Positions 1-64,000 of a stretch of DNA of 64,000 nucleotides are shown piece by piece (within the stretch, counting starts at the first letter, position 1; the number at the start of each line of letters is the position of its first letter). Made by a program: the position numbers and the translations under genes. The stretch lies in contig OY754464.1 in assembly GCA_963575645.1 (NCBI GenBank), forward strand, positions 66,810,948 through 66,874,947, written 5' to 3'. The notes under the pieces were generated by a model that saw only the letters and a program-made list of their open reading frames with translations, ran no database searches and was not told the DNA's origin. The DNA is from Xanthostigma xanthostigma. Its lineage: Eukaryota > Arthropoda > Insecta > Raphidioptera > Raphidiidae.

Positions 1-30
1 AAAAGCTGTTTTCTGTTTAAAACCATCCAT

Positions 31-192
31 AGTAATGTTGTTAAGCCCTACTTAATCGTTCTACATAGATAGATAGATATACATCTTTATTTTCGACAGA
101 CAAGTCGACGCTATTACACTGACTTGTCTGTCGAAAATAAAGATGTATATCTATCTATGTAGAACGATTAAGTTGGGCTTAACAATACTACT
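31..192. repeat. 162-bp palindrome (foldback element)
   Basis: Two nearly perfect arms of about 70 bp face each other around a short loop near 111. The outer ends read TTGTTAAGCCC and GGGCTTAACAA, and the arms contain a GATA-rich stretch. There is no coding capacity. It is probably a foldback or MITE copy, but the ends belong to no family I recognise. Confidence 0.8.
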
Positions 193-369
193 ACATGAGA
201 GAGAGAAAAAGAAATAAATACAAAACAATCAACAATTATTCTAATTTGTGAATACACAAACTATATGTATAACAGATGTACAAATATACATATAGGCTAT
301 CAAAAAAAGATGCAACCTGTTAAAAACATTTTTCTTTTAATATAGTAGAAATATATTTTTTAATATAGA

Positions 370-557
370 CCAATTATGATCTCTGAAACAAATACGTAAC
401 TTGTTCTGACCCATATATTGCGGTCCTTGTTTATATACTCCCAAGTTACATTTAGGTAGTCTAATATCTGAACCAAATCTGGTATTATAATTGTGCATGT
501 CATTATTATATTCGACTGTTTCTAAATTATGCTTTATGTATAACAGCGTTTCTAATA
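370..557 (-). pseudogene. LINE ORF2 C-terminal fragment
   Basis: Read on the minus strand, this stretch contains MHNYNTRFGSDIRLPKC followed by a YKQGPQYMG-like run. Both resemble the conserved region downstream of the reverse transcriptase in Jockey/CR1-type non-LTR retrotransposons, where 'YNTR' and 'Y..GP.Y.G' motifs are common. No longer frame is open. It lies immediately beside the hAT insertion at 558 and runs opposite to the LINE tail at 1115, so they are two separate LINE remnants. The clade assignment is inference. Confidence 0.55.
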
Positions 558-1109
558 CTCTAATACAGTGATTCCCAAAGTGGTCTATATCTACCCCCAG
601 GGGTCGACGACAACTTGCAAGAGGTCCATGTCAGCGGGAAAAAAATTGGGGGTCCACGAAATGAAAATGGGGGTCAACGACCGTGAATATTCGAACAAAA
701 AAAGAAACAAACTGGACATCGTTAACCCAAGAGATTTAAGATTAAATCTAACTAAATTGATGCGAAATGTTGAAAATTTATTATTAAAGCATCAGGTTCA
801 TCCCTCACACTAATAGCATTTATTTTTTGCTTAGTTATTTTATGTTACAGAAAGTAAATTTTAATTTGATTCGTTTAATTTGAATCTAATTAATAAATAT
901 ATAAAACTAAACATTTCACACTACATTTCACTACCGTTATAAATTTAAATCGTTCAAAATGAGTAGCACTGTACCGGTTGTCAAAAATACATTTGAAATT
1001 AATGAATTTGCAAAAAATCAATATCAGGTAAGCAGGGGGTCTACCCAAAACCGAAAAACATGGCAAGTGGTCTACGAGACAAAAAAGTTTGGGGACTTCT
1101 GCTCTAATA
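558..1109. mobile_element. Non-autonomous hAT element with perfect 8-bp duplication
   Basis: The 8-bp direct repeat CTCTAATA lies at 558-565 and 1102-1109. It encloses a 536-bp element (566-1101) beginning CAGTGATTCCCAAA and ending, on the other strand, CAGAAGTCCCCAAAC. An 8-bp duplication with CAG-type termini is diagnostic of the hAT superfamily. Subterminal GGTCTA motifs are shared by both ends. The inside keeps only the 3' end of a transposase gene, so the copy is a deletion derivative. Confidence 0.9.
568..813 (+). pseudogene. hAT transposase 3' remnant (ZBED/SCAND3-like)
   Basis: The last 30 or so codons read like the extreme C-terminus of hAT transposases related to ZBED5/SCAND3: an 'N-DLRLNLTKL' stretch and then NVENLLLKHQVHPSH before the stop. 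The upstream codons are noncoding terminal sequence read through by chance, including a GC-richer subterminal part, so the ATG at 568 is not a real start. All catalytic residues are missing. The family call rests on short motifs only. Confidence 0.5.
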
Positions 1110-1114
1110 CTTCA

Positions 1115-1750
1115 GTTAAAAATTCCTCTAACTGCAAATTACTGGTTGCTTTTGTTGATGAACATCTCAAATGGTCGGTTCATACTGAAAATTTATGCTT
1201 TAAGCTCAGTAAGCAATGTTATGCTTCTAGACAACTGAATACCGTAGTTAGTATGAAAGTTTTAAGAACAGCTTATTTAGGATGCTTTCAATCGCATCTC
1301 AGATATGGTATTCCCTTTTGGGGAGCTGTGGATAGTATTCAACTCTTCAGAGCTCAAAAACTTGCTATCCGCATAATTTATGGTATTCCGCAATCGACAT
1401 CTTGTAGAGGTATTTAAAAAAAAAACAAAATTTTAACATTACCATACTTGTACATTATACGTCTGCCTCTGCTTTCTTCGTAGAACACAGATATTTTAAA
1501 AATTTCCTAAGCATTCATTAGCTTTGTTTGAGGGCAGCTGCAGATATATCTGTACAAGAATCTTTAACAATCTTCTAAGATCCATAAGATCATTAAAAAT
1601 GTATTCTGATTTTAAAAAGGCGGTAATTTTCTGATTGATGCAGAGTTTTATTCTTTTTATGAATATTTTTTATAATTTTATACTTTTATTATATACTATA
1701 ATGGCTTGTTACATACCTCTGTCACTGTAATGAATAAATAACTATCTATT
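1115..1750 (+). pseudogene. LINE ORF2 C-terminus and 3' UTR
   Basis: The stretch reads VDEHLKWSVH, LCFKLSKQCYA, VLRTAYLGCF, SHLRYGIPFWG and LAIRIIYG in order. This is the region just after the reverse transcriptase palm in Jockey/CR1-like LINEs. After a stop near 1417 the similarity resumes in another frame (KILTLPYLYI, then NNLLRSIRSLKNVF). The 3' end carries AATAAA-like signals near 1730. The open frame starting upstream at 959 is chimeric, because its first 50 codons lie inside the neighbouring hAT. Dead copy. Confidence 0.8.
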
Positions 1751-1889
1751 TTATTGGGGGTGCATGTAAAAAATGTAGTATATATGGCTCGTGGGACTGT
1801 TAAACTCGCTGACTAATCTTTTTCATAATGTGACAACTCGTAAATAAAATAAACATTCTAGATACAAAAACTACAATACCTTTTTTTAT

Positions 1890-2060
1890 TTAACGGGAGT
1901 CGGCTTGTCACTGGGAACGTCGTAGCCTCTTGGGCTTATTGTGTTATCTCCCAATCTCTTATATCACTCGATCCAGTGTCCTCGTTCCTTGCACTAGCTT
2001 GTGCAGTTCGTGGATTGGGTGATTGATATAATCTTCTGGACTCATTTGACAGACTTACTA
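1890..2060. repeat. Dispersed repeat, copy 1
   Basis: The phrases CACTCGATCCAG, CGTTCCTTG and ATAATCTTCTGGA recur in the same order at 39935-40100. The two copies are diverged. It may be the tail of a retroelement, but no protein motif supports a class. The 2.1-2.6 kb stretch to the right holds only a short GC-rich hairpin around 2205-2250. Confidence 0.5.
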
Positions 2061-2630
2061 AAAGATGAGTGATTGAAAAATTAAAGGACCAGTATTAATT
2101 CAACTGTATTTTATACAACAGATAAAACATGATGTACGAGCATTTTTTTTCAAAATTTCGTTCTTATTTCTTTATGCTTGCATCGCCCTCAATTACTTCT
2201 GAGGATACTACCGCCCCTGGGTCGCTCCTGCAGTCCCAGGGGAGCGGTATACACTGTCAGCTACCGGATTATTTCGTTAGTGGACAACGAACTGTAAGAG
2301 AAAAGATAGTGCATGTTTCTACAACGGAAAGTTTCTTTTGTGTGATTCTTTGTACAATAATGATGAATAAAGGAACAGACGATAATAGTGCACGAAGAAA
2401 ATAGTAGGTCTGTTCTTCTTCTATTTCTTTTGCAGCTCGATTCATTGTCCTCATGTAAATGCAGCGTGCACTTTTATCGTACTTTCACGAGTCACGCTAT
2501 TTTATACGAGCTGTCCGAAAACGAGACGATTATCGATAACACAAAAATCAGGTAGTTTGTGTCGAGGGAAAAAATAATTGACATTATCTGGACCTACTAC
2601 AATGAATATTCTAAAAATGCAATCAATACT

Positions 2631-3038
2631 TTAATCAATTTTTGAATTAGAACCTGTGAGCTGGGGGTTTGTAATAGGGAAACCATTACATCTGAGAAAT
2701 CTCTTATAAGCATTCAGTTTATAATTTCTCCCGATTCGTTCCGATCCGATCCGATTATGTCGGCTGTTGTGAGTGCCTACACTGGTCCCGATAGGGAAGC
2801 AGTTGCAGCTGTGTTTTGGAAGTATCATGGGTGATTCTAAAGACGATTTTCCCTCATAAAGAAGACGTGGGGCAATGAAAATAGACCTGAAGGGTAGACT
2901 TGCCAACTTATTGGAACATTTCCGGTCAATTCCAGGTATACCCACCGTATGACTATTCCTCACAAGATCAATCAACAACTTTCTGCCATTATATGCAATG
3001 AGATATCGGGCTGAAAACAAGCACGTTTGATTGGCCAA
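2631..3038 (-). pseudogene. Unrecognised 135-codon frame, possibly a LINE RNase H relic
   Basis: This is one of the longest open frames in the window. Around residues 25-47 it reads VRNSHTVGIPG...NKLASLP. That resembles the 'SHTGIPGNE.AD.LA' block of the RNase H domain in I/R1-type LINEs, with the acidic residues lost. No other motif is clear, and no reverse transcriptase flanks it. It could equally be a chance frame in a GC-richer stretch. Confidence 0.25.
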
Positions 3039-3039
3039 C

Positions 3040-4080
3040 CCTAGTCTGAAATATCAGGAGTAAAAACTAAGAAATGGAGCTCGTGTAGGCTAGGAAGAAG
3101 TGCAGAGGTTGAGAGAAGAGCTAATTCTGAGTCTGAGCCATTCTTCTGAAACTGTGGTGCATAGCAATTAAAGACAAATTTCAATCTTTAATAACGGCCA
3201 AAATTTTAAAAAAATCAAATTATAATGGGGATTCCCATTTAAAATTCTCACCTCCTGCGAGGGAGTGAGGAGTGGTTTTGTGTCTAAATTACCTTCCCCT
3301 CAAAACTATACAACTTTCGTGTGTTTTTTTCGGAATGTCCTCTTTTTTATCAAGTTCCCGTATAGATTAAAATGGATCATACCTAGTTGTCTGAAATATG
3401 TTATTTCAAAATTCGAGTACAGTGAGTGCAACAAGGACGGATGGCGATTTTTTGTTTTGAAGTTTTCAGTCCTGCTCCTAGGTTCTTTTTCTACTATGTG
3501 AACTGAAAGTGGCGTTGCGGTCGGATTGCGTATTTACCCGTCAGCCAATCGGTTCTCCGTTAGCAGCTCATCTCTCCCACTGCTGACGATGTCGTTTTGA
3601 GCAAAATTATTCTTATTGCGGAAAATGTGTAGTTTTGACTCCATGATCTTCGAGCGTGAATGCAGCGCATAAAATACATCTGGTGTCGGTAACCTATGGT
3701 AGATGAAATGTAGAGCATTTTCCCTTTGATAAGTAAGCCATCAAATCCTGCAGATATAATAAATAACTGTATAGTCCAGGAGTAACCAAGTAGTGACGCC
3801 TGTCAAGGGTTTCGTAGCCTGCGGCAGTTCTTCCGCCTATTCAACTCCTTTGTCTCTTTTAAAACACAAATAGATCGCTTTATTATCTCTTCTGATTCAA
3901 TCAGAACAATCCCGTGATTGGTCCACAGCCAATGTGATGCCCTCGGGGTAACGTAAGAGAAGATCGCGTTATATAGATTGAAACATCGAACATCCAACCA
4001 GAGATGTTTTTGTAAAAATATTCGTTGGGAGACGGAAATATTTTCCGGTTCTTTGAAATATTTAAATTGCTTTATCTACT
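3040..4080. other. No recognisable feature
   Basis: About 1 kb of mixed composition. The open frames are under 80 codons and show no recognisable motif. I see no terminal repeats or tandem structure. Confidence 0.5.
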
Positions 4081-4090
4081 TAGGTCAACA

Positions 4091-4988
4091 TTAAGGAGGT
4101 TGAGCCGTTTTACGAAGATAATGAAAACAATCTGGAATGAAGTTTTTTTAATAGATTTTTCCTGACAAAATTTTCTGTAAAAAATCCAAAATCATTAGGA
4201 GATTTATAAAGTTAAAAATTAAAAAAAACTTTTACATGTAGTCTTATGGAAAATATGTCAACCTAGCATGCAAACGGTACATTTTAATTTTTTGCAAATA
4301 ACCAAATAATGTCAGCAGTACCAAAAACTAACTATGTAAAGCATCTATGTCTTACGCATATTTTAATATTTTTTCCAATTTAATTAGGAGACTTTTAATC
4401 AATAAAAAAAATTATTAAACCATAGCACTTTTCGATTATGGACTTTTATTCTTGACAGTTTTAACAATTTTTCACTGAATTTTCAACTTTTTAATGATTT
4501 AATTAAAATTTTTATTACTTCTAATTTCTTTTTTTAATTATTTACTGTAAAAATATGTAAAATACAGATATTTACATAAATTTATTATATCTAACCTAAT
4601 TTTGTACAAAAAATTCAAAAGTCCATTAAGTAAAATACTGAAATAATTAATTAATATTTAAAAAAATGTTTATTTATGTTTTTATGACAATAATTTTTGG
4701 TATCATCGACATATAACCTTTTGTAAAAAATGGTTGTCTGTAAAGTCGGTTTACGGACGATAGTTTTACGTGATAACGTATTCCGCTCGAATATCATATT
4801 TAATAATCACGCACAGGGTCAGGCGGAACGTTACACTTTTTCGTGCATGCAGCCGGTGTTTCATCTTTTTATATTGACGTGATTCATCAATTTATAAGAC
4901 GTTATCACGTCAAAATTTATTATGGAAAAGTTCCCATTTAGAATTCGACTTACTTTTGATTGGGACTGTAACGCATCAACCTCCTTAA
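4091..4988 (+). mobile_element. TTAA MITE family 1, copy A (piggyBac-like)
   Basis: TTAA duplications lie at 4091-4094 and 4985-4988. The termini are GGAGGTTGA and its complement TCAACCTCC. The inside is AT-rich and shared with copies at 22883-23992 and 46520-47226. TTAA targets with short terminal repeats are typical of piggyBac-derived MITEs, although other superfamilies also use TTAA. This copy has been enlarged by K1 inserted at 4731-4914. Confidence 0.85.
4731..4914 (+). mobile_element. K-family element, copy K1 (short form)
   Basis: It begins TGGTTGTCTGTAAAGTCGG and ends ACGTTATCACGTCAAAA, as do K2-K6. The two ends are not long inverted repeats of each other, but each carries ACGTGATAACGT in opposite orientation near its tip. 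The uninterrupted version of this site is seen in MITE copy B near 23915, so K1 is a genuine later insertion. Insertion into an A-run, perhaps with a 4-bp A duplication, fits all six copies. The superfamily is unresolved. Confidence 0.85.
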
Positions 4989-4989
4989 T

Positions 4990-5505
4990 ACTCTATATTA
5001 TCAACATTATTTTGATTTGATTTTTAAAATGTAAAACCAAAAAATGTTTTGATGTGAAATTACGCTTTTAAAATCGTAATAGTACTGAGGGACATCCACT
5101 AAAAGTCGTTACGAAAAGTGGCTGATAATGTTTTTACGAAATTAGTGTCATTCGAAAGCTAAAATTATTACTGAAAAGTGATCAACAAAAATCGTGAACT
5201 GGTTCTGTCTACATTATTAATTTCTTAGTCCACCATCAGGGTAGAATATTCGTGTCATAACTCCGGTTTGTGCTCCTGACATTATCTATCCGATTTTTTC
5301 CCCCGATTTTTAGAATAATTAAATTATATTACCTAATAATTAGAAAGACACATTACATTTTTAGATGATCATTGTAATTGTCTTTTAATATAGCTAATAC
5401 CTGGGGCATTTTTATTCAAAAAATTAATTCTGAGCTAATTTTTACTGTTCTTTACACCTTTTCCTCTTCCAGCAAACATAACTCAAATTAATAAATTAAT
5501 TTTAG
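4990..5505. other. No recognisable feature
   Basis: AT-rich sequence between the TTAA MITE and a short palindrome. I see no motif, repeat or open frame of interest. Confidence 0.5.
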
Positions 5506-5510
5506 GTTAG

Positions 5511-5555
5511 AGTACGATAACTCGATGTTATTTGAGCACATCGAGTTATCGTACT
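5511..5555. repeat. 45-bp perfect hairpin, end-to-end remnant
   Basis: AGTACGATAACTCGATG faces its own complement across about 9 bp, followed by GGACCC. The same termini, also followed by GGACCC, bound a 626-bp element at 49823-50448. This is therefore probably that element reduced to its two ends. Confidence 0.75.
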
Positions 5556-5569
5556 GGACCCTGAATTTT

Positions 5570-6480
5570 AAATAAAAACGAAAGTAGTTTGGCCTATTTC
5601 ACTATTTCAATTTACTGTTTTTTTCACACTTTTCGTCAGAAAGAAATGAAAACCCAACCCTAGTTGTTGTCGGGTCGGCGTCTATCTGTCGGTCGTTGAA
5701 AGACGATGCCACAAGCAAGTGGTTCTGGGATTCCCCGTTTCGCTTAACGCCAGTCGTTGCGATTAGAAACGGACATTTATCCGCTCTGAATTGCTTTGAT
5801 GTGAGTTCCACGTCTGTCAACACGAACGTTGTTAAAACCCTGAAAATGACATTCCGTATTACAACATTACAACACTAAACTTGCCAAACATACCACTTAA
5901 ATCAGCTATGTTTATTTACACCCTATTAAGTTTAACCTTTAATAACACTACAATTGGCGCTAATGATCTCAGTTATCAATCAGTTATAATCAGCCTCAAC
6001 CATAATTATTTATCTCCAATATAGGTATTTAAATGAAACCTATTTAAGCGCAATAGGTAGAAGTTATTCCGATTGGATATGGAAAAAGCGTGGCGGAAAG
6101 AAATAGGGGCACTCAAGCATACCTACCAGATAAAATATTATGTTTACAACAATATCATGGTTTGACGCATTGTGAACGACTATGGATATATTTCTCTCGA
6201 TAACGATAAGAAATCTACGATATGTGGATACATAAATGAAAAATGGCATTTGCCACGCTATGCCCCGTATATGGGGGTAAAGTAGGATACCCTAATAGTT
6301 TTTTTTATCAATCATCATAAACTTCTCTTTTAAAACTAAAGAAACAAAAGAATTAACAAATCAATGTTACTAATTAAATGTACACTGCTACGTAACGAAA
6401 TATTAGCCACCACAATACATAAACAGGTTAGAACAGATTTTTTTTAACGAAAACACCGATTTAGAGACTTTTGTTTATAT
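5570..6480. other. No recognisable feature
   Basis: The two overlapping opposite-strand open frames at 5602-5878 are short and show no motif. The rest is AT-rich single-copy-looking sequence. Confidence 0.45.
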
Positions 6481-6484
6481 AGCA

Positions 6485-7109
6485 CTAGCGGTTCCGTCCG
6501 GTTTCACCCGGGTGTAAAAGAACGAATTGGGAAGGGAAGAAAATGAGTACTTACACACATTCATCTTAGTTTACCGAGATGAATGTTGTGTCCTAATTTC
6601 ATGATGATCGGAGTTACCGTTCAAAAGTTTTTGTCGATAAAAAGCAGTATTTATACTTTTTTTAACTAATATTTTTTTTTAATTAATTAAATAAAATTAA
6701 AATAAATTTAAATGTAACCCTTAGAAGAAAGCAATGTAGAAAATAAAAAATAAAATAAAAATATATTCGCCCAACGTGGGGATCGAAACCCACGACTCTG
6801 ATATTGACAGTCGCATGCTCTACCGATTGAGCCAGCCGGAGTTGTGTACTCACAACGCTAATATTATGAGTATATTTAGTTAGTTCATTTCACCTGAATA
6901 GAGGCTTATTTTTGAGATACGTTTTGCAACATTTATCATTAATGCTTCGCTCCTAATGGTCGTAGCGTGATATTATATAGCCTATAGCCTTCCTCGATAA
7001 ATTGGCTATCCAACAAAAAAAAATTTTTTTTTCAATTTGAACCAGTAGTTCCTGAGATTAGCGTGTTCAAACAAACAAACTCTTCAGTCTTATAATATAT
7101 TAGTATAGA
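6485..7109 (-). mobile_element. Non-autonomous Helitron H1 carrying a tRNA-like gene
   Basis: Read on the minus strand, it starts TCTATACTAATATATTATAAG at 7109 and ends in a GC-rich hairpin (CCCGGGTGAAACCGG) followed by GGAACCGCTAG at 6485. The flanking bases are A and T. A 5' TC, a 3' hairpin close to CTAG and an A|T target are the hallmarks of Helitrons. There is no Rep/helicase coding, so it would need an autonomous partner. It shares its body with copies at 26080, 52887 and 63034. Confidence 0.92.
6768..6841 (-). tRNA. tRNA-Lys-like pseudogene, anticodon loop reads GTC
   Basis: The minus strand gives a cloverleaf close to insect tRNA-Lys(CTT): the A-box GGCTCAATCGGTAGAGC and a T-arm of GTGGGTTTCGATCCCCAC. 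The anticodon loop is CTGTCAA, so position 34-36 is GTC (Asp) instead of CTT. The anticodon stem has two mismatches, the T-loop has one extra base, and the first acceptor pair is broken. It lies on the Helitron's own strand and is inherited as Helitron cargo. It is unlikely to be a working tRNA. Confidence 0.75.
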
Positions 7110-7568
7110 TAAACGGCAGTCGAAATGCCGTGGATCGCTCATGAAGCTCACGCGCCGACTAACGACCTATCAAAACGAGCCATTTGACACTTTGCACGGC
7201 GTTTCATTCGTGCCGCATGAGAGATACTCCGCTACCCCACTATGCCCCCCTCTCCCGTTCACGTGCGGTACTAGTAATTAACTCGTCAACAGATGCCAGT
7301 AAAATATAAATGAAATTGCGCTTCCATTGTTCTAATGAAATATTGTCCAAGATTGCACTTACTTACTTAAAAGTTGACATCGTGTCTGTGAACGAGAGAG
7401 GGCGCGAACGTATACTGATGAGTGAATGAGAGAGTTTCACTTCTATCGTGTGGCCTTAAACACGTAAGCATTCGTATTTGATTTTCAGACAATGATAAAA
7501 ATATTACGTATCAATGGTGGAAGTAAACGTGCTGACGTGGTGGAGGTAGCGGGTTTGAGTATTGTTAC
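7110..7568. other. No recognisable feature
   Basis: GC-richer than its surroundings around 7120-7270. It has no open frame of note and no repeat partner that I found. Confidence 0.4.
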
Positions 7569-8142
7569 TGTTTAAATATAATTATTATTGGGTCACCTCG
7601 TATCTTGAATGAATTCAAATACAGAATTTTAGGCCAAAAAGAAAACAATTTTTATTTGCTTACATTATTGATCAACGTTTCGGCATCAATTTGCGTCTTC
7701 TTCAGGATCTACAAATTATATTCTATTACAAATTGAAATAAAATAAACAAAAAATTAACAAAATATTATGGTATGATAAAATTATACGGGATACAAGGCT
7801 AAATATAAAAACAATTTTTATTCACTAGAACATCATTTAATCGTCAACGTTTTGGCAGGTCCTGAAGATGACGTGAATTTCTGCCGAAACGTTGACGATT
7901 AAATGGTGTTCTAGTGAATAAAAATTGTTTTTATATTTAGCCTTGTATCCCGTATAATTTTATCATAAACAAAAAATTGGAAAATTATAAAATCACAATT
8001 TTTGGTTTATTTATTTCAATTTGTAATAGATTATAATTTGTAGATCCTAAAGAAGGATCAAATTGATATCAAAACATTGATCAATAATGTAAGCAAATAA
8101 AAATTATTTTTTTTTTGCCTCAAATCCTGTGTTTAAATATAG
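7569..8142. mobile_element. Foldback element F1 with 12-bp target duplication
   Basis: The direct repeat TGTTTAAATATA lies at 7569-7580 and 8131-8142. Inside are two opposed arms of about 150 bp (7611-7760 and 7977-8130). The left arm contains, on the minus strand, the core CTGAAGA..GCCGAAACG at 7675-7704, which resembles hammerhead ribozyme boxes. A duplication longer than 10 bp suggests target-primed reverse transcription, as in Penelope-like elements. F2 is nested between the arms. Confidence 0.8.
7743..7978. mobile_element. Foldback element F2, nested in F1, 14-bp duplication
   Basis: ATAAACAAAAAATT is repeated at 7743-7756 and 7965-7978. The 208-bp insert is a near-perfect palindrome whose outer arms read ATGATAAAATTATACGGG. 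The core CTGAAGATGA..CTGCCGAAACG lies at 7862-7891. A sister copy (F3) is at 27997-28312 with about the same arm sequence. It sits between the arms of F1 and so inserted later. Confidence 0.85.
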
Positions 8143-8419
8143 TTCTCAAAACGAGTTTAAGTTCTGCAACAATCGGTAGGTACTATTTTAGTATCGTAAG
8201 ACAAGTTATTTTTTAACTAAAAATCTTTTGTAGGTATGTGTATTAGGGTGATTCAAAAAATTTTTTTAATCCTTTCTTTTTGCTCTTAGCCTCTAAAATG
8301 TTTCTATTCAATGTAAAAAATAATCCTCACGAAAGATATGCGCTGTAGCTCAGCTCTAATAGGTCGCTATTTTAATTATAGTTTCCCATTTAATTAACAT
8401 GGGAATTTTTTTATTTTTT

Positions 8420-8505
8420 TTTTAAATTGAAATTACCTGTAATTAGCGCGTTCAACCAAACAAACAACAAAACTCTTCAGCTTTATATATTAGTACCTAT
8501 ATATA
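8420..8505 (-). mobile_element. Helitron 5'-end fragment
   Basis: Minus-strand sequence TACTAATATATAAAGCTGAAG, followed by a GTTTGTTTGG-type run and GAACGCGCTAAT, matches the first 70 bp of Helitrons H1-H4. The remainder to 8260 does not match them. It is either a truncated copy or a related Helitron with a different body. Confidence 0.6.
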
Positions 8506-8984
8506 TCGTGTTCATTGTGATAATAATAATAATAAGAAAAATCGCAGGATTGTAGTCAAAAATATTAGATTTATGTAGGACGTTACAACAATCGACTTTC
8601 TGTTTTCACTGGGCTAAATACATAAAAATTTAGCGTTATATTGCCATCTTGCAACCCTATTGCGCATCTGTGGATGAAAGTAAAAATACTAATATCGCTA
8701 TTAAAAAATAGGGGTTGGTGGTAGAACGGTGAAAATTCAGGGTTATAATTATTTTTAAAGGCAAATCATAAAAAAATTTAAAAACAATTTGTACTAAAAA
8801 TAAAAAAATAATTCTAGAGAGGGCCACCCTTATCACCTAGGGGTATAAAAAATAGTCTACGACCTATTCTCAGACCTGCCAAGTATCCTACACAAAAAAT
8901 TTCATAAAAATAGGTCAATCCGTTTCGGAGGAGTTCGATAACAAACACTGTAACTCGAGATTTTTATATATAATAATAATAATA

Positions 8985-9560
8985 ATCATTTATTGCGATG
9001 CCACTAATGTGGATTGTGGATACAAACGTCAGTACATAAAAAAATTAAAAAAGATCCTTCAAATCATAAGGCACCGTATTGCAAAGATATTGCTTTAATT
9101 TGTTATTAAACTGTTCAGTTTTTTTTTTTAATTTTTGATTTCGTCAGGTAATTTATAACACATTTTGTAACCTAAGTATAAGGGACTTTTTTCAAAAAAG
9201 GTTGTATTATGTTTTAACACAATTTTGCTATTGCAGATGTTATAATTTTTTGTTTGATTTTCTGAAAAAAATTGGTTGTCTGTAAAGTCGGTTTACGGAC
9301 GATAGTTTTACGTGATAACGTATTCCGCTCGAATATCATATTTAATAATACATCGGAACGTGACACATTTCGGAACGTGACACTTTTTCGTGCATGCAGT
9401 CGGTGTTTCATCAATTTATAAGACGTTATCACGTCAAAAACATTTTTGTGTGCATAACTGTGAGCAGTTCAAGAGCAAAAATCCCGTAAAAAGTTAGTGG
9501 TTTGTTTTCTTTGAATAAATTTCGACATGAATCTCTGAATTTCATATTGAATATATTACC
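8985..9560 (-). pseudogene. LINE ORF2 C-terminus and 3' tail, split by K2
   Basis: On the minus strand, the part right of K2 reads FRDSCRNLFKE...LTFYGIFALELLTVMHTK. The part left of K2 reads FFEKSPLYLGYKMCYKLPDEI, then LKQYLCNTVPYDLKDLF and a stop. These are the usual C-terminal motifs of Jockey/CR1-like LINEs. The 3' end has GCAATAAATGATT followed by (ATT)n at 8985-9000. The reading is continuous apart from the K2 insertion at 9272-9439 and an AT-rich slip. Confidence 0.75.
9272..9439 (+). mobile_element. K-family element, copy K2 (short form)
   Basis: Same two ends as K1: TTGGTTGTCTGTAAAGTCGG at the left and GACGTTATCACGTCAAAA at the right. Internally it has two spaced copies of CGGAACGTGACAC before the conserved CATGCAGTCGGTGTTTCATC. 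It interrupts a LINE coding tail, so it is younger than that LINE copy. Confidence 0.85.
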
Positions 9561-9569
9561 CTTAAAATC

Positions 9570-10160
9570 TTCTTTTGTAGATATTATACACGAGTCTCTT
9601 CAGACGACCGGTCGATGTTCCCAGCACCGGCTAGACGCATGTGTATTATTGTGATCTAGCTGTCTTTCAGTCAGTGAATTAAGCGTAGGTACGCTGTTTC
9701 GTCTTTTGGCCGCAGTTAAAATGTAGTGGCTTTGACAGCTGATTTGATGTATTATCGTTACAAAACGTCTTGTATGCCTGTCAATACATGTCTTCCGATC
9801 GCACATTAACTTACAGTGCCGTGGGCCGTAAGTGTTTTTTTTTTATTCAAAACCCACAACATTTCCAACAGACTGTAAAATATGTTTTGCTTCACAAATC
9901 ACCTACATGATTAGTCATCATTATCATTTTATTTACAGTACTGAATATTGCGATAGATTTATAAAAAAAGAATTAGTATTTTCCGAACTTTCTGTCTGGC
10001 TATTAGTTAGTAAATAGACACACAGACGAACAACAAAGTGTTTCATTTTAATGTAGGTAAGCCTAAAAAGAAGTTAATTTTAATACTAGATCGAAGCCGT
10101 GACTTCGCTCAAGCTATGTACTGCCACCCTAATCTAGAAAGCTGTATATCAATTTTTTCC
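9570..10160. other. No recognisable feature
   Basis: Short open frames only, such as 9600-9806 (-) and 9832-10017 (+). None has a recognisable motif, signal peptide or neighbour that would support a gene. Confidence 0.4.
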
Positions 10161-10163
10161 TAT

Positions 10164-10388
10164 TTGCAACCCAAAAGAATGGCGAGACCTCTGGTGAAAA
10201 TGCGCCGAACTGTCCTAAGGGGGGTTTTTGATCGATTTAGAAAAACATGATGGAGGCTAGGTTAGCCTCCATCTTGCTTTTCTAAATCAATGTTTACCTT
10301 ATGCCTCCATAGTTTACCTGTCAAAAACCCCCTTAGGACAGTTCGGCCCATTTCTCACCAGAGGTCTCACCATTCCTTTGGGTTCCGA
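10164..10388. repeat. 225-bp palindrome
   Basis: Arms of about 85 bp start GCAACCCAAAAGAATGG and end CCATTCCTTTGGGTT, with GAACTGTCCTAAGGGG inside. A second small hairpin (GATGGAGGCTAG / CTAGCCTCCATC-like) forms the centre. The 70-codon open frame across it is a by-product. No target duplication is obvious. Confidence 0.75.
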
Positions 10389-10389
10389 A

Positions 10390-12110
10390 TTAGTAGTTGA
10401 TGTATTTTAAGGCTTATACTGTGTAATTATGTGTTATCTAACAACTCTAGAAAACATTAAGAGCACTAGATATCTTATTGTAATATTCTTGACTTAAAAG
10501 AATAACGTTTTTTAACTAAAATATTTAATTCTTTATTCCATGAATCGCACGTTACAATTGACACAAATTATAATATTTAATACCAAAATCATTAGTTACA
10601 TAATCCAATATTATATTACTTAATATTTAATAGTTATCAAAACTAAATACATTACACTTATGTACTTCGATTTTTAGGATGTATAATCTTCGCTCTGCAT
10701 GAAAATCGATTTTTCTCGCTGTTTAGCTCGTATAGCAGGAGCCTATAGCCTGAACAATACTCCATAAGTATAAACATTTTTAATGAGGACCCCTTAATTA
10801 AATTGTGAGTCACATCCATGTTTATGATGTTTTAATTATTAACTTTTTTCAAACACTGTTTACAAACGACAATATATACTGTAACACTAGTCAGTACTGC
10901 CATAAGCCGTGCGTCGTGTATGTACTGAGTCAAAGCCGTCAAAGGTGTTGACTGAGTGAGATAGATTCAGTACACACTTCTAGCATATGACAGTAATATA
11001 TGCTTATTTGTAGTAATGTGCTGACGGTAAACGCAGCTCAAATAACATACTATAACTTTTGGATCAGGAGTTGTACTATGTACACCGGAAGTATCTGATG
11101 ATGACGTTTCATGTGCTGCTTCGGAGCACACAAGAAAGTCTTCCACACAGAACACACACGAGTTTTGTGATTTGCCAGTGGTTGTTAAACTTTAGCGTTG
11201 CTTGTATAACTGTTACACTATTTTCTAACATCAAATATTGGTTAAATATATAAAATATAATTCGTTATAAATCTATAAAGTACCTAAGATTTTGGTTGTT
11301 CTGCAGCTCTGACAAACCGCCACTACTAATTATTATTGAATTTATAATGTTTCGTTGAAATCCACAGGACATGTTTATGGTGCGTGTATAAAGTTCTACC
11401 TTTGTGTTTGGAAGCCCTTTAGTACGTGGATCAAAGCTATATACTAGTGACTAGCCTATTCTTGGAGTTGAGGAGCCCTATATGCGTTTACCAAATTTAA
11501 TCGAAATCGGATTATGGATTTGATTTTAACATGGCGGAACAGATAGAAACATAACAGTCCTTTACAGTTTTGTGACTTGTATTGGTTTATCGAGAAGAAT
11601 TATTTTTTTACTTTATATGAAAAGTTTGAACTTTAAAGTTGTAACGTCTATTTCAGAAACGGTACAGCTGCAGCTGAAAGAATTCTTTAATAATGTGAGA
11701 GAAACCTTGATCACTCAAACTGAACAGACAGATTTTTAGAGGTCACATTCCTCACACGTATTCTCTGTTTACAAAATCAAATAAACTATGCTTTAAAGAG
11801 TTAATTGATTTTTTTTATTTTCTCAATGTATCATTGATTTTTATTTAAATGACCGCTGGCCATTTTATAGACTTAGAACTGTTTTTTTCAATCAAAGCCG
11901 ATTAAAAAAACAAAGTTTGTTGAATTTTTCGTTACCATTTGAGCATATTTATAAATAAATTTCAACAGACGAATGGAAAAAAACTGTTAACCGCAATAGT
12001 CGATTAATATATACAGGTGTCCAAATTTGCAACTCTCAAACTTTCCAAAGTTTGGAAACTTGTTTTAAAGATTCACACCTGTTACCAGTTGTCTATCTTT
12101 TGATTGAGTC
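10390..12110. other. Mostly unrecognised; two dispersed repeat fragments
   Basis: The stretch 10790-10875 is an inverted, diverged copy of 25305-25400 (shared CATGGATGTGA and CACAATTTAATTA). The stretch 11215-11330 is a copy of a repeat also found at 35596-35720 and, inverted, at 22040-22100. The core shared by all three is AAGATTTTGGTTGTT followed by CAGCTCT. The remainder shows nothing I can name. Confidence 0.45.
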
Positions 12111-12116
12111 CTATAT

Positions 12117-12490
12117 AATAATAATAATAAGTTCCTCTAACCCCTAAGTGGAGCATAGGGCCTCTACAAAAATTTTAAATCTAGTCCTATCTTTTCCATA
12201 ACTTCTTTACGAACAGTTCTTCTCCAGATCTTCCTCTTTTTCGGTATTCCTGTGGGTTCCAGTCCAAGGCTCTCTTCGCTATGTCGTCATCTGTCTTTCG
12301 TAGCGTGTGTCCTATCTAATTCCATTTCCTACGTTTTATAACTATACAGATTTGTTCAAGACATGCACGTTTCCAAAATTCGTTGTTCGGGACGTGTTCG
12401 TACCATTTCACCTTGAAGATTTGCATTTTAGTTGTTATGGCTTTCGTCACTTTCCAGGTTTCAGATCCATATAGACGGACCGATTTTGAT
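12117..12490 (-). pseudogene. LINE endonuclease-reverse transcriptase C-terminus
   Basis: The minus strand reads RRKWN.IGHTLRKTDDDIAKRAL, DWNPQEYRKRK and WRRTVRKE. These match the 'RRKWRWIGHTLR...ALDWNPQGKRRRGRP...WRRTV' tail found in many insect and flatworm non-LTR elements. The 3' UTR ends in (TTA)n at 12117-12130, as expected of a LINE 3' terminus. Only the extreme C-terminus survives, with a stop inside. The exact clade is uncertain. Confidence 0.7.
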
Positions 12491-12776
12491 TCCTATATAC
12501 GTGTACCAAATTTCATTGGAATCGGACTAGGAGTTTCATCTTTATAAGTCACGAAGTAGAGTAGATATTTGTAAAATTCGTGTATGTTCTTGAGTTAATA
12601 CCTAACTTAAATTGATTAAATCAAAATTAATATTTTTTACTAAATTTTGTAATAAATGTTAGGTTCCTCCTGTTAAATTCCAAAAAATATGTTGTGTGAC
12701 TATATATTTTATTTTATAATTTATCTGTATATTTTATTGACGAATTTATATCCTAAATAGGATCCATAATAATAAA

Positions 12777-13030
12777 CTCTATTTCTATTATGAGTATTTG
12801 GAAAGAATTCCGTGGCATAAGGATCGAAAATGAAGCATACTGAGACTTTTTTAAACTTGCATTTAATACTAACGTTTTGATACGTTTTGTATTATTAAAT
12901 GCAAGTTTAAAAAAGTCTCAGTATTGCTTCATTTTCGATCCTTATGCCACGGAATTCTTTCCAAATACTCATCAATGGATCACAGTTACTCTATTTATTG
13001 AATAGAGTCAATCTTCATCTCTATTTCTAT
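12777..13030. mobile_element. Foldback element F12 with 12-bp target duplication
   Basis: CTCTATTTCTAT is repeated at 12777-12788 and 13019-13030. The insert is a palindrome with 80-bp arms (GAGTATTTGGAAAGAATTCC / complement). The centre contains two opposed ACGTTTTG motifs, which look like worn versions of the CGAAACGT core of the other foldbacks. The long duplication again argues against a cut-and-paste DNA element. Confidence 0.75.
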
Positions 13031-13604
13031 CTTAACGGCCTCTCGGGTCGGGGGTCCCCTCAGGTCAGGGGCCCGTGACATTTTGCGCGTTCTGTCACCC
13101 TATTGTTACGCCACTGGGTATTTGATAACACAAGAAAGTTCGACCGACTATCACTCTACTTAACGTCAGAAATCAAGATAGAGCTGGTCATATTGATAGA
13201 CTTTTTGCGACAATTGTAAAAGAGTTATACGTCACCCTACGACTTTTTTAATCAGAATTTCATTGTGAACGTGGCGAATAGAGACTCCCGAGTGGGATGT
13301 GTTTAATTTAGGTGGCTACACTGACATTTTTGTAAGACCTTCAGCAACTCCGTTGTTCGACCGTAACCCTATTGTGTATCTTAACTCTCAGTGTTTATAC
13401 AGGGCCGGTTCTTCATTTTCATAAATTAATAGACGTCCTATAAGTATGGCGTCTATTAATCTGTCGTGGGTGGAAATGTATTTCGTTTGCGGTCCGGCGT
13501 CTGAACTAATAGCTTTGAGAAAATTCTACCAGATTTGCTTCTAAACTAATAGCTTTTGGCAAATTTTATCAGATGCCGCTACTTGGTACTAAAACAGTTT
13601 TACC

Positions 13605-13900
13605 ATTCCAACCTACAAGTGGGGAATGGTATTACTAGTTTAGATCAAAACTCACTTTTCAGAAATTTTACAATATTTATTCGTCAATAAATAAAATTAG
13701 GTATCGAACAATTTTTCAGACAATATATTAACAAAATATATAATTAATACATTGTTCGGAGGATGCGAAGATCTACTACAGAAATAATCTTGTGAAGTAT
13801 GAAGGATCATTTCTGTAGTGGATTTTCGCATCCTCCGAACAATGTTTTAATTATATATTTTGTTTATATATTATCTGAAAACGGGCTAGATATTCATCAT
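13605..13900. mobile_element. Hairpin repeat and decayed foldback F10
   Basis: 13605-13637 holds the hairpin ACCATTCC..GGAATGGT, also seen at 35545-35573 and 38160-38193. Beyond it, 13660-13890 is an inverted repeat whose arms share AATTTTTCAGACAATATATT with foldbacks F7-F9. Its centre (GTTCGGAGGATGCGA) has lost the CGAAACG core. I read it as an old member of the F7-F9 family. Confidence 0.55.
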
Positions 13901-14214
13901 ACTGCAACTGGGAAGCTGGTCGTATGGACCTCAATGGTCGCACTTGTAGACTCGTAATACACAACCCATCTCACGGCCTGTCATTTTTATTTGTATTGAT
14001 GTGCTGATTGCTTCCAATATCGTATGTGGGCGGACTGGAAAGCCAGTCCTGTTCAGACGCCACCCCGTTGCCTACTAAACAAGTATGAATTTGCATTTAG
14101 ATTGGTAAACAGCGGTTCTTGTGTTTGTTATTACGTCATAATATCGACACTGAGTGTCATTTCGTTCTACAGTATTTCCTCTAACCGTAATTGTTCGTCG
14201 GACGTAAGAATCCA

Positions 14215-14325
14215 ACCGTGAATGACGTCATTGTGTACTTCCGTTTTGATTTTGTGACGTCATTTCTGTCGCCAACTATAAATGTAGGTACTCTTTTTAT
14301 CGCCATATTCGCCGAACGTAAGTAA
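14215..14325 (+). promoter_or_regulatory. Candidate promoter with two CRE palindromes
   Basis: Two perfect TGACGTCA sites lie at 14223-14230 and 14255-14262. CTATAAAT follows at 14276-14283 and a GTAAGT splice-donor-like hexamer at 14318. Paired CREB/ATF sites ahead of a TATA box fit a promoter with a short first exon. No coding frame follows, so it could equally be an element's own promoter. Confidence 0.35.
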
Positions 14326-14639
14326 TTATTTATTCGGTTCATTTGTTCTTCAGGTAGCTATTCCTCCGAATAAATAGCGAGAATTCAATTCACCAAGCAT
14401 AATTATTAGTATGCTATGAAATTAATGCCAATAAATAACTACCATTTGTCATTTTATTTTAAATTTAAATTAACTGAATGTCTCCATAATAAATTATTAA
14501 AAAATTACATATTATAAATGAAATACATAATATTACCAATGCTAAGTTATTCTTTAAGGTATTTATCATTTTTATTAATGTAATTTATTATTTATGTATT
14601 TATTGTATTTTAATTTATATTATGTATTTTTTGTAGAGC

Positions 14640-14669
14640 CTGAGGAAGTTTAATATATAAAACGAAACG
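14640..14669 (+). ncRNA. Hammerhead-like core, solo copy
   Basis: CTGAGGA, a weak stem GTTT..AAAC and GAAACG occur in the order expected for hammerhead boxes 1 and 2. It stands alone, without an opposed arm. It is probably a fragment of the same kind of element as F1-F12. No cleavage-site box was identified. Confidence 0.35.
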
Positions 14670-15136
14670 TTGCGATTAAAAATTATTGATCTATTTATCC
14701 TCTGAAAAATAATATTATAAGCATAATTATGTTTGCAGCAGGTATAATTCTATTCTGTCTTACTTCTAGGGTATAAATATGTATTTGTCTGATAACATAA
14801 TAATGGCTGCCACATAGATCATAATAGCTAACCTATAAACGTGGAATATTATATCTACAGTTTTCTCTTGTGAATTTATTTATGTGTTGTTTATTAACCT
14901 TTTATGAAGTGTATAGTTGTAAAATATTAAAGTTAAGTAGGGGAAGTTTTGTGTACCTACAATTGGGTAAGAATAAAACATTATTTTGTGAAACTTTTTT
15001 GTGACATTTACACTAAAGCCATCGATCGTATTTTTGGGTGAACGTTAAAATATACTTTAACTAACTTTTATACCTGATAATTTGCTTGGTGAATTGAAAG
15101 TAAATTTAATTCTAACGAATAAATTTGTTCCATGTT

Positions 15137-15456
15137 TAGTAACTTCTATATAAAGTATTGTTGATCCAATAGAATATTAAGATGAAGGAGGGTTTTTGGT
15201 TGAGGATCATAAAATAAGCTTTACCAGTGTTTCGCTAGTGGCCAACGTTTCGAACAACAAAAACATCTTTTGAACAAGGTTTCTTTTTACATTAAAAATT
15301 GTGATACAATATGTTCTAAATTATATACATATATACATGTTCATAGGCCTTGAAGATGAAAATAAATTTTTCGAAACGTTGGCCACTAGCGAAACACTGG
15401 TAAAGCTTATTTTATGATCCTCAACCAAAACCTTACTTCATCTTAGTAACTTCTAT
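15137..15456. mobile_element. Foldback element F4 with 14-bp target duplication
   Basis: TTAGTAACTTCTAT flanks the insert (about 15136-15149 and 15443-15456). A unique left tail (TTGTTGATCCAATAGAAT) precedes a palindrome whose arms read GGTTGAGGATCATAAA..AAGCTTTACC. On the plus strand, 15349-15378 holds TTGAAGAT-GAAAATAAATTTTTC-GAAACG, a stem flanked by hammerhead-like boxes. It is a sister of F5: the unique tail of F4 matches the opposite flank of F5. Confidence 0.85.
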
Positions 15457-15843
15457 CTTTAATAGTCTTCGGTGAATATGGGCATTAGACGACTTCATAA
15501 CGAGTTTAAAAATTTATTGGTTGTTTTTTGTTGACTAACCTAGATACATTCTGTAAGTGAACTCACATCCCTGAAAAAATCAACGTTCATTGAAGTAAAA
15601 ACATATAAAAATTTCAACGGGATAAAGAAAACTTGACTTTAATTAAAACAAGTTTCATTGTATAAATATGAAAAATGTTACGAACTAATAAAGTGTAGGT
15701 GCAGCATATTTTTAATACATACAACGCCCTTGGATTGTCGATGGAATTTGGAGCAAGTTACGTATTTTGGACTATAAAAAACTTGGACTTGTCCTAATTA
15801 TATACCCAAGTCTTTAACCGCATTAAAAAAGAGGTTGTCAATT

Positions 15844-16289
15844 TTTTGACGTGATAACGTCTTATAAATTGATGAAACACCGCCAGCACACACGAAAAAG
15901 AGTAACGTTCCGCAAGCGAGAGCGCGATATAAGCGATAGAGATGCACGATCGGCCCAAGCCGCATTTCTCCCTCTTCTCGCGTGACGTCAGAGAGTAATG
16001 TGCGTTCAACATTTTTTTCGGCTGTTCCAGCGAAAGCTACATCTGACAGATGGCCTAGATAAATTATACGGTTTGTTAACAAAATATATAATATATATAC
16101 ATTCTTTTAAATGTCTTTTATAATTGCTTAAAAATATGTATTTTGCTTTGGTTGATCAAATTATTAGTCGGTAAAAATATAGTTTGACAGCTTCTTAAAT
16201 TTAGGTTATGTATTATTAAATATGATATTCGAGCGGAATACGTTATCACGTAAAACTATTGTCCGTAAACCGACTTAACAGACAACCAT
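15844..16289 (-). mobile_element. K-family element, copy K3 (446 bp)
   Basis: In minus orientation it starts TGGTTGTCTGT at 16289 and ends TCACGTCAAAA at 15844. Its inside includes GATGCACGATCGGCCCAAG, shared with K5, and a GC-richer stretch not present in the short copies. The two overlapping open frames at 15794-16082 are accidental. Confidence 0.85.
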
Positions 16290-16690
16290 TTTTTTTTTAA
16301 AACTAAAAAAATCGCTGTTGGACAAAATCTTTTTATTTAAAAATCTTGTTTTTACTTTTTAGTCCACATTGCATAGAAGAGTGTTTTTTTTAAACTATAA
16401 TTTTATTTAAATGACAGCCCTGCTCAATAAATACTTATAGGTTATGTATATCTTTATGCGGTTGTTAACCTAACCTAAACGAGTCTAACGATGTCTCTGA
16501 TGTGACGGAGCACTTATAAGTCCTTCAAGTAATTTCCTGAGAAGACAACTAATGGTCGGCAAATACCGGATTTCCTATTGCCGCTTAGCGGGTGGTTCGA
16601 ATTCGATGCAAGACTATCAGATTGTACTGGATGTGTAATTTTGGAACGTGCCTTTAATCTATACGTATAAAGTAGACCAAAGTCTAGACT

Positions 16691-17033
16691 TATTGCACAT
16701 ACCGCTGAGCTAGCGGTATGTGCTCTATTATCGCGTTGTGCTTCAGAGCTGACTTTCGTTCATACAAGAAGTTATATCAAAGTTTATTTACACGAAATCC
16801 ATTCAAATTGTATAGCTTTTTAAAAAGAGGAGATTTTGTTCTATAAAACGGAACCATTTTTAAATTTATTCAGGTTCATAATTAGTCCTAAAATGGTAAT
16901 TGAAAATCTCGAATAGCAGTTATCGGTTGGTCAGTGGTCTGTACGTATATACGTACGTCATAGCTCTACAGATCGCAATTTTTGGTCAGATCGCCTTGGT
17001 TTATATTTTATTCACTTTGTTTACTATCAGAGT
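16691..17033 (+). repeat. Dispersed repeat, copy 1 (partner at 63650)
   Basis: It begins with a perfect hairpin GCACATACCGCT-AGCGGTATGTGC. It continues with CAGAGCTGACTTTCGTTCAT and ends TTTGTTTACTATCAGA. The same order is found in direct orientation at 63650-64000, with roughly four-fifths identity by eye. A short GTAC-type array lies at 16940-16960 and is longer in the second copy. The class is unknown. Confidence 0.7.
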
Positions 17034-17188
17034 AGAACCCTATTTAAATTCAGTGAAATGCGTCCAGTAGTTTATTTTTATAAAAAGTTTTTATTCAACA
17101 CGCGTGAGTAATATATAATTTCGGGGCCCTGCTAAATTAGGGAGAAATAATAAATTACTTCATGTTGACGCGTAGAGTGTTAATAATG

Positions 17189-17316
17189 AGCCGAAACTGT
17201 ACGATAATGTATTATTGCATAGTTTCTAGGCCAATAAGAACACGGGAGCGAGCCGAAACTGTACGGTAATGAATTATTACTGCATAGTTTCTGGATCAAT
17301 AGGAACGCGGTAGCGA
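17189..17316 (+). repeat. Two-copy tandem repeat (about 64 bp)
   Basis: GAGCCGAAACTGTACG, a short AT spacer, GCATAGTTTCT and CCAATAAGAAC occur twice in a row with small differences. I see no further copies. Confidence 0.7.
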
Positions 17317-17470
17317 TTTGTATATATGAAAACAGCATCGCAATTCAGCGAAAGTCAGGGCCATCTTGTGTGCATTGAGGGCGGTGGGTACGTCAATCAA
17401 TGAAGTGATTTATTATTTTTCCCTCTTTTATCAGGACCCCGATTACATATTACTCTTGCTAGTTGAATAA

Positions 17471-17586
17471 AGTATTATGTGCGACCATTGATCGAAGGAG
17501 ACTATTCCACTCGCGTGTTACCGCACTCGCTACGCTCGTGCGGCAAATGGAATCTTCTCCTTCTCTCACTAGTCGCACAATATACT
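17471..17586. repeat. 116-bp foldback with GC-rich central hairpin
   Basis: Arms AGTATTATGTGCGAC and GTCGCACAATATACT enclose GAAGGAGA / TCTCCTTC-type pairs and a central CCGCAC..GTGCGG stem. It is imperfect but continuous pairing. No coding sequence or duplication was recognised. Confidence 0.6.
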
Positions 17587-17597
17587 ATATTATTTAA

Positions 17598-17834
17598 TTA
17601 TTTTTTGACAGCTAATAGTTTGAAAAAACAATATAATAATATTATATAAGTGTGTAAATAGTAATCGTCAGCATATAGTATCGATTTACAAGGCATATTT
17701 TTTGCCAGGTCATTTACATAAATTAAGAAGAGTAGCGCGGTTAGTATAGATTCATGATCATTTTCAGATAATACATGCATATAGAGGTGAAGCTGGCAAA
17801 ATCGTGTTAAAAAGAATGTAACCAAAGTGAACAA
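17598..17834 (-). pseudogene. LINE reverse transcriptase palm fragment
   Basis: The frame contains LLFLIYVNDLAKNMPC, then SILYADDYY. This matches the 'GPLLFLIYINDL...FADD' block of non-LTR reverse transcriptases. YADD carries the two catalytic aspartates, so the core motif is intact, but the domain on either side is gone. It is a small degraded piece, with no neighbouring LINE sequence identified. Confidence 0.75.
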
Positions 17835-18295
17835 TCAGAATAATCGTGCAAAAACAATTGAGATTTTTGTTATGGAGTTTTCAGTTGTAACGATATAAAA
17901 GGGAAAGGTGATAAAGAAAAATTGTCTCCCATTTTTTATATTTTTTAGATAAAAGCCAAACGGTAAGCAGAATGTGTAATTTTTTTCACTGTTCACTTTT
18001 TATGAATGGGTGATTTATTTTTGGTGATTCATCTTTTATATGTCTGTCGTTTATTAATAATGTAGGTACGCTTGTGTACATACAGTTTCGAACTGTTCGG
18101 AAGCAGTCATTTTAAATTAAGTTTAAAGTACATCAATCTGAAACTAAAATCAATACTAATACAGTAGAACCATTCTTATTTGAGCAGCGGATTATTCATA
18201 ATATTTTGTCTACTTTGCATTCTTTGGGTTAAGAATTTACGAATTTCTCTCGTTAGTTCACGGGCACTATTTATAAATATCAAAATTTCAACTTC

Positions 18296-20634
18296 CTATT
18301 AATAGTAAATTTAAAGGATGGTGACAGAAATGATCAAGGAGCACTTGGTGGCAGAAATGCTCTCTTTCGTGTAGTCTGAGTCCGCTTAGTGGAGTAGGTG
18401 TCTAGCGCGTTGCGATACGATGCTGGGGCACTTAAAAAAAACGACAAAATTCAAAATTCCTTTACTAAATGGCGGAAATGACTTAAAGACATCTCGGGGA
18501 ACCTCCTAATTGCAGAAAAAATATTTTCTGCCAATTTACTTCTTGGAGAGACTTACAAAATCCTTTCAAGAAATAGAAAAAGAAATGTCAAAAGAAAATT
18601 TAATTTGAAGTTGAAACTTGGCGGAATGGTTGATTGGGTGGCCTGGAATACGAGAAAAAAATGTTGTGGCTCCAAGTGACCTCACTTTCTTTCGATGATT
18701 TTTCAAAATTTGCACAGGCAAAAATTCGAAAAATTTTCGATGGGGTACAGAAATTCTTACCAGGCTCCCTATTAGTACCCAAAAAGTCTGAAAAAAATAA
18801 TATCTGCCAATTTTGTCATTGCTAGATCATAATCTGCCAATTTAATGTATTTGTCATTAATGCTTTACCTGAATACCATGTTAAACTTTCCGAGAACGTT
18901 TTTGCAAGGTCGATTTTGGCAGAAAACTGTACCTCGGGATTCTTTACAAGAAAACGAACCGCTTGACCTCGGTTTCTCTCAAAGAGCTTTTTTTTTAAAT
19001 TTTATTTTGTAATTATTTATTATACTGACTGTCCCTGTAATAGTTAAGTACGCGGTGACAAAAGTGCCTTGCAACTCCCAAACGGATGATAAGCACGTTT
19101 TTGTATAGTTCGAGTGTCGTTCTCGAAATCCGTGTTGTCGAGTAGGGGTCTGGCGTCCGGCGTTGAGCGGCTATAGTATTTTTTCCGAATTTTGCCCAGC
19201 GGTTCCAAAAATCATTTCCCAAACGGATGAAAATTACTGGAGGGCATCTACGCAAACCCCCAATTACCGGAAAAATATTTTCATCCGATTTGATATTTGC
19301 AAAGAGCTCTTCCAGAAGCTCTAAAAAAAATGGAAAAAAGGGGGGGAAAAAAATTTCCTCATTTGAACTTGAAATTTGGCAGGGAGATATAGTTCGTGCC
19401 TGAGAATATGTAAAAAAATTTTTTTTGCTCTATGTATCGCGATCGCTTTGTAACAATTTTCCAAAATTTAAATGGGCCAAATTTGATAAAGTAATTCCCA
19501 AATGGATGAAAATTTGCCCACAGGTTCTTTGACACCTACAGAACATCGAAAAATTATTTTCATCCAAATTTGTTGCGGTCAAGTCCAGATCATCCATAAT
19601 AATGCTCCGATATATTCATTATCACGGGAAACTGCAGGATCTGAATGTTCAATCTTTAATGTGGAAAGGCCGATTGCAATCAAATTGTGTATTATTGTCC
19701 TAAACATTGATGAGACTATTTTCCTCTGATTTGACGATTATGAAGGGAACACTCCGACTTTTGGACCGTGTGAACGCTCCAAGCGCATACTTCATCCACA
19801 AATTAGCTAGTATCTCTTTACTAGCGTTTGACTCGCTTTGCTCGTGAATTAAATTTGGTTATTATATAGGCCGATTGATACCAAAGTATATATGTATAGC
19901 CACATATTATCAAAAAATTTACGGAGAACTCCGGGATCAAAATCACGCGCGCTGGCGGGGTTTTTTGTTATTTGGCATAGTTTAGCCAGGCGCATTTTGG
20001 ATGAAAACTTTTTTTTCTAATAACATAAATAATAACCATTCATATCAGTCCGGTTGCATGCATGCGGCTGATGATTTTTTTCATTTCGGAGTCTGGGTCC
20101 ATTTAATTGTACTGCAGGCTACGGCAAGGATCAAATCGGATGAAAATATTTTTCCGGTAATTGGGGGTTTGCGTAGATGCCCTCCAGTAATTTTCATCCG
20201 TTTGGGAAATGATTTTTGGAACCGCTGGGCAAAATTCGGAAAAAATACTATAGCCGCTCAACGCCGGACGCCAGACCCCTACTCGACAACACGGATTTCG
20301 AGAACGACACTCGAACTATACAAAAACGTGCTTATCATCCGTTTGGGAGTTGCAAGGCACTTTTGTCACCGCGTACCTAACTATAAGGAGTAAATATTTT
20401 TTCTGTAATTAGGAGGTTACCCCAGATGCCTTTCAGTAATTTTCTGCCGTTTAGTAAAAGAAGTTTTGAATTTTGCTGTTTTTTTAAGTGCCTCAGCGTC
20501 GTATCGCAACGCGCTAGACCCCTACTCCACTAAGCGGATTTGTAGAGGGGGACTCAAACTACACGAAAGAGAACATTTCTGCCATCAAGTGCTCCTTGAC
20601 CATTTCTATCACCATCTACTTAACTATTAATAGT
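18296..20634. repeat. Large compound palindrome G1 (2.3 kb)
   Basis: The outer arms A (18296-18530 and 20400-20634) start from CTATTAATAGT and contain CAAGGAGCACTT and CTAGCGCGTTGCGATACGA. The inner arms B (about 19013-19290 and 20118-20395) are virtually identical to each other, coding the same 68 residues in opposite frames. The A arms are visibly diverged, with a 17-bp indel. The left half holds two homologous modules in direct order (18318 and 19052), so the layout is A-B-spacer-B'-A'. Open frames at 19013-19255 (-) and 20001-20393 (+) are arm sequence, not genes. The type of element is unknown. Confidence 0.8.
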
Positions 20635-21203
20635 GGATTGGATTGGGAAAAAAAGCTTTGAATCCGGTATGTCTCGAATCGAAAAATGTTTCCTCTATAA
20701 AAACTGTAGAGTCGAGCTCCCCCGGCATTTTGGTATAGTTTGTGACCGACTGTCGGAGAGGGCGGCGGGGGATATGTCTCTTCAAAGTTCCGGAAAACTC
20801 GTTTTTGCCCATAACTCGGCTATCATTATCGGGGAAAAAAAGCTCCTAGCTGCAATGGTTTTTTAAAAAATAGCATTTAATTTTACAAAATTACGCGCAG
20901 TAAAATGGCGATATCTCGTGAACGGGTTGTCTGATCCGAACCGGTCTGGAACGAGCTTACGCGGATTCTTTTTCTCTACAACTTTTATTGGAACTTTTTT
21001 CCCCCGATAATAATGGCCGAGTTATGGGGCAAAAACGGGTTCTCCGGAACTTTAAAGCGGCATATCTCCCGCCGCCTTCTTTGACAGTCGGTCACAAACT
21101 ATACCAAAATGTCGATGGAGCTCGACTCTACAGTTTTTGTAGGAAATTTTTTCGATTCGAGACCGGTTTGAAATTCCCAATCCACTCCACTATAATAACT
21201 TTC
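20624..21203. repeat. Palindrome G2 (560 bp), abutting G1
   Basis: Arms of about 230 bp (20632-20860 and 20980-21195) contain GGATTGGGAAA, ACTGTAGAGTCGAGCTC and TATAGTTTGTGACCGACTGTC. The outermost bases (TATTAATAGTGGATTGG) overlap the right edge of G1, so the two palindromes share a boundary. Two opposed open frames of 60-77 codons are by-products. Confidence 0.8.
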
Positions 21204-22450
21204 GTGTAAAATTATATTTTTGCAGTTTTTTTCTTTAAACAAAAAAAAAAAAAAACGGCTAAACCGACTATAGAATCATAATTGTGTTAACACTCTTCAA
21301 AGTTGATATCATTTGTTATTAGTCAAATATTATGTAGAATATACTTTTTTGCAGTTCTTTTGTTTAAATAAAGGAAACGAGTGAACCAATTTTGAAAAAA
21401 AATATTTCAGATCATATTGACCTTAATACTTTCGTGTTATCGACCTCGTTAGAAACCCTAACGAAGTCATATAATATTTTTTCGTGAGATTTCGTGCTAG
21501 AAAGAAATTACCACGTACGTACGTATGTAGACAGAGACACTTCTTTTCAAAAATACTAGAGTGACCTTGAAACACAAAAATAGGTTAAAAATTTTTATTT
21601 CTTTTTTCGAACCCATTACAATAACTTCGCAATATACTTAGAAGATAATAATAAAACTTTGGGCTTTTAAAAAACTTTGATAAATAAAGTTATCTGCAAT
21701 GGATAATTTTTGTAAATTATTATTAAACACAATATTGACAATTACAATATAATCGACTGTTGATAAAACATGCTTTTTATGACATAATAATATCCGTGTA
21801 GCGATAACCAACAAAAATGCATCAGTAAACGTGAAATAAAATCGATACATCAATACATATAAATAAGTTACGTATACAGTATATAGAACCTCTGTCAAAA
21901 TTATTTTTTTTGCAGAATGTTAGGATATTTTGTATGAAAGCGTGTTTCCAAAAATGTTTGTCTGTCTCTCCATTTGTACCGGTACCATTCAAAAACATCT
22001 GAACAGATGATTAAATTTATTTGTTTTGAATTAACGTCATCCCAGTGGGGTTTCCTTAATGAGCGCTGTAGAGCTGTAGAACAACCAAAATCTTAGATAC
22101 GGTGGACACAGTTATGTCCACTGTGAACACAGTTGTTGTGTGTTATTAAATAAAATGTAATTTTCAAAAGTATTTATTTAAAAAAAAAACTTTTGACTTC
22201 AAACACAGGCCCAGGAGACCCCACTCCCACTGGCACAATTTTACACATGTTTTGAACATTTTCGCTCCCATATACGTTTGCATCGCGCAGTTAGCGAAAA
22301 AAATTAGAGGGAACATTGCATATATGATGTACGACACCCGGTTTATGGCAGTAGTGATTAGTGTTAGGAGGTACCTCCGGTTAACCCTGCAGAACACCCA
22401 TTTAAAATCTTCACAAGCCGCCACTGTGATTAATCTGAACAAAAACTAAA
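21204..22450. other. Mostly unrecognised AT-rich stretch
   Basis: A short phrase (ACTTTCGTGT and TTTTTTGCAGTT) occurs twice, near 21190-21240 and 21345-21435. A fragment of the AAGATTTTGGTTGTT repeat lies inverted at 22040-22100. Short ORFs at 21638-21898 (-) and 22164-22442 (-) are low-complexity and show no motif. Confidence 0.4.
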
Positions 22451-22456
22451 ATCTGA

Positions 22457-22880
22457 GTAGCACCAGAGAAGAGAGACTGTATAGAAGTTCAATCCTGTGT
22501 AATATTTGGCTGTCACCCCATAACGCAGTTTCCACCCCAATTTTCCAGCGCACTCAAGCTTCGGAACCGCAACGCCAGGTGGCGATAATTAATAATTTCA
22601 ACTTCACACCTTAATCATTGCATTTTTCATAAGTTTTTATGAATAAAAAAAATCGACAGAAATTGATGAATTTCTTATATTTATTTTCTGCGGTGTTTAA
22701 ATAAACGCTCATATTAACTTCTGAAAGTGAGAGATGGAAATATACGTCCCCCACCACTGTACACCGACACTAAACCTCGATTGTTCTGTCAACTAATAGA
22801 AACAAGACAAACTAAAATTTCTGGCCACACTGTTCCATTAGAAATAAACTTCTATACAGTCTCTCTTCTCTGGTAGCACC
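22457..22880. mobile_element. TIR element of 409 bp, GTAGCACC direct repeat
   Basis: CAGAGAAGAGAGACTGTATA at 22464 is matched by its exact complement ending at 22872. GTAGCACC occurs at both edges (22457-22464 and 22873-22880), so the target duplication is 7-8 bp depending on where the end is drawn. The CAG terminus and duplication size fit hAT. It is non-coding. A TTAA MITE begins two bases to its right. Confidence 0.75.
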
Positions 22881-22882
22881 AA

Positions 22883-23992
22883 TTAAGGAGGTTGAGCCGT
22901 TTTACGAAGATAATGAAATAAATCTGAAATAAAGTTTTTTTAATAGATTTTTTTATGACAAAATTTTCTGTAAAAAATCCAAAATCATTAGGAGGTTTAT
23001 AAAGTTAAAAATTAAAAAAAACTTTTACATGTAGTCTTATGGAAAATATGTCAACCTAGCATGCAAACGGTACATTTTAATTATTTAAGACTTGTAAAAT
23101 GCAATGTAATTAGTTCAAAAACATTTTATTTGCCAACGTTTCGACTACATAAATTTAGTCTTTCTCAAGGCTTTAAAATACATTTAAACACCGAAGTCAA
23201 ATTTTAAAAACATAAAATACTTATATGAAACATACAAATTCATTAATTAATGTCATTAACAAAGATATTTCTATTTTATTTTTAATTAATTTTAGCACAT
23301 GTCACTTAAAAATTTTTTTTTTGTTAATAATTTTTAAGTGACATGTGCTAAAATTAATTGAAAAAGAATAAATTTATGTAGTCGAAACGTTGGCAAATAA
23401 AATGTTTTTGAACTAATCACTCTACATTTTACAAGTCTATTGTGCCCAAGATAATTTTCTAAAGGTACATTTTATTTTTTTGCAAATAACCAAATAATGT
23501 CAGCAGTTCCGAAAACTAAATATGTAAAGCATCGATGTCTTACGCATATTTTAATATTTTTTCCAATTTAATTAGGAGACTTTTATTCAAAAAAAAAAAT
23601 TATTAAACCTTAGCACTTTTCGATTATGGACTTTTATTCTTGACAATTTTAACAATTTTAACTGAATTTTCAACTTTTTAATGATTTAATTTTAATTTTT
23701 ATTACTTCTAATTTCTTTTTTTAATTATTTACTGCAAAAAATATGTAAAATACAGATATTTGCATAAATTTATTTTTTCTAGCCTAACTTTGTACAATAA
23801 ATTCAAAAGTCCATTAAATAAAATACTGCAATAATTAATTAATATTAAAAAAAAATATTTATTTATGCCTTTATGACAATAATTTATTAGTTTCATCGAC
23901 TTATAACCTTTTGTCAAAATTTATTATGTAAAAGTTCCCATTTAAAATTCGACTTACTTTTGATTGGGACTGTAATGCATCAGCCTCCTTAA
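22883..23992 (+). mobile_element. TTAA MITE family 1, copy B
   Basis: TTAA lies at 22883-22886 and 23989-23992, with termini GGAGGTTGA and TCAGCCTCC. The body is the same as copies A and C. It is enlarged by foldback F6 (23080-23463), and it preserves the empty site for K1. The 62-codon minus frame at 23729-23917 is accidental. Confidence 0.88.
23069..23474. mobile_element. Foldback element F6 in MITE copy B, 11-bp duplication
   Basis: GGTACATTTTA is repeated at 23069-23079 and 23464-23474. Copy A of the MITE shows the unoccupied site with a single GGTACATTTTA, which proves both the insertion and the duplication. The arms read CTTGTAAAATG..AACATTTTATTTGCC. The core on the minus strand at 23137-23169 is TTGAGAAA-GACTA..TAGTC-GAAACG, with a 5-bp stem. 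Confidence 0.9.
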
Positions 23993-23999
23993 TGATTAT

Positions 24000-24830
24000 A
24001 GAACGTATAATCTAAGCGCAATAGTCTATTGAAGTTTCTATGCAAACGGCGACCGTAAAAAAATGGTTCCGATTTTATAGAGGATGAAACTTTCAAAAAA
24101 ATTTCCTCCTTAATATCGTCCACCACTTGGACTATACGAAAAATACCGCAGCTTCACAACTATGAAGATGATCACGGCCATTGTTTTCAGCGCAATGGCA
24201 GTTACAGTGAGGGTACCTATTATGTGATTATGCGTCACTAAGTCCCGTCACGGTCAAATGGACGCTCAAACTTGAACAAAAACTTGTCTTGTTAATTTTG
24301 ACAATTAGTTCACCCCTTTGACAACACAACGCGTGCACACAGTGGGCAATGACCGAACCCCCGCTGGGGCGCTCTGCCCCGACGCCGCGTGACGGACAAT
24401 GCACCACGTCGAGTCGCACGCATTCGATGACCATTAATGCGTCCACTTAGCGCGGTTTTTTTGCATTTTAGTTAAATCGACTAGAAATATAGAAAGCTGA
24501 GTTTTGGTTATTATATGCAGGCTGTTCCAAAATTAACGCCGAAGATATTGAAAATGTAAAACTATATGTTGCCATTATATGCGATATTAGAAAAAAAATT
24601 ACTATTCAAACAATGTCACTGTCATGACAAACCCCAATACTCCACTATCGCGGCGGCTGAATTATCATTTATTCTATAATGACATATCTAAATAATAAAT
24701 ATTTCTTATAATAAACCACATTTTCAGCAGTTCTTCACATCCTCTGATAGCTAATTTAACATTAGATATCATTAGAATATGGACCTTCACTCAACTGAGA
24801 GCCAGTAGCCGGATACCAAGACATATTTTA
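24000..24830. other. Unrecognised, with a GC-rich island
   Basis: 24290-24450 is clearly richer in G+C than its neighbours. It carries a 72-codon minus frame (24228-24446) with several cysteines but no known motif. No repeat partner was found. It could be part of an unrecognised element or a remnant exon. Confidence 0.3.
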
Positions 24831-24837
24831 ACAAACC

Positions 24838-25200
24838 TGAAATTTTTGTTATTTATAGTAATATTATAAGCCTATATTTATGATGGCAGACATATTAAAA
24901 AATCCGCTTTATCAGCGCGATGATATTATTATGCAAACATATGAGTGCGAGTGAGAGCATTCGATGTTTTTTTTAGAAATTTAGGTTGTTTGTTTTCATT
25001 GGTTTCAGGTACTCTGCGTGTGTGTGTTAACAAATAAATTTCAGCTGTCAAAAAAATCCATCGGATGCTCTCACTCGCACTCATATGTTTGCATAATAAT
25101 ATCATCGCGCTCATACAGCTGACATTTTATGGTGTCTGCCGGAAGAAATGTCTGCCGTCATAAATAGAGGTTTATAATATTACTAAAAATAACATATACA
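24838..25200. repeat. Palindrome of about 360 bp
   Basis: The arms contain TATAGTAATATTATA, ATGATGGCAGACAT and GATATTATTATGCAAACATA, each repeated in reverse on the right (for example TATGTTTGCATAATAATATC). The loop lies at about 24970-25060. No target duplication was recognised. Confidence 0.75.
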
Positions 25201-25224
25201 AAAACACATACACTCTAACTTAAA

Positions 25225-25283
25225 TTTAAAGATCGTATCCGCACTGAACTAGACCCAAGCGAAGCCGGGTGCCCAGTTAGATT
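25225..25283 (+). mobile_element. Helitron-like 3' end
   Basis: ACTCTAACTT, ATCCGC, then GACCCAAGCGAAGCCGGGT and CCCAGTTAG resemble the GC-rich hairpin terminus of insect Helitrons. A diverged copy is at 45915-45962. No 5' end can be paired with it confidently. Confidence 0.4.
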
Positions 25284-26079
25284 AAAAATATAATAAAATG
25301 GCGTACAAGTTTTGTTTTGTCAACAGTGTTTGCAAAAAACTATTAATAATTAAGACATTATAAACATGGATGTGATTCACAATTTAATTAGCCGCCCCTC
25401 TTCCTTATCCTGTGTAAGGAAGTACCGCCACTGGAAATTGGTGTTCTTGATTTTACTCGGGTGAATCCGGGTCGGAAAACTAGTCAAAAATAAAGAACAC
25501 ACAATTTTACTCGTTCAATGAATCGTTTTCATAATGTGTTATGACGCAAAACTGCAAACCTTCAGTATCGCAATATGCACTGCATTATGTTATGTTGTAA
25601 TGGAAAAACTAAAGAAGCGTATCCAGTACCTGAGGCTATTTTAAATATAAAAGTTCATTTAATGTGCATTCTGAAATGTTTTTCTAAAAAAACTTCTTAA
25701 AAAATGTAACCTTCTTCAAAAGAAGGTCACGAAACACCGTAAAATAATAAATTTTTGAGATCGACGCCGGTTTAAAACTATAACTTTTGACGTACTACCT
25801 ATGTACTTTTATTGAATTGGTGTCAACTATAAATCTTTATTAGGCCGTTTTTAAATGATTTTTTGAATTTCTTGCATTTAGTGACTTTGCAATACGTAGT
25901 TTGCACGTTTTTAACCGACTTACTCCATAATATCTGACTACTAAACTATAAAAACTGTAGAACCGATTTGAACTTATATAAAACCACCCTAAAGGTATTG
26001 CCTATTAAATAGAAAAAGAATAATCAAAATCGGTTCACAAAAACTAGAGATATGAGGTAATATTTATTATATTAAATAT

Positions 26080-26693
26080 ATAGCGGTCCTGTCCGGTTTC
26101 ACCCGGGTGTAAAATAGTGAATGGGGAAGGAAGGAACATGAGTACACACATTCATCTTAGTTTACCGAGATGAATGTTGTATCCAAATTTCATGATGATC
26201 GGAGTTACCGTTCAAAAGTTTTTGTCGAAAAAAAGCAGTATTTAAGTATACTTATTTTAACTAATAATTTTTTTTAATTAATTAAATAAAATTAAAATAA
26301 ATTTAAATGTAAGCCTTAGAAGAAAGCAATGTAGAAAATAAAAAAAAAATAAAAATATATTCACCAAACGTGAGGTTCGAACCCACGATCCTGATATTGA
26401 CAGTCGCATGCTCTACCGATTGAGCCAGCTGGGGTTGTGTACTCACAACGCTAATGTGAGTACCTATATCTAGTTAGTGCATTTCACATGATTATTTTTG
26501 AGATACATTTTGCAACATTTTTCATTAAAGCTCCGCTCTTAATGGTCGTAGCTTGATATTATATAGCCTAAAGCCTTCCTCGATAAATGGGCTATCCAAC
26601 AAAAAATTTTTTTTTCAATTTGACGCAGTAGTTCCTGAGATTAGCGCGTTCAATCAAACAAACAAACTCTTCAGCTTTATATATTAGTGTAGA
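26080..26693 (-). mobile_element. Non-autonomous Helitron H2 carrying a tRNA-like gene
   Basis: Same body and orientation as H1. The 5' end TCTACACTAATATATAAAGC starts at 26693, and the 3' hairpin (CCCGGGTGAAACCGG) ends near 26080, where the terminal CTAG has decayed to CTAT. A short direct repeat (ACCACCCT.AAGG, CCTATTAAATAGAAAAAG) lies on both sides (25980 and 26735), so it sits in or next to an older duplicated repeat. Confidence 0.85.
26362..26434 (-). tRNA. tRNA-Lys-like pseudogene, anticodon loop reads GTC
   Basis: Minus-strand cloverleaf with GGCTCAATCGGTAGAGC and GTGGGTTCGAACCTCAC. The anticodon loop CTGTCAA is the same as in H1, so the change predates the H1/H2 split. The anticodon stem is mismatched, and the T stem and acceptor each contain mispairs. 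It is Helitron cargo and probably not functional. Confidence 0.7.
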
Positions 26694-27266
26694 TAAAGAA
26701 ACTCATTTTTCGAAATAGATTAAAAACGACCACCCTGAAGGGGTGGCCTATTAAATAGAAAAAGGATCATCAAAATCGATTCACAAGTACTGAAGATATG
26801 AAATTTATATATAGATATAGAAAACTTCTTTTTTGAACTCAGATGACTGAACCGATTTAAACAAATTATATTGGACCAATCCATAAATATTCCGAACAAA
26901 ATGGCAATGAAATTTTTTACATCGGTTAACCCCTCGAAAAGTTCTAGCTGAATAAACAATAAAAAAGATAATATACATGTCGAATTGAAAACCTCTTTTT
27001 TATGTCGGTTGAAAAGGGTACAGTATGTTGAAATTATGAATATTTTGAGTGTCACTCATGCAATCGTTTGTAATTTTGTTGGGAAGATTCTTAAAAAACA
27101 AATGAAAATATCAAATAATAATCTACGAAAGGGGCCTTTGAAATATTACGTAAGCAGAGTTTTAGTAATTTTTGACCCCCCCCTTCCCTCTTGTCAGCAA
27201 AAGTAAGCAAGGCTCTTACCCTCCATCCTATGCTTACGTAAACATTGGTCCCTTTTTAGTGACCCT

Positions 27267-27994
27267 TTTTGACGTGATAACGTCTTATAAATTGATGAAT
27301 CACCAATATTATGATGAATCACCAATATTATAAATTGATAAAACACCGGCTGCATGTACGAAAAAGTGTAACGTAACGTTCCTAACGTTCCTAACGTTCG
27401 TAACGCGTAACGCATAACGCATAACGCGTAGCGTTCCGCCTGACCCTGTGCGTGCTTTTTGCTAATTTCTCGCTCAATTTAAATCAGATCGGTTTGAAAC
27501 CAGTCTTAAACGAAAGAGGAGAACATTTTACATAGATTTCGTATAACAGAATTTGCCTAAACAGTTTTTTTATACAAATTTATATAGAAAAATATTTTAT
27601 ACAAATTTATATAGAAAAATAGCTGTATAAATGCAATGTTGTGTAATGAATGACGCGACGCGGTCGGTTGTCTTTGTTTGCCGTACATGGAAATTAGAAA
27701 ATAACGTATGTCTTGTCTTAACATGAAAACGGCTGCATTTCTAATGTTTAATTCAATTTTTTGACATTAGTATTTTGTGAAATGCAACGCCTGCTAAGTT
27801 AACTATTGGAATAACTAATTATTATTAGAACATAATACTTTGTAAGTTGCAAACGTCACTTTTGACATTTCTTATCATTCCGACACCAAGGATAAGCGGA
27901 TTGAAACCAAATTTTGGGAGGTTTAGGTTATGTATTACGGAATACGTTATCACGTAAAACTATCGTCCGTAAACCGACTTTACAGACAACCAAT
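27267..27994 (-). mobile_element. K-family element, copy K4 (long form, 728 bp)
   Basis: Minus-strand ends TTGGTTGTCTGTAAAGTCGG and TCACGTCAAAA. The inside matches K6 nearly base for base, for example ACGCGGTCGGTTGTC and GAAAACGGCTGCATTTC. Between the right end and this body is an array of ACGTTCCTA / AACGCGT / AACGCAT units, different from the one in K6. There is no transposase. Confidence 0.88.
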
Positions 27995-27996
27995 TT

Positions 27997-28312
27997 TTTT
28001 TTGAAGTTATAAAATAAAATAAAACACCTTGGTATTATGGTATGATAAAATTAACGGGATACAAGGCTAAATATAAAAACAATTTTTATTCACTAGAACT
28101 TAATTTAATAGTCAACGTTTCGGCAGAAATTATTGTCTTCTTCAGGACCTTAAAAATGTCTAGTTTGTGACTTTTTACTAGACATTTTTAAGGTCCTGAA
28201 GAAGACAATAATTTCTGCCGAAACGTTGACAATTAAATGAAGTTCTAGTGAATAAATATTGTTTTTATATTTAGCCTTGTATCCCGTTCCAATCATCATA
28301 CCTTTTTTGAAG
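27997..28312. mobile_element. Foldback element F3, sister of F2, 10-bp duplication
   Basis: TTTTTTGAAG lies at 27997-28006 and 28303-28312. The arms share ATGATAAAATT, CGGGATACAAGGC and TATTCACTAGAAC with F2. Both arms keep the core CTGAAGAAGAC..CTGCCGAAACG (28115-28144 minus and 28196-28225 plus). It sits directly beside K4. Confidence 0.8.
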
Positions 28313-28604
28313 GAGGTTACATTTTTTTAAAAATATTTTATTCTGAACATGCTTTTCACTTTATATTATATTATTAAATTTTGCAGAAAAATCATAAAAA
28401 GTAAACAAATAAATATTGCTGACATAATCACTATCTAGACCCTCTCGTCCCCTATGTCATCAAAAATAAGCTAACCAAAGATCCCCTCCCCCCTTTGGTG
28501 CTTACGTAATTCTCGAATGGCTCCAGACGCACTTGGACGATTTTTGAAATCACTACTCAGATATATCATTTTATTTATGTATCAAGTAGGTATATTCTCT
28601 TTCG

Positions 28605-28866
28605 GTCGGGAGTTACCGGGTTCGAATGCCGGCGGGGGCAGATGTGGCTGAGAGTTTTTCAATTCTGCCTCTCGCCGAGAAACGGTAATTCCTGTACCGG
28701 CCGTCTTGTTGAGGTTTTCCATGGTTTCCCTCAACAATTCCAGATAAATATCGAGATGGCTCCTTATTTAAGGCCATGGCCGATTACCTGTCAAACTCCT
28801 ATTCTCAAAATTTGCCTACCTCATCCTAATTTCCTAAAAATTCCTTCATTCGACCATTGCTATTAA
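28605..28866 (+). mobile_element. SINE-like repeat with a B-box
   Basis: CCGGGTTCGAATGCCGG near 28616 looks like a Pol III B-box. It is followed by GGGGCAGAT, TTTTCCATGGTTTCCCTC and AAGGCCATGGCCGATTACCT. This order (tRNA-type head, 'GTGGTTTTCC' and 'GGCCATGGCCGATT' body) is common in insect SINEs. The A-box is not recognisable, and the 74-codon open frame is a by-product. No poly(A) tail or duplication is visible. Confidence 0.45.
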
Positions 28867-29190
28867 ATAAGTTGAAGTTTAAAAATTATAGAAAATAACG
28901 GGAACTGTGGTAGAAAAAAAATAGTAATGGTGTGAATAGCGTCTGTTATGACATAAAGTACTCTCTTTCGGTGTATGTTGCATTTTAAGTGCAACGATTT
29001 TCTCTAATAGTACAATCAATCTGGCGAAAAAAAAATCATTTCGTATCAAAACCACACAAAAAGGTGAAACTTGGTGAGTCGTTAGAGAATGGTGAAAAAA
29101 AGGTTACCTGGCAATGGCCACCTGGTACCTGTTCAAATAGTCAAAAAAAACTCAAAAATATTTTGTAATGCATTTTTCTCGAAAACTACG

Positions 29191-29724
29191 CATTTTACAG
29201 AAAAATTTATTGAACAAAAAATGTAGAGGGCATCGTTATCTACAATTAATGTCATTGGTGCTATGTTGTACAACAAAAAATGTGCGCAGTAGGTGGCGCT
29301 AAAGTGCCAAAAAAAGTGTTTTTCCACTTTTTTGCCCTGAAATTTTCATTTTTCAGTTACGATTCAAATGGAAAAATTGTTCCTTTTTATTTTATAAACA
29401 ACTTTTATTTCAACATTTTTTTCATACAACTTACTTTTCATACAACTTATTTTCACTTCAACAAGCTGCAGCTCTGAAACGGTAAGTTGTATGAAAAAAA
29501 TGTTGAAATAAAAGTTGTTTATAAAATAAAATGGAACAGTTTTTCTGTTTGAATCGTAACTGAAAAATGAAAATTTCAGGGCAAAAAAGTGGAAAAACAC
29601 TTTTTTTGGCACTTAAGCGCCACCTACTGCGCACATTATTTGTTGTACAACATAGCACCAATGACATTAATTGTAGATAACGATGCCCTCTACATTTTTT
29701 GTTCAATAAATTTTTCTGTAAAAT
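29191..29724. repeat. Palindrome N nested in the left arm of G3
   Basis: Ends CATTTTACAGAAAAATTTAT and its complement enclose arms of about 260 bp (including GTAGGTGGCGCTAAAGTGCC). The corresponding place in the right arm of G3 (about 32310-32350) lacks it, so it arrived after G3 formed. Opposed open frames at 29280-29612 are arm sequence. Confidence 0.85.
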
Positions 29725-30404
29725 GGATAGTTTTTAGGCCAGTCATATCTAACATTAAACTTGCAAACTAACATGTAGTTCTGATTTTTTAATATATTGT
29801 TAGGACCACTACCAGTAGCGTATATCCATGTTTGCAGCTTCGAAAGACCTGTGCTAACTTTGCAACACTCAAAAAACTGCGAAATTTTCGCACTTTTTTT
29901 GGTATTCTCAATATAGGTCTTAAACTATGCATTTTTTTATAAAATATTTTTTTACGTTTTTAAGTAGACTAAAATTGCTACAATCTGAGACAAGAACCAG
30001 CTCTGTAGGTTCAATACTTACCGAGATACAGCTTTCCAAAAATTGACCAGTTTTTTCAACAAAGTGAAATTTTAAGATTTGGTCAATTTTTGACCCCGAT
30101 ATCGGGGAAAATACTCATTTTAAGGGAAATATCATAGGAACATATATTGTAGCAAATGTAATTAGCTTTAATTTAAGCAGAGAACGACGTCTGTAGGCCA
30201 TATAGCTTACTCACAAATTTTAAAAATCCAAAAAATGAGAAAACTGCATTTTCGCAAATTTAAATTTAATACCTAATAATCGTTATGTAAATCCATTCAG
30301 TGATTTTAATGTGGTTGAGTAACCAAATTGAGTAGCATAGTAGCATAAACGAGTAACATAATAAAAAAAATAACATAATTGATAACATCATAAAAAAATT
30401 ATGC

Positions 30405-31670
30405 AGTTTTTGACAAAATACCGTCGTATTTCAGCCATTTTGTAAAAAATATTTACAAATTATATTCATGAACCTTCCTCGTTTATCGCTCTTTCTATTA
30501 CCGAAAACAATTTCAAAATCCGGTGCGTGGTTTAGTAGAAGAGAGCGGAGAAAAAGACAGAGACTTTGTTTTTAACTGTGCAGTCTTTGACAAAATACCG
30601 TCGTATTTCAGCCATTTTGAAAAAATATTTACAAATTGTATACAGAAACCTTCCTCGTATATTGATCTTTCTATTAGCGAAAACCATTTCAAAATCCGGT
30701 GCGTGGTTTAGAAGAAATGACCGGTGAAAAAGACAAAGACAGTCTGAGACTTTGATTTTAACTATGTAGTCTTTGCTAAAATTGCGTCGTAGTTCAGGTA
30801 TTTTGTAAAAAATATTTATAAATTATATACAGAAACCTTCCTCGTTTATTGCTCTTTCGACTACCGAAAACCATATTTAGATCCGGCGCATGGCTTAGAA
30901 GAAGTGAGCTGAGAAAAAGACAAAGACAGACAGAAGCTCTATTTTTAACTATGCAGTCTGAGCTAAAACACTGTCGTAGTTCAGGCATTTTGTAAAAAGT
31001 ATTTACAAATTATATACAGAAACCTTCCATGCTTATCACTCTTTCTATTACCGAAAACCATTTTACGATCCGGCGCATAGTTTAGAAGAACACCGACGTT
31101 GTTTTGTCAAAGACTGCATAGTTAAAAACAGTCTCTGTCTGTCTTTGTCTTTTTCTCCGCTCACTTCTTCTAAACCATGCGCCGAACCTAAAAATGGTTT
31201 TCGATAGTAGAAAGAGCAATAAACGAGGAAGGTTTCTGTATATAATTTATAAATATTTTTTACAAAATAACTGAGCTACGACGGAATTTTAGCAAAGCCT
31301 ACATAGTTAAAATCAGAGTCTCTGACTGTCTTTGTCTTTTTCACCGGTCATTTCTTCTAAACCACGCACCGGATTTTGAAATGGTTTTCGCTAATAGAAA
31401 GATCAATATACGAGGAAGGTTTCTGTATACAATTTGTAAATATTTTTTCAAAATGGCTGAAATACGACGGTATTTTGTCAAAGACTGCACAGTTAAAAAC
31501 AAAGTCTCTGTCTTTTTCTCCGCTCTCTTCTACTAAACCACGCACCGGATTTTGAAATTGTTTTCGGTAATAGAAAGAGCGATAAACGAGGAAGGTTCAT
31601 GAATATAATTTGTAAATATTTTTTACAAAATGGCTGAAATACGACGGTATTTTGTCAAAAACTGCATAAT
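30405..31670. repeat. Inverted tandem array at the centre of G3
   Basis: A unit of 177-187 bp starts at about 30405, 30582, 30769 and 30955 on the plus strand. Three units lie in reverse between 31105 and 31670. Each contains GACAAAATACCGTCG-like, CCTTCCTCGTTTAT and TTCTATTACCGAAAAC phrases. The fourth unit forms the unpaired loop of the palindrome. Units differ from each other more than the arms do, so the array is older than the palindrome's last homogenisation. Confidence 0.85.
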
Positions 31671-32569
31671 TTTTTTATGATGTTATCAATTATGTTATTT
31701 TTTTTATTATGTTACTCGTTTATGCTACTATGCTACTCAATTTGGTTACTCAACCACATTAAAATCACTGAATGGATTTACATAACGATTATTAGGTATT
31801 AAATTTAAATTTGCGAAAATGCAGTTTTCTCATTTTTTGGATTTTTAAAATTTGTGAGTAAGCTATATGGCCTACAGACGTCGTTCTCTGCTTAAATTAA
31901 AGCTAATTACATTTGCTACAATATATGTTCCTATGATATTTCCCTTAAAATGAGTATTTTCCCCGATATCGGGGTCAAAAATTGACCAAATCTTAAAATT
32001 TCACTTTGTTGAAAAAACTGGTCAATTTTTGGAAAGCTGTATCTCGGTAAGTATTGAACCTACAGAGCTGGTTCTTGTCTCAGATTGTAGCAATTTTAGT
32101 CTACTTAAAAACGTATAAAAAATATTTTATAAAAAAAATGCATAGTTTAAGACCTATATTGAGAATACCAAAAAAAGTGCGAAAATTTCGCAGTTTTTTG
32201 AGTGCTGCAAAGTTAGCACAGGTCTTTCGAAGCTGCAAACTTGGATATACGCTACTGGTAGTGGTCCTAACAATATATTAAAAAATCAGAACTACATGTT
32301 AGTTTGCGAGATTAGCGATTTTTAGTGTAAAATATGACCGGGCTATTTCGAGAAAAATGCATTTCAAAATATTTTTGAGTTTTTTTTGACTATTTGAACA
32401 GGTATTTGAACAGGTACCAGGTGGCCATTGCCAGGTAACCTTTTTTTTCATCATTCTCTAACGACTCACCAAGTTTCACCTTTTTGGGTGGTTTTGTTGA
32501 GGTTTTTGCCAGATTGACTGTACTATAATGCATTAATGATTTCCACAGCTACCAAATAAACAAAATCCG

Positions 32570-32870
32570 CTTATATGATGCGTCTTAACTGAAATTCACT
32601 GTACATAATATTAGTATTGATAATACAACATGCAAGTATCGTTTGTGTAACGAAGTATGTCAATCTGTCCGTGTGCGGCGCTTCGTTCGGCGTCGCGGCG
32701 CTGGCATACGACGCCGTAGCCTGTCCCTGTAGTGGGGGTTGTGTACTATATGTCAAGTGCTATGTCCACTTGTCAGGCAGTACCCGTTCGCACGTGCTTC
32801 TAGCTAGCAACGTTTTTGAAAAACTCGTCGCGCCTAACAAACCAACACTATAGTGCTTACTTGTATAAAG
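32570..32870. other. GC-rich unrecognised stretch
   Basis: 32640-32850 is GC-rich, with opposed short frames and no motif. It has no partner that I found in the window. Confidence 0.35.
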
Positions 32871-32879
32871 AGCTATACC

Positions 32880-32912
32880 ACCGCCGTCACCGCCGCCGCC
32901 GCCGCCGCCACT
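32880..32912 (+). repeat. (CCG)n microsatellite
   Basis: About ten CCG/CCA/TCA triplets, mostly pure CCGCCG. This is unusual in such an AT-rich window. Confidence 0.85.
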
Positions 32913-33106
32913 ACATTTATTATTAGTTGGTAACAGTGTGTTTTGCTCTTGTGATGTACAACAAAGAACAACAGTGTCGTATATACATGTATATATAGGT
33001 ATGAAGATAATTGTTTTTAAGTGTTTGTTACATGTATTTTTTTATACGGTGTCTCCCGAAGTGATTCCTTGAAAATGAGTTGTATATTTAAACAGTTTTT
33101 TTATTG

Positions 33107-33709
33107 TTGCTGCTCAGAGCCGAATTAGCCAATAAGCAAAGTAAACAACTGCGTAGGACATCACTTTTCAGAGGGCACTAAAATCATAGTCCGAAAATAA
33201 AAATTAGCGCACTACATCGCGTCAAAAAAAATTTTTTCTTAATCCTCTCAAAAATTTTATTCTCTACTGATATAAAATAGTCTTTAGACGTAGAGAAGTT
33301 AAAAAGAAATTATTTTTAGCTGTAACTTTTTTAACTGTATAAAAATACCTAAGGACCGTTTCTGTAAACATTCCAATTTTAAATGGGAGCATTGGTTGTA
33401 AAATCGAAAAAAAAAACATTCAAATCATTAACGAATAAGACAAAATTTGTTTTTTTTTGTTAAAAAATTAGTCTTTTTGTAACTTTTTGCTATCAACTTT
33501 AAACTTATAACACTCGGAAATTTTTTCAGTAGAATATTTTGATATCCTATAGGAACTTGACTCCCAAAATTTAATTTTTTTTCATAAACTTAACATGACA
33601 GAGACAGATACCATTGGGACTTTTTTAAACTGCCAGTATTAGCGATGGGGGCGCATAGGCAAGAAATTCTTAGGGCATCAAGGAGTCTTAATCCGGCACT
33701 GTTGTTGCT
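33107..33709. mobile_element. Non-autonomous hAT element (587 bp)
   Basis: The left end CAGAGCCGAATTAGCC (33115) and the right end, read in reverse, CAGTGCCGGATTAAGAC (33701) are typical insect hAT termini. The subterminal CGCATAGG / GCGTAGG motifs also match. The flanking 8-mers TTGCTGCT and TTGTTGCT differ at one position. There is no coding sequence. Confidence 0.75.
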
Positions 33710-34240
33710 ACTAGTTAGTAGTTAGTGTAGAAGCCACATATTTAAAAAAAAATGTTGGTTGGGACGTGTAGAGACGAAACTATTTTACAAAATAAGGTAA
33801 GAAACAAAACGGTGTATAAGTGCAAAAGAGAAAGCTGATTTTTTGTGTTTTTTAAAAATTTGGGGCATACTCAGATATCTTTTTAAATTGAAGTCGGTTG
33901 CGACATTTTGAAACACAACTTTTTTTTAGTCACTTAAATCGTTTTGCTTTAAAAAATTGCACTTGTACCCTTTTGCTTCTTATCCCTTCGTTGTGTTTTT
34001 AATGATTTAACTTAGATTTCATTTTGCGTAGATTTTCATATCTCTGTTTCTTTTTCTCCTTTTTTGGTGTACTCGTTTTTTGAAAAAACAAAATGTCGGT
34101 TAGCTTATTTCACTTATAAACGTTCCTGTTGCTATTACAATAAAAGCTGTTATAATTTCAAAATTGGCCATGATCTGGGAATGTGACTCTAAAATCTGAA
34201 ATTTGAAACGGTATGTCAATAAAATTAGAATTCAATAAAA

Positions 34241-34520
34241 CTCAAAAAAAATCACTTTTTTGTAGCAACTTGGACTAAAAAGTACCTAATAGATAATTTT
34301 TAAATATAAAGAGTTTGTTCAACAGCGATACGAAATCCCTCAACTCGATATAATTTAATTTTTTGAATATATTTAAATTGAGAATAGCGTATTCAAAAAA
34401 TTAAATTTTATTGGGCTGGGTGATTTCGTATTCGCTGTTGAACAAACTCTTTATATTTAAAAATTACTTATTACTTTTTAGTCCTAGTTGCTACAAAGTT
34501 TTATCAAAGTTTTATTAAAC
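34241..34520. repeat. 280-bp palindrome
   Basis: The arms contain AAATATAAAGAGTTTGTTCA and CAGCGATACGAAATC on one side and the complements on the other. The loop is near 34375. It is non-coding. No CGAAACG core is present, so it is not grouped with F1-F12. Confidence 0.75.
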
Positions 34521-34719
34521 TCTAGTTTTAAAAAATCAACATTCTATGACTATGCTTAAATAAATTGTTTATAAATTTTTAAATATTTAAATAAATTATT
34601 GTATTGTCATGGGTTCTTAATACGTGTGCAAAATTTCAAATTATTCAGACGTTTGGAAGTGGGTGAAATATAATTGAAAGATTCCATTAGAAATACAGGT
34701 GAATAAACCAAATTATCTA

Positions 34720-34965
34720 CCAATTTTTCAGACACTATATTGAATAAAAAAATATAGAATTATAATTCAATAAATTAACGTTTCAGTCCCAAATTGAATT
34801 TTGTTAGAAACTAATTAATAATTAATTTTTATATTTTTAGTTCAATTTTGAAGAGCACCCAAATCCGGACTTAAACGTTAATTTATTCAATTATAATTTT
34901 ATACTTTGTTAATATAAGTATTGTCTGAAAAATTGGTCGATAATTTTATTTATTGAAGAGTAATC
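34720..34965. mobile_element. Foldback F7 (decayed member of the F8/F9 family)
   Basis: Arms ACCAATTTTTCAGACA and TGTCTGAAAAATTGGTCGA, with TTAACGTTTCAG on the left and TTAAACGTTAAT on the right. The right-hand core has mutated to TTGAAGAG..CCGGACTTAAACG. The right end continues ATTTATTGAAGAG and ATCAGACGTTAAACAAAG, as in F8. Confidence 0.65.
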
Positions 34966-35289
34966 AGACGTTAAACAAAGATTTGTATACAGATGAAAGT
35001 AATAAAAGGGTTAAGCAAGTTCGTAATACAGTGGTGCGAAACAGCACCTTGTTTTGAGAGGCTCAACATTAATGCGTATTATAAAATGAAATGTTTATTA
35101 AAACCGAGCTGTTACGAAATATAAAATGAAAATAATATACAAAGTTAATTCTATAAATTGAGAAAATTTTCTATTTAGTTCATTATTCTATAATCAAATT
35201 CGAAGCTTCAGAAAGTGTTTGGGATTTTAAACTAAATACTTACAAAAAAAGTCTACTTGAAAAAATAAATAGAATAATAATCCGTTACG

Positions 35290-35580
35290 GAAAGTATACC
35301 ATTATTATATAAAAAAACATCGTTATATCCAAAAACAATAGGGCTCTTCATATTTGCATACCAAACATTCTCCCAAAATTTGGTTTTAATCCGCTCATCC
35401 GTCTGACCTGTATCGTGCTCACCGACTAACAGACAGACGCACCGTTTTTTTCCAAAAATATGTTTTTTTGGATTCGAGCGACCTCAAAACGAAAAAATAT
35501 TGTAAAATTTTGAAAAGCGATTTTTGTCCTAAACTATAAGTACCATTCCCCACTTGTGGGTTGGAATGGTAAAAATGATC
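35290..35580 (-). repeat. Dispersed repeat R, copy at 35.3 kb
   Basis: In reverse it contains the hairpin ACCATTCC..GGAATGGT, then ATGAGCGGATTAAAACCAAA and TTTTGGGAGAATGTTT. A plus-strand copy lies at 38160-38340, and the hairpin alone is at 13605. Part of the AACCAAATTTTGGGAG phrase also occurs inside K4 and K6. Confidence 0.6.
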
Positions 35581-35595
35581 CATTTAATATCAATC

Positions 35596-35720
35596 TTTCA
35601 AACTATTTCCTAACATTAAATATTGGTGATATATGGAAAATCTAATTCATTCTAAAATTATGAACAACCTAAGATTTTGGTTGTTTCGCAGCTCTTCAGC
35701 GCTAATAGAGGAACCGCCAG
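35596..35720 (+). repeat. Dispersed repeat, second copy of the 11215 sequence
   Basis: It shares ATATTGGT, CCTAAGATTTTGGTTGTT and CAGCTCT in order with 11215-11330. The stretch from here to 36240 shows no other recognisable feature apart from a CCCGC-rich hairpin near 36120-36170. Confidence 0.55.
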
Positions 35721-36247
35721 TGGTTATTGCTAAAATCGTCAACGACCCACCACTATTATTTAATATTACAAAAGCTCAATACACCCACATCTACCACTGC
35801 AGAATTTGATAATTACTGGCGAGTTTGACATAGTTTACAAATTAGAATGCTGAACACTGGTCTTGAGTTCAAATCCCGACACAAATTATGTAACGCCTTG
35901 ACATTCAACATAATGCCTCCTACGCCATAAATAGCAATGCAGGTGAAGGTCGAAACCGCGTTCAACTAAACCCATATTAAAATGAATGTGATGCATTCTT
36001 GCCTACACACGCTTACATATTATTAAGCTTGCTGGGAATGTGAAAACAGTTCAAAAATAGTCGTTGCCTTAGACATAACTAGAGAATGCCATCCCGCAAG
36101 ATAATTTCAATCCAGGTATTTGCGGGACTGAACCATCTTAGTCCCGCTGGATATTTGCGTGATCCAGCAGGGTTGACTTAAACCTCTGAATTCAATCGTA
36201 ATAAAGACCAATAGACCTCGTTTTCATGGTTTTAATTTTAACCTATA

Positions 36248-37136
36248 TTAAGGACGTAGTCCTATGTTCAGGCTCGTTTTCAACCGTTATTTCAGAAATT
36301 TTTTTTAATATCAAAATAATGTACGATGTTTTCAATTTTGTTACATGTTTTACTGACATCGTAAACTAAGACAAAAACATTTTTTTTGCTTAATTTTGCG
36401 CCATTTTATAATTGTTTTTTTAACCTAAAGTAAACTTTAAGTGGAGGTAGGTGGGTAGCGCGGGTGATAACGTCACTTGGAGTCAACTAAATTATAAAAA
36501 TTAAATTGGTTATTGTTTCGTAGGCTTGTGGCTCTATCCCGTACTAGAAATAAACATTTTTATTGATAAATAACAAAATGGCGGGTTTTAGAAAAAAAAC
36601 AAAGAGAAAATCGTGATTTTTTCGTTGAAAATCGATTAAAAAAATTAGAAATAATTTTTATAATTAAGTAATTCTAGTACCGGACGGAGCTATTGTTGTG
36701 TAGAATACCCTGTGCAAAACTGAAAGCAATTGTTTCCATCACCCGCGCCACTTAGAAAAACGTGGTTTTGAGAAAAACGCGTTTAAAGTTTTAATTTCAG
36801 ATTTCTTACAAAAAAATAAAAATGAATATTTACACTAATCAGCTATGCCTGGTGTATATTAAACCTTCCGTTTCTTCAAAGGCATCGTTTTCTGTTAATT
36901 TGTTTGCTCTACTCTGCGAGAGTATAAGGGTAACGTGATAACAATTGAGAGATAAGAGCAGGTAAGAGTCTTATCGTAAGACCGTTGCTGCTCTCGACTA
37001 TATGCTATAACTTTGTAAATATTTAATATTTCGGCCTAAAATTTTTACAGTATTTTCTCAATATATTATACTTACTAAAAATGTAAAAAAAATAAATTCG
37101 TTTTCTCAAAACCCGAACACCAGACTACGTCCTTAA
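36248..37136. mobile_element. TTAA MITE family 2
   Basis: TTAA lies at 36248-36251 and 37133-37136, with termini GGACGTAGTC and GACTACGTCC. The 880-bp inside is non-coding and unlike TTAA family 1. TTAA specificity and short termini suggest a piggyBac-type source. I see no second copy in the window. Confidence 0.8.
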
Positions 37137-37340
37137 ACAAGTTTTTTGGTACTTATTAAATGGTTTATTAATACTGTTAGACATAAAGATTAAGACATAA
37201 ATTGACATAGAATGAGATAGGATCATAAAACACAAGACATAAATTGACATAATAACATAAACATCAGAATTCAGAAACAGAAGTTGATTTAATAACGTAA
37301 TTTAAACATCAGAATCCTCAATTGACATATTTCACATTTA

Positions 37341-37577
37341 TCACAAACATAAATTGACGAAATAGTTCATTTCCTTCTTTATCAAAACCTCAAAGTTGCC
37401 CATATTGCCTGACCTAGGTTGTTGGGCTGTTGATCCAGAACTTTTCATACTAGCCAAAGTCAGTTCCAATTCGTCTTGAAGTGACATTGGTGCTGCTTCC
37501 AAATTGGCGAGAAGGATAATAATAATAATAATTATAATAATAATGTCGTCATAAGGATCATCAGCGCCAAGTAACAC
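37341..37577 (-). pseudogene. hAT-like transposase fragment
   Basis: The frame reads ELELTLASMKSS, then NFEVLIKKEMNYFVN. The latter resembles the segment just upstream of the C-terminal dimerisation domain in insect ZBED-type hAT transposases ('IKKEM.LFE'). An (ATT)n tract encodes ten isoleucines, which is an expansion rather than protein sequence. The catalytic region and the dimerisation domain are absent. Low confidence. Confidence 0.35.
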
Positions 37578-37832
37578 GTATGAACAACGCTTCTCTGTAA
37601 TCCCGCTAGTCTAGCCGGACCTCGACCGAAATTATTCCCGCAAAATGTACGCAGGATCCCGGTATTTCGGAATTCTGTATCCCGGTATTGCATTCCATAG
37701 ACAGAACAGATCAGATATTTCTAAACTAAAAAAAAATGCTCACAACACTCAGTCACAAACATGCGTTCTTTTATGAATCTATATTATAATAACGAAAAAT
37801 ATAAGTTATGAAAATATATAAATTTAACAGTT

Positions 37833-38107
37833 GTATTTTGCCACGGCCCACGATGAAGGAAGGTTTGGTTAAGGATCCAGAAATAAGCTTTACCAATGTT
37901 ACGCTAGTGGCCAACGTTTCGAAAAAATGTATTTTCATCTTCAGGGTCTCAAGCTGGTCAAATAGTGAAGATGAAAATACATTTTTCGAAACGTTGGCCA
38001 CTAGCGTAACATTGGTATAAAGCTTATTTCTTGATCCTCAACCAAACCTTTCTCCATCGTGACATTTTATTGGATCAACACTACTATCTACTGAAGTCGT
38101 ATTTTGC
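37833..38107. mobile_element. Foldback element F5, sister of F4, 9-bp duplication
   Basis: GTATTTTGC lies at 37833-37841 and 38099-38107. The palindrome arms share GGTTGAGGATC, AAGCTTTACC and CTAGTGGCCAACGTTTCG with F4. Cores at 37915-37944 (-) and 37965-37993 (+) give CTGAAGAT-GAAAATACATTTTTTC-GAAACG, with a clear stem. The right tail TATTGGATCAACA is the reverse of F4's left tail. Confidence 0.85.
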
Positions 38108-38414
38108 ACAAAAGATGAACGTATCTACAAACTGTTTTTCAAAATTGTCTTCTTTATATTTCCCATTCCAACTCCACAAGTGAGGAATGATTCTAATTTA
38201 GAGACACGATTCTGGTCAAACTGATGAACAAATTGAAACCAAATGTTGGGAGAATGTTTAAAAAGCAAATATGACAATCCCTATTATTTTTGGGGAAAAG
38301 CAGCGTATGCGCAGAAAAAATATATATCTACGTTATAGCGTAGTTTTTTTATATAATAATGATATACCAGTAGGAAAAAAAACCCAACCAGTCCCTGCTG
38401 AATGCGAGTTTAGT

Positions 38415-38769
38415 GTTCTCACTAGAGCTGTAAAAGTAACGAGAAATTGTGTATCCGTATGTATTCGTTACTTAAAGAACCAGTACCCGTTACTTTCGTA
38501 TCGTTACGTTACTCGTTACTTTTCATACGTCATACAATCGTGTACTAACAGCATCAAGCATGTACCATTGCATCGAGGCGCGTCACATACGTAATACGGT
38601 ATGACTTCGTTCGTATAACGTATAACCGCATCAAACGAGTCGAACTGACATGGATACGACAAATGCGAGTAACGAAATGAATTTGTAAGTAACGATTCGT
38701 TACTTCGAGTCCGATGTACCCGTTACTCAGTAACGAATACATACGGTTTGTTACAGCTCTAGTTCTCAT
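38415..38769. mobile_element. hAT MITE (339 bp) rich in GTTAC motifs
   Basis: TAGAGCTGTAA at 38423 pairs with TTACAGCTCTA ending at 38761. The flanks GTTCTCAC and GTTCTCAT match at 7 of 8 bases. The terminus and duplication fit hAT. The interior repeats CGTTACT many times on both strands, probably transposase-binding subterminal motifs. The 107-codon frame at 38271-38594 crosses the left edge and is not a gene. Confidence 0.8.
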
Positions 38770-38799
38770 CACTGTTCGTCAGAATATATTAAGGAATAA

Positions 38800-39275
38800 A
38801 CTTTAAATCCCTCAGAATTATTTTTGGTACACCTTGTATGTGTATTATCTATTTTTTCATGCCTGGTATTCGATAGCGCTTTCTCGTGAAGAGCAGTTGT
38901 TTTGTTTTAAAAAAAAGGAACGTCCTTGTTAATCTGCTTATAGTGGAATATCGCGTAATTAAATATCCCCGTGGCAACTATCGGATGATACACATCATCA
39001 GTCAGGATAGCGGCGGAGCCGGGAGGAGAAAAAAGGGATGATCGGGCTTCGTTTCATTATAGGTTTGTTGGTTAATTAATACATTACCAACGTGAGTCAT
39101 GCAAGGCCATACGCCTATATTATGCAAACCATTTTATTATAAACTGAAGGACGAACTATACGTGTTAAAGAGTATCATCTGATCAAACTCTGACCGCGCC
39201 ACCTAATTAAAACTCGTTTTGAAGTGAAACTTTTTTTGTCGTGATAAAAATAATCTTTTTTGTTTTTAGTGTTAA
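38800..39275. other. No recognisable feature
   Basis: Mixed composition with a small hairpin (GATGATACACATCATC) near 38982. I see no open frame or repeat partner. Confidence 0.4.
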
Positions 39276-39788
39276 ATTGATTATTCAATAAATAAAATTA
39301 TCGACCAATTTTTCAGACAAATATATTAACAAAAAATATAAAAATTAATACATTAACGTTTCGGTCCGGATTTGGACCTTTTTCAGAACTAATCTAAAAA
39401 ATATATACCTATATCTATTAATTTTTATATTTTGATGGGATAACGTCTTATAAATTGATGAAACACCGGCTGCATGCACGAAAATAAATTGATGAAACAC
39501 CGGCTGCATGCACGAAAAAGTGTCACGTTCCGAAATGTGGTACGTTCCGAAATGTGTCACGTTCCGAAATGTGTCACGTTCCATGCACGATCGGCCCAAG
39601 TTTGACAGCTACTAAAATTTAGGTTATGTATTATTCGAGCGGAATACGTTATCACGTAAAACTATCGTCCGTAAACCGACTTTACAGACAACCAATTTTG
39701 TGTTAATATTTTGTCTGAAAAATTGGTCGATAATTTTATTTATTGAAGAGTTCTAATCAGACGTTAATCAAAGATTTATATTGATTAT
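39276..39788. mobile_element. Foldback element F8 split by K5
   Basis: ATTGATTAT lies at 39276-39284 and 39780-39788. The left arm has ATCGACCAATTTTTCAGACA and the right arm the complement. The core on the minus strand at 39357-39386 is CTGAAAAA-GGTCC-AAATCC-GGACC-GAAACG, with a perfect 5-bp stem. The right arm lacks the core. K5 interrupts it at 39430-39695. Confidence 0.8.
39430..39695 (-). mobile_element. K-family element, copy K5
   Basis: Minus-strand TTGGTTGTCTGTAAAGTCGG is at the right edge and ATCCCATCAAAA (one base off the consensus CACG) at the left. The segment AATTGATGAAACACCGGCTG is duplicated, and ACGTTCCGAAATGTG units are repeated three to four times. TTTT occurs at both edges and once in the reconstructed F8 site, consistent with a 4-bp duplication. 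Confidence 0.85.
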
Positions 39789-39934
39789 GTTACGACCGTT
39801 GTACCGACATGATTAGCAGCGTTTTTATAGGGAGGGTGTACAAAAACACATGTTTATTGATTATCAACCATTGAATTCTCAGTAAAAGCATGTCTCTAGC
39901 TAATTAAACTATTAGGGAGCACTGCAGACCCTTG

Positions 39935-40100
39935 TGCTAACTTTCAATCTCTTATATACCACTCGATCCAGCATTCCCGTTCCTTGTACTACCTCGAACA
40001 AAACGTGAACTGGTTGGATGATACATAATCTTCTGGATTCTTTAATTGTCCATAAATTATCCAGGACCCGGCGTTTGCACAGAATTTGTGACACGCTGTT
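39935..40100. repeat. Dispersed repeat, second copy of the 1890 sequence
   Basis: CACTCGATCCAG, CGTTCCTTG and ATAATCTTCTGGATTC occur in the same order as at 1890-2060. The 60-codon minus frame here has no recognisable motif. Confidence 0.5.
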
Positions 40101-40109
40101 TCTCTCTGG

Positions 40110-41460
40110 GTATTTGACTAAACATTTTTTTATTGTTATACTAAATTCTTAACAAAATGGCATTTAAATTGCTTAATTCTGATTTTAAACAAACATTTTT
40201 GGTCTACAGTGTTTTGACGTCATAATTTCATGAGCGTGCGTTTATATCATCTACTAATACTGACTATAAACATCTATAAATCCAAAAACAGGCTGCTAAA
40301 AAATACTGTTTTGTACCTATGTAAACATTCTAAGCTGTTTTATGGTTATATTAATTTAATAAATAGAAATACTTGAAATAAACGTAATGCAAGTATCGTG
40401 ACACAGATTAAAAATAATGATTTTATTTATTTATTTCAAAACGTTTACGAAACTTCAAAAATTAACAGTTTTAAAAAAATATTTTAGAGCATAAACTTTC
40501 ATTATAACAAAAAAATCAGTGTAATACATTTTGCACTTAAAAAATGAAGTCCGGTTCTGTGATAATCAATTATTTTTTTATACAGATTATTAACAAAAAC
40601 AAAAGTAACTAATCGCCTACTGCATAACCTATAAAATACCGTGCTATTGACCCATTATAATTAGTAAATATATCCCATTAATTTTTAATGAACTTCCAAT
40701 ATTTCATTATTAGTGTCTTTCTGGTGCTTTTATTACTTGAAAAAGTCGTTTCGTAAATAAAAAAGTTAATATCTTATAAATCTATAGTTACAAGGAAAAA
40801 TGGTTTAGGTATATTTTTTTTTGCTATAGTGAATTTAACAACTTAATTGTCATCGTTTTTTAAATTTCAATCGCGTTGCAGATATTAATAATAGCCGACG
40901 TTTCATGGTCATTGCAGTTAACTTTTTCAGGGCAAACCTAGAATTTCTATTTTTTGTAAGATTAATAACTGAACAATTATCCAGCAGAAATGTCAGTTAG
41001 TATTTAGTTATTCATTTAACACTACAATGGAAAGATCCAGCACTATTTTGATCGAGTTGAATGCTATTCATTCAGCTGCATCGATTTTAAATTTCAGTAA
41101 ACTTGTACAGTTTTCGTGGAAACATCATATTTAGTGGAAGCTTTTTAGACTTCCGTTGTCCGTCCGTTCGTTCTGTAACAAAACTGTTCTTTGATATGGT
41201 GGTAAATATTTATTTACAACAATAAAAGGCAAACAAACTAAAATTACTTCTCTTATAATATAATGGAAATGAAATAGAAATAATGTAACATACAAAACAA
41301 CAACTTCTAAGTAACAAAAACAATAGAAAGTCACTAGGCACACAGAAACATATTATACAACAATTATTTATGTAAGCGCTCTAGAAAATTTATATATCAA
41401 CTCAATGATTTATGTCTGGCGATCGAAAACACTATGGCGTCTTAACTGTGTCTGACCTGT
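40110..41460. other. Mostly unrecognised; one solo hammerhead-like core
   Basis: AT-rich. The minus strand at 40899-40930 reads CTGAAAAA-GTTA..TGAC-..GAAACG, a weak version of the foldback core. The 70-codon minus frame at 41131-41343 is hydrophobic and AT-driven, with no motif. Confidence 0.35.
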
Positions 41461-41502
41461 GAACTGCAGGCGCGGCTGTATTTATATCTGTGCTGCCTTG
41501 TG

Positions 41503-41651
41503 ATCGAACATTCTGGAAAAAATCTACCTGCGTCGATATTCTGCGGGCTTTTTCTCGAATGTTCGAAAACCCTTCTTCCTGTTCCTACAAAAACTCTTCT
41601 ATGTGCTACCTGCGCGCAGTGCCAGTGGGGTACGTCAAAGTTCTATATAAG
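41503..41651 (+). promoter_or_regulatory. Candidate heat-shock promoter (two HSEs plus TATA)
   Basis: GAACATTCTGGAA at 41506-41518 is a perfect three-unit heat-shock element (GAAnnTTCnnGAA). TTCTCGAATGTTC at 41552-41564 is a second perfect three-unit site with an imperfect fourth unit. TATATAAG follows at 41644-41651. A GTAAGT donor-like site lies at about 41906, some 230 bp downstream, and the interval has no recognised protein. The layout resembles heat-shock genes whose first exon is noncoding. No HSP coding sequence lies downstream in the window. Confidence 0.5.
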
Positions 41652-41699
41652 CAACTAGTCAATTATTCGTATTCATTTGTGCTTTGTTCCGTAGATATT

Positions 41700-42760
41700 T
41701 CTTATGTTGTTTTATCAAACAAACAAAAATTGGCATGTGCGATATAGATTTATTTTTAGATTTGAAATATCGACTCGTAGATGATATTCGTGTACCTACT
41801 TCGTACTTAATAGTTCGTATAGTTCTGTATCAGGAACATCAAACTATTCGAATCTCATCTAAAAAGTCATTCTTGTTATTACAATGCAGTACTGAACGTG
41901 GAACGTAAGTTTGTGACTGTGACAGTTCAGTTATTGACATCTGAACTACCCGCGAAATAATGATTGCAGTCAATATATATTGAGTTCTGCATTTGAAAGT
42001 GACCAAACTGCACGAGGTTAAGAACGGTTCTTGATTCGCTGGTTGAATACAGTTTTAATGACTCGTCTATTAATACATTTCTGATAGAATGGCATGTCGC
42101 AATTACTTAATGGATCCATCATCTTTTTCCTCGTATAAATGTTTAACGAACTTTTTTTTTGTTGAGATTGTGGAACGAAATAGAACAACGGAGTGACGTG
42201 CATATTGATTATTGTGAAACTTTCTTTGACATTTTTTTTATTAATAAAGAAAATGTATAAATTTCCAAGCACGTACTTTAAAGAAGAAAATTCCACACTG
42301 CGGGTTGTAATCTAAACGAGGAAAAGACAAGGTTTATTTGGAATCTTGGTCACAAAGGAAAGTAGTGACAGATGCTCTAATAAGGAAGTCTCCACCTCAA
42401 CTCAGTTCTAGGACAAACTAGTAGGGTTTAGGGCTGGAGAAACTTCTGGACAACCGTGTAGATGCGTATTTTTGTTATAAGAAAAAATGTGGAAACAAGG
42501 CCAACCCTAAAACTTTGCGCTATGTGTTAAGTACGTTTCCATGATGAAAATACGAGATAGAAGTTTAAAATCGTAATTATAACTTGAAAGAACTTCAAAA
42601 TAACACACAGCACAACATAAACGTATAGCTAGATTACAAGATACGTCAGAATCCAATATGGCGAATAGCGTTTTAGACTTTGAACAGATTAAAAAAGGGT
42701 AGTATTCAAACGAGTGACTGTAAATTACAATTTTGGGTGACAAAAATAATCAACTTGGGT
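41700..42760. other. Unrecognised stretch downstream of the HSE cluster
   Basis: Short frames at 41684-41908 (+), 42018-42296 (-) and 42507-42743 (-) show no family motif. If the upstream promoter is real, this would be its first exon and intron or a noncoding transcript. Confidence 0.3.
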
Positions 42761-42987
42761 TACTGTATTACTAAGTGAGCGACTGACTGCGCGTGACGAG
42801 AAATCAACAGAACAGCAACTTACAAACATCCATTTGAGTTACTTGAAATACAAAATGGGAAACTTCATAATATTTTATGTATATATGTATAATAACGTCC
42901 TGCATTTTTTTCAAAATTTGGCAAATGATTTATTTATTCTGAGCGGCATTTTGTTAATAGTTAATTGTTTGGATAGAACTATTTAAT

Positions 42988-43210
42988 TCGCATACCCCGT
43001 TATCGTTCACCCCGGAATTGTTTTTTTAAAAACTTCACATATGCCCCTTCCCGTTTCACTGCGAGACAATTCGCATACCCCTTTATCGTTCACCCCGGAA
43101 TTAGAACTCGCATACCCATTTATCGTTCACTCTGGAATTTTTTTTTAAAAACTCCACCTTTGCCCCATCGCATTTCACTGCGAGACAATTTGCATACCCC
43201 TTTATCAAAA
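42988..43210 (+). repeat. Two-copy tandem repeat (about 120 bp)
   Basis: The order CGCATACCCC, TTATCGTTCACCCCGGAATT, a T/A run, then TGCCCC..TTTCACTGCGAGACAATT occurs twice. A partial third unit lies between them (GAACTCGCATACCC). It is GC-richer than its surroundings. Confidence 0.75.
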
Positions 43211-43332
43211 AAAGCGGTGGTTTTCAATCTTCATGAAAATGTGAGTTTTAAGTTGTAGTCTCAAAGTGAAAAAAAAAAAATAAAAAGTAAAAACAAAAGA
43301 AGATATCTGCTTCAAAATTACCGAAGGCATTC

Positions 43333-43440
43333 TAGTCGCTCACTTAGTAATTTAGTCGCTCACTTAGTAATTTATTCGCTCACTTAGTAATTTAGTCGCC
43401 CACTTAGTAAATTAGTCGCTCACTTAGTAATTTAGTCACC
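43333..43440 (+). repeat. Minisatellite, 20-bp unit
   Basis: TCGCTCACTTAGTAATTTAG is repeated five times and a bit, with one or two changes per unit. There are no spacers, so it is not a CRISPR. Confidence 0.9.
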
Positions 43441-43499
43441 TAACTATTATTTTAATATCTCAAGTTATTAAAACAGTATCTCATTATCAGTCACCAAAT

Positions 43500-44500
43500 T
43501 TTTTTTTATTCGACCGTTTCATAATTCCCCATTAAAAAATACAATTTTTAAAACTGAATTATAAAATTTATGTTGCATTATATGAATATAAATCAATATT
43601 TCTTTTTTTTTCTTCCGCCACCAATAGCTTCAGGGTGTCAATATTTCTCGTTTGCTTTTTACAAAATTGAAAATCTATTAAGAATATGTATTATTAGATT
43701 TTTTGATACATGATGCAAAATACCATATTCTAAATCCGGTACTGTTTGAATGTCGAATTGTAAATTTATCATTGAAGATAATATTATTATTGCATGAATC
43801 TCCGGAATCTCAGGATGTAACTGTAATGGAACGACGGAATCCAGTCAAACCGTCGTTTTTTGAAAACAAACTGTATAATAATAATATGTGCTGTGAGTAT
43901 AGCATCAAGACGCGCTATTCTTCAGTGCTGCCACTATAACTATATGTGTTCGGTTTATTGTGTTTTGTGTGTTGGGAGCTCTTGTAGTTATATAAGAGTT
44001 ATCTCACCTCAGCATGTGGGCGCGGTGCAACGAAACTATTGAGATAAGAATGTTAAGTAGAACAACAAAAATCAATATCACCACATTAACATTTATTTTG
44101 ATGTAAAACATCTGACGGCGCTTTTGGTTGGGAGTAAAACCGTGCAGTTGGCGCGACGCAGTTCGTGGGACGTGTTACGTTTCATTTGCGCGTGTTGTGT
44201 GTATGCGTTGGACAGCTCTGTGTTGGAGTGACGAACATGGCGCGTCTGTTAATACGTTGAATTTAGTTACTGGAATTTCGCTTAAATTATATGTTTTACA
44301 TCTGCCAGGTGTCCCACGACGGCTCACAACATTTTTTAATCGAACTGAGTAGCTTTGTGGTATTTTAAAGAATCAAATTTTGATTTATTGTATAATAGCC
44401 TACCCAATGTAGTCAAAAACTTGAGTATTCATTCATTTAAAATAAAAGTAAAAAACCTCTATAAATAAAATTATATAATCTAAATTATAAGTTATTGTTA
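43500..44500. other. Unrecognised; GC-richer around 44.1-44.3 kb
   Basis: GATGTAAAACATCTG at 44099 and its near complement at about 44287-44302 may mark the ends of a 200-bp element. The 74-78 codon frames at 43703-43939 and 44128-44352 have no motif. Confidence 0.3.
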
Positions 44501-44559
44501 TTATTATTACTATTATTTTTATTTCTCACATATTTGTATTTTTTTTTTGTTATGGTTTG

Positions 44560-44624
44560 GAATGTAAACCAGCTTTAAGCTGAATTCACGCCTTTTGATA
44601 AAACTGTTTTTTCATCAATAAAGA

Positions 44625-44663
<39 letters not shown>

Positions 44664-44675
44664 TATTATTTCCGA
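44560..44675 (+). mobile_element. LINE-type 3' tail with (ATT)n
   Basis: AATGTAAACCAGCTTTAAGC, then ATCAATAAAGACATT (poly(A) signal) and about 12 ATT triplets at 44629-44669. This is how LINE 3' ends in this window terminate (compare 8985 and 12117). No coding part was recognised upstream. Confidence 0.55.
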
Positions 44676-44935
44676 CGAAGATAAATGTGACTTTCGAAAC
44701 TCACGCGAACGAAACCGAAGGTACAACTATAGCTATTTGAAATGTGTGTCTATATTAACAATTTCGTCGATAAATACGGTAGATTTGACTGAAATCTATC
44801 GAAAATTATTAAGCATGAAACATATTAAAACACATAATATATCCGCAAAATTTGAATTACAACAATAATAAAACTGAATGACAGTTATTTTATATGCGCA
44901 TTGCTTACGCCCTTACAGCTTGTCCGTCTCTCTCG

Positions 44936-45385
44936 ATAAAACAGTTGACTGTCGAATGCTATTTTACCCACTTAAGTCGTTAAAGCTGTTCATATATGAC
45001 GCTTCGGTACGGCAGACTTGATTAAATTTTATCACAAATTGCTATTTTAGATTTTTCTTTATGTTTTGTTTTTTAAAACAATTCATTAACTATCCTCATA
45101 CTTAAATCTGTCAATAAAACAGTTGATTGTCGAATGCTGTTTTATCCACTTAAGTCGTTGTTAAAGTGGTTCATATATGACGCTTTGGTACGGTATACTT
45201 GATTGAATTCTATCACAAATTACTATTTTCTCTAATACCTATAGATTTTCCTTCTTTTTTTTTAAACAATCCAATAACTATCTTCATACTTTAAATCTTA
45301 CTATACAACAGTTGACAGTCGAATGCTGCTTTATCGACTTAAGTCGTTGTTAAAGTGGTGCATAGATGACGCTTCGGTACATTTC
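44936..45385 (+). repeat. Tandem repeat, about 185-bp unit, 2.5 copies
   Basis: Units start at about 44936, 45114 and 45300 with ACAGTTGACTGTCGAATGCT and run through CACTTAAGTCGTT and ATGACGCTTCGGTACG. The units are diverged. Confidence 0.75.
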
Positions 45386-45536
45386 TTTGATATACACTTT
45401 CTTCTTGTTTTTGAAGTGAAAACTTCTTTAGCGGCGTTGTACACTTTTTTTGTAATGGGTAAAAAATGTTAAACTCGCGTCAGGCAAAGTAAGAACTGGG
45501 TGAGACTCTCTAAGTGATAGTAATTGCCAGATACTT

Positions 45537-45775
45537 TTTATACAACGTTAGACATCTAGCGTTGAAATATCGTACATAAAAATGCAATCTATGATACAAA
45601 CCATTTTATTTTTTATACAACGTTAGACATCTAGCGTTGAAATATCGTACATATAAAAATGCAATCTATGATATACAAACCATTTTATTTTTTATACAAC
45701 ACTAGACATCTAGCGTTGAAATATCGTAAGTACATAAAAATGCAATCTATGATACAAACCATTTTATTTACAAGT
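45537..45775 (+). repeat. Tandem repeat, about 77-bp unit, 3 copies
   Basis: TTTTATACAACGTTAGACAT, CTAGCGTTGAAATATCGTA and GCAATCTATGATACAAACC occur three times with few differences. It lies 150 bp before a Helitron-like 3' end. Confidence 0.88.
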
Positions 45776-45914
45776 GTTGCCAATAAATAGACAATGCTTC
45801 TAAATGCAAAAAATTAAGACGGTAATATTCAAGTTTTCACTTCTGCCGGCACTCCCGGAGTGCAACCCGTCTTTTTTTTTTAAACAAACCAATAACTATC
45901 ACTCTAACTGCAAT

Positions 45915-45962
45915 TTAAATATTGGATCCGCCTTGACCCGAGCGAAGCCAGGTTCACAGCTA
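45915..45962 (+). mobile_element. Helitron-like 3' end
   Basis: ATCCGCCTTGACCCGAGCGAAGCCAGG then TTCACAGCTAT resembles 25225-25283. The two tandem arrays just upstream could belong to the same element, since Helitrons often carry 3' minisatellites. Confidence 0.4.
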
Positions 45963-46519
45963 TTATTGAATAAATGATTAATGAATCATCGGAAAGCTTT
46001 TGTTTATTCATAGAAAAGCAGGGTTATTTAAATTTTAAAATAATTTCGATAGACTCTGATCGATCAATTCAATTGAAATTTAAGTTAAATGTATTTATTT
46101 ATTATGCAAACTATTTATATACTTGATTTGTTTACATTAACGAACGAGCATCGTGATGAGAAAGTCAAAAATATCCAGCGCGATATTTATTTAATTTATT
46201 TTTTGTTTCGATCGGTAAAATGTTTATTTTAAACCGTTCTTCCAAAAGCTGTGAAAAATATATATAGCCATTTTCAACACAAAAGTATAGGTATATATAG
46301 CTGCATACTAAATTTGTTTCATTTTCATCAAACAAAACGTGGGGTGATTAGGAATGCCTGACGTGATTAAATTAATGTTTAGACTCATGTCAATAATGAA
46401 GTAGAAGTTGACTGGTTAGTGGTTACAAGTGGGACGATTCTGCTGACATCTATTTGTGATTTGTGAAAAACTATAGGTAATTGTTATTCACTTAATATAA
46501 TAGAAAAATAGTGTATAAC

Positions 46520-47226
46520 TTAAGGAGGTTGATCCGTTACAGTCCCAATCAAAAGTAAGTTGAATTCTAAATGGGAACTTTTATAGTTTATAAGTCGATG
46601 ATACCAATAAATTATTGTCATAAAGGCATAAATAAATATTTTTTTTTTAATATTAATTAATTATTTCAGTACTTTATACTTAATGGACTAACTTTTGTAT
46701 TTTTTCTACAAAGTTAGGTTAAAAAAAATACATTTATGTAAATATCTGTATTTTACATATTTTTTGCAGTAAATAATTGAAAAAAGAAATTAGAAGTAAT
46801 AAAAATTAAAATTAAATCATTAAAAAGTTGAAAATTCAGTTAAAATTGTTAAATATGTCAAGAATAAAAGTCCATAATCGAAAAGTGCTAAGGTTTAATA
46901 ATTTTTTTTATTGATTAAAAGTCTCCTAATTAATTTGGAAAAAATTTTAAAATATGCGTAAGACATCGATGCTTTACATAGATAGTTTTTGGAACTGCTG
47001 ACATGATTTGGTTATTTGCAAAAAATTAAAATGAACAGTTTGCATGCTAGCTTGACATATTTTCCTTAAGACTACAATATGTAAAAGTTTTTTTTAATTT
47101 TTAACTTTATAAATCTCCTAATGATTTTGGATTTTTTACAGAAAATTTTGTCATAAAAAAATCTGTTAAAAAAACTTTATTTCAGATTTTTTTCATTATC
47201 TTCGTAAAACGGCTCAACCTCCTTAA
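46520..47226 (-). mobile_element. TTAA MITE family 1, copy C (uninterrupted)
   Basis: TTAA lies at 46520-46523 and 47223-47226, with termini GGAGGTTGA and TCAACCTCC. Relative to copies A and B it is inverted. At about 700 bp with no insertion it shows the basic length of the family. Confidence 0.9.
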
Positions 47227-47389
47227 GATCTGTTTAATAAAAGAAACAATTTCATCTTTGATTCATCCAGCAATCTCACTTCTGTGAAGGTTCATATCTA
47301 GCATTACCCAAGATAAAATTAGCTCTCGCATGATGTGAAATAAACAGTTACAAATTGCTATATATTATTAGTATTATTGAGTGATCAAA

Positions 47390-47625
47390 ACTTTGATTAA
47401 CGTCTGATTAGAACTCTTCAATAAATAAAATTATTGATCAATTTTTCAGACAAATTTAGTAACAAAAAATATAAAAATTAATACATTATCGTTTCGGTCC
47501 GGATTTGGACCTTCTTCAGAACTGATATAAAAAATATAAAACTTAATTAATAATTAGTTTCTAATTGGTTTAAAAAAAAATTGATAATTATTTTTTTTTC
47601 AAAAACCAATTAGAAACTAATCATA
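47390..47625. mobile_element. Foldback F9 (F8 family) with best-preserved core
   Basis: It begins with the reverse of F8's right end (GATTAACGTCTGATTAGAAC), then AATTTTTCAGACAAA. The core on the minus strand at 47490-47519 is CTGAAGA-AGGTCC-AAATC-CGGACC-GAAACG. A short second palindrome (ATTAGTTTCTAATTGGTTT) closes it at 47558-47622. No clear target duplication. Confidence 0.75.
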
Positions 47626-47639
47626 TATTATATTAACAC

Positions 47640-48590
47640 GCTAAGGTTTAAGATGTTTGCCCCCCTTTTTAGAAAAAACCACACAATTTCTCCACATAAA
47701 TTATAATATATCATTTTACAGATAATTGCTTGCTCTACTGACATCGACAACTAAGAAATTTATTATTGCTATTGTTTTTGTAAATTAATTAAACTCTGAA
47801 CAACGTTTGCCATCTGACGGCGTAACGTTAACACTTCGATCTGTCATATGACCTTCATATTGTAAATACTGTATACTGCCATCTGACGGGCAACGCTGAA
47901 CAACGCTTTTGCTACTTGCGCCTCTATATGACAATTTTTGTAAAATATTTCTTTTACAACAAAAAGAAGAACGTTATAAGCAGTGTGCAAAATTAGAAAC
48001 GAATTGAATACCTGCAATCATATTTAAAAAATAATTTTGTAAAGTGATAATTATTATATGTACTTATTTACTGCGAATAATTCGCACAGGTCACTCTAGT
48101 TATTAACTAATTTTTGACAGGCTGCGTTTGGAAATTACTATTGGATTGACAAAATTGAATTATTATTTTTACTTTACGCACTAGTGCGTAATGTGTCATT
48201 GTAATATCGCTGTACAGACGTGAAAAGCTGTTATTTTATAGAGGGATGTACAAGAAAGTTCTTTGTACATTCTTTATAACATTTTTCCCTCTGAAAATAA
48301 ATGAATGTCGACTCTGAATTAAGTTTTTGTGAATGTATTCGTTCAATTAATCAATTTAATAGGTCTCTGTCATCATATAGATATATTATAAATGTATAGA
48401 AATTTAAATGAGAAAATTCAAATCGTCACCCCGTCTAAAATTGATTCAATAATTGGATTAATATTCAAATTGAAAAGATAAATTAAGTTATTTCGCAATG
48501 TTAGTCTGCGATTTTCTTATTGGAAGTAATGAAAAAAAAATATAAAAAAAGTTAAAAATACTTTCGTTCAATTGTAGGTGGGTTTATAGT
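47640..48590. other. Unrecognised, with a twice-occurring GCCATCTGACGG phrase
   Basis: GCCATCTGACGGCGTAAC and GCCATCTGACGGGCAAC occur near 47809 and 47878, each followed by an AACGC-type run. Nothing else recognisable. Confidence 0.35.
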
Positions 48591-49366
48591 CCAGTCACTT
48601 TAGGGTTTCACCTCGGAATGAAACGAAATAAGTTGAATATTTGTATAAACATTTATTCTTGCATTGTAAATGTTATCTCAAAAGTCTCATAAAGTCACGT
48701 GTGAGCGTCCTTAGATATTCAAGCTCAAAGGTTGCGAAAATCAGTTTTTTGGAAATATCTCACTTTCTTTACCTCAAATCGTATTTTCATTTATTATAAA
48801 AGTTCTAGAGTATAAGATTCTCTATACATATTTCGTCTTAACCAATTTATACACGTTTAACCGTTTTTGAGATAGCCATACATGCCATAGCGCAATGTTA
48901 ATAGCGAACCCCAGTCCATATAAATATAAATTTTATAATGTATATACAATTATGTAAGGTATTAAATAGTTATTATTAACTATAATATTTAACGAATAAT
49001 TTAAGTTAAAAAAGCGTATAATGAACTGGGAATCGCGATTGACCTTGGCATGTATGGCTGAACGCTCCACACTGCATCCACGCTCTATCTCAAAAACGTT
49101 TAAAATTGTTTGAGACCTTTGTAAAGAATTTCATACTCTACAACTTTTATAATACATGCAAATACGATTTGAGGCAAAGAAAGCTAGATATTTCCAATAA
49201 ACAGATTTTCGCGACCTTTGGCCTTGAATATCTAAGGACGCTCACACGTGACCTTATGAAACCTTTTAGATAACATTTAGAATGCCAGAATAAATGTTTA
49301 TACAAACATTCAGCTTACTCCGTTTCATTCCGAGGTTAACCCCTTTTTTTAGCTTATTTGACTGCA
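48591..49366. mobile_element. Inverted-repeat element of about 775 bp
   Basis: The arms share ACCTCGGAATGAAACG, ATAAACATTTATTC, CGTGTGAGCGTCCTTAGATA and CAAATCGTATTT in reverse order on the two sides (arms of 300 bp, diverged). The loop at about 48900-49080 is AT-rich. It is non-coding. The edges are set by CAGTCA / TGACTG and are approximate. Confidence 0.7.
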
Positions 49367-49822
49367 CTAATATACAGTACTGCTCATTTGATTCTATAAA
49401 ATCAAGAACTTACAAATGTCAAATACCCCCTGTATGAGTTATCTGCATTCTTGACTACTTTGACTAATAAAATAATATTTATGTGGTCCCCATGGTAATT
49501 TGGCTGGTACAGATTGACAAATCGCAATGATTATACAACGTTACCAAATGTCGGCTCAGAGGAAAAGGAAAGTTAAAAAGTGTCGGGTGCAAACTGCCTC
49601 TGCTCATTTCAAATTTTATTTTATTTTATCCATGTAATTGATACCATCAATTACAACGAACTTGAACGTGTCATTTCTATTAATCTATGTTTTATCAATT
49701 ACAGCATTCAATGATGAGTTGCCGTTTGACAATTATTGATATAGATTTGTTTTTACCGGTGTCGTTTAGAATGTGACTAGTTAGGGTAGCAAAAAATTTA
49801 CGCAAAGATTGATAGAGACTAG

Positions 49823-50448
49823 AGTACGATAACTCGATGTGCAAAATTGAAAATGAACAATTATTATTTTATATAACATATTATAACAGTGTTATTAGCC
49901 ATTTTAAGTGCGAAAAATTGATTTCTATAAATTATTTTTTTTTTGCGTTCTTTAAAAAACAATTGCGGGGTTGTGACGATGCGATGACGTTTGCTTTTTG
50001 CGCAGTGAAAAGGAGAAGGCGTCTGAGAGGAGTTCTTTAACAAACAATCACGGGGCTGTGCCGATGCGATGACGTTTTTTTGCGCAGTGAAAAGGAGAGG
50101 GCGTTTAAGGGATGTTCTTTATAAAAAACAATTACGGGGTCGTATCGATCCGATGGTGTTTTTTTTTGGGCAGTGAAAAGGGGCGGGCGTTTCAAGGGAG
50201 TTCTTTAAAAAACAAAGTGAGATAGTAATACAGTAATTCTACACCAGTTGCTATGACGTGTCTATGTCATTTCTGATTGGTTACATTAAAAAAATTACAG
50301 TGAAAACGAAAAGTAGTTCCATTTTTTTACGTATTTTGAGGAAATTTATGAATAATCCGCAAAGTTTTTTTTTTTTGAAACGTCAAATTTAGCATTTTCG
50401 ATGACTTAAAAAAACAGTCAAAGTTTGGGCACATCGAGTTGTTGTATT
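49823..50448. mobile_element. TIR element with AGTACGATAACTCGATG ends
   Basis: AGTACGATAACTCGATGTGC at the left pairs with GCACATCGAGTTGTTGTATT at the right. The same ends, joined directly, form the hairpin at 5511-5555, and both copies are followed by GGACCC. Inside are three tandem units (49945-50215). The element class is unknown. Confidence 0.7.
49945..50215 (+). repeat. Tandem repeat, about 88-bp unit, 3 copies
   Basis: Each unit runs GTTCTTTAAAAAACAAT, CGGGGTTGTGACGATGCGA, TGACGTTT and GCGCAGTGAAAAGGAG. The copies are diverged. Confidence 0.85.
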
Positions 50449-50597
50449 GGACCCCGCAAAAATATTATATCCCTTTCTGTTATTTATCTGATGTTTCTAC
50501 CATGCCGCTTTTTCGGTTCGTCGCCTTACGAACTTTCCATCGTTATAGAAATTTCACTTAAAAAAATACGGAACGCTCCCATTCTAACAACGTGCAA

Positions 50598-50620
50598 AGT
50601 AAGTAAGTAAGTAAGTAAAC
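50598..50620 (+). repeat. (AAGT)n microsatellite
   Basis: Five AAGT units in a row. Confidence 0.85.
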
Positions 50621-50881
50621 ATTTTACAGTTTAATTACATAAATTACACCGAACAATAAGACAAGAAACGCTCCAGCTTGAGACCTCTGTATAAATAACG
50701 CGTGTTAAGGATGTTCATTACATACAGTTACAGAGTATTGTGTTGTGTCGCTAGGATCTACGATCTGCCCTACTCAAACATCGTACTTTGCTACAAATTA
50801 CCGATTGCGTCATAAACATTCAAGTAATTCAAATCTTCTTGGTTTCCGGGCTTGTAAGTCGTGATCCATTGGTCTACCTGA

Positions 50882-50914
50882 CGTTTCGTCTACAACTGCG
50901 GTAGACATTATCAA
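50882..50914 (-). ncRNA. Hammerhead-like core, solo copy
   Basis: The minus strand reads TTGATAAT, then a perfect 6-bp stem GTCTAC..GTAGAC and GAAACGTCAGG. The stem and GAAACG box match the foldback cores, and box 1 is one or two bases off. No opposing arm was seen. Confidence 0.4.
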
Positions 50915-51418
50915 TGGTTAAAATTTTAAAAAAATCTGCCGCTTCGTTTTTAGGCTAGAAAACATTGTCAAAAAAATAGTTTTGACATAGCAACCTTAGA
51001 TTGTGATTATTAACTTCCCAATATTTTGGGAAGTTATTGTGATGAATCCGAAAATAAAAATCAAAATTTGTAACATATTTTTATGATAGTGTATCATACA
51101 TAAAAAGTTTCATTTAGGTTGTGTATCCCTTTTTGCAAACGTTATGATCCACTCCGTATATTTTGAACATCTCTGCCAACAACAGTGCTAAGCAGTTACT
51201 AACATTTACGTTAATTTACGTTAATTATTGCGATTAAGAGAGCATTGTTGTGCATTGTTAGAACTAGGTTTTGAACCGTGTCAGTGCCTATTTTCTCTTA
51301 TACAATATACTGATGAAGCGTTTAAAAGGAAAATTTTGCCTTCCACGCGACCATGCAGCAGCACCTTTTTCGGGGCTTAAACCATGACAAGAATATTTTA
51401 TTTAGATCCCAACAAAAA

Positions 51419-51678
51419 TATAAATGTGCAAAAAGGGCCAAGTTCGATACAAAGAACGCGTGAATTTATCGACTTTGCCAAAAAAAAGAAGTGAGATTTA
51501 AAATGGTGCCAAGTTCTCACTTGGCAAGTTTTACATACACGAGTATTTGTAATCTATACAACATATAAACTTGTCAAGTGAAAACTTGGCACCTTTTTAA
51601 ATCTCACTTCTTTTTTTGTCAAAGCCAGCAAATCCACTTGTCCTGTGTATCGAACTTGACCCTTTTTTCACATTTATG
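51419..51678. repeat. 260-bp palindrome
   Basis: The arms contain ATAAATGTG, AAAGGGCCAAGTTCGATAC, AAGAAGTGAGATTTAAA and GGTGCCAAGTT, each mirrored on the right. A small inner hairpin (AACTTGGCA / TGCCAAGTT) adds to it. Confidence 0.8.
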
Positions 51679-52139
51679 CTTTGATGGAATTTCTATACTT
51701 TTTGTAAAGTTATATTCTTACTTTAAAATTATCTAGACACATAATATAGTTATATACCACATTTCATTATATCATGGTTATAAATATTATCTCAGAACCA
51801 ACTAGACGCGAGAGATCTTCGGACGAGGGGTTGATGTTTTCTGTGCACAGTGCTTTGCGAGAACTTGGCCGGCACACTTCGGGCGCTATGGTTGCGCGAA
51901 CGTGAAATTATAAAACTATACCTACATAGTTATTTACATGTCATTAAGTTTAGGAATTTTAACGGAATAGAATTTTGTAGTTACAAAACATGAACGTACT
52001 TTATGCGCCGAAGGTTCTGTACATCATTCACTGTAGATTTTATCACTTTTATGTATTCCTCACCGACCATTTTATGTATAAACAGAACAAAATGTCACAC
52101 AGTCTAAAACGACACCTCACTAGTATTATGTAAACAGTT

Positions 52140-52642
52140 TATACAGAGTGTCCCAGGCGACGTTGGTTGACATGCTATCTTTAAAGTTTTAAAATCCAAT
52201 ATGGCGTGCATATGAAAAATTTTTATGTGATAGATTTAAAAAAGTTAAACGTACGCCACTAAAAAATCTTTAAAACTTTATCATAAATAGTATTTTTTTA
52301 TTTATTTATTCACTCAATAAATCTAGGGTTCACTTAGGTCTTAGAGAATGACAAACAAATATTAGTTATATTATATATAATATATGGCAAAAAAAAAACA
52401 GAATATTTAATCAATTAGAATTTTGGACAGATATAAGTAGATATTATCCAGACTTCTGAAGTATTATAAATAAAATGTTGTAGTGAGTCGGAAAAAAAGT
52501 TAATGTTGGTACTTTTTACAAGATTTTTAGTATTCTCTAATGACTTCAAAGTGTGCAATTTTTTTTTAACAGGATGTTAATAAGCACAAAATTCTGCACT
52601 ACTTAGCTCATAACATATTATTAGCCAACGTCGCTCTGTATA
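52140..52642. mobile_element. TA-flanked MITE with CAGAG termini
   Basis: TATACAGAGTG, then GCGACGTTGG at the left pairs with CCAACGTCGCTCTGTATA at the right. The TA edges suggest a Tc1/mariner-type origin. The interior has an AATAAA-containing block at 52310-52340 resembling a LINE tail in reverse. There is no transposase. Confidence 0.65.
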
Positions 52643-52886
52643 AACACGTTAATTAAATTTTTCAGATAATTTTATTACATATAAACTGTTTCGTAAAAAA
52701 TAATATATTTTTTGCACGACCTCTTTCCAAGCCTGTGTACCGCTAGTAAACGACCCATATCGCACTAACCATAATAAATTTATGGAAATACAATCATTAT
52801 AAGTATAAACTTTCTGAAAAATGAACTGTAAAATATATTGAAAATTATGTAAAAATCGGCTATTTTATAAGGCTACATGCAAAAAA

Positions 52887-53600
52887 TCTATACCTACTAA
52901 TATAAAGCTTAAGAGTTTGTTTGTTTGGTTAAACGCGCTAATCTCAGGAACTACTGGTTCGAATTGAAAAGAAAATTTTTGTTGGATAGCCCATTTATCG
53001 AGGAAGGCTATAAGCTATATAATATTATATAATATATAATGTTGCAAAATGTACCTCAAAATTAGCGTCTATTCAGGTGAAATGCCCTAACTAGATAATC
53101 CAATATTAACGTCGCATATTCACAAGCCCGACTAGCTCAATCGGTATAGCACGCGACTCTTAATATCAGGGTCGTGGGTTCGAGTCCCACGTTGGGCGAA
53201 TATATTTTATTTTTTACCTTACTTTAACATTTTAATTTATTTTAATTTTATTTACGACTAATTAAAATTAAATAAATCTAATTAATAACTCATTTGAAAA
53301 CTATTACAACTACAGGTAGATACCTACCTATATAAAAATAATTTTCCTACAGTGTTTTCAATTAAATATTTATTATATTTTATTAATTCCAGTAATTATT
53401 GATTTAAAAGTAATTTATCACCTATACTTATAAAAAGTAAAAATACTGCTTTTTATCGACAAAAACTTTTGAACGGTAACTCAGATCATCATGTTTGGAC
53501 ACAACATTCATCTCGATAAACTAAGATAAATATGCATACTCATGTCCCTCCCTTACCCATTCGTTCTTTGCACTCGGGTGAAACCGGGCGGGACCGCTAG
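52887..53600 (+). mobile_element. Non-autonomous Helitron H3 carrying tRNA-Lys-like gene
   Basis: It starts A|TCTATACCTACTAATATAAAGC and ends GAAACCGGGCGGGACCGCTAG|T, with the 3' hairpin CACTCGGGTGAAACCGGGC. At 714 bp it is the longest of the four copies. The cargo tRNA is on the same strand, as in H1 and H2. Confidence 0.92.
53126..53198 (+). tRNA. tRNA-Lys(CTT)-like gene in Helitron
   Basis: This is a 73-nt cloverleaf with a fully paired 7-bp acceptor (GCCCGAC / GTTGGGC) and an intact T-arm GTGGGTTCGAGTCCCAC. The anticodon loop is CTCTTAA (CTT, Lys). The D stem has one mismatch (GCTC / TAGC) and the anticodon stem three. It is the best preserved of the three cargo copies and shows that the ancestor was tRNA-Lys. 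Function is doubtful because of the broken anticodon stem. Confidence 0.75.
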
Positions 53601-53651
53601 TACTATATAAAGTATCTCTCGTTTTAACATAATGTCACATTCGCCATAATA

Positions 53652-53768
53652 TATGAACAGAACCGTCACAGTTCTTGTTACTGCGCAAGACTGTCTTGCA
53701 CGCCAGCTCAAAAATCGATATAAACAGTTTCGTTTTAGCTAGCGCGCAAGACGGTGACGGTTCTGTTA
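53652..53768. repeat. Imperfect hairpin
   Basis: AACAGAACCGTCAC at the left pairs with GTGACGGTTCTGTT at the right, and GCGCAAGAC occurs near both arms. It is about 117 bp and non-coding. Confidence 0.6.
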
Positions 53769-53808
53769 CCGTTCTCTGACTGCTTGGAACATACCTAATA
53801 TAACCTAC

Positions 53809-54771
53809 TACAGTAGAACCTCGATAAGTTAAAAACGTTTGTAACAAAAATTTTTTGAATTCCCTTCTCCTCGAAGCCTAAAACCTCCATTACTTAAAGC
53901 ACAAATCCTCGGTAACTTTAACAAATATTTTGAGCGTTGGCTCTCGATAACTTAAAATAATATTTTGATGACCTCCATAACTTGAAGTATTATCAATGAG
54001 TCATTGTGAATAAATATACAAACAAAAGGTTTTGCCAAGAACTTTATTAATTTTCACTTCAGTCTTTCACTAAATCGCTTTACGTATACAGGGTGTTTGG
54101 CACATGAACCGACACAATTTTTTGGGGATTCTCGTGGTCAGTGTGATCATTTTAACCCCAATGACTAATTTCTAAATACCCGTTAATTTTTTTTTTAAAC
54201 GATTTTTAAATTATTTTTTTCTACTGGTTTTTATTAATACAGGCACTTTAAAAGTTCATAGGATCTTTTTCCTGATACTATTTGCATAAAATTATGATTT
54301 ATTTAGAACAAGGAGTCATTCGAGAACTCAATAAATGTATTTTCGTGTCTCTAGTACAAAAAACAAACAGGTTACGATTTTTTGAAGGCAATTTTTAGAC
54401 CAATTTTCGAAAATAACTAAAAAAATCGTATTTCGATAACCCTGACACTTAGGGCAAAAGTCATTGGAGTTAAAATGATCACAATGACCATGAGAACCCC
54501 CCAAAAAATTGTGTCGGTTCATGTGCCAAACACCCTGTATAATGAGAAGTGCATGAAACAGAAAAAAAATACTGACTTTTTCGTTTAATAAATATAAAGG
54601 TAATCGAATCTAATTGAATAAATAAATATTTATTAGAACAACTGAACCTCGTTAAGTTAAAAATTGAACTTCCAAAACTTTTCTGACTTCAACTCTCGAT
54701 AAGTAAAAAACTCGATAACTTAAATTTTTCAACGTTTCCCTTGAACTTTAAGTTCTCGAGGTTCTACTGTA
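53809..54771. mobile_element. pogo/Tigger-type MITE, TA duplication
   Basis: TA CAGTAGAACCTCGATAAGTT at the left and CTCGAGGTTCTACTG TA at the right are classic pogo termini. Subterminal TCGATAA.TT motifs recur on both sides. It is non-coding and interrupted by another MITE at 54087-54541. Confidence 0.88.
54087..54541. mobile_element. TA-flanked MITE nested in the pogo MITE
   Basis: TATACAGGGTGTTTGGCACAT is mirrored at the right end. The paired termini extend about 85 bp, through CCGACACAATTTTTTGGGG and TGATCATTTTAAC. The TA target and CAGGGTGTT tip are common in insect mariner-type MITEs. The 64-codon minus frame at 54328-54522 is accidental. Confidence 0.88.
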
Positions 54772-54774
54772 TTT

Positions 54775-55100
54775 CAAAACTTTAGTTAAAATTGTTATTA
54801 GGGGCCTGGTAAATGCGGTAGGTACATTATCCTTTTTGAGTTTGTTGTAGCGACCTAGACTTGTCATAATGTCAAACGCGTTCCAATAAACACGACTCTC
54901 TTGTTTACAGTTCTGTCATCCGAATAAACAGCCATATTTATTGATCTATTTATAGAAGCTGTCAATAATTTACGAACTGAACGAACCGCTTAAATAAAAA
55001 TTCCTTTTAATAATTAATGACGCACAGAACCGGGCTAGAAAAAAATATTTTGCCTATAAGAATAACAAGACCGATCAAGTGCGACTGTAACTACTTTATT
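54775..55100. other. No recognisable feature
   Basis: Short AT-rich interval between the pogo MITE and a Helitron fragment. Confidence 0.4.
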
Positions 55101-55103
55101 TCT

Positions 55104-55362
55104 CACTTGCGGCCCGGTTTGGCTTCGCCCAAATTTGTAGATTGCCACCATTTTTTCGTCGACTTTCGTTGAAAAATTAGTTTCCACGAAAAGCGCTTTT
55201 ATTTTAACGTGATAATATATGGCCTATGTGCATCCTGAAGGTCCGTTCTAAATATTAGTGAAAAAATTTTGAAATCGGATGAGTATAGTTTCGAAGATTA
55301 CATCTTACATCAAAACTTACAAACCTCTTTATAATATTATTATTATATTATATTAGTATAGA
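55104..55362 (-). mobile_element. Degraded Helitron, second family
   Basis: On the minus strand it starts TCTATACTAATATAATATAA and continues AAAGAGGTTTGTAAGTTTTG, CGATTTC.AAA.TTTTTTCAC and GGGCGAAGCCAAACCGGGC. This is the familiar short insect Helitron layout with a 'GGGCGAAGCCGCGGGC' 3' hairpin, but the terminal CTAG has decayed. The body differs from H1-H4. It abuts the LINE tail at 55366. Confidence 0.65.
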
Positions 55363-55365
55363 TTA

Positions 55366-56054
55366 CAGCACTAGTGTGGAATTGATCACTGCATACCCAA
55401 ATTGTCAAAATCAACTTTCATTATAAGACTAATAAAAAGCAATAATTTAAATATTGACACCCTTTTGAAAATATACTATGCAATGTTCCACTCAGTCATG
55501 CAATATGGTCTAATCTTTTGGGGGGACAGCTCACTAGCAAACAAAGTCTTCAAATTACAAAAAAAATGTATCCGAATCATGGCAGGTGCGAGACATAGGG
55601 AGCACTCTAAAAATTTATTTCAATCACTAAAGATCCTTACAGTTCAAGATCAATATATCTTGGACTGCGCCTGTTTCATAAAAAAACATTCACATCTTTT
55701 TGAAATCAATATACAGTCTCACAAATACGAAACAAGAAACAAAAATAACTTAAAAACAAATAAGTCTCACTTAAGCGTTGCTCGCAATAGTGCTCGCAAT
55801 GCCATGATTCGGATATACAATAAAGTCCCGGAAGAGATACGTTGTATAAATGTCTATGACAAATTTAAATCTAAATTAAAAAAACTGTTATTAGCAAATA
55901 ATTTTTATGACATATCAACATATTTATCTTGAGCTATAAATGTATTTTAAATTTTATATTTTATATGCCTATGTATTTGTATACTGACTTGTTTCACGAC
56001 TGTCACAGTCATCTATGAAATAAAAATACTACTACTACTACTACTACTACTACC
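55366..56054 (+). mobile_element. LINE 3' end with (CTA)n tail
   Basis: This holds the C-terminal ORF2 piece at 55402-55932, then a 3' UTR with GTTTCACGACTGTCACAGTC, the signal AAATAAAAA and ten CTA triplets at 56024-56054. The 5' part of the LINE is missing, so this is a typical 5'-truncated insertion. Confidence 0.8.
55402..55932 (+). pseudogene. LINE ORF2 C-terminal region, 176 codons open
   Basis: Motifs in order: IYYAMFHSVMQYGLIFWG (residues 24-41), VFKLQKKCIRIMAG (48-61), LFQSLKILTVQDQYILD (72-88), YETRNKNNL (107-115) and IYNKVPEE (137-144). This is the post-reverse-transcriptase thumb and C-terminal region of Jockey/CR1-like LINEs. The similarity continues upstream of the first in-frame codon used here without an ATG, so the fragment is truncated and not initiated at 55402. 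The absence of stops suggests a fairly young copy. No palm or endonuclease domain is present. Confidence 0.85.
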
Positions 56055-56358
56055 TAAATACATCCATGAAGAGCAGCTGTTTTATAGAGGATTGTGGAAA
56101 CAAATTACAACGGTGTAATACAGACAATTGTTAATTATAAATACCGGTAAATGTCTATGATACACATGTGACGTAGAATTAATAATACCACATTTGCTTT
56201 TGAACTAATAGCTTTGAGCAAATTGCGAGTTCTAACAGATAGATGTCGCTATATGGAACTAAACAAGTTTTGTGTATTTGTTTCATATGTAAATTAGCTC
56301 AGAAGCAAACAAACAGGTTTTTTGAGAAAATACCGTAATTTTGAACAAAAAAAAAAAA

Positions 56359-57027
56359 TTGGTTGTCTGTAAAGTCGGTTTACGGACGATAGTTTTACGT
56401 GATAACGTATTCCGTAATACATAACCTAAACCTCCCAAAATTTGGTTTCAATCCGCTTATCCTTGGTGTCGGAATGATAAGAAATGTCAAAAGTGACGTT
56501 TGCAACTGTCAAAGTATTATGTTCTAATAATAATTAGTTATTCCAATACTTAACTTAGAAGGCGTTGCATTTCACAAAATACTAATGTCAAAAAATTGAA
56601 TTAAACATTAGAAATGCAGCCGTTTTCATGTTAAGACAAGACATACGTTATTTTCTAATTTCCATGTACGGCAAACAAAGACGACCGACCGCGTCGCGCC
56701 ATGCATTAGACAACATTGCATTTATACAGCTATTTTTCTATATAAATTTGTATAAAAAAACTGTTTAGGCAAATTCTGTTATACGAAATCTATGTAAAAT
56801 GTTCTCCTCTTTCGTTTAAGACTGGTTTCAAACCGATCTGATTTAAATTGAGCGAGAAATTAGCAAAAAGCACGCACAGGGTCAGGCGGAACGTTACGCG
56901 TTAGGAACGTTACGTTAGGAACGTTACGACCGTTAGGAACGTTACACTTTTTCGTACATGCAGCCGGTGTTTTATCAATTTATAAGATTGGTGATTCATC
57001 AATTTATAAGACGTTATCACGTCAAAA
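56359..57027 (+). mobile_element. K-family element, copy K6 (long form, 669 bp)
   Basis: Ends TTGGTTGTCTGTAAAGTCGG and GACGTTATCACGTCAAAA. The body matches K4 in reverse orientation. Before the CATGCAGCCGG right end it has its own array of GGAACGTTACG / TTA units. A fragment AAATTTGGTTTCAATCCGCT is shared with repeat R. Confidence 0.88.
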
Positions 57028-57059
57028 ATTTAATAAAAACTATCCTATACCTTTAGCTG

Positions 57060-57150
57060 CACCAAGAACACATTGACAAAATTTCATTAAAATCTGTTCA
57101 GTGGTTTCGAAGATTAGCGCGGCTAATATTGTGACACGGGAATTCTAAGG
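57060..57150 (+). repeat. Fragment resembling the 8850-8975 repeat
   Basis: CAAAATTTCATTAAAATCTG, then TTCGAAGATTAGCGCGG and TATTGTGACACGGGAATTC follow the order seen near 8900-8975 (TTTCATAAAAATAGGTC, CACTGTAACTCGAG). They are probably old fragments of one insect-wide element. Confidence 0.4.
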
Positions 57151-57159
57151 ATATCAGAT

Positions 57160-57775
57160 TGAAAAAGTTTGTTTACATTATTTGTTTGCGTGCGAGGAAT
57201 AATATGCACTTTTTAAAATTATCAAATTTTGATAGACGGGACTATTTTAAACTCTACGATTGCAAATATTCGTTTCGAATTCAGTACACAAAGTGCATTT
57301 CATAAAACGTGCCATTTTTCAAGGTCTTTTCATTGATACGTATTTTCAATAATTCTTTTGTAAATGAAAGTTAACGACCCGTAGAAATTTATTTTAAGAA
57401 CATATTTCTCATAAAGTGCACTCATAAAACAAATGGAAAATCAATGAACTGAAAAATTTGGCACTGTTTTCTGTCAAACTATATGATGTTGTTATAAAAA
57501 TGGTGCCTGTTTTATGACGGAAATGTACATAAACACGACTAAAATCTATCTAACAATATTGTCGCTTCTCTTCACACAAATTGTACGAAGGGGACTTCCC
57601 ACATTTCAGAAATTTGAGAATTTTTACGTTTTTCCTTCGTAAGCAAAAAGTGTAAACACAATTTCATCCTCTCAACTGCAAACAAGAATTTAAAAAATGC
57701 TAGCTGGGAACTCAAGCTCGCTCTGGTCAATTTTTGTGCATATACCGTCTTTAAATTGCAGCTAGAGTATGAATA
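57160..57775. other. No recognisable feature
   Basis: AT-rich, with no repeat partner or open frame worth naming. Confidence 0.4.
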
Positions 57776-57777
57776 AA

Positions 57778-58208
57778 AATAGGTCCAGGGGTGCTAACTT
57801 CTAAAAATCTTCCCCCCCCCAAATGTCCCTAAAAATCCCCTAAAAAAATAATTGCTTTACTTGGATTTTTTTTTATTTCTATTAATTTATATTAGACCGC
57901 GCTCGGTATCCTTATAATAGCAGAATAGTGAATACCGTCGTCAAAGCAGCAAACTTTGTTAATAAAAACAGTTTGCCGCTTTGACGAAAGAGACCGAGCG
58001 CCACGTGATGTTACTATAATACTATATTAATTATTACGACTTATTAAACAGATATTTAACAATGAGTCGGTTTTGTAATTCAAATTTTAGTTTTTTGTGT
58101 ATCCCTAAAATTACCCCTAAAATATAAGGGCTCTAAAAAATCCCATTCTACATTTTATCACTCCAAATTTAGAGGGAGCATCCCTAAGTTGGCAACTTTG
58201 AATAGGTC
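57778..58208. mobile_element. Non-autonomous hAT element with perfect 8-bp duplication
   Basis: AATAGGTC lies at 57778-57785 and 58201-58208. The 415-bp element begins CAGGGGTGCTAACTT, and its other end reads CAAAGTTGCCAACTTAGGG. Internally there are CCCTAAAAAT-type subterminal motifs at both ends. A central foldback (57896-58000) contains AGCGGCAAACTG-type pairs. It is non-coding. Confidence 0.9.
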
Positions 58209-59620
58209 TTGTTATCCGGTGACCATCGCAGCCTAAAGATTATATTATTAAAGATTATATTGGGGTATTCTGTGCTAATAATATGCTTTTTAAACACTAT
58301 ATATTGAAACAGGCTTAAACTGTAGTGTTGGTGGTTGATCAGGTTCTTTTGTGTTAGTAATAACTTCGAGTTTGATTAAATTATCTTTATTTACAACACC
58401 AACTTCAACATGTCCACTACCTCACTCCTTCTTCCTTCCAAATATACATATATTTATATCAATTTGAAATGCAAACCCATGCGCATTTAACTAGAACAAT
58501 TAAGTAAGTGTTATAGTTAAATACTACGTTTGCAGTTTACATTGCAACTGATATACGAAACTTAACCTACATACTGTATATACAGTACAAAACAACTAGA
58601 ATTTAAAATATATTTTTTTCTCTCTGTAAATTTCAGGACTTAACGTTTTCATAATAGCGAATTTTCACCACCATTTAGCTTTCAGAGCACGTAAACTTTA
58701 AATTCCTATATCGTTACATAAATCCTCTTTGAAGACGGGCAGCCCATAGAGAAAGAACGCTGAAATGCCACGACAAAGGGCAGAAGGTGAAGTCTTGACT
58801 CAGTCGGTGTTGACGAAAGTTATATTTATTGTCTGTCAGAATATCCTCTCGAATTATTTAGTCAATAGAACCGGTGGATGGATTGCAATTTGTTTCTGTC
58901 AGCCACCCCGTTTATAGAATAGCGAAGACACCTAGGTGTGTTTGAGTATCGTGCTTCATTGTAAAAAAAGCTAGACACTTGCATTTGTTATACAAAATTG
59001 TGAGATACACTGACCTGCTTTATATTTCACTGAAATCTGTCACGTATGTGTCATTTATCGATTTTGTAATGCGCATGTACAATCTACTCAGAACATGCTC
59101 AGAATAACTAGCCCGCTTGTTAGAAATGTACCAACAGTTGGCACCATAGAGCTATTAGACTGGAGTACGCAAGTAAGCCGTGAAAGTGTCTGAAATTCAG
59201 ACAAAGAACAGTTCCTTATCTCTATGGTAACTAATGATACAAAACAATGCTGATTTTAGTAAACAAATATCTGGTTTTCTGGGCTTTCTGCAGCGTTCTC
59301 TCTCTCAACTCTAGTTGCTTATATCTCTATGGTTGGCACTTTTCGTGAACATAATATTACACTCAGTGTAAATTGCACTGAGATATCTATACTACACTAA
59401 TATACCGAACATACCTTATGCGTTTCTCGTGGATTTTCTATACTTTTGTTGTACATTTTTAACCATTAACAGAGCTGTTCCCGCGGCTTCGTACTCGTGC
59501 ATTTCCAACTATTACTCAGTAATTTTTGACATACATACTTGCCATGCTAGTTTTTAAAGACTGCACACACCATACCGGCACGGACTAGCACAGCACGAAC
59601 CTGCAATTTCGTATACCTGT
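58209..59620. other. No recognisable feature
   Basis: About 1.4 kb. I looked for terminal repeats, tandem units and coding motifs on both strands and found nothing convincing. Confidence 0.4.
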
Positions 59621-59630
59621 ACAGATCACC

Positions 59631-59674
59631 AACTGCAAAATGTCTGCCCTACACGGGGCAGACATTTTACAGTT
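59631..59674. repeat. 44-bp perfect hairpin
   Basis: AACTGCAAAATGTCTGCCC faces GGGCAGACATTTTACAGTT over a 6-base loop, with one mismatch in 19 pairs. It is too short for a standard pre-miRNA. It may be the collapsed ends of a MITE, like the hairpin at 5511. Confidence 0.8.
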
Positions 59675-59695
59675 TTCAAGTAATGAATGTACAAC

Positions 59696-60480
59696 ATGGA
59701 CGTGCGTATTTCGATGGAAGACGTTTTTATTTTGACGACTTTGTATGAAGAGGAGGAAGATGAAGAAGCCACAAAAAAAAACGGCTTAAGTGCGAGTCAA
59801 ACTCGCGCACCGAGGGTTCCGTACAAACTTGTAGGCATGTAAATAGTTCGTCCATCACGAGAATCGAGTCTCGAAGATTTGGAAAACTGTCGCGGTCAGT
59901 TTGCCAACTAAGCGTGTAATTGCAATGAGTTCAGATGGACTACTAACTATTGTAACTCGTGGCTATATCTGCGAGCTTAGTTGTCGTACCGTGTTGCATG
60001 CGAGAGTCCTCATATTGTGCTGTATAAACGCACCGGTAGCGGGCGCTTGTTTTGTATTAGAACTGTTACTGTGTACGTGCGTAGCATCTTGTTGCGGTTT
60101 AAGAACTTTGTTTTTTTGTGATGTAACTACAAATTTACGGTTTTCGGATTTTTCCCTTTACTTGTGCTAAAAGACATTGCCTCTTTTACCAAATTTTACG
60201 ATTCTAGGCCAACAGGTAGTACCCAATAGGTTTTGTTTCCCAAGAGTCTTGACAGACAGACAGACAAACGGACAACAAAGCGAGTTACTTTTTTCCTTTT
60301 GAGGTACGGAACCCTAAAAAAGAAGGTTTTGATTACACTCTGTTAAAAGAAGAAGCAATATGGTGAATTTCACCACTTATTTTCTGAATTATGGAGAGAG
60401 ATCAATGTTTTTTTTTCTATATTTTCGAATATCACAACATATATTCTATGAACTCTTGGATACCATGCTTCTTCATCTAT
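59696..60480 (+). pseudogene. PIF/Harbinger (HARBI1-like) transposase N-terminus, broken
   Basis: The first part reads MEDVFILTTLYEEEEDEEATKK up to 59772. After a 550-bp insertion the reading resumes with RRF, a stop where W is expected, LHSV, then GEFHHLFSELWRE. After a frameshift in a T-run it gives YFRISQHIFYELLDTMLLHL. 'RRRFWVHP...GEFH.LF.EL...F..YFRMS...F.ELL' is the conserved N-terminal block of Harbinger transposases. The DDE catalytic part is absent. Dead gene, with at least one stop, one frameshift and one insertion. Confidence 0.7.
59773..60322 (+). mobile_element. Insect GACAGACAG repeat inserted in the Harbinger gene
   Basis: It starts ACGGCTTAAGTGCGAGTCAA and CTCGCGCACCGAGGGTTCC. 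It ends GACAGACAGACAGACAAACG, CCTTTTGAGGTACGGAACCC and TAAAAAA. These paired phrases bracket a very widespread insect repeat, SINE- or MITE-like. GGGTTCCGTAC near the left and GTACGGAACCC near the right are inverted. It lies in an A-run of the transposase gene. The 89-codon frame at 59901-60170 lies inside it and is not a gene. Confidence 0.75.
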
Positions 60481-61000
60481 AGTACAATAAAAGGAGCACC
60501 AAAACACAAGATTAAATCGATCCAGCAAGGTCAGGCATAAGTGACTGGTGCTGGTCTAATGTGCGCCACTCCATTAAATAACATGAGTACCTTCACGAAC
60601 AGGCTGTTCTAGTCCTGGCTGTGCGAGTTCGTACTGAAATAGTGCGGCCGGTCATTGGAGTAAAGGGGTTATTGTCATAGCGAATGACAGTTTACAACAT
60701 AAATGCCGCTACCGGAACACGAACCCCGAACATTCAGATTCGTGCTGATTGCGTTTTCAATTATTTAACAGTGCTCTAAAAGTTAATGTGCTGGAACATG
60801 TCTGTCTATTTAGGACACTGTGAAATAATTGATAACGCAATCAGCAAAAATATACGTATTTCGGGTTATTATATTGTTGTGAATGCAGCTTTAGCAGAGT
60901 GTGTATTCGCCGCAATGCTTACGTTGAGTGTTTATATAAATCAGTGCCAATTATTACGTAATCTGCCATTCCTTAATCACTGTATTTAGATTGTTGTAAT
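60481..61000. other. No recognisable feature
   Basis: This should contain the rest of the Harbinger gene if it were complete, but no DDE motif is seen. The 67-codon frame at 60786-60989 is hydrophobic and unrecognised. Confidence 0.35.
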
Positions 61001-61072
61001 TTGTTATTCGGGATTCTCTCTGTATGGTTTCTTAGAAACTTTGAAGAGTTCGTTATTTACTACTGAAATAAT

Positions 61073-61453
61073 TTGTTGCGTAATATGTTGGGATGTACAT
61101 ATAAAAAAAAGAAGAGCCGGCAGAAAGAATATAACAGATCTAAACTTAATTATGCCCCTACAGCTAGCGTTTCCAGGAGTCCGGATAAAGTCGGACATAG
61201 GCTTTTTGATTGCGTGTCCTGCCAAAATAAACGGTGTCCGACTTGTCTGGCTTTTGTTAGGCTTTTTACATTTCGCAAACGAGCGAGCGTCAAAAATGAC
61301 AAAAATAACTCAATATCAAGTTATCAAGACAAATCGAGAGTAGTAAGAAGAAAATTAATAGAACGATCTATCGAACGACGTAAATTATTTATAAAACAAT
61401 TATTTTATTTTTCGTTGTCAATGAGTTCGTTCTATTAACTTTATTCTTACCAC
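61073..61453 (+). other. Unrecognised 121-codon frame overlapping a hairpin
   Basis: The frame is rich in Lys/Arg and contains CVSCQNKRCPTC (residues 47-58), a CxxC-x4-CxxC arrangement that could bind zinc. Its 3' end overlaps a hairpin (AGTAAGAAGAAAATTAATAG at 61340 and its near complement at 61424). A second frame (61041-61343) overlaps it out of phase. There is no family match that I know, so it is probably a chance frame. Confidence 0.2.
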
Positions 61454-61521
61454 ATTTGTGTTAACAACTTGATATCAGTTATTTTTGTCATTCAGTTTTC
61501 ATTCGCGAACTTCGAGTTAAC

Positions 61522-61849
61522 ATTATACCTAAATATTGGAAGATTAAAGGATGAAACCTGGTGGCATGAGATCAATGAACTAAGCAAATACTGAAAGTTT
61601 TTTATTGCATTTTATTGTCTGGCGTTTCGGCAAACTCTATGCCATCTTCGGAGAATCTAGAAGATATAGAAGATGGCATAAAGTTTGCCGAAACGTCAGA
61701 CAATAAAATGCAATAAGAAAACCTTCAGTATTTGCTTAGTTCATTGATCCTATGCCACCAGGTTTCATCCTTTGATCTTCCAATATTTAAACAGGATCAT
61801 CATCACTCTAAATTATTAGAGTTATTTTTCACAATTATACCTAAATATT
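61522..61849. mobile_element. Foldback element F11 with 16-bp target duplication
   Basis: ATTATACCTAAATATT lies at 61522-61537 and 61834-61849. Palindrome arms GGAAGAT.AAAGGATGAAAC and the complement enclose cores at 61623-61651 (-) and 61668-61695 (+): CCGAAGAT-GGCA..TGCC-GAAACG. The right tail of 35 bp beyond the palindrome is unpaired, as in F4 and F5. Confidence 0.88.
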
Positions 61850-61859
61850 TTTCTGACCA

Positions 61860-62365
61860 AACGTCAAAGCAAAACTCGCAGCTGTCGATTTCAATTATTG
61901 TTGTGAGCAAAATAGGATACTTGTCATATTTTGATGAGTGGGTTTAGGAAATTGCGTTAAAAATTCCTTAACTTAAAAATATGGAGGAAACGAGTTCATA
62001 AAACTACACCTTTTATTTATCCGCTAATCATTTAATGGATTTGTTTGTTTTTGAACGGAAAAGTCAGTGAAAAGCATTGTTTCATTGGAAAAGTTAATGT
62101 ATCTTTTGACAGTCAACATCCGTTTTACCGAGAAGTCAAGTTTCTCCGTAAGAAAAACAGTATATTTTTTTTAATAATATCCGGTTGCAAATGCTGTCTA
62201 CTAAAATAATGTTTCAATAAAAAGGCAGTGGTGTACTCTCGAAGGTTGCCAAATTACGCAATTAACTCTACTATTAATAAAATTGTTGCGCAAATGTCTA
62301 GATTATGCGTATGCAGAATCGACCGTAGCGAATTTGACTTTTTTTCGGATTGACAATCATGAAAT
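61860..62365. other. No recognisable feature
   Basis: Short interval between F11 and the pogo relic, with no motif or repeat. Confidence 0.4.
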
Positions 62366-62367
62366 TA

Positions 62368-62956
62368 CAGTGTAAACTCCATTTAACATCACTCAATATA
62401 ACTTGACTTAACTTAACTCTAGTTGGTTTACCTTGTTGCTCATACGATGATACAATCTAAATGACAACAACAATACGTCATCATTAAGCAATAAACAGTA
62501 CTTGTTTGTTATTTTGTTACTTTGTTGACGACATCATGCGTACCGAAGATTCTAAGAAATTTTTCTTTTGTGTTTTGGGATTATATCTTTCATATATTTT
62601 ACTCAGCTGTTTATCGATAATTAGTTATCATATTCTTAGTTACCCACAAACTTGCAAACTGTGAACATGGCGAGTAAAAGAAAATCTTTGTGTACTTACG
62701 AGAAAGTTTTATTAATACGCGCAATAGAGGCAGAAGAAAAGATACATAAGTGATGTTGAAAGACGCTTTGGATTCAGTAAATACATATTTTTTGTTTTAT
62801 TTCGAAGTCCAGTCTAGTAAAATATTAAATTCTAATCAAAGTAAATTATTTTCGTATATCACGCTTCATCACTTTACTGTGTGTTGGTATGAAGCTATGA
62901 CAAAACAAACTCATAACATAATTGAATATAGCGACAATATCAAAGAGGAAGGCTAG
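62368..62956 (+). pseudogene. pogo/Tigger transposase 5' end, frameshifted
   Basis: A pogo-like terminus CAGTGTAAACTCCATTTAAC follows TA at 62366-62367. The ATG at 62667 opens MASKRKSLCTYEKVLLIRAI (a CENP-B/Psq-type helix-turn-helix start). A one-base slip near the AEE codons then leads to KKRYISDVERRFGFSK. 'MASKRK.LT..EKV.VI..IE......DVA..FGI.KSTLS' is typical of Tigger transposases. After that the similarity ends, so the DDD catalytic domain is missing. Confidence 0.7.
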
Positions 62957-63033
62957 GCACTCAGAAAGCTAGGTTATGTGTTCCAGGGAGTGGTTATAGT
63001 GTATATCGGTGTGATGCAGTAGTCCTCCAATAT

Positions 63034-63370
63034 ATTATACTAATATATTATAAAGCTGAAGAGTTTGTTTGTTTGTTTGGTTGAACGCGGTAATCTCAGG
63101 AACTACTGGTTCGAATTATTTTTTTTTTGTTGGATAGCCCATTTATCGAGGAAGGCTATAGGCTATATAGTATATAATATCACGCTACGACCAACAGGAG
63201 CGAAGCATCAATTAAGTCCGACAAAAGCTTTTGAACGGTAACTTCGATCATCATGAAATTTGGACATAAGATTCATCTCGGTAAACTAAGATAAATGTGC
63301 GTACTCATGTCCCTCCCCCACCATTTGTTTTTTTTTTTTGCACCCGGGTGAAATCGGGCGGGACCACTAG
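63034..63370 (+). mobile_element. Non-autonomous Helitron H4 lacking the tRNA
   Basis: Same 5' (TATACTAATATATTATAAAGC) and 3' (CACCCGGGTGAAATCGGGC, then CCACTAG|T) ends as H1-H3. At 337 bp the middle part with the tRNA is missing, between GAGCGAAGCATCAA and GACAAAAGCTTTTGAACGG. It is either a deletion or the form before capture. Confidence 0.85.
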
Positions 63371-63649
63371 TATCTTATCAGCGACAATTCTTTCACACAA
63401 AATAGTAATTTTACGTCATTTGATATTCAAGGTCATTCGGAAGTTGCTAGGACTAATTTAAAAAAGTCACACTTTGTAGCCCGCCTCGCACATTTTTTTT
63501 CTCCACCACTGGTACAACCCAACAGTCTGCATAATTATCAAATCGAAACTTACATAACTGATTGTCAATACGTTTGAAATAGTTAATTATAAAGTTTAAA
63601 AAAAAGTAAAAAATCATTTTTAAAAATAAAGGTTCTGTTCAATAGCGAT

Positions 63650-64000
63650 TATTGCACATACCGCTAAACTAGCGGTATGTGCTTTATTATCGCTTTGTGC
63701 GTCAGAGCTGACTTTCGTTCATATAAGAAGTTATATCTAAGTTAATTTCACACGAAATCCATCCAAATTGAAGCTTTTTGAAAAGAGGAGAGTCTGATCT
63801 ATAAAACAGAACCATTTTTAAATCAATTCGAGTTCATAAATACTATTAAAATTGTAATTGAAAATCACAAACAGCAGTTGTCGGTTGGTCTGTACGTATG
63901 TACGTATGTACGTATGTACGTACGTCACGACTCTACAGATCGCAATTTTGGTCGGATTGCCTTGGGTTATATTTTATTCACTTTGTTTACTATCAGACCA
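63650..64000 (+). repeat. Dispersed repeat, copy 2 of the 16691 sequence, cut by the window edge
   Basis: GCACATACCGCT..AGCGGTATGTGC, CAGAGCTGACTTTCGTTCAT and TTTGTTTACTATCAGA appear in the same order and orientation as at 16691-17033. A pure GTACGTAT array (63892-63925) has expanded relative to copy 1. Confidence 0.7.

Follow-up and report, generated by a model that had tools for sequence, protein, structure and literature searches.

Results

Foldback insertions and hammerhead-type cores in the window

The window, by which we mean the whole 64-kb stretch of Xanthostigma xanthostigma DNA analysed here, contains the nine foldbacks with terminal direct repeats (F1–F6, F8, F11 and F12) that were listed in the initial annotation. 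Reading of the sequence finds all nine, each with its repeats, and their bounds stand except that the F1 repeat ends at 8141 and the F4 repeat is 14 bp long and starts at 15136. F1 (7569..8142) is a head-to-head pseudo-LTR (pLTR) pair between direct repeats at 7569-7580 and 8130-8141; it has a hammerhead-type core at 7705-7676 on the minus strand and a decayed right arm, and from the cores to its two ends there are 95 and 53 nt. F2 (7743..7978, with 14-bp repeats at 7743-7756 and 7965-7978) sits in the centre of F1 and has a full core at 7862-7891 (plus strand); its empty site is preserved in the sister arm of F1, which is uninterrupted and carries the target in single copy. F12 (12777..13030), of the GATAC arm family, lies between 12-bp repeats at 12777-12788 and 13019-13030 and has relatives at L014, L024 and L035. 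F4 (15136..15456) has its tail on the left arm and a right core at 15350-15378 (plus strand) with stem I GGCC/GGCC and UH = UU, and F6 (23069..23474, 11-bp repeats), whose arm family is shared with the Penelope-like element (PLE) locus L054, has a core at 23168-23137 (minus strand) with stem I GCC/GGC.

In the right half of the inventory, F3 (27997..28312) is flanked by 10-bp repeats, its left end is longer by 32 nt, and its cores at 28145-28116 (minus) and 28196-28225 (plus) share stem I GUC/GAC; 66 arms of its family occur among the matches listed for the host genome. F5 (37833..38107, 9-bp repeats) has its tail on the right arm and cores at 37944-37915 (minus) and 37965-37993 (plus). F8 (39276..39788, 9-bp repeats), of the GATCC/GGTCC arm family, has a core at 39386-39357 (minus) with stem I GUU/AAU and a right arm that has tail sequence without a core, and its centre is occupied by an unrelated repeat bearing a minisatellite. 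F11 (61522..61849, 16-bp repeats) has cores at 61651-61623 (minus) and about 61667-61695 (plus) with stem I UCU/AGA. Two decayed foldbacks were absent from the earlier list, one at 13702..13892 with F8-like arm ends and one at 34702..34954 of the F8 arm family, both recognised by eye. Single cores lie at 14640..14669 (plus; L009 arm family, stem II GTTT/AAAC, stem I GC/GC) and at 47490..47519 (minus; F8 arm family, with tail sequence past the core). A possible third at 50882..50914 (minus; stem II GTCTAC/GTAGAC, UH = UC, pair 1 of stem I unformed) is the weakest in the set and may have arisen by chance. The window foldbacks have no recognisable ORF, and a tblastn search of the window with the PLE proteins of L065 and L059 gave no match.

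The core is a minimal hammerhead motif with all three boxes

Most arms had been described as carrying CTGANGA, a short variable stem and GAAACG, often in both arms, with the third hammerhead box missing. The first box is exact in F1, F2, F3 and F5, but is one or two letters off in F4, F6, F8 and F11 (TTGAAGA, TTGAGAA, CTGAAAA and CCGAAGA); both arms carry the core in F3, F5 and F11, but F8 has it in one arm, F2 has one full core and a left core truncated within stem II, and F12 retains half a core. The third box is in fact present: UH, mostly UU, follows GAAACG, and about 3 nt after it pair with the nucleotides immediately 5' of CUGANGA to give stem I. Among 24 representatives hand-picked from genome-hit lists, PLE loci and window arms, UH is UU in 14, UC in 4, UA in 2 and something else in 4; among 72 distinct hits chosen by sequence only, it is UU in 50, UC in 15, UA in 2 and AU in 5. 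One additional nucleotide separates CTGANGA from stem II, the best stem II pairing skipping 1 nt in 50 of these 72 hits and 0 or 2 nt in none (stem II has fewer than 3 strict pairs in 22/72), and stem III consists of the palindrome ACGU only, with no hairpin.

The covariation proposed earlier is borne out and extends to the newly recognised stem. Across 23 aligned representatives from many arm families (L019, a sister of L021, was dropped), 91.9% of stem I and stem II cells are paired, as against 54.7% after shuffling; the stem II part of this score is partly selected, since the source hit list demanded 4 bp of stem II, and stem I pairing was no selection criterion. Without the stem II filter, at least 4 stem II pairs, G-U included, form in 72 of the first 100 pattern matches. 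With a relaxed descriptor the window yields 23 sites (mean 8.8 and maximum 15 in 40 shuffles), and adding a stem I of at least 3 bp leaves 6 sites (shuffle mean 0.55, maximum 3); the cores of F1–F3 escape the stem-based descriptor because their stem II is mismatched at pair 2. Exact core matches number 23,208 in the host genome, compared with 731 for the reversed pattern. Rfam hammerhead models gave no match up to an E value of 10 in the window and none in seven further loci, two PLE loci among them; since they find nothing even in the latter, their silence carries no weight. Rfam microRNA-family matches in the scanned stretches were taken as chance matches of long hairpins, and a clustering of arms at an identity cut-off of 0.62 was discarded as it lumped unlike arms into three groups.

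Judged from its sequence, then, the core is a minimal type I hammerhead (CUGANGA, GAAA, UH, stems I and II) and a putative ribozyme. Minimal PLE hammerhead ribozymes were reportedly described by Cervera and de la Pena in 2014, and ours resemble them in these elements and in having no helix III hairpin, and carry the extra nucleotide after CUGANGA. PLE hammerheads usually do without helix III, according to PMC6155905. When F3, the one foldback so treated, was folded as RNA, its core was hidden in the arm-arm duplex; selection on the core therefore probably acts in the source element, and the stems are probably conserved because source elements need them. An informal look at arm match ranges showed no pile-up of inner arm ends at the predicted cleavage site.

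Some foldback arm families adjoin Penelope-type ORFs or their remnants

Of the two checks named in the initial annotation, both favour its attribution of these units to PLEs: besides the covariation above, a Penelope-type ORF or remnant is found beside the same arms elsewhere in the genome for some arm families. In four families, two of which (F6 and F8) are in the window, cores lie downstream of GIY-YIG domains or their remnants, so that the same pLTR arms are seen next to PLE coding sequence. Next to the F8-family arm at L008 lies the remnant of a GIY-YIG domain, found by tblastn at E 5e-12; the 60-nt arm of the F6 family is 0.72 identical to that of L054 (maximum 0.68 in 200 shuffled pairs, although the comparison spanned 276 pairs) and the stem sequences also agree; the foldback family of L018 has a core identical to that of PLE locus L049; and the L036 foldback family has the core common to L056, L058 and L060. 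RT and GIY-YIG ORFs are also carried by another PLE family, and RVT_1 and GIY-YIG both score above cut-off in L065 and L059. In ORF-bearing elements the core lies about 300-310 nt past the endonuclease domain, and in L066 it directly precedes the next tandem ORF. No PLE ORF was found within 1.5 kb on either side in 30 loci of the F5 arm family; such families may thus move in trans or differ slightly.

Target-site repeats

The repeats of 40 foldbacks, including seven of the nine in the window, were each compared with 39 mismatched flank pairs; F8 and F12 were omitted because one arm has lost its core. No mismatched flanks matched the repeat length of F1 (12 bp), F2 (14 bp), F4 (14 bp) or F11 (12 bp in the scanned frame, 16 bp by sequence reading), and two of 39 reached that of F3 (10 bp) and of F6 (11 bp). 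The 9-bp repeat of F5, taken alone, is within chance, as 10 of 39 mismatched pairs reach it. Overall, 19 of the 40 have convincing repeats of 10-17 bp (a length reached by no more than 2/39 mismatched pairs), and in 21 of the 40 no convincing direct repeat was found. Where present, this is a variable short target site duplication (TSD), as in GIY-YIG PLEs.

Orientation, centres and arms

Arms are head to head in all 27 listed F3-family pairs (none convergent, none direct). Among 25 close neighbours 20 are divergent, 1 convergent and 4 direct, and one of the 20 (2,420 nt apart, with arms of different families) was omitted from the fetched set. The 25 F5-family neighbours comprise 23 divergent (three of them insertions counted twice), 1 convergent and 1 direct; of the divergent pairs outside the window, 19 are distinct and 14 entered the 40-foldback test, L082, L088, L091, L092 and L100 being omitted for a short arm or a third arm nearby. 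These orientations bear on metazoan retrozymes, which are small and non-autonomous, spread through circular RNAs processed by hammerheads and, as proposed in PMC7229834, have PLEs as helpers. Like retrozymes as described there, the foldbacks are short and non-coding and contain type I hammerhead motifs, and they have long TSDs; but retrozymes are direct tandem repeats, whereas direct neighbours make up 4/25, 1/25 and 0/27 here, and a canonical type I hammerhead would be expected in place of cores that lack the helix III hairpin and have a bare palindrome for stem III. We consider a retrozyme origin very improbable.

The centres of the foldbacks are all different (19/19). Many are short, 15 of 27 F3-family pairs having a gap between -2 and 25 nt, and in several foldbacks the arms extend no more than some tens of nucleotides 5' of the core. 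Short centres would fit RNA templates that all begin shortly before the core, but this idea was dropped, as the inner ends of the F5 family are scattered. Foldback pairs were gathered within 2.5 kb, so their shortness comes partly from selection. The foldbacks are better read as products made de novo at each insertion than as duplicates of one invariant short element, and in this respect the original proposal is amended while its PLE attribution is supported. DNA transposons of foldback or MITE type, moved by a transposase and carrying a hammerhead-like motif by coincidence, would share the inverted-repeat anatomy only; changing centres leave no shared internal structure, repeat lengths vary from 9 to 17 bp, the ends are unequal and PLE ORFs or remnants adjoin some of the same arms, and we hold this origin to be the most improbable of those considered.

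Within a foldback the arms differ at 0-3 of about 91 nt in 13 of 23 cases, often less than between foldbacks; a few pairs diverge strongly (27, 19 and 14 differences of about 92 nt in L020, L015 and L025, respectively). Such unlike arms might be expected from two nearby independent PLE insertions, or if a pair of pLTRs had later recombined or undergone inversion. A single direct repeat nevertheless encloses the whole pair in 19/40 foldbacks and orientation is nearly always divergent, which makes separate origins of the arms highly improbable.

One tail per insertion

An asymmetric tail of PLE type, 25-30 nt long, is present at exactly one end in 29 of 31 foldbacks, at neither in two and at both in none, which backs the PLE attribution; it was scored in four families, since no tail string is defined for the families of the other nine of the 40 foldbacks. 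Endonuclease-bearing pairs follow the same rule, with one long and one short end in 6/6 (tail 34 nt), and other endonuclease-bearing 3' ends are short in 7/7. Where the repeats are long enough (19 of 40 foldbacks), the two ends are unequal by 17-52 nt. The tail is not bound to the shorter arm, for the C4 composite (L065-L067) has it on its longer arm; in L066, representing one ORF-bearing family, the tail ends a few nucleotides before an ATG. A single tail per insertion, seen across four arm families as well as one that bears the endonuclease, means that the choice of one end is linked to that of the other.

Inverted arms could also arise by self-priming, if a single cDNA end folds back and copies itself, and PMC3846280 proposes self-priming with an antisense template for rotifer PLEs. 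Junctions are palindromic and arms near-identical within many foldbacks, as this would predict, but a self-copied arm should repeat the end, yet the tail is one-sided in 29/31 foldbacks and in 6/6 endonuclease-bearing pairs. We therefore think self-priming unlikely, if a serious contender; the near-identical arms in 13/23 foldbacks would also fit one arm serving as template for its partner, and this lowers the strength of our case.

Discussion

We favour, with a probability of roughly 0.7, the reading that GIY-YIG-type PLEs gave rise to the foldbacks as insertions without an ORF, with both nicked strands priming reverse transcription near the tail; to judge from the lopsided ends, the element may copy its own RNA from both cut DNA strands simultaneously. 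Each arm would be a pLTR end whose minimal type I hammerhead motif lies at the boundary between pLTR and ORF and is followed by the region of reverse transcription initiation. The endonuclease would cut the target with a stagger, and both nicked strands would prime reverse transcription on element RNA from two neighbouring start sites, one yielding the tail and the other none, after which the two cDNAs would proceed inward past the hammerhead and be joined mid-element. To judge from the tail position in the L066 family, the start sites may lie close to the mRNA's 5' end, so that many products would be short. Target-primed reverse transcription is the presumed route to the foldbacks.

Several of these features have precedents. 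In PMC11167929, an Anolis PLE protein cleaves and primes both strands from two internal start sites with the tail between them; those starts are inside the ORF, whereas here the tail ends just before the ATG (L066, one family). In the rotifer PLEs of PMC3846280 the inverted pLTRs stand head to head, one of the two bears a 31-bp tail, and TSDs measure 8-10 bp. More generally, GIY-YIG PLEs (Poseidon of Anolis, Penelope of Drosophila virilis and Pen of Adineta vaga) resemble the host-genome relatives of the foldbacks in their RT and GIY-YIG ORF, in a minimal hammerhead in the pLTR near the ORF start, in inverted head-to-head pLTRs, in a tail of about 31-34 nt at one end and in short variable TSDs; the window copies, by contrast, lack an ORF, and one genome holds more than 20,000 cores.

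Going further, two element RNAs might cooperate in every insertion, with the palindromic ACGU at the stem III position pairing the two templates as a dimeric hammerhead. A protein dimer would then bring one RNA to each nicked strand and force non-equivalent starts, tail and no tail, giving a head-to-head product. Co-folding of dimers of seven cores gave intermolecular pairing near UH in some and other pairings in the rest, and we give it no weight as evidence. We offer this version as a rather doubtful one; were it true, pairing templates would be no less a role of the hammerhead than cleavage.

The PLE family, its hammerhead, the inverted repeats and the tail were already known; what is new is the counted one-tail rule and a model of two-sided priming, the priming itself being deduced. 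Standard hammerhead models miss, in the stretches tested, a motif whose occurrences in a single genome exceed the control by about 22,000. For asking how PLEs come by their inverted structures, the host genome supplies very many short, cleanly framed products, and the one-tail rule is directly addressable with the existing in vitro PLE system.

Foldbacks and their core in the window and the genome

Reading back the window sequence confirmed the nine foldbacks of the initial annotation (F1 to F6, F8, F11 and F12), with their direct repeats and the core CTGANGA-stem-GAAACG; F2 is inserted in the centre of F1, whose sister arm represents the site without the insertion. Across the genome (623 Mb, 28 contigs) the exact pattern CTGANGA-N4-30-GAAACG has 11,528 and 11,680 matches on the two strands, against 359 and 372 for the reversed control pattern. 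Further decayed foldbacks with F8-like arm ends, absent from the original list, lie at 34702-34954 and 13702-13892. The centre of F8 (about 39435-39700) is occupied by a repeat whose minisatellite core is variable, with units of 17 bp and 34 bp, and one of whose ends reads AAACTATCGTCCGTAAACCGACTTTACAGACAACCAATTT; this repeat also abuts F3 (27957-27996) and occurs in genome locus L058. Similar tandem units are found at 9353-9387, 27285-27430 and 56888-57011. An inverted repeat at 29932-32136 (1013 nt, 98% complementary, 179 nt between arms) is made of 187-bp tandem repeats, and a scan of the window with a relaxed core descriptor found no core match within it. Two tRNA matches exceed the Rfam threshold (53126-53198, plus strand; 26362-26434, minus strand).

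Order and pairing of the core

Stems and boxes are numbered and named here as is usual for hammerheads. The third box, the UH cleavage site, had been reported as not found; it does occur in most cores, immediately 3' of GAAACG, and was overlooked because it adjoins that motif directly. Most cores continue after GAAACG with UU, UC or UA and then with nucleotides complementary to those preceding CUGANGA. The resulting stem I reads GUC/GAC in F3, GAUC/GAUC in F1, GGCC/GGCC in F4, GCC/GGC in F6, GUU/AAU in F8, UCU/AGA in F11, and UUGC/GCAA, ACU/AGU, UGC/GCA, CGC/GCG or UAC/GUA in other families; stem I is limited to two pairs or fewer in some cores. Among 72 distinct matches to the sequence pattern alone, taken without a pairing filter from the collected genome loci and the window, GAAACG is followed by TT in 50, TC in 15, AT in 5 and TA in 2. 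One extra nucleotide follows CUGANGA, the best stem II pairing skipping 1 nt in 50 of the 72 and 0 or 2 nt in none; stem II has fewer than three strict pairs in 22. Stem III lacks a hairpin, and a bare palindrome, ACGU, stands in its place; hammerheads of Penelope-like elements (PLEs) usually lack helix III, as stated in a review (PMC6155905). The elements of the core are thus arranged as in a type I hammerhead: stem I, CUGANGA, stem II, GAAA, (stem III), UH, stem I.

The covariation earlier suggested for stem II was upheld, and extends to stem I, across arm families. In 24 family representatives chosen by hand, the first three pairs of stem I are formed at 61 of 72 positions (mean 32.8, maximum 49 in 20,000 permutations) and the first four of stem II at 94 of 96 (permutations: mean 57.5, maximum 74), stem II having been partly selected for when cores were collected and stem I not. 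In the alignment of 23 of these, 91.9% of cells are paired versus 54.7% after shuffling, a level reached by none of 500 shuffles; sliding the partner strand gives at most 52%, and the covariation score is 0.973 versus 0.221. Pairs changed on both sides (6 of 7) show no excess in this alignment, 355 of the 500 shuffles reaching that figure. The arms are mostly dissimilar: the 14 most alike of 276 pairs have 0.63-0.73 identity over 60 nt (shuffled arm pairs: mean 0.52, 95% level 0.60, maximum of 200 0.68), and the most similar, L019/L021, L054/F6 and L018/L005, are probably sister families.

Orientation, ends and tails of the foldbacks

The arms, pseudo-LTR (pLTR) ends carrying the core, point outward. 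Neighbouring cores at most 2.5 kb apart (n=25, first 100 places on contig C1) were 20 divergent, 1 convergent and 4 direct. The F5 family gave 23, 1 and 1 (best 40 of 1,828 candidates scored), 20 of the divergent insertions being distinct after double counts (L079/L094, L093/L097, L087/L101), and the F3 family 27, 0 and 0 (best 40 of 1,361 scored), with 12 of the 66 arms listed lacking a partner. Centres are unlike in length and sequence in 19 of 19 divergent pairs taken from the genome core matches, and therefore each insertion event makes its foldback afresh. Forty foldbacks (19 from C1, 7 from the window, 14 of the F5 family) were each compared with 39 mismatched flank pairs. In 19, the direct repeats were matched by at most 2 of the 39, and core-to-end distances in these same foldbacks are always unequal, by 17-52 nt; the other 21 have no convincing direct repeat by this comparison.

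The longer end in four arm families is a family-specific sequence, or tail, of 25-30 nt. Of the 40 foldbacks, 31 belong to these families and were scored, 9 lying outside them; exactly one end carries the tail in 29, neither in 2 and both in 0, the four tail strings having been derived from a few of the 31, in which one tail or more was therefore guaranteed in advance. Of the two foldbacks that lack a tail, L019, from a sister subfamily, still has ends 26 nt unequal, and L027 sits within a longer palindrome. Were ends chosen independently, the one-tail share would be at most half and 29 or more of 31 would arise about 2 times in 10 million. Each of the two putative start sites is seen to be used once.

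The simplest account is two-sided priming of reverse transcription. The target would be nicked in a staggered manner, each strand would prime one cDNA, started on the element RNA from one or the other of two adjacent sites, and both cDNAs would be joined head to head. This proposal would account for the outward direction of the arms, the inequality of the ends, the direct repeats around a foldback and the variation among centres. Self-priming, in which a single cDNA folds back and copies itself into inverted arms, would suit the near-identity of the arms, which differ at 0-3 positions in 13 of 23 foldbacks, but leaves the single tail unexplained, and we consider it unlikely. The start of reverse transcription may be marked by an AC-rich stretch. 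By eye, such a stretch is common to the tails of the F5, F11, F12 and L061-L078 families, which are otherwise unlike (GGATCAACACTACT, GGATCATCATCACT, GGATCACAGTTACT, GATTCAAACCACAG); a small hairpin follows it in F11 and F12.

Penelope-like ORFs beside the same arms

A search of the genome for the GIY-YIG endonuclease family gave at least 37 matches among the best 150 of 521 candidates scored, and 30 were taken as loci for inspection. The ORFs of L065 and L059 contain both this domain and reverse transcriptase (RVT_1); named homologues of a PLE protein from this genome are few and mostly from insects. Of the 18 loci L061-L078, 16 carry the core CTGAAGATGAGAGC...GCTCTCGAAATG some 300-310 nt past the endonuclease domain, L064 and L068 having no such core in the stretch examined; in L066 the next tandem ORF starts directly after it. 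Near-identical GIY-YIG domains and ORF stretches recur at many sites in L061-L078, from which this family looks recently active.

Penelope ORFs or GIY-YIG remnants adjoin the same arms in four arm families, including those of F8 and F6; for the F5 family, inspection of 30 loci, 1.5 kb on either side, gave no nearby ORF. The PLE locus L049 shares its core with foldback L018, and L056, L058 and L060 theirs with foldback L036, each past the endonuclease domain; a GIY-YIG remnant adjoins an F8-family core in L008, and the core of L054 resembles that of F6. The window has zero matches to PLE proteins from this genome.

Short ends of the endonuclease-bearing family stop at CTCTATTTTTTATTA, whereas long ends continue for another 34 nt, GATTCAAACCACAGTGCTCTTAATATTTTTGTTA; in L066 this extension is found just a few nt upstream of an ATG. 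All six endonuclease-bearing head-to-head pairs, including the composite L065-L067, have one long and one short end, and apparent direct repeats, 11-16 bp as read, lie close to these ends; other endonuclease-bearing 3' ends are short in 7 of 7.

Relation to known Penelope-like elements

A report on an Anolis PLE describes a protein that cleaves and extends both strands, two internal start sites that flank the tail and lie in an AC-rich stem-loop (111-118 bp into the ORF), and a hammerhead that cleaved only with protein added (PMC11167929). In rotifers, the pLTRs of PLEs are inverted, usually in head-to-head orientation, and one of them may carry a 31-bp tail (PMC3846280). Minimal hammerheads, inverted pLTRs and a tail are already known from PLEs; our incomplete coverage of the PLE, hammerhead and foldback literature yielded no account of foldbacks that lack an ORF and follow a counted one-tail rule. 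An informal look at inner arm ends revealed no footprint of hammerhead cleavage, which is itself putative, and folding of the F3 foldback RNA buries the hammerhead. It is probably in the source elements, where it sits at the junction of pLTR and ORF, that the hammerhead is maintained.
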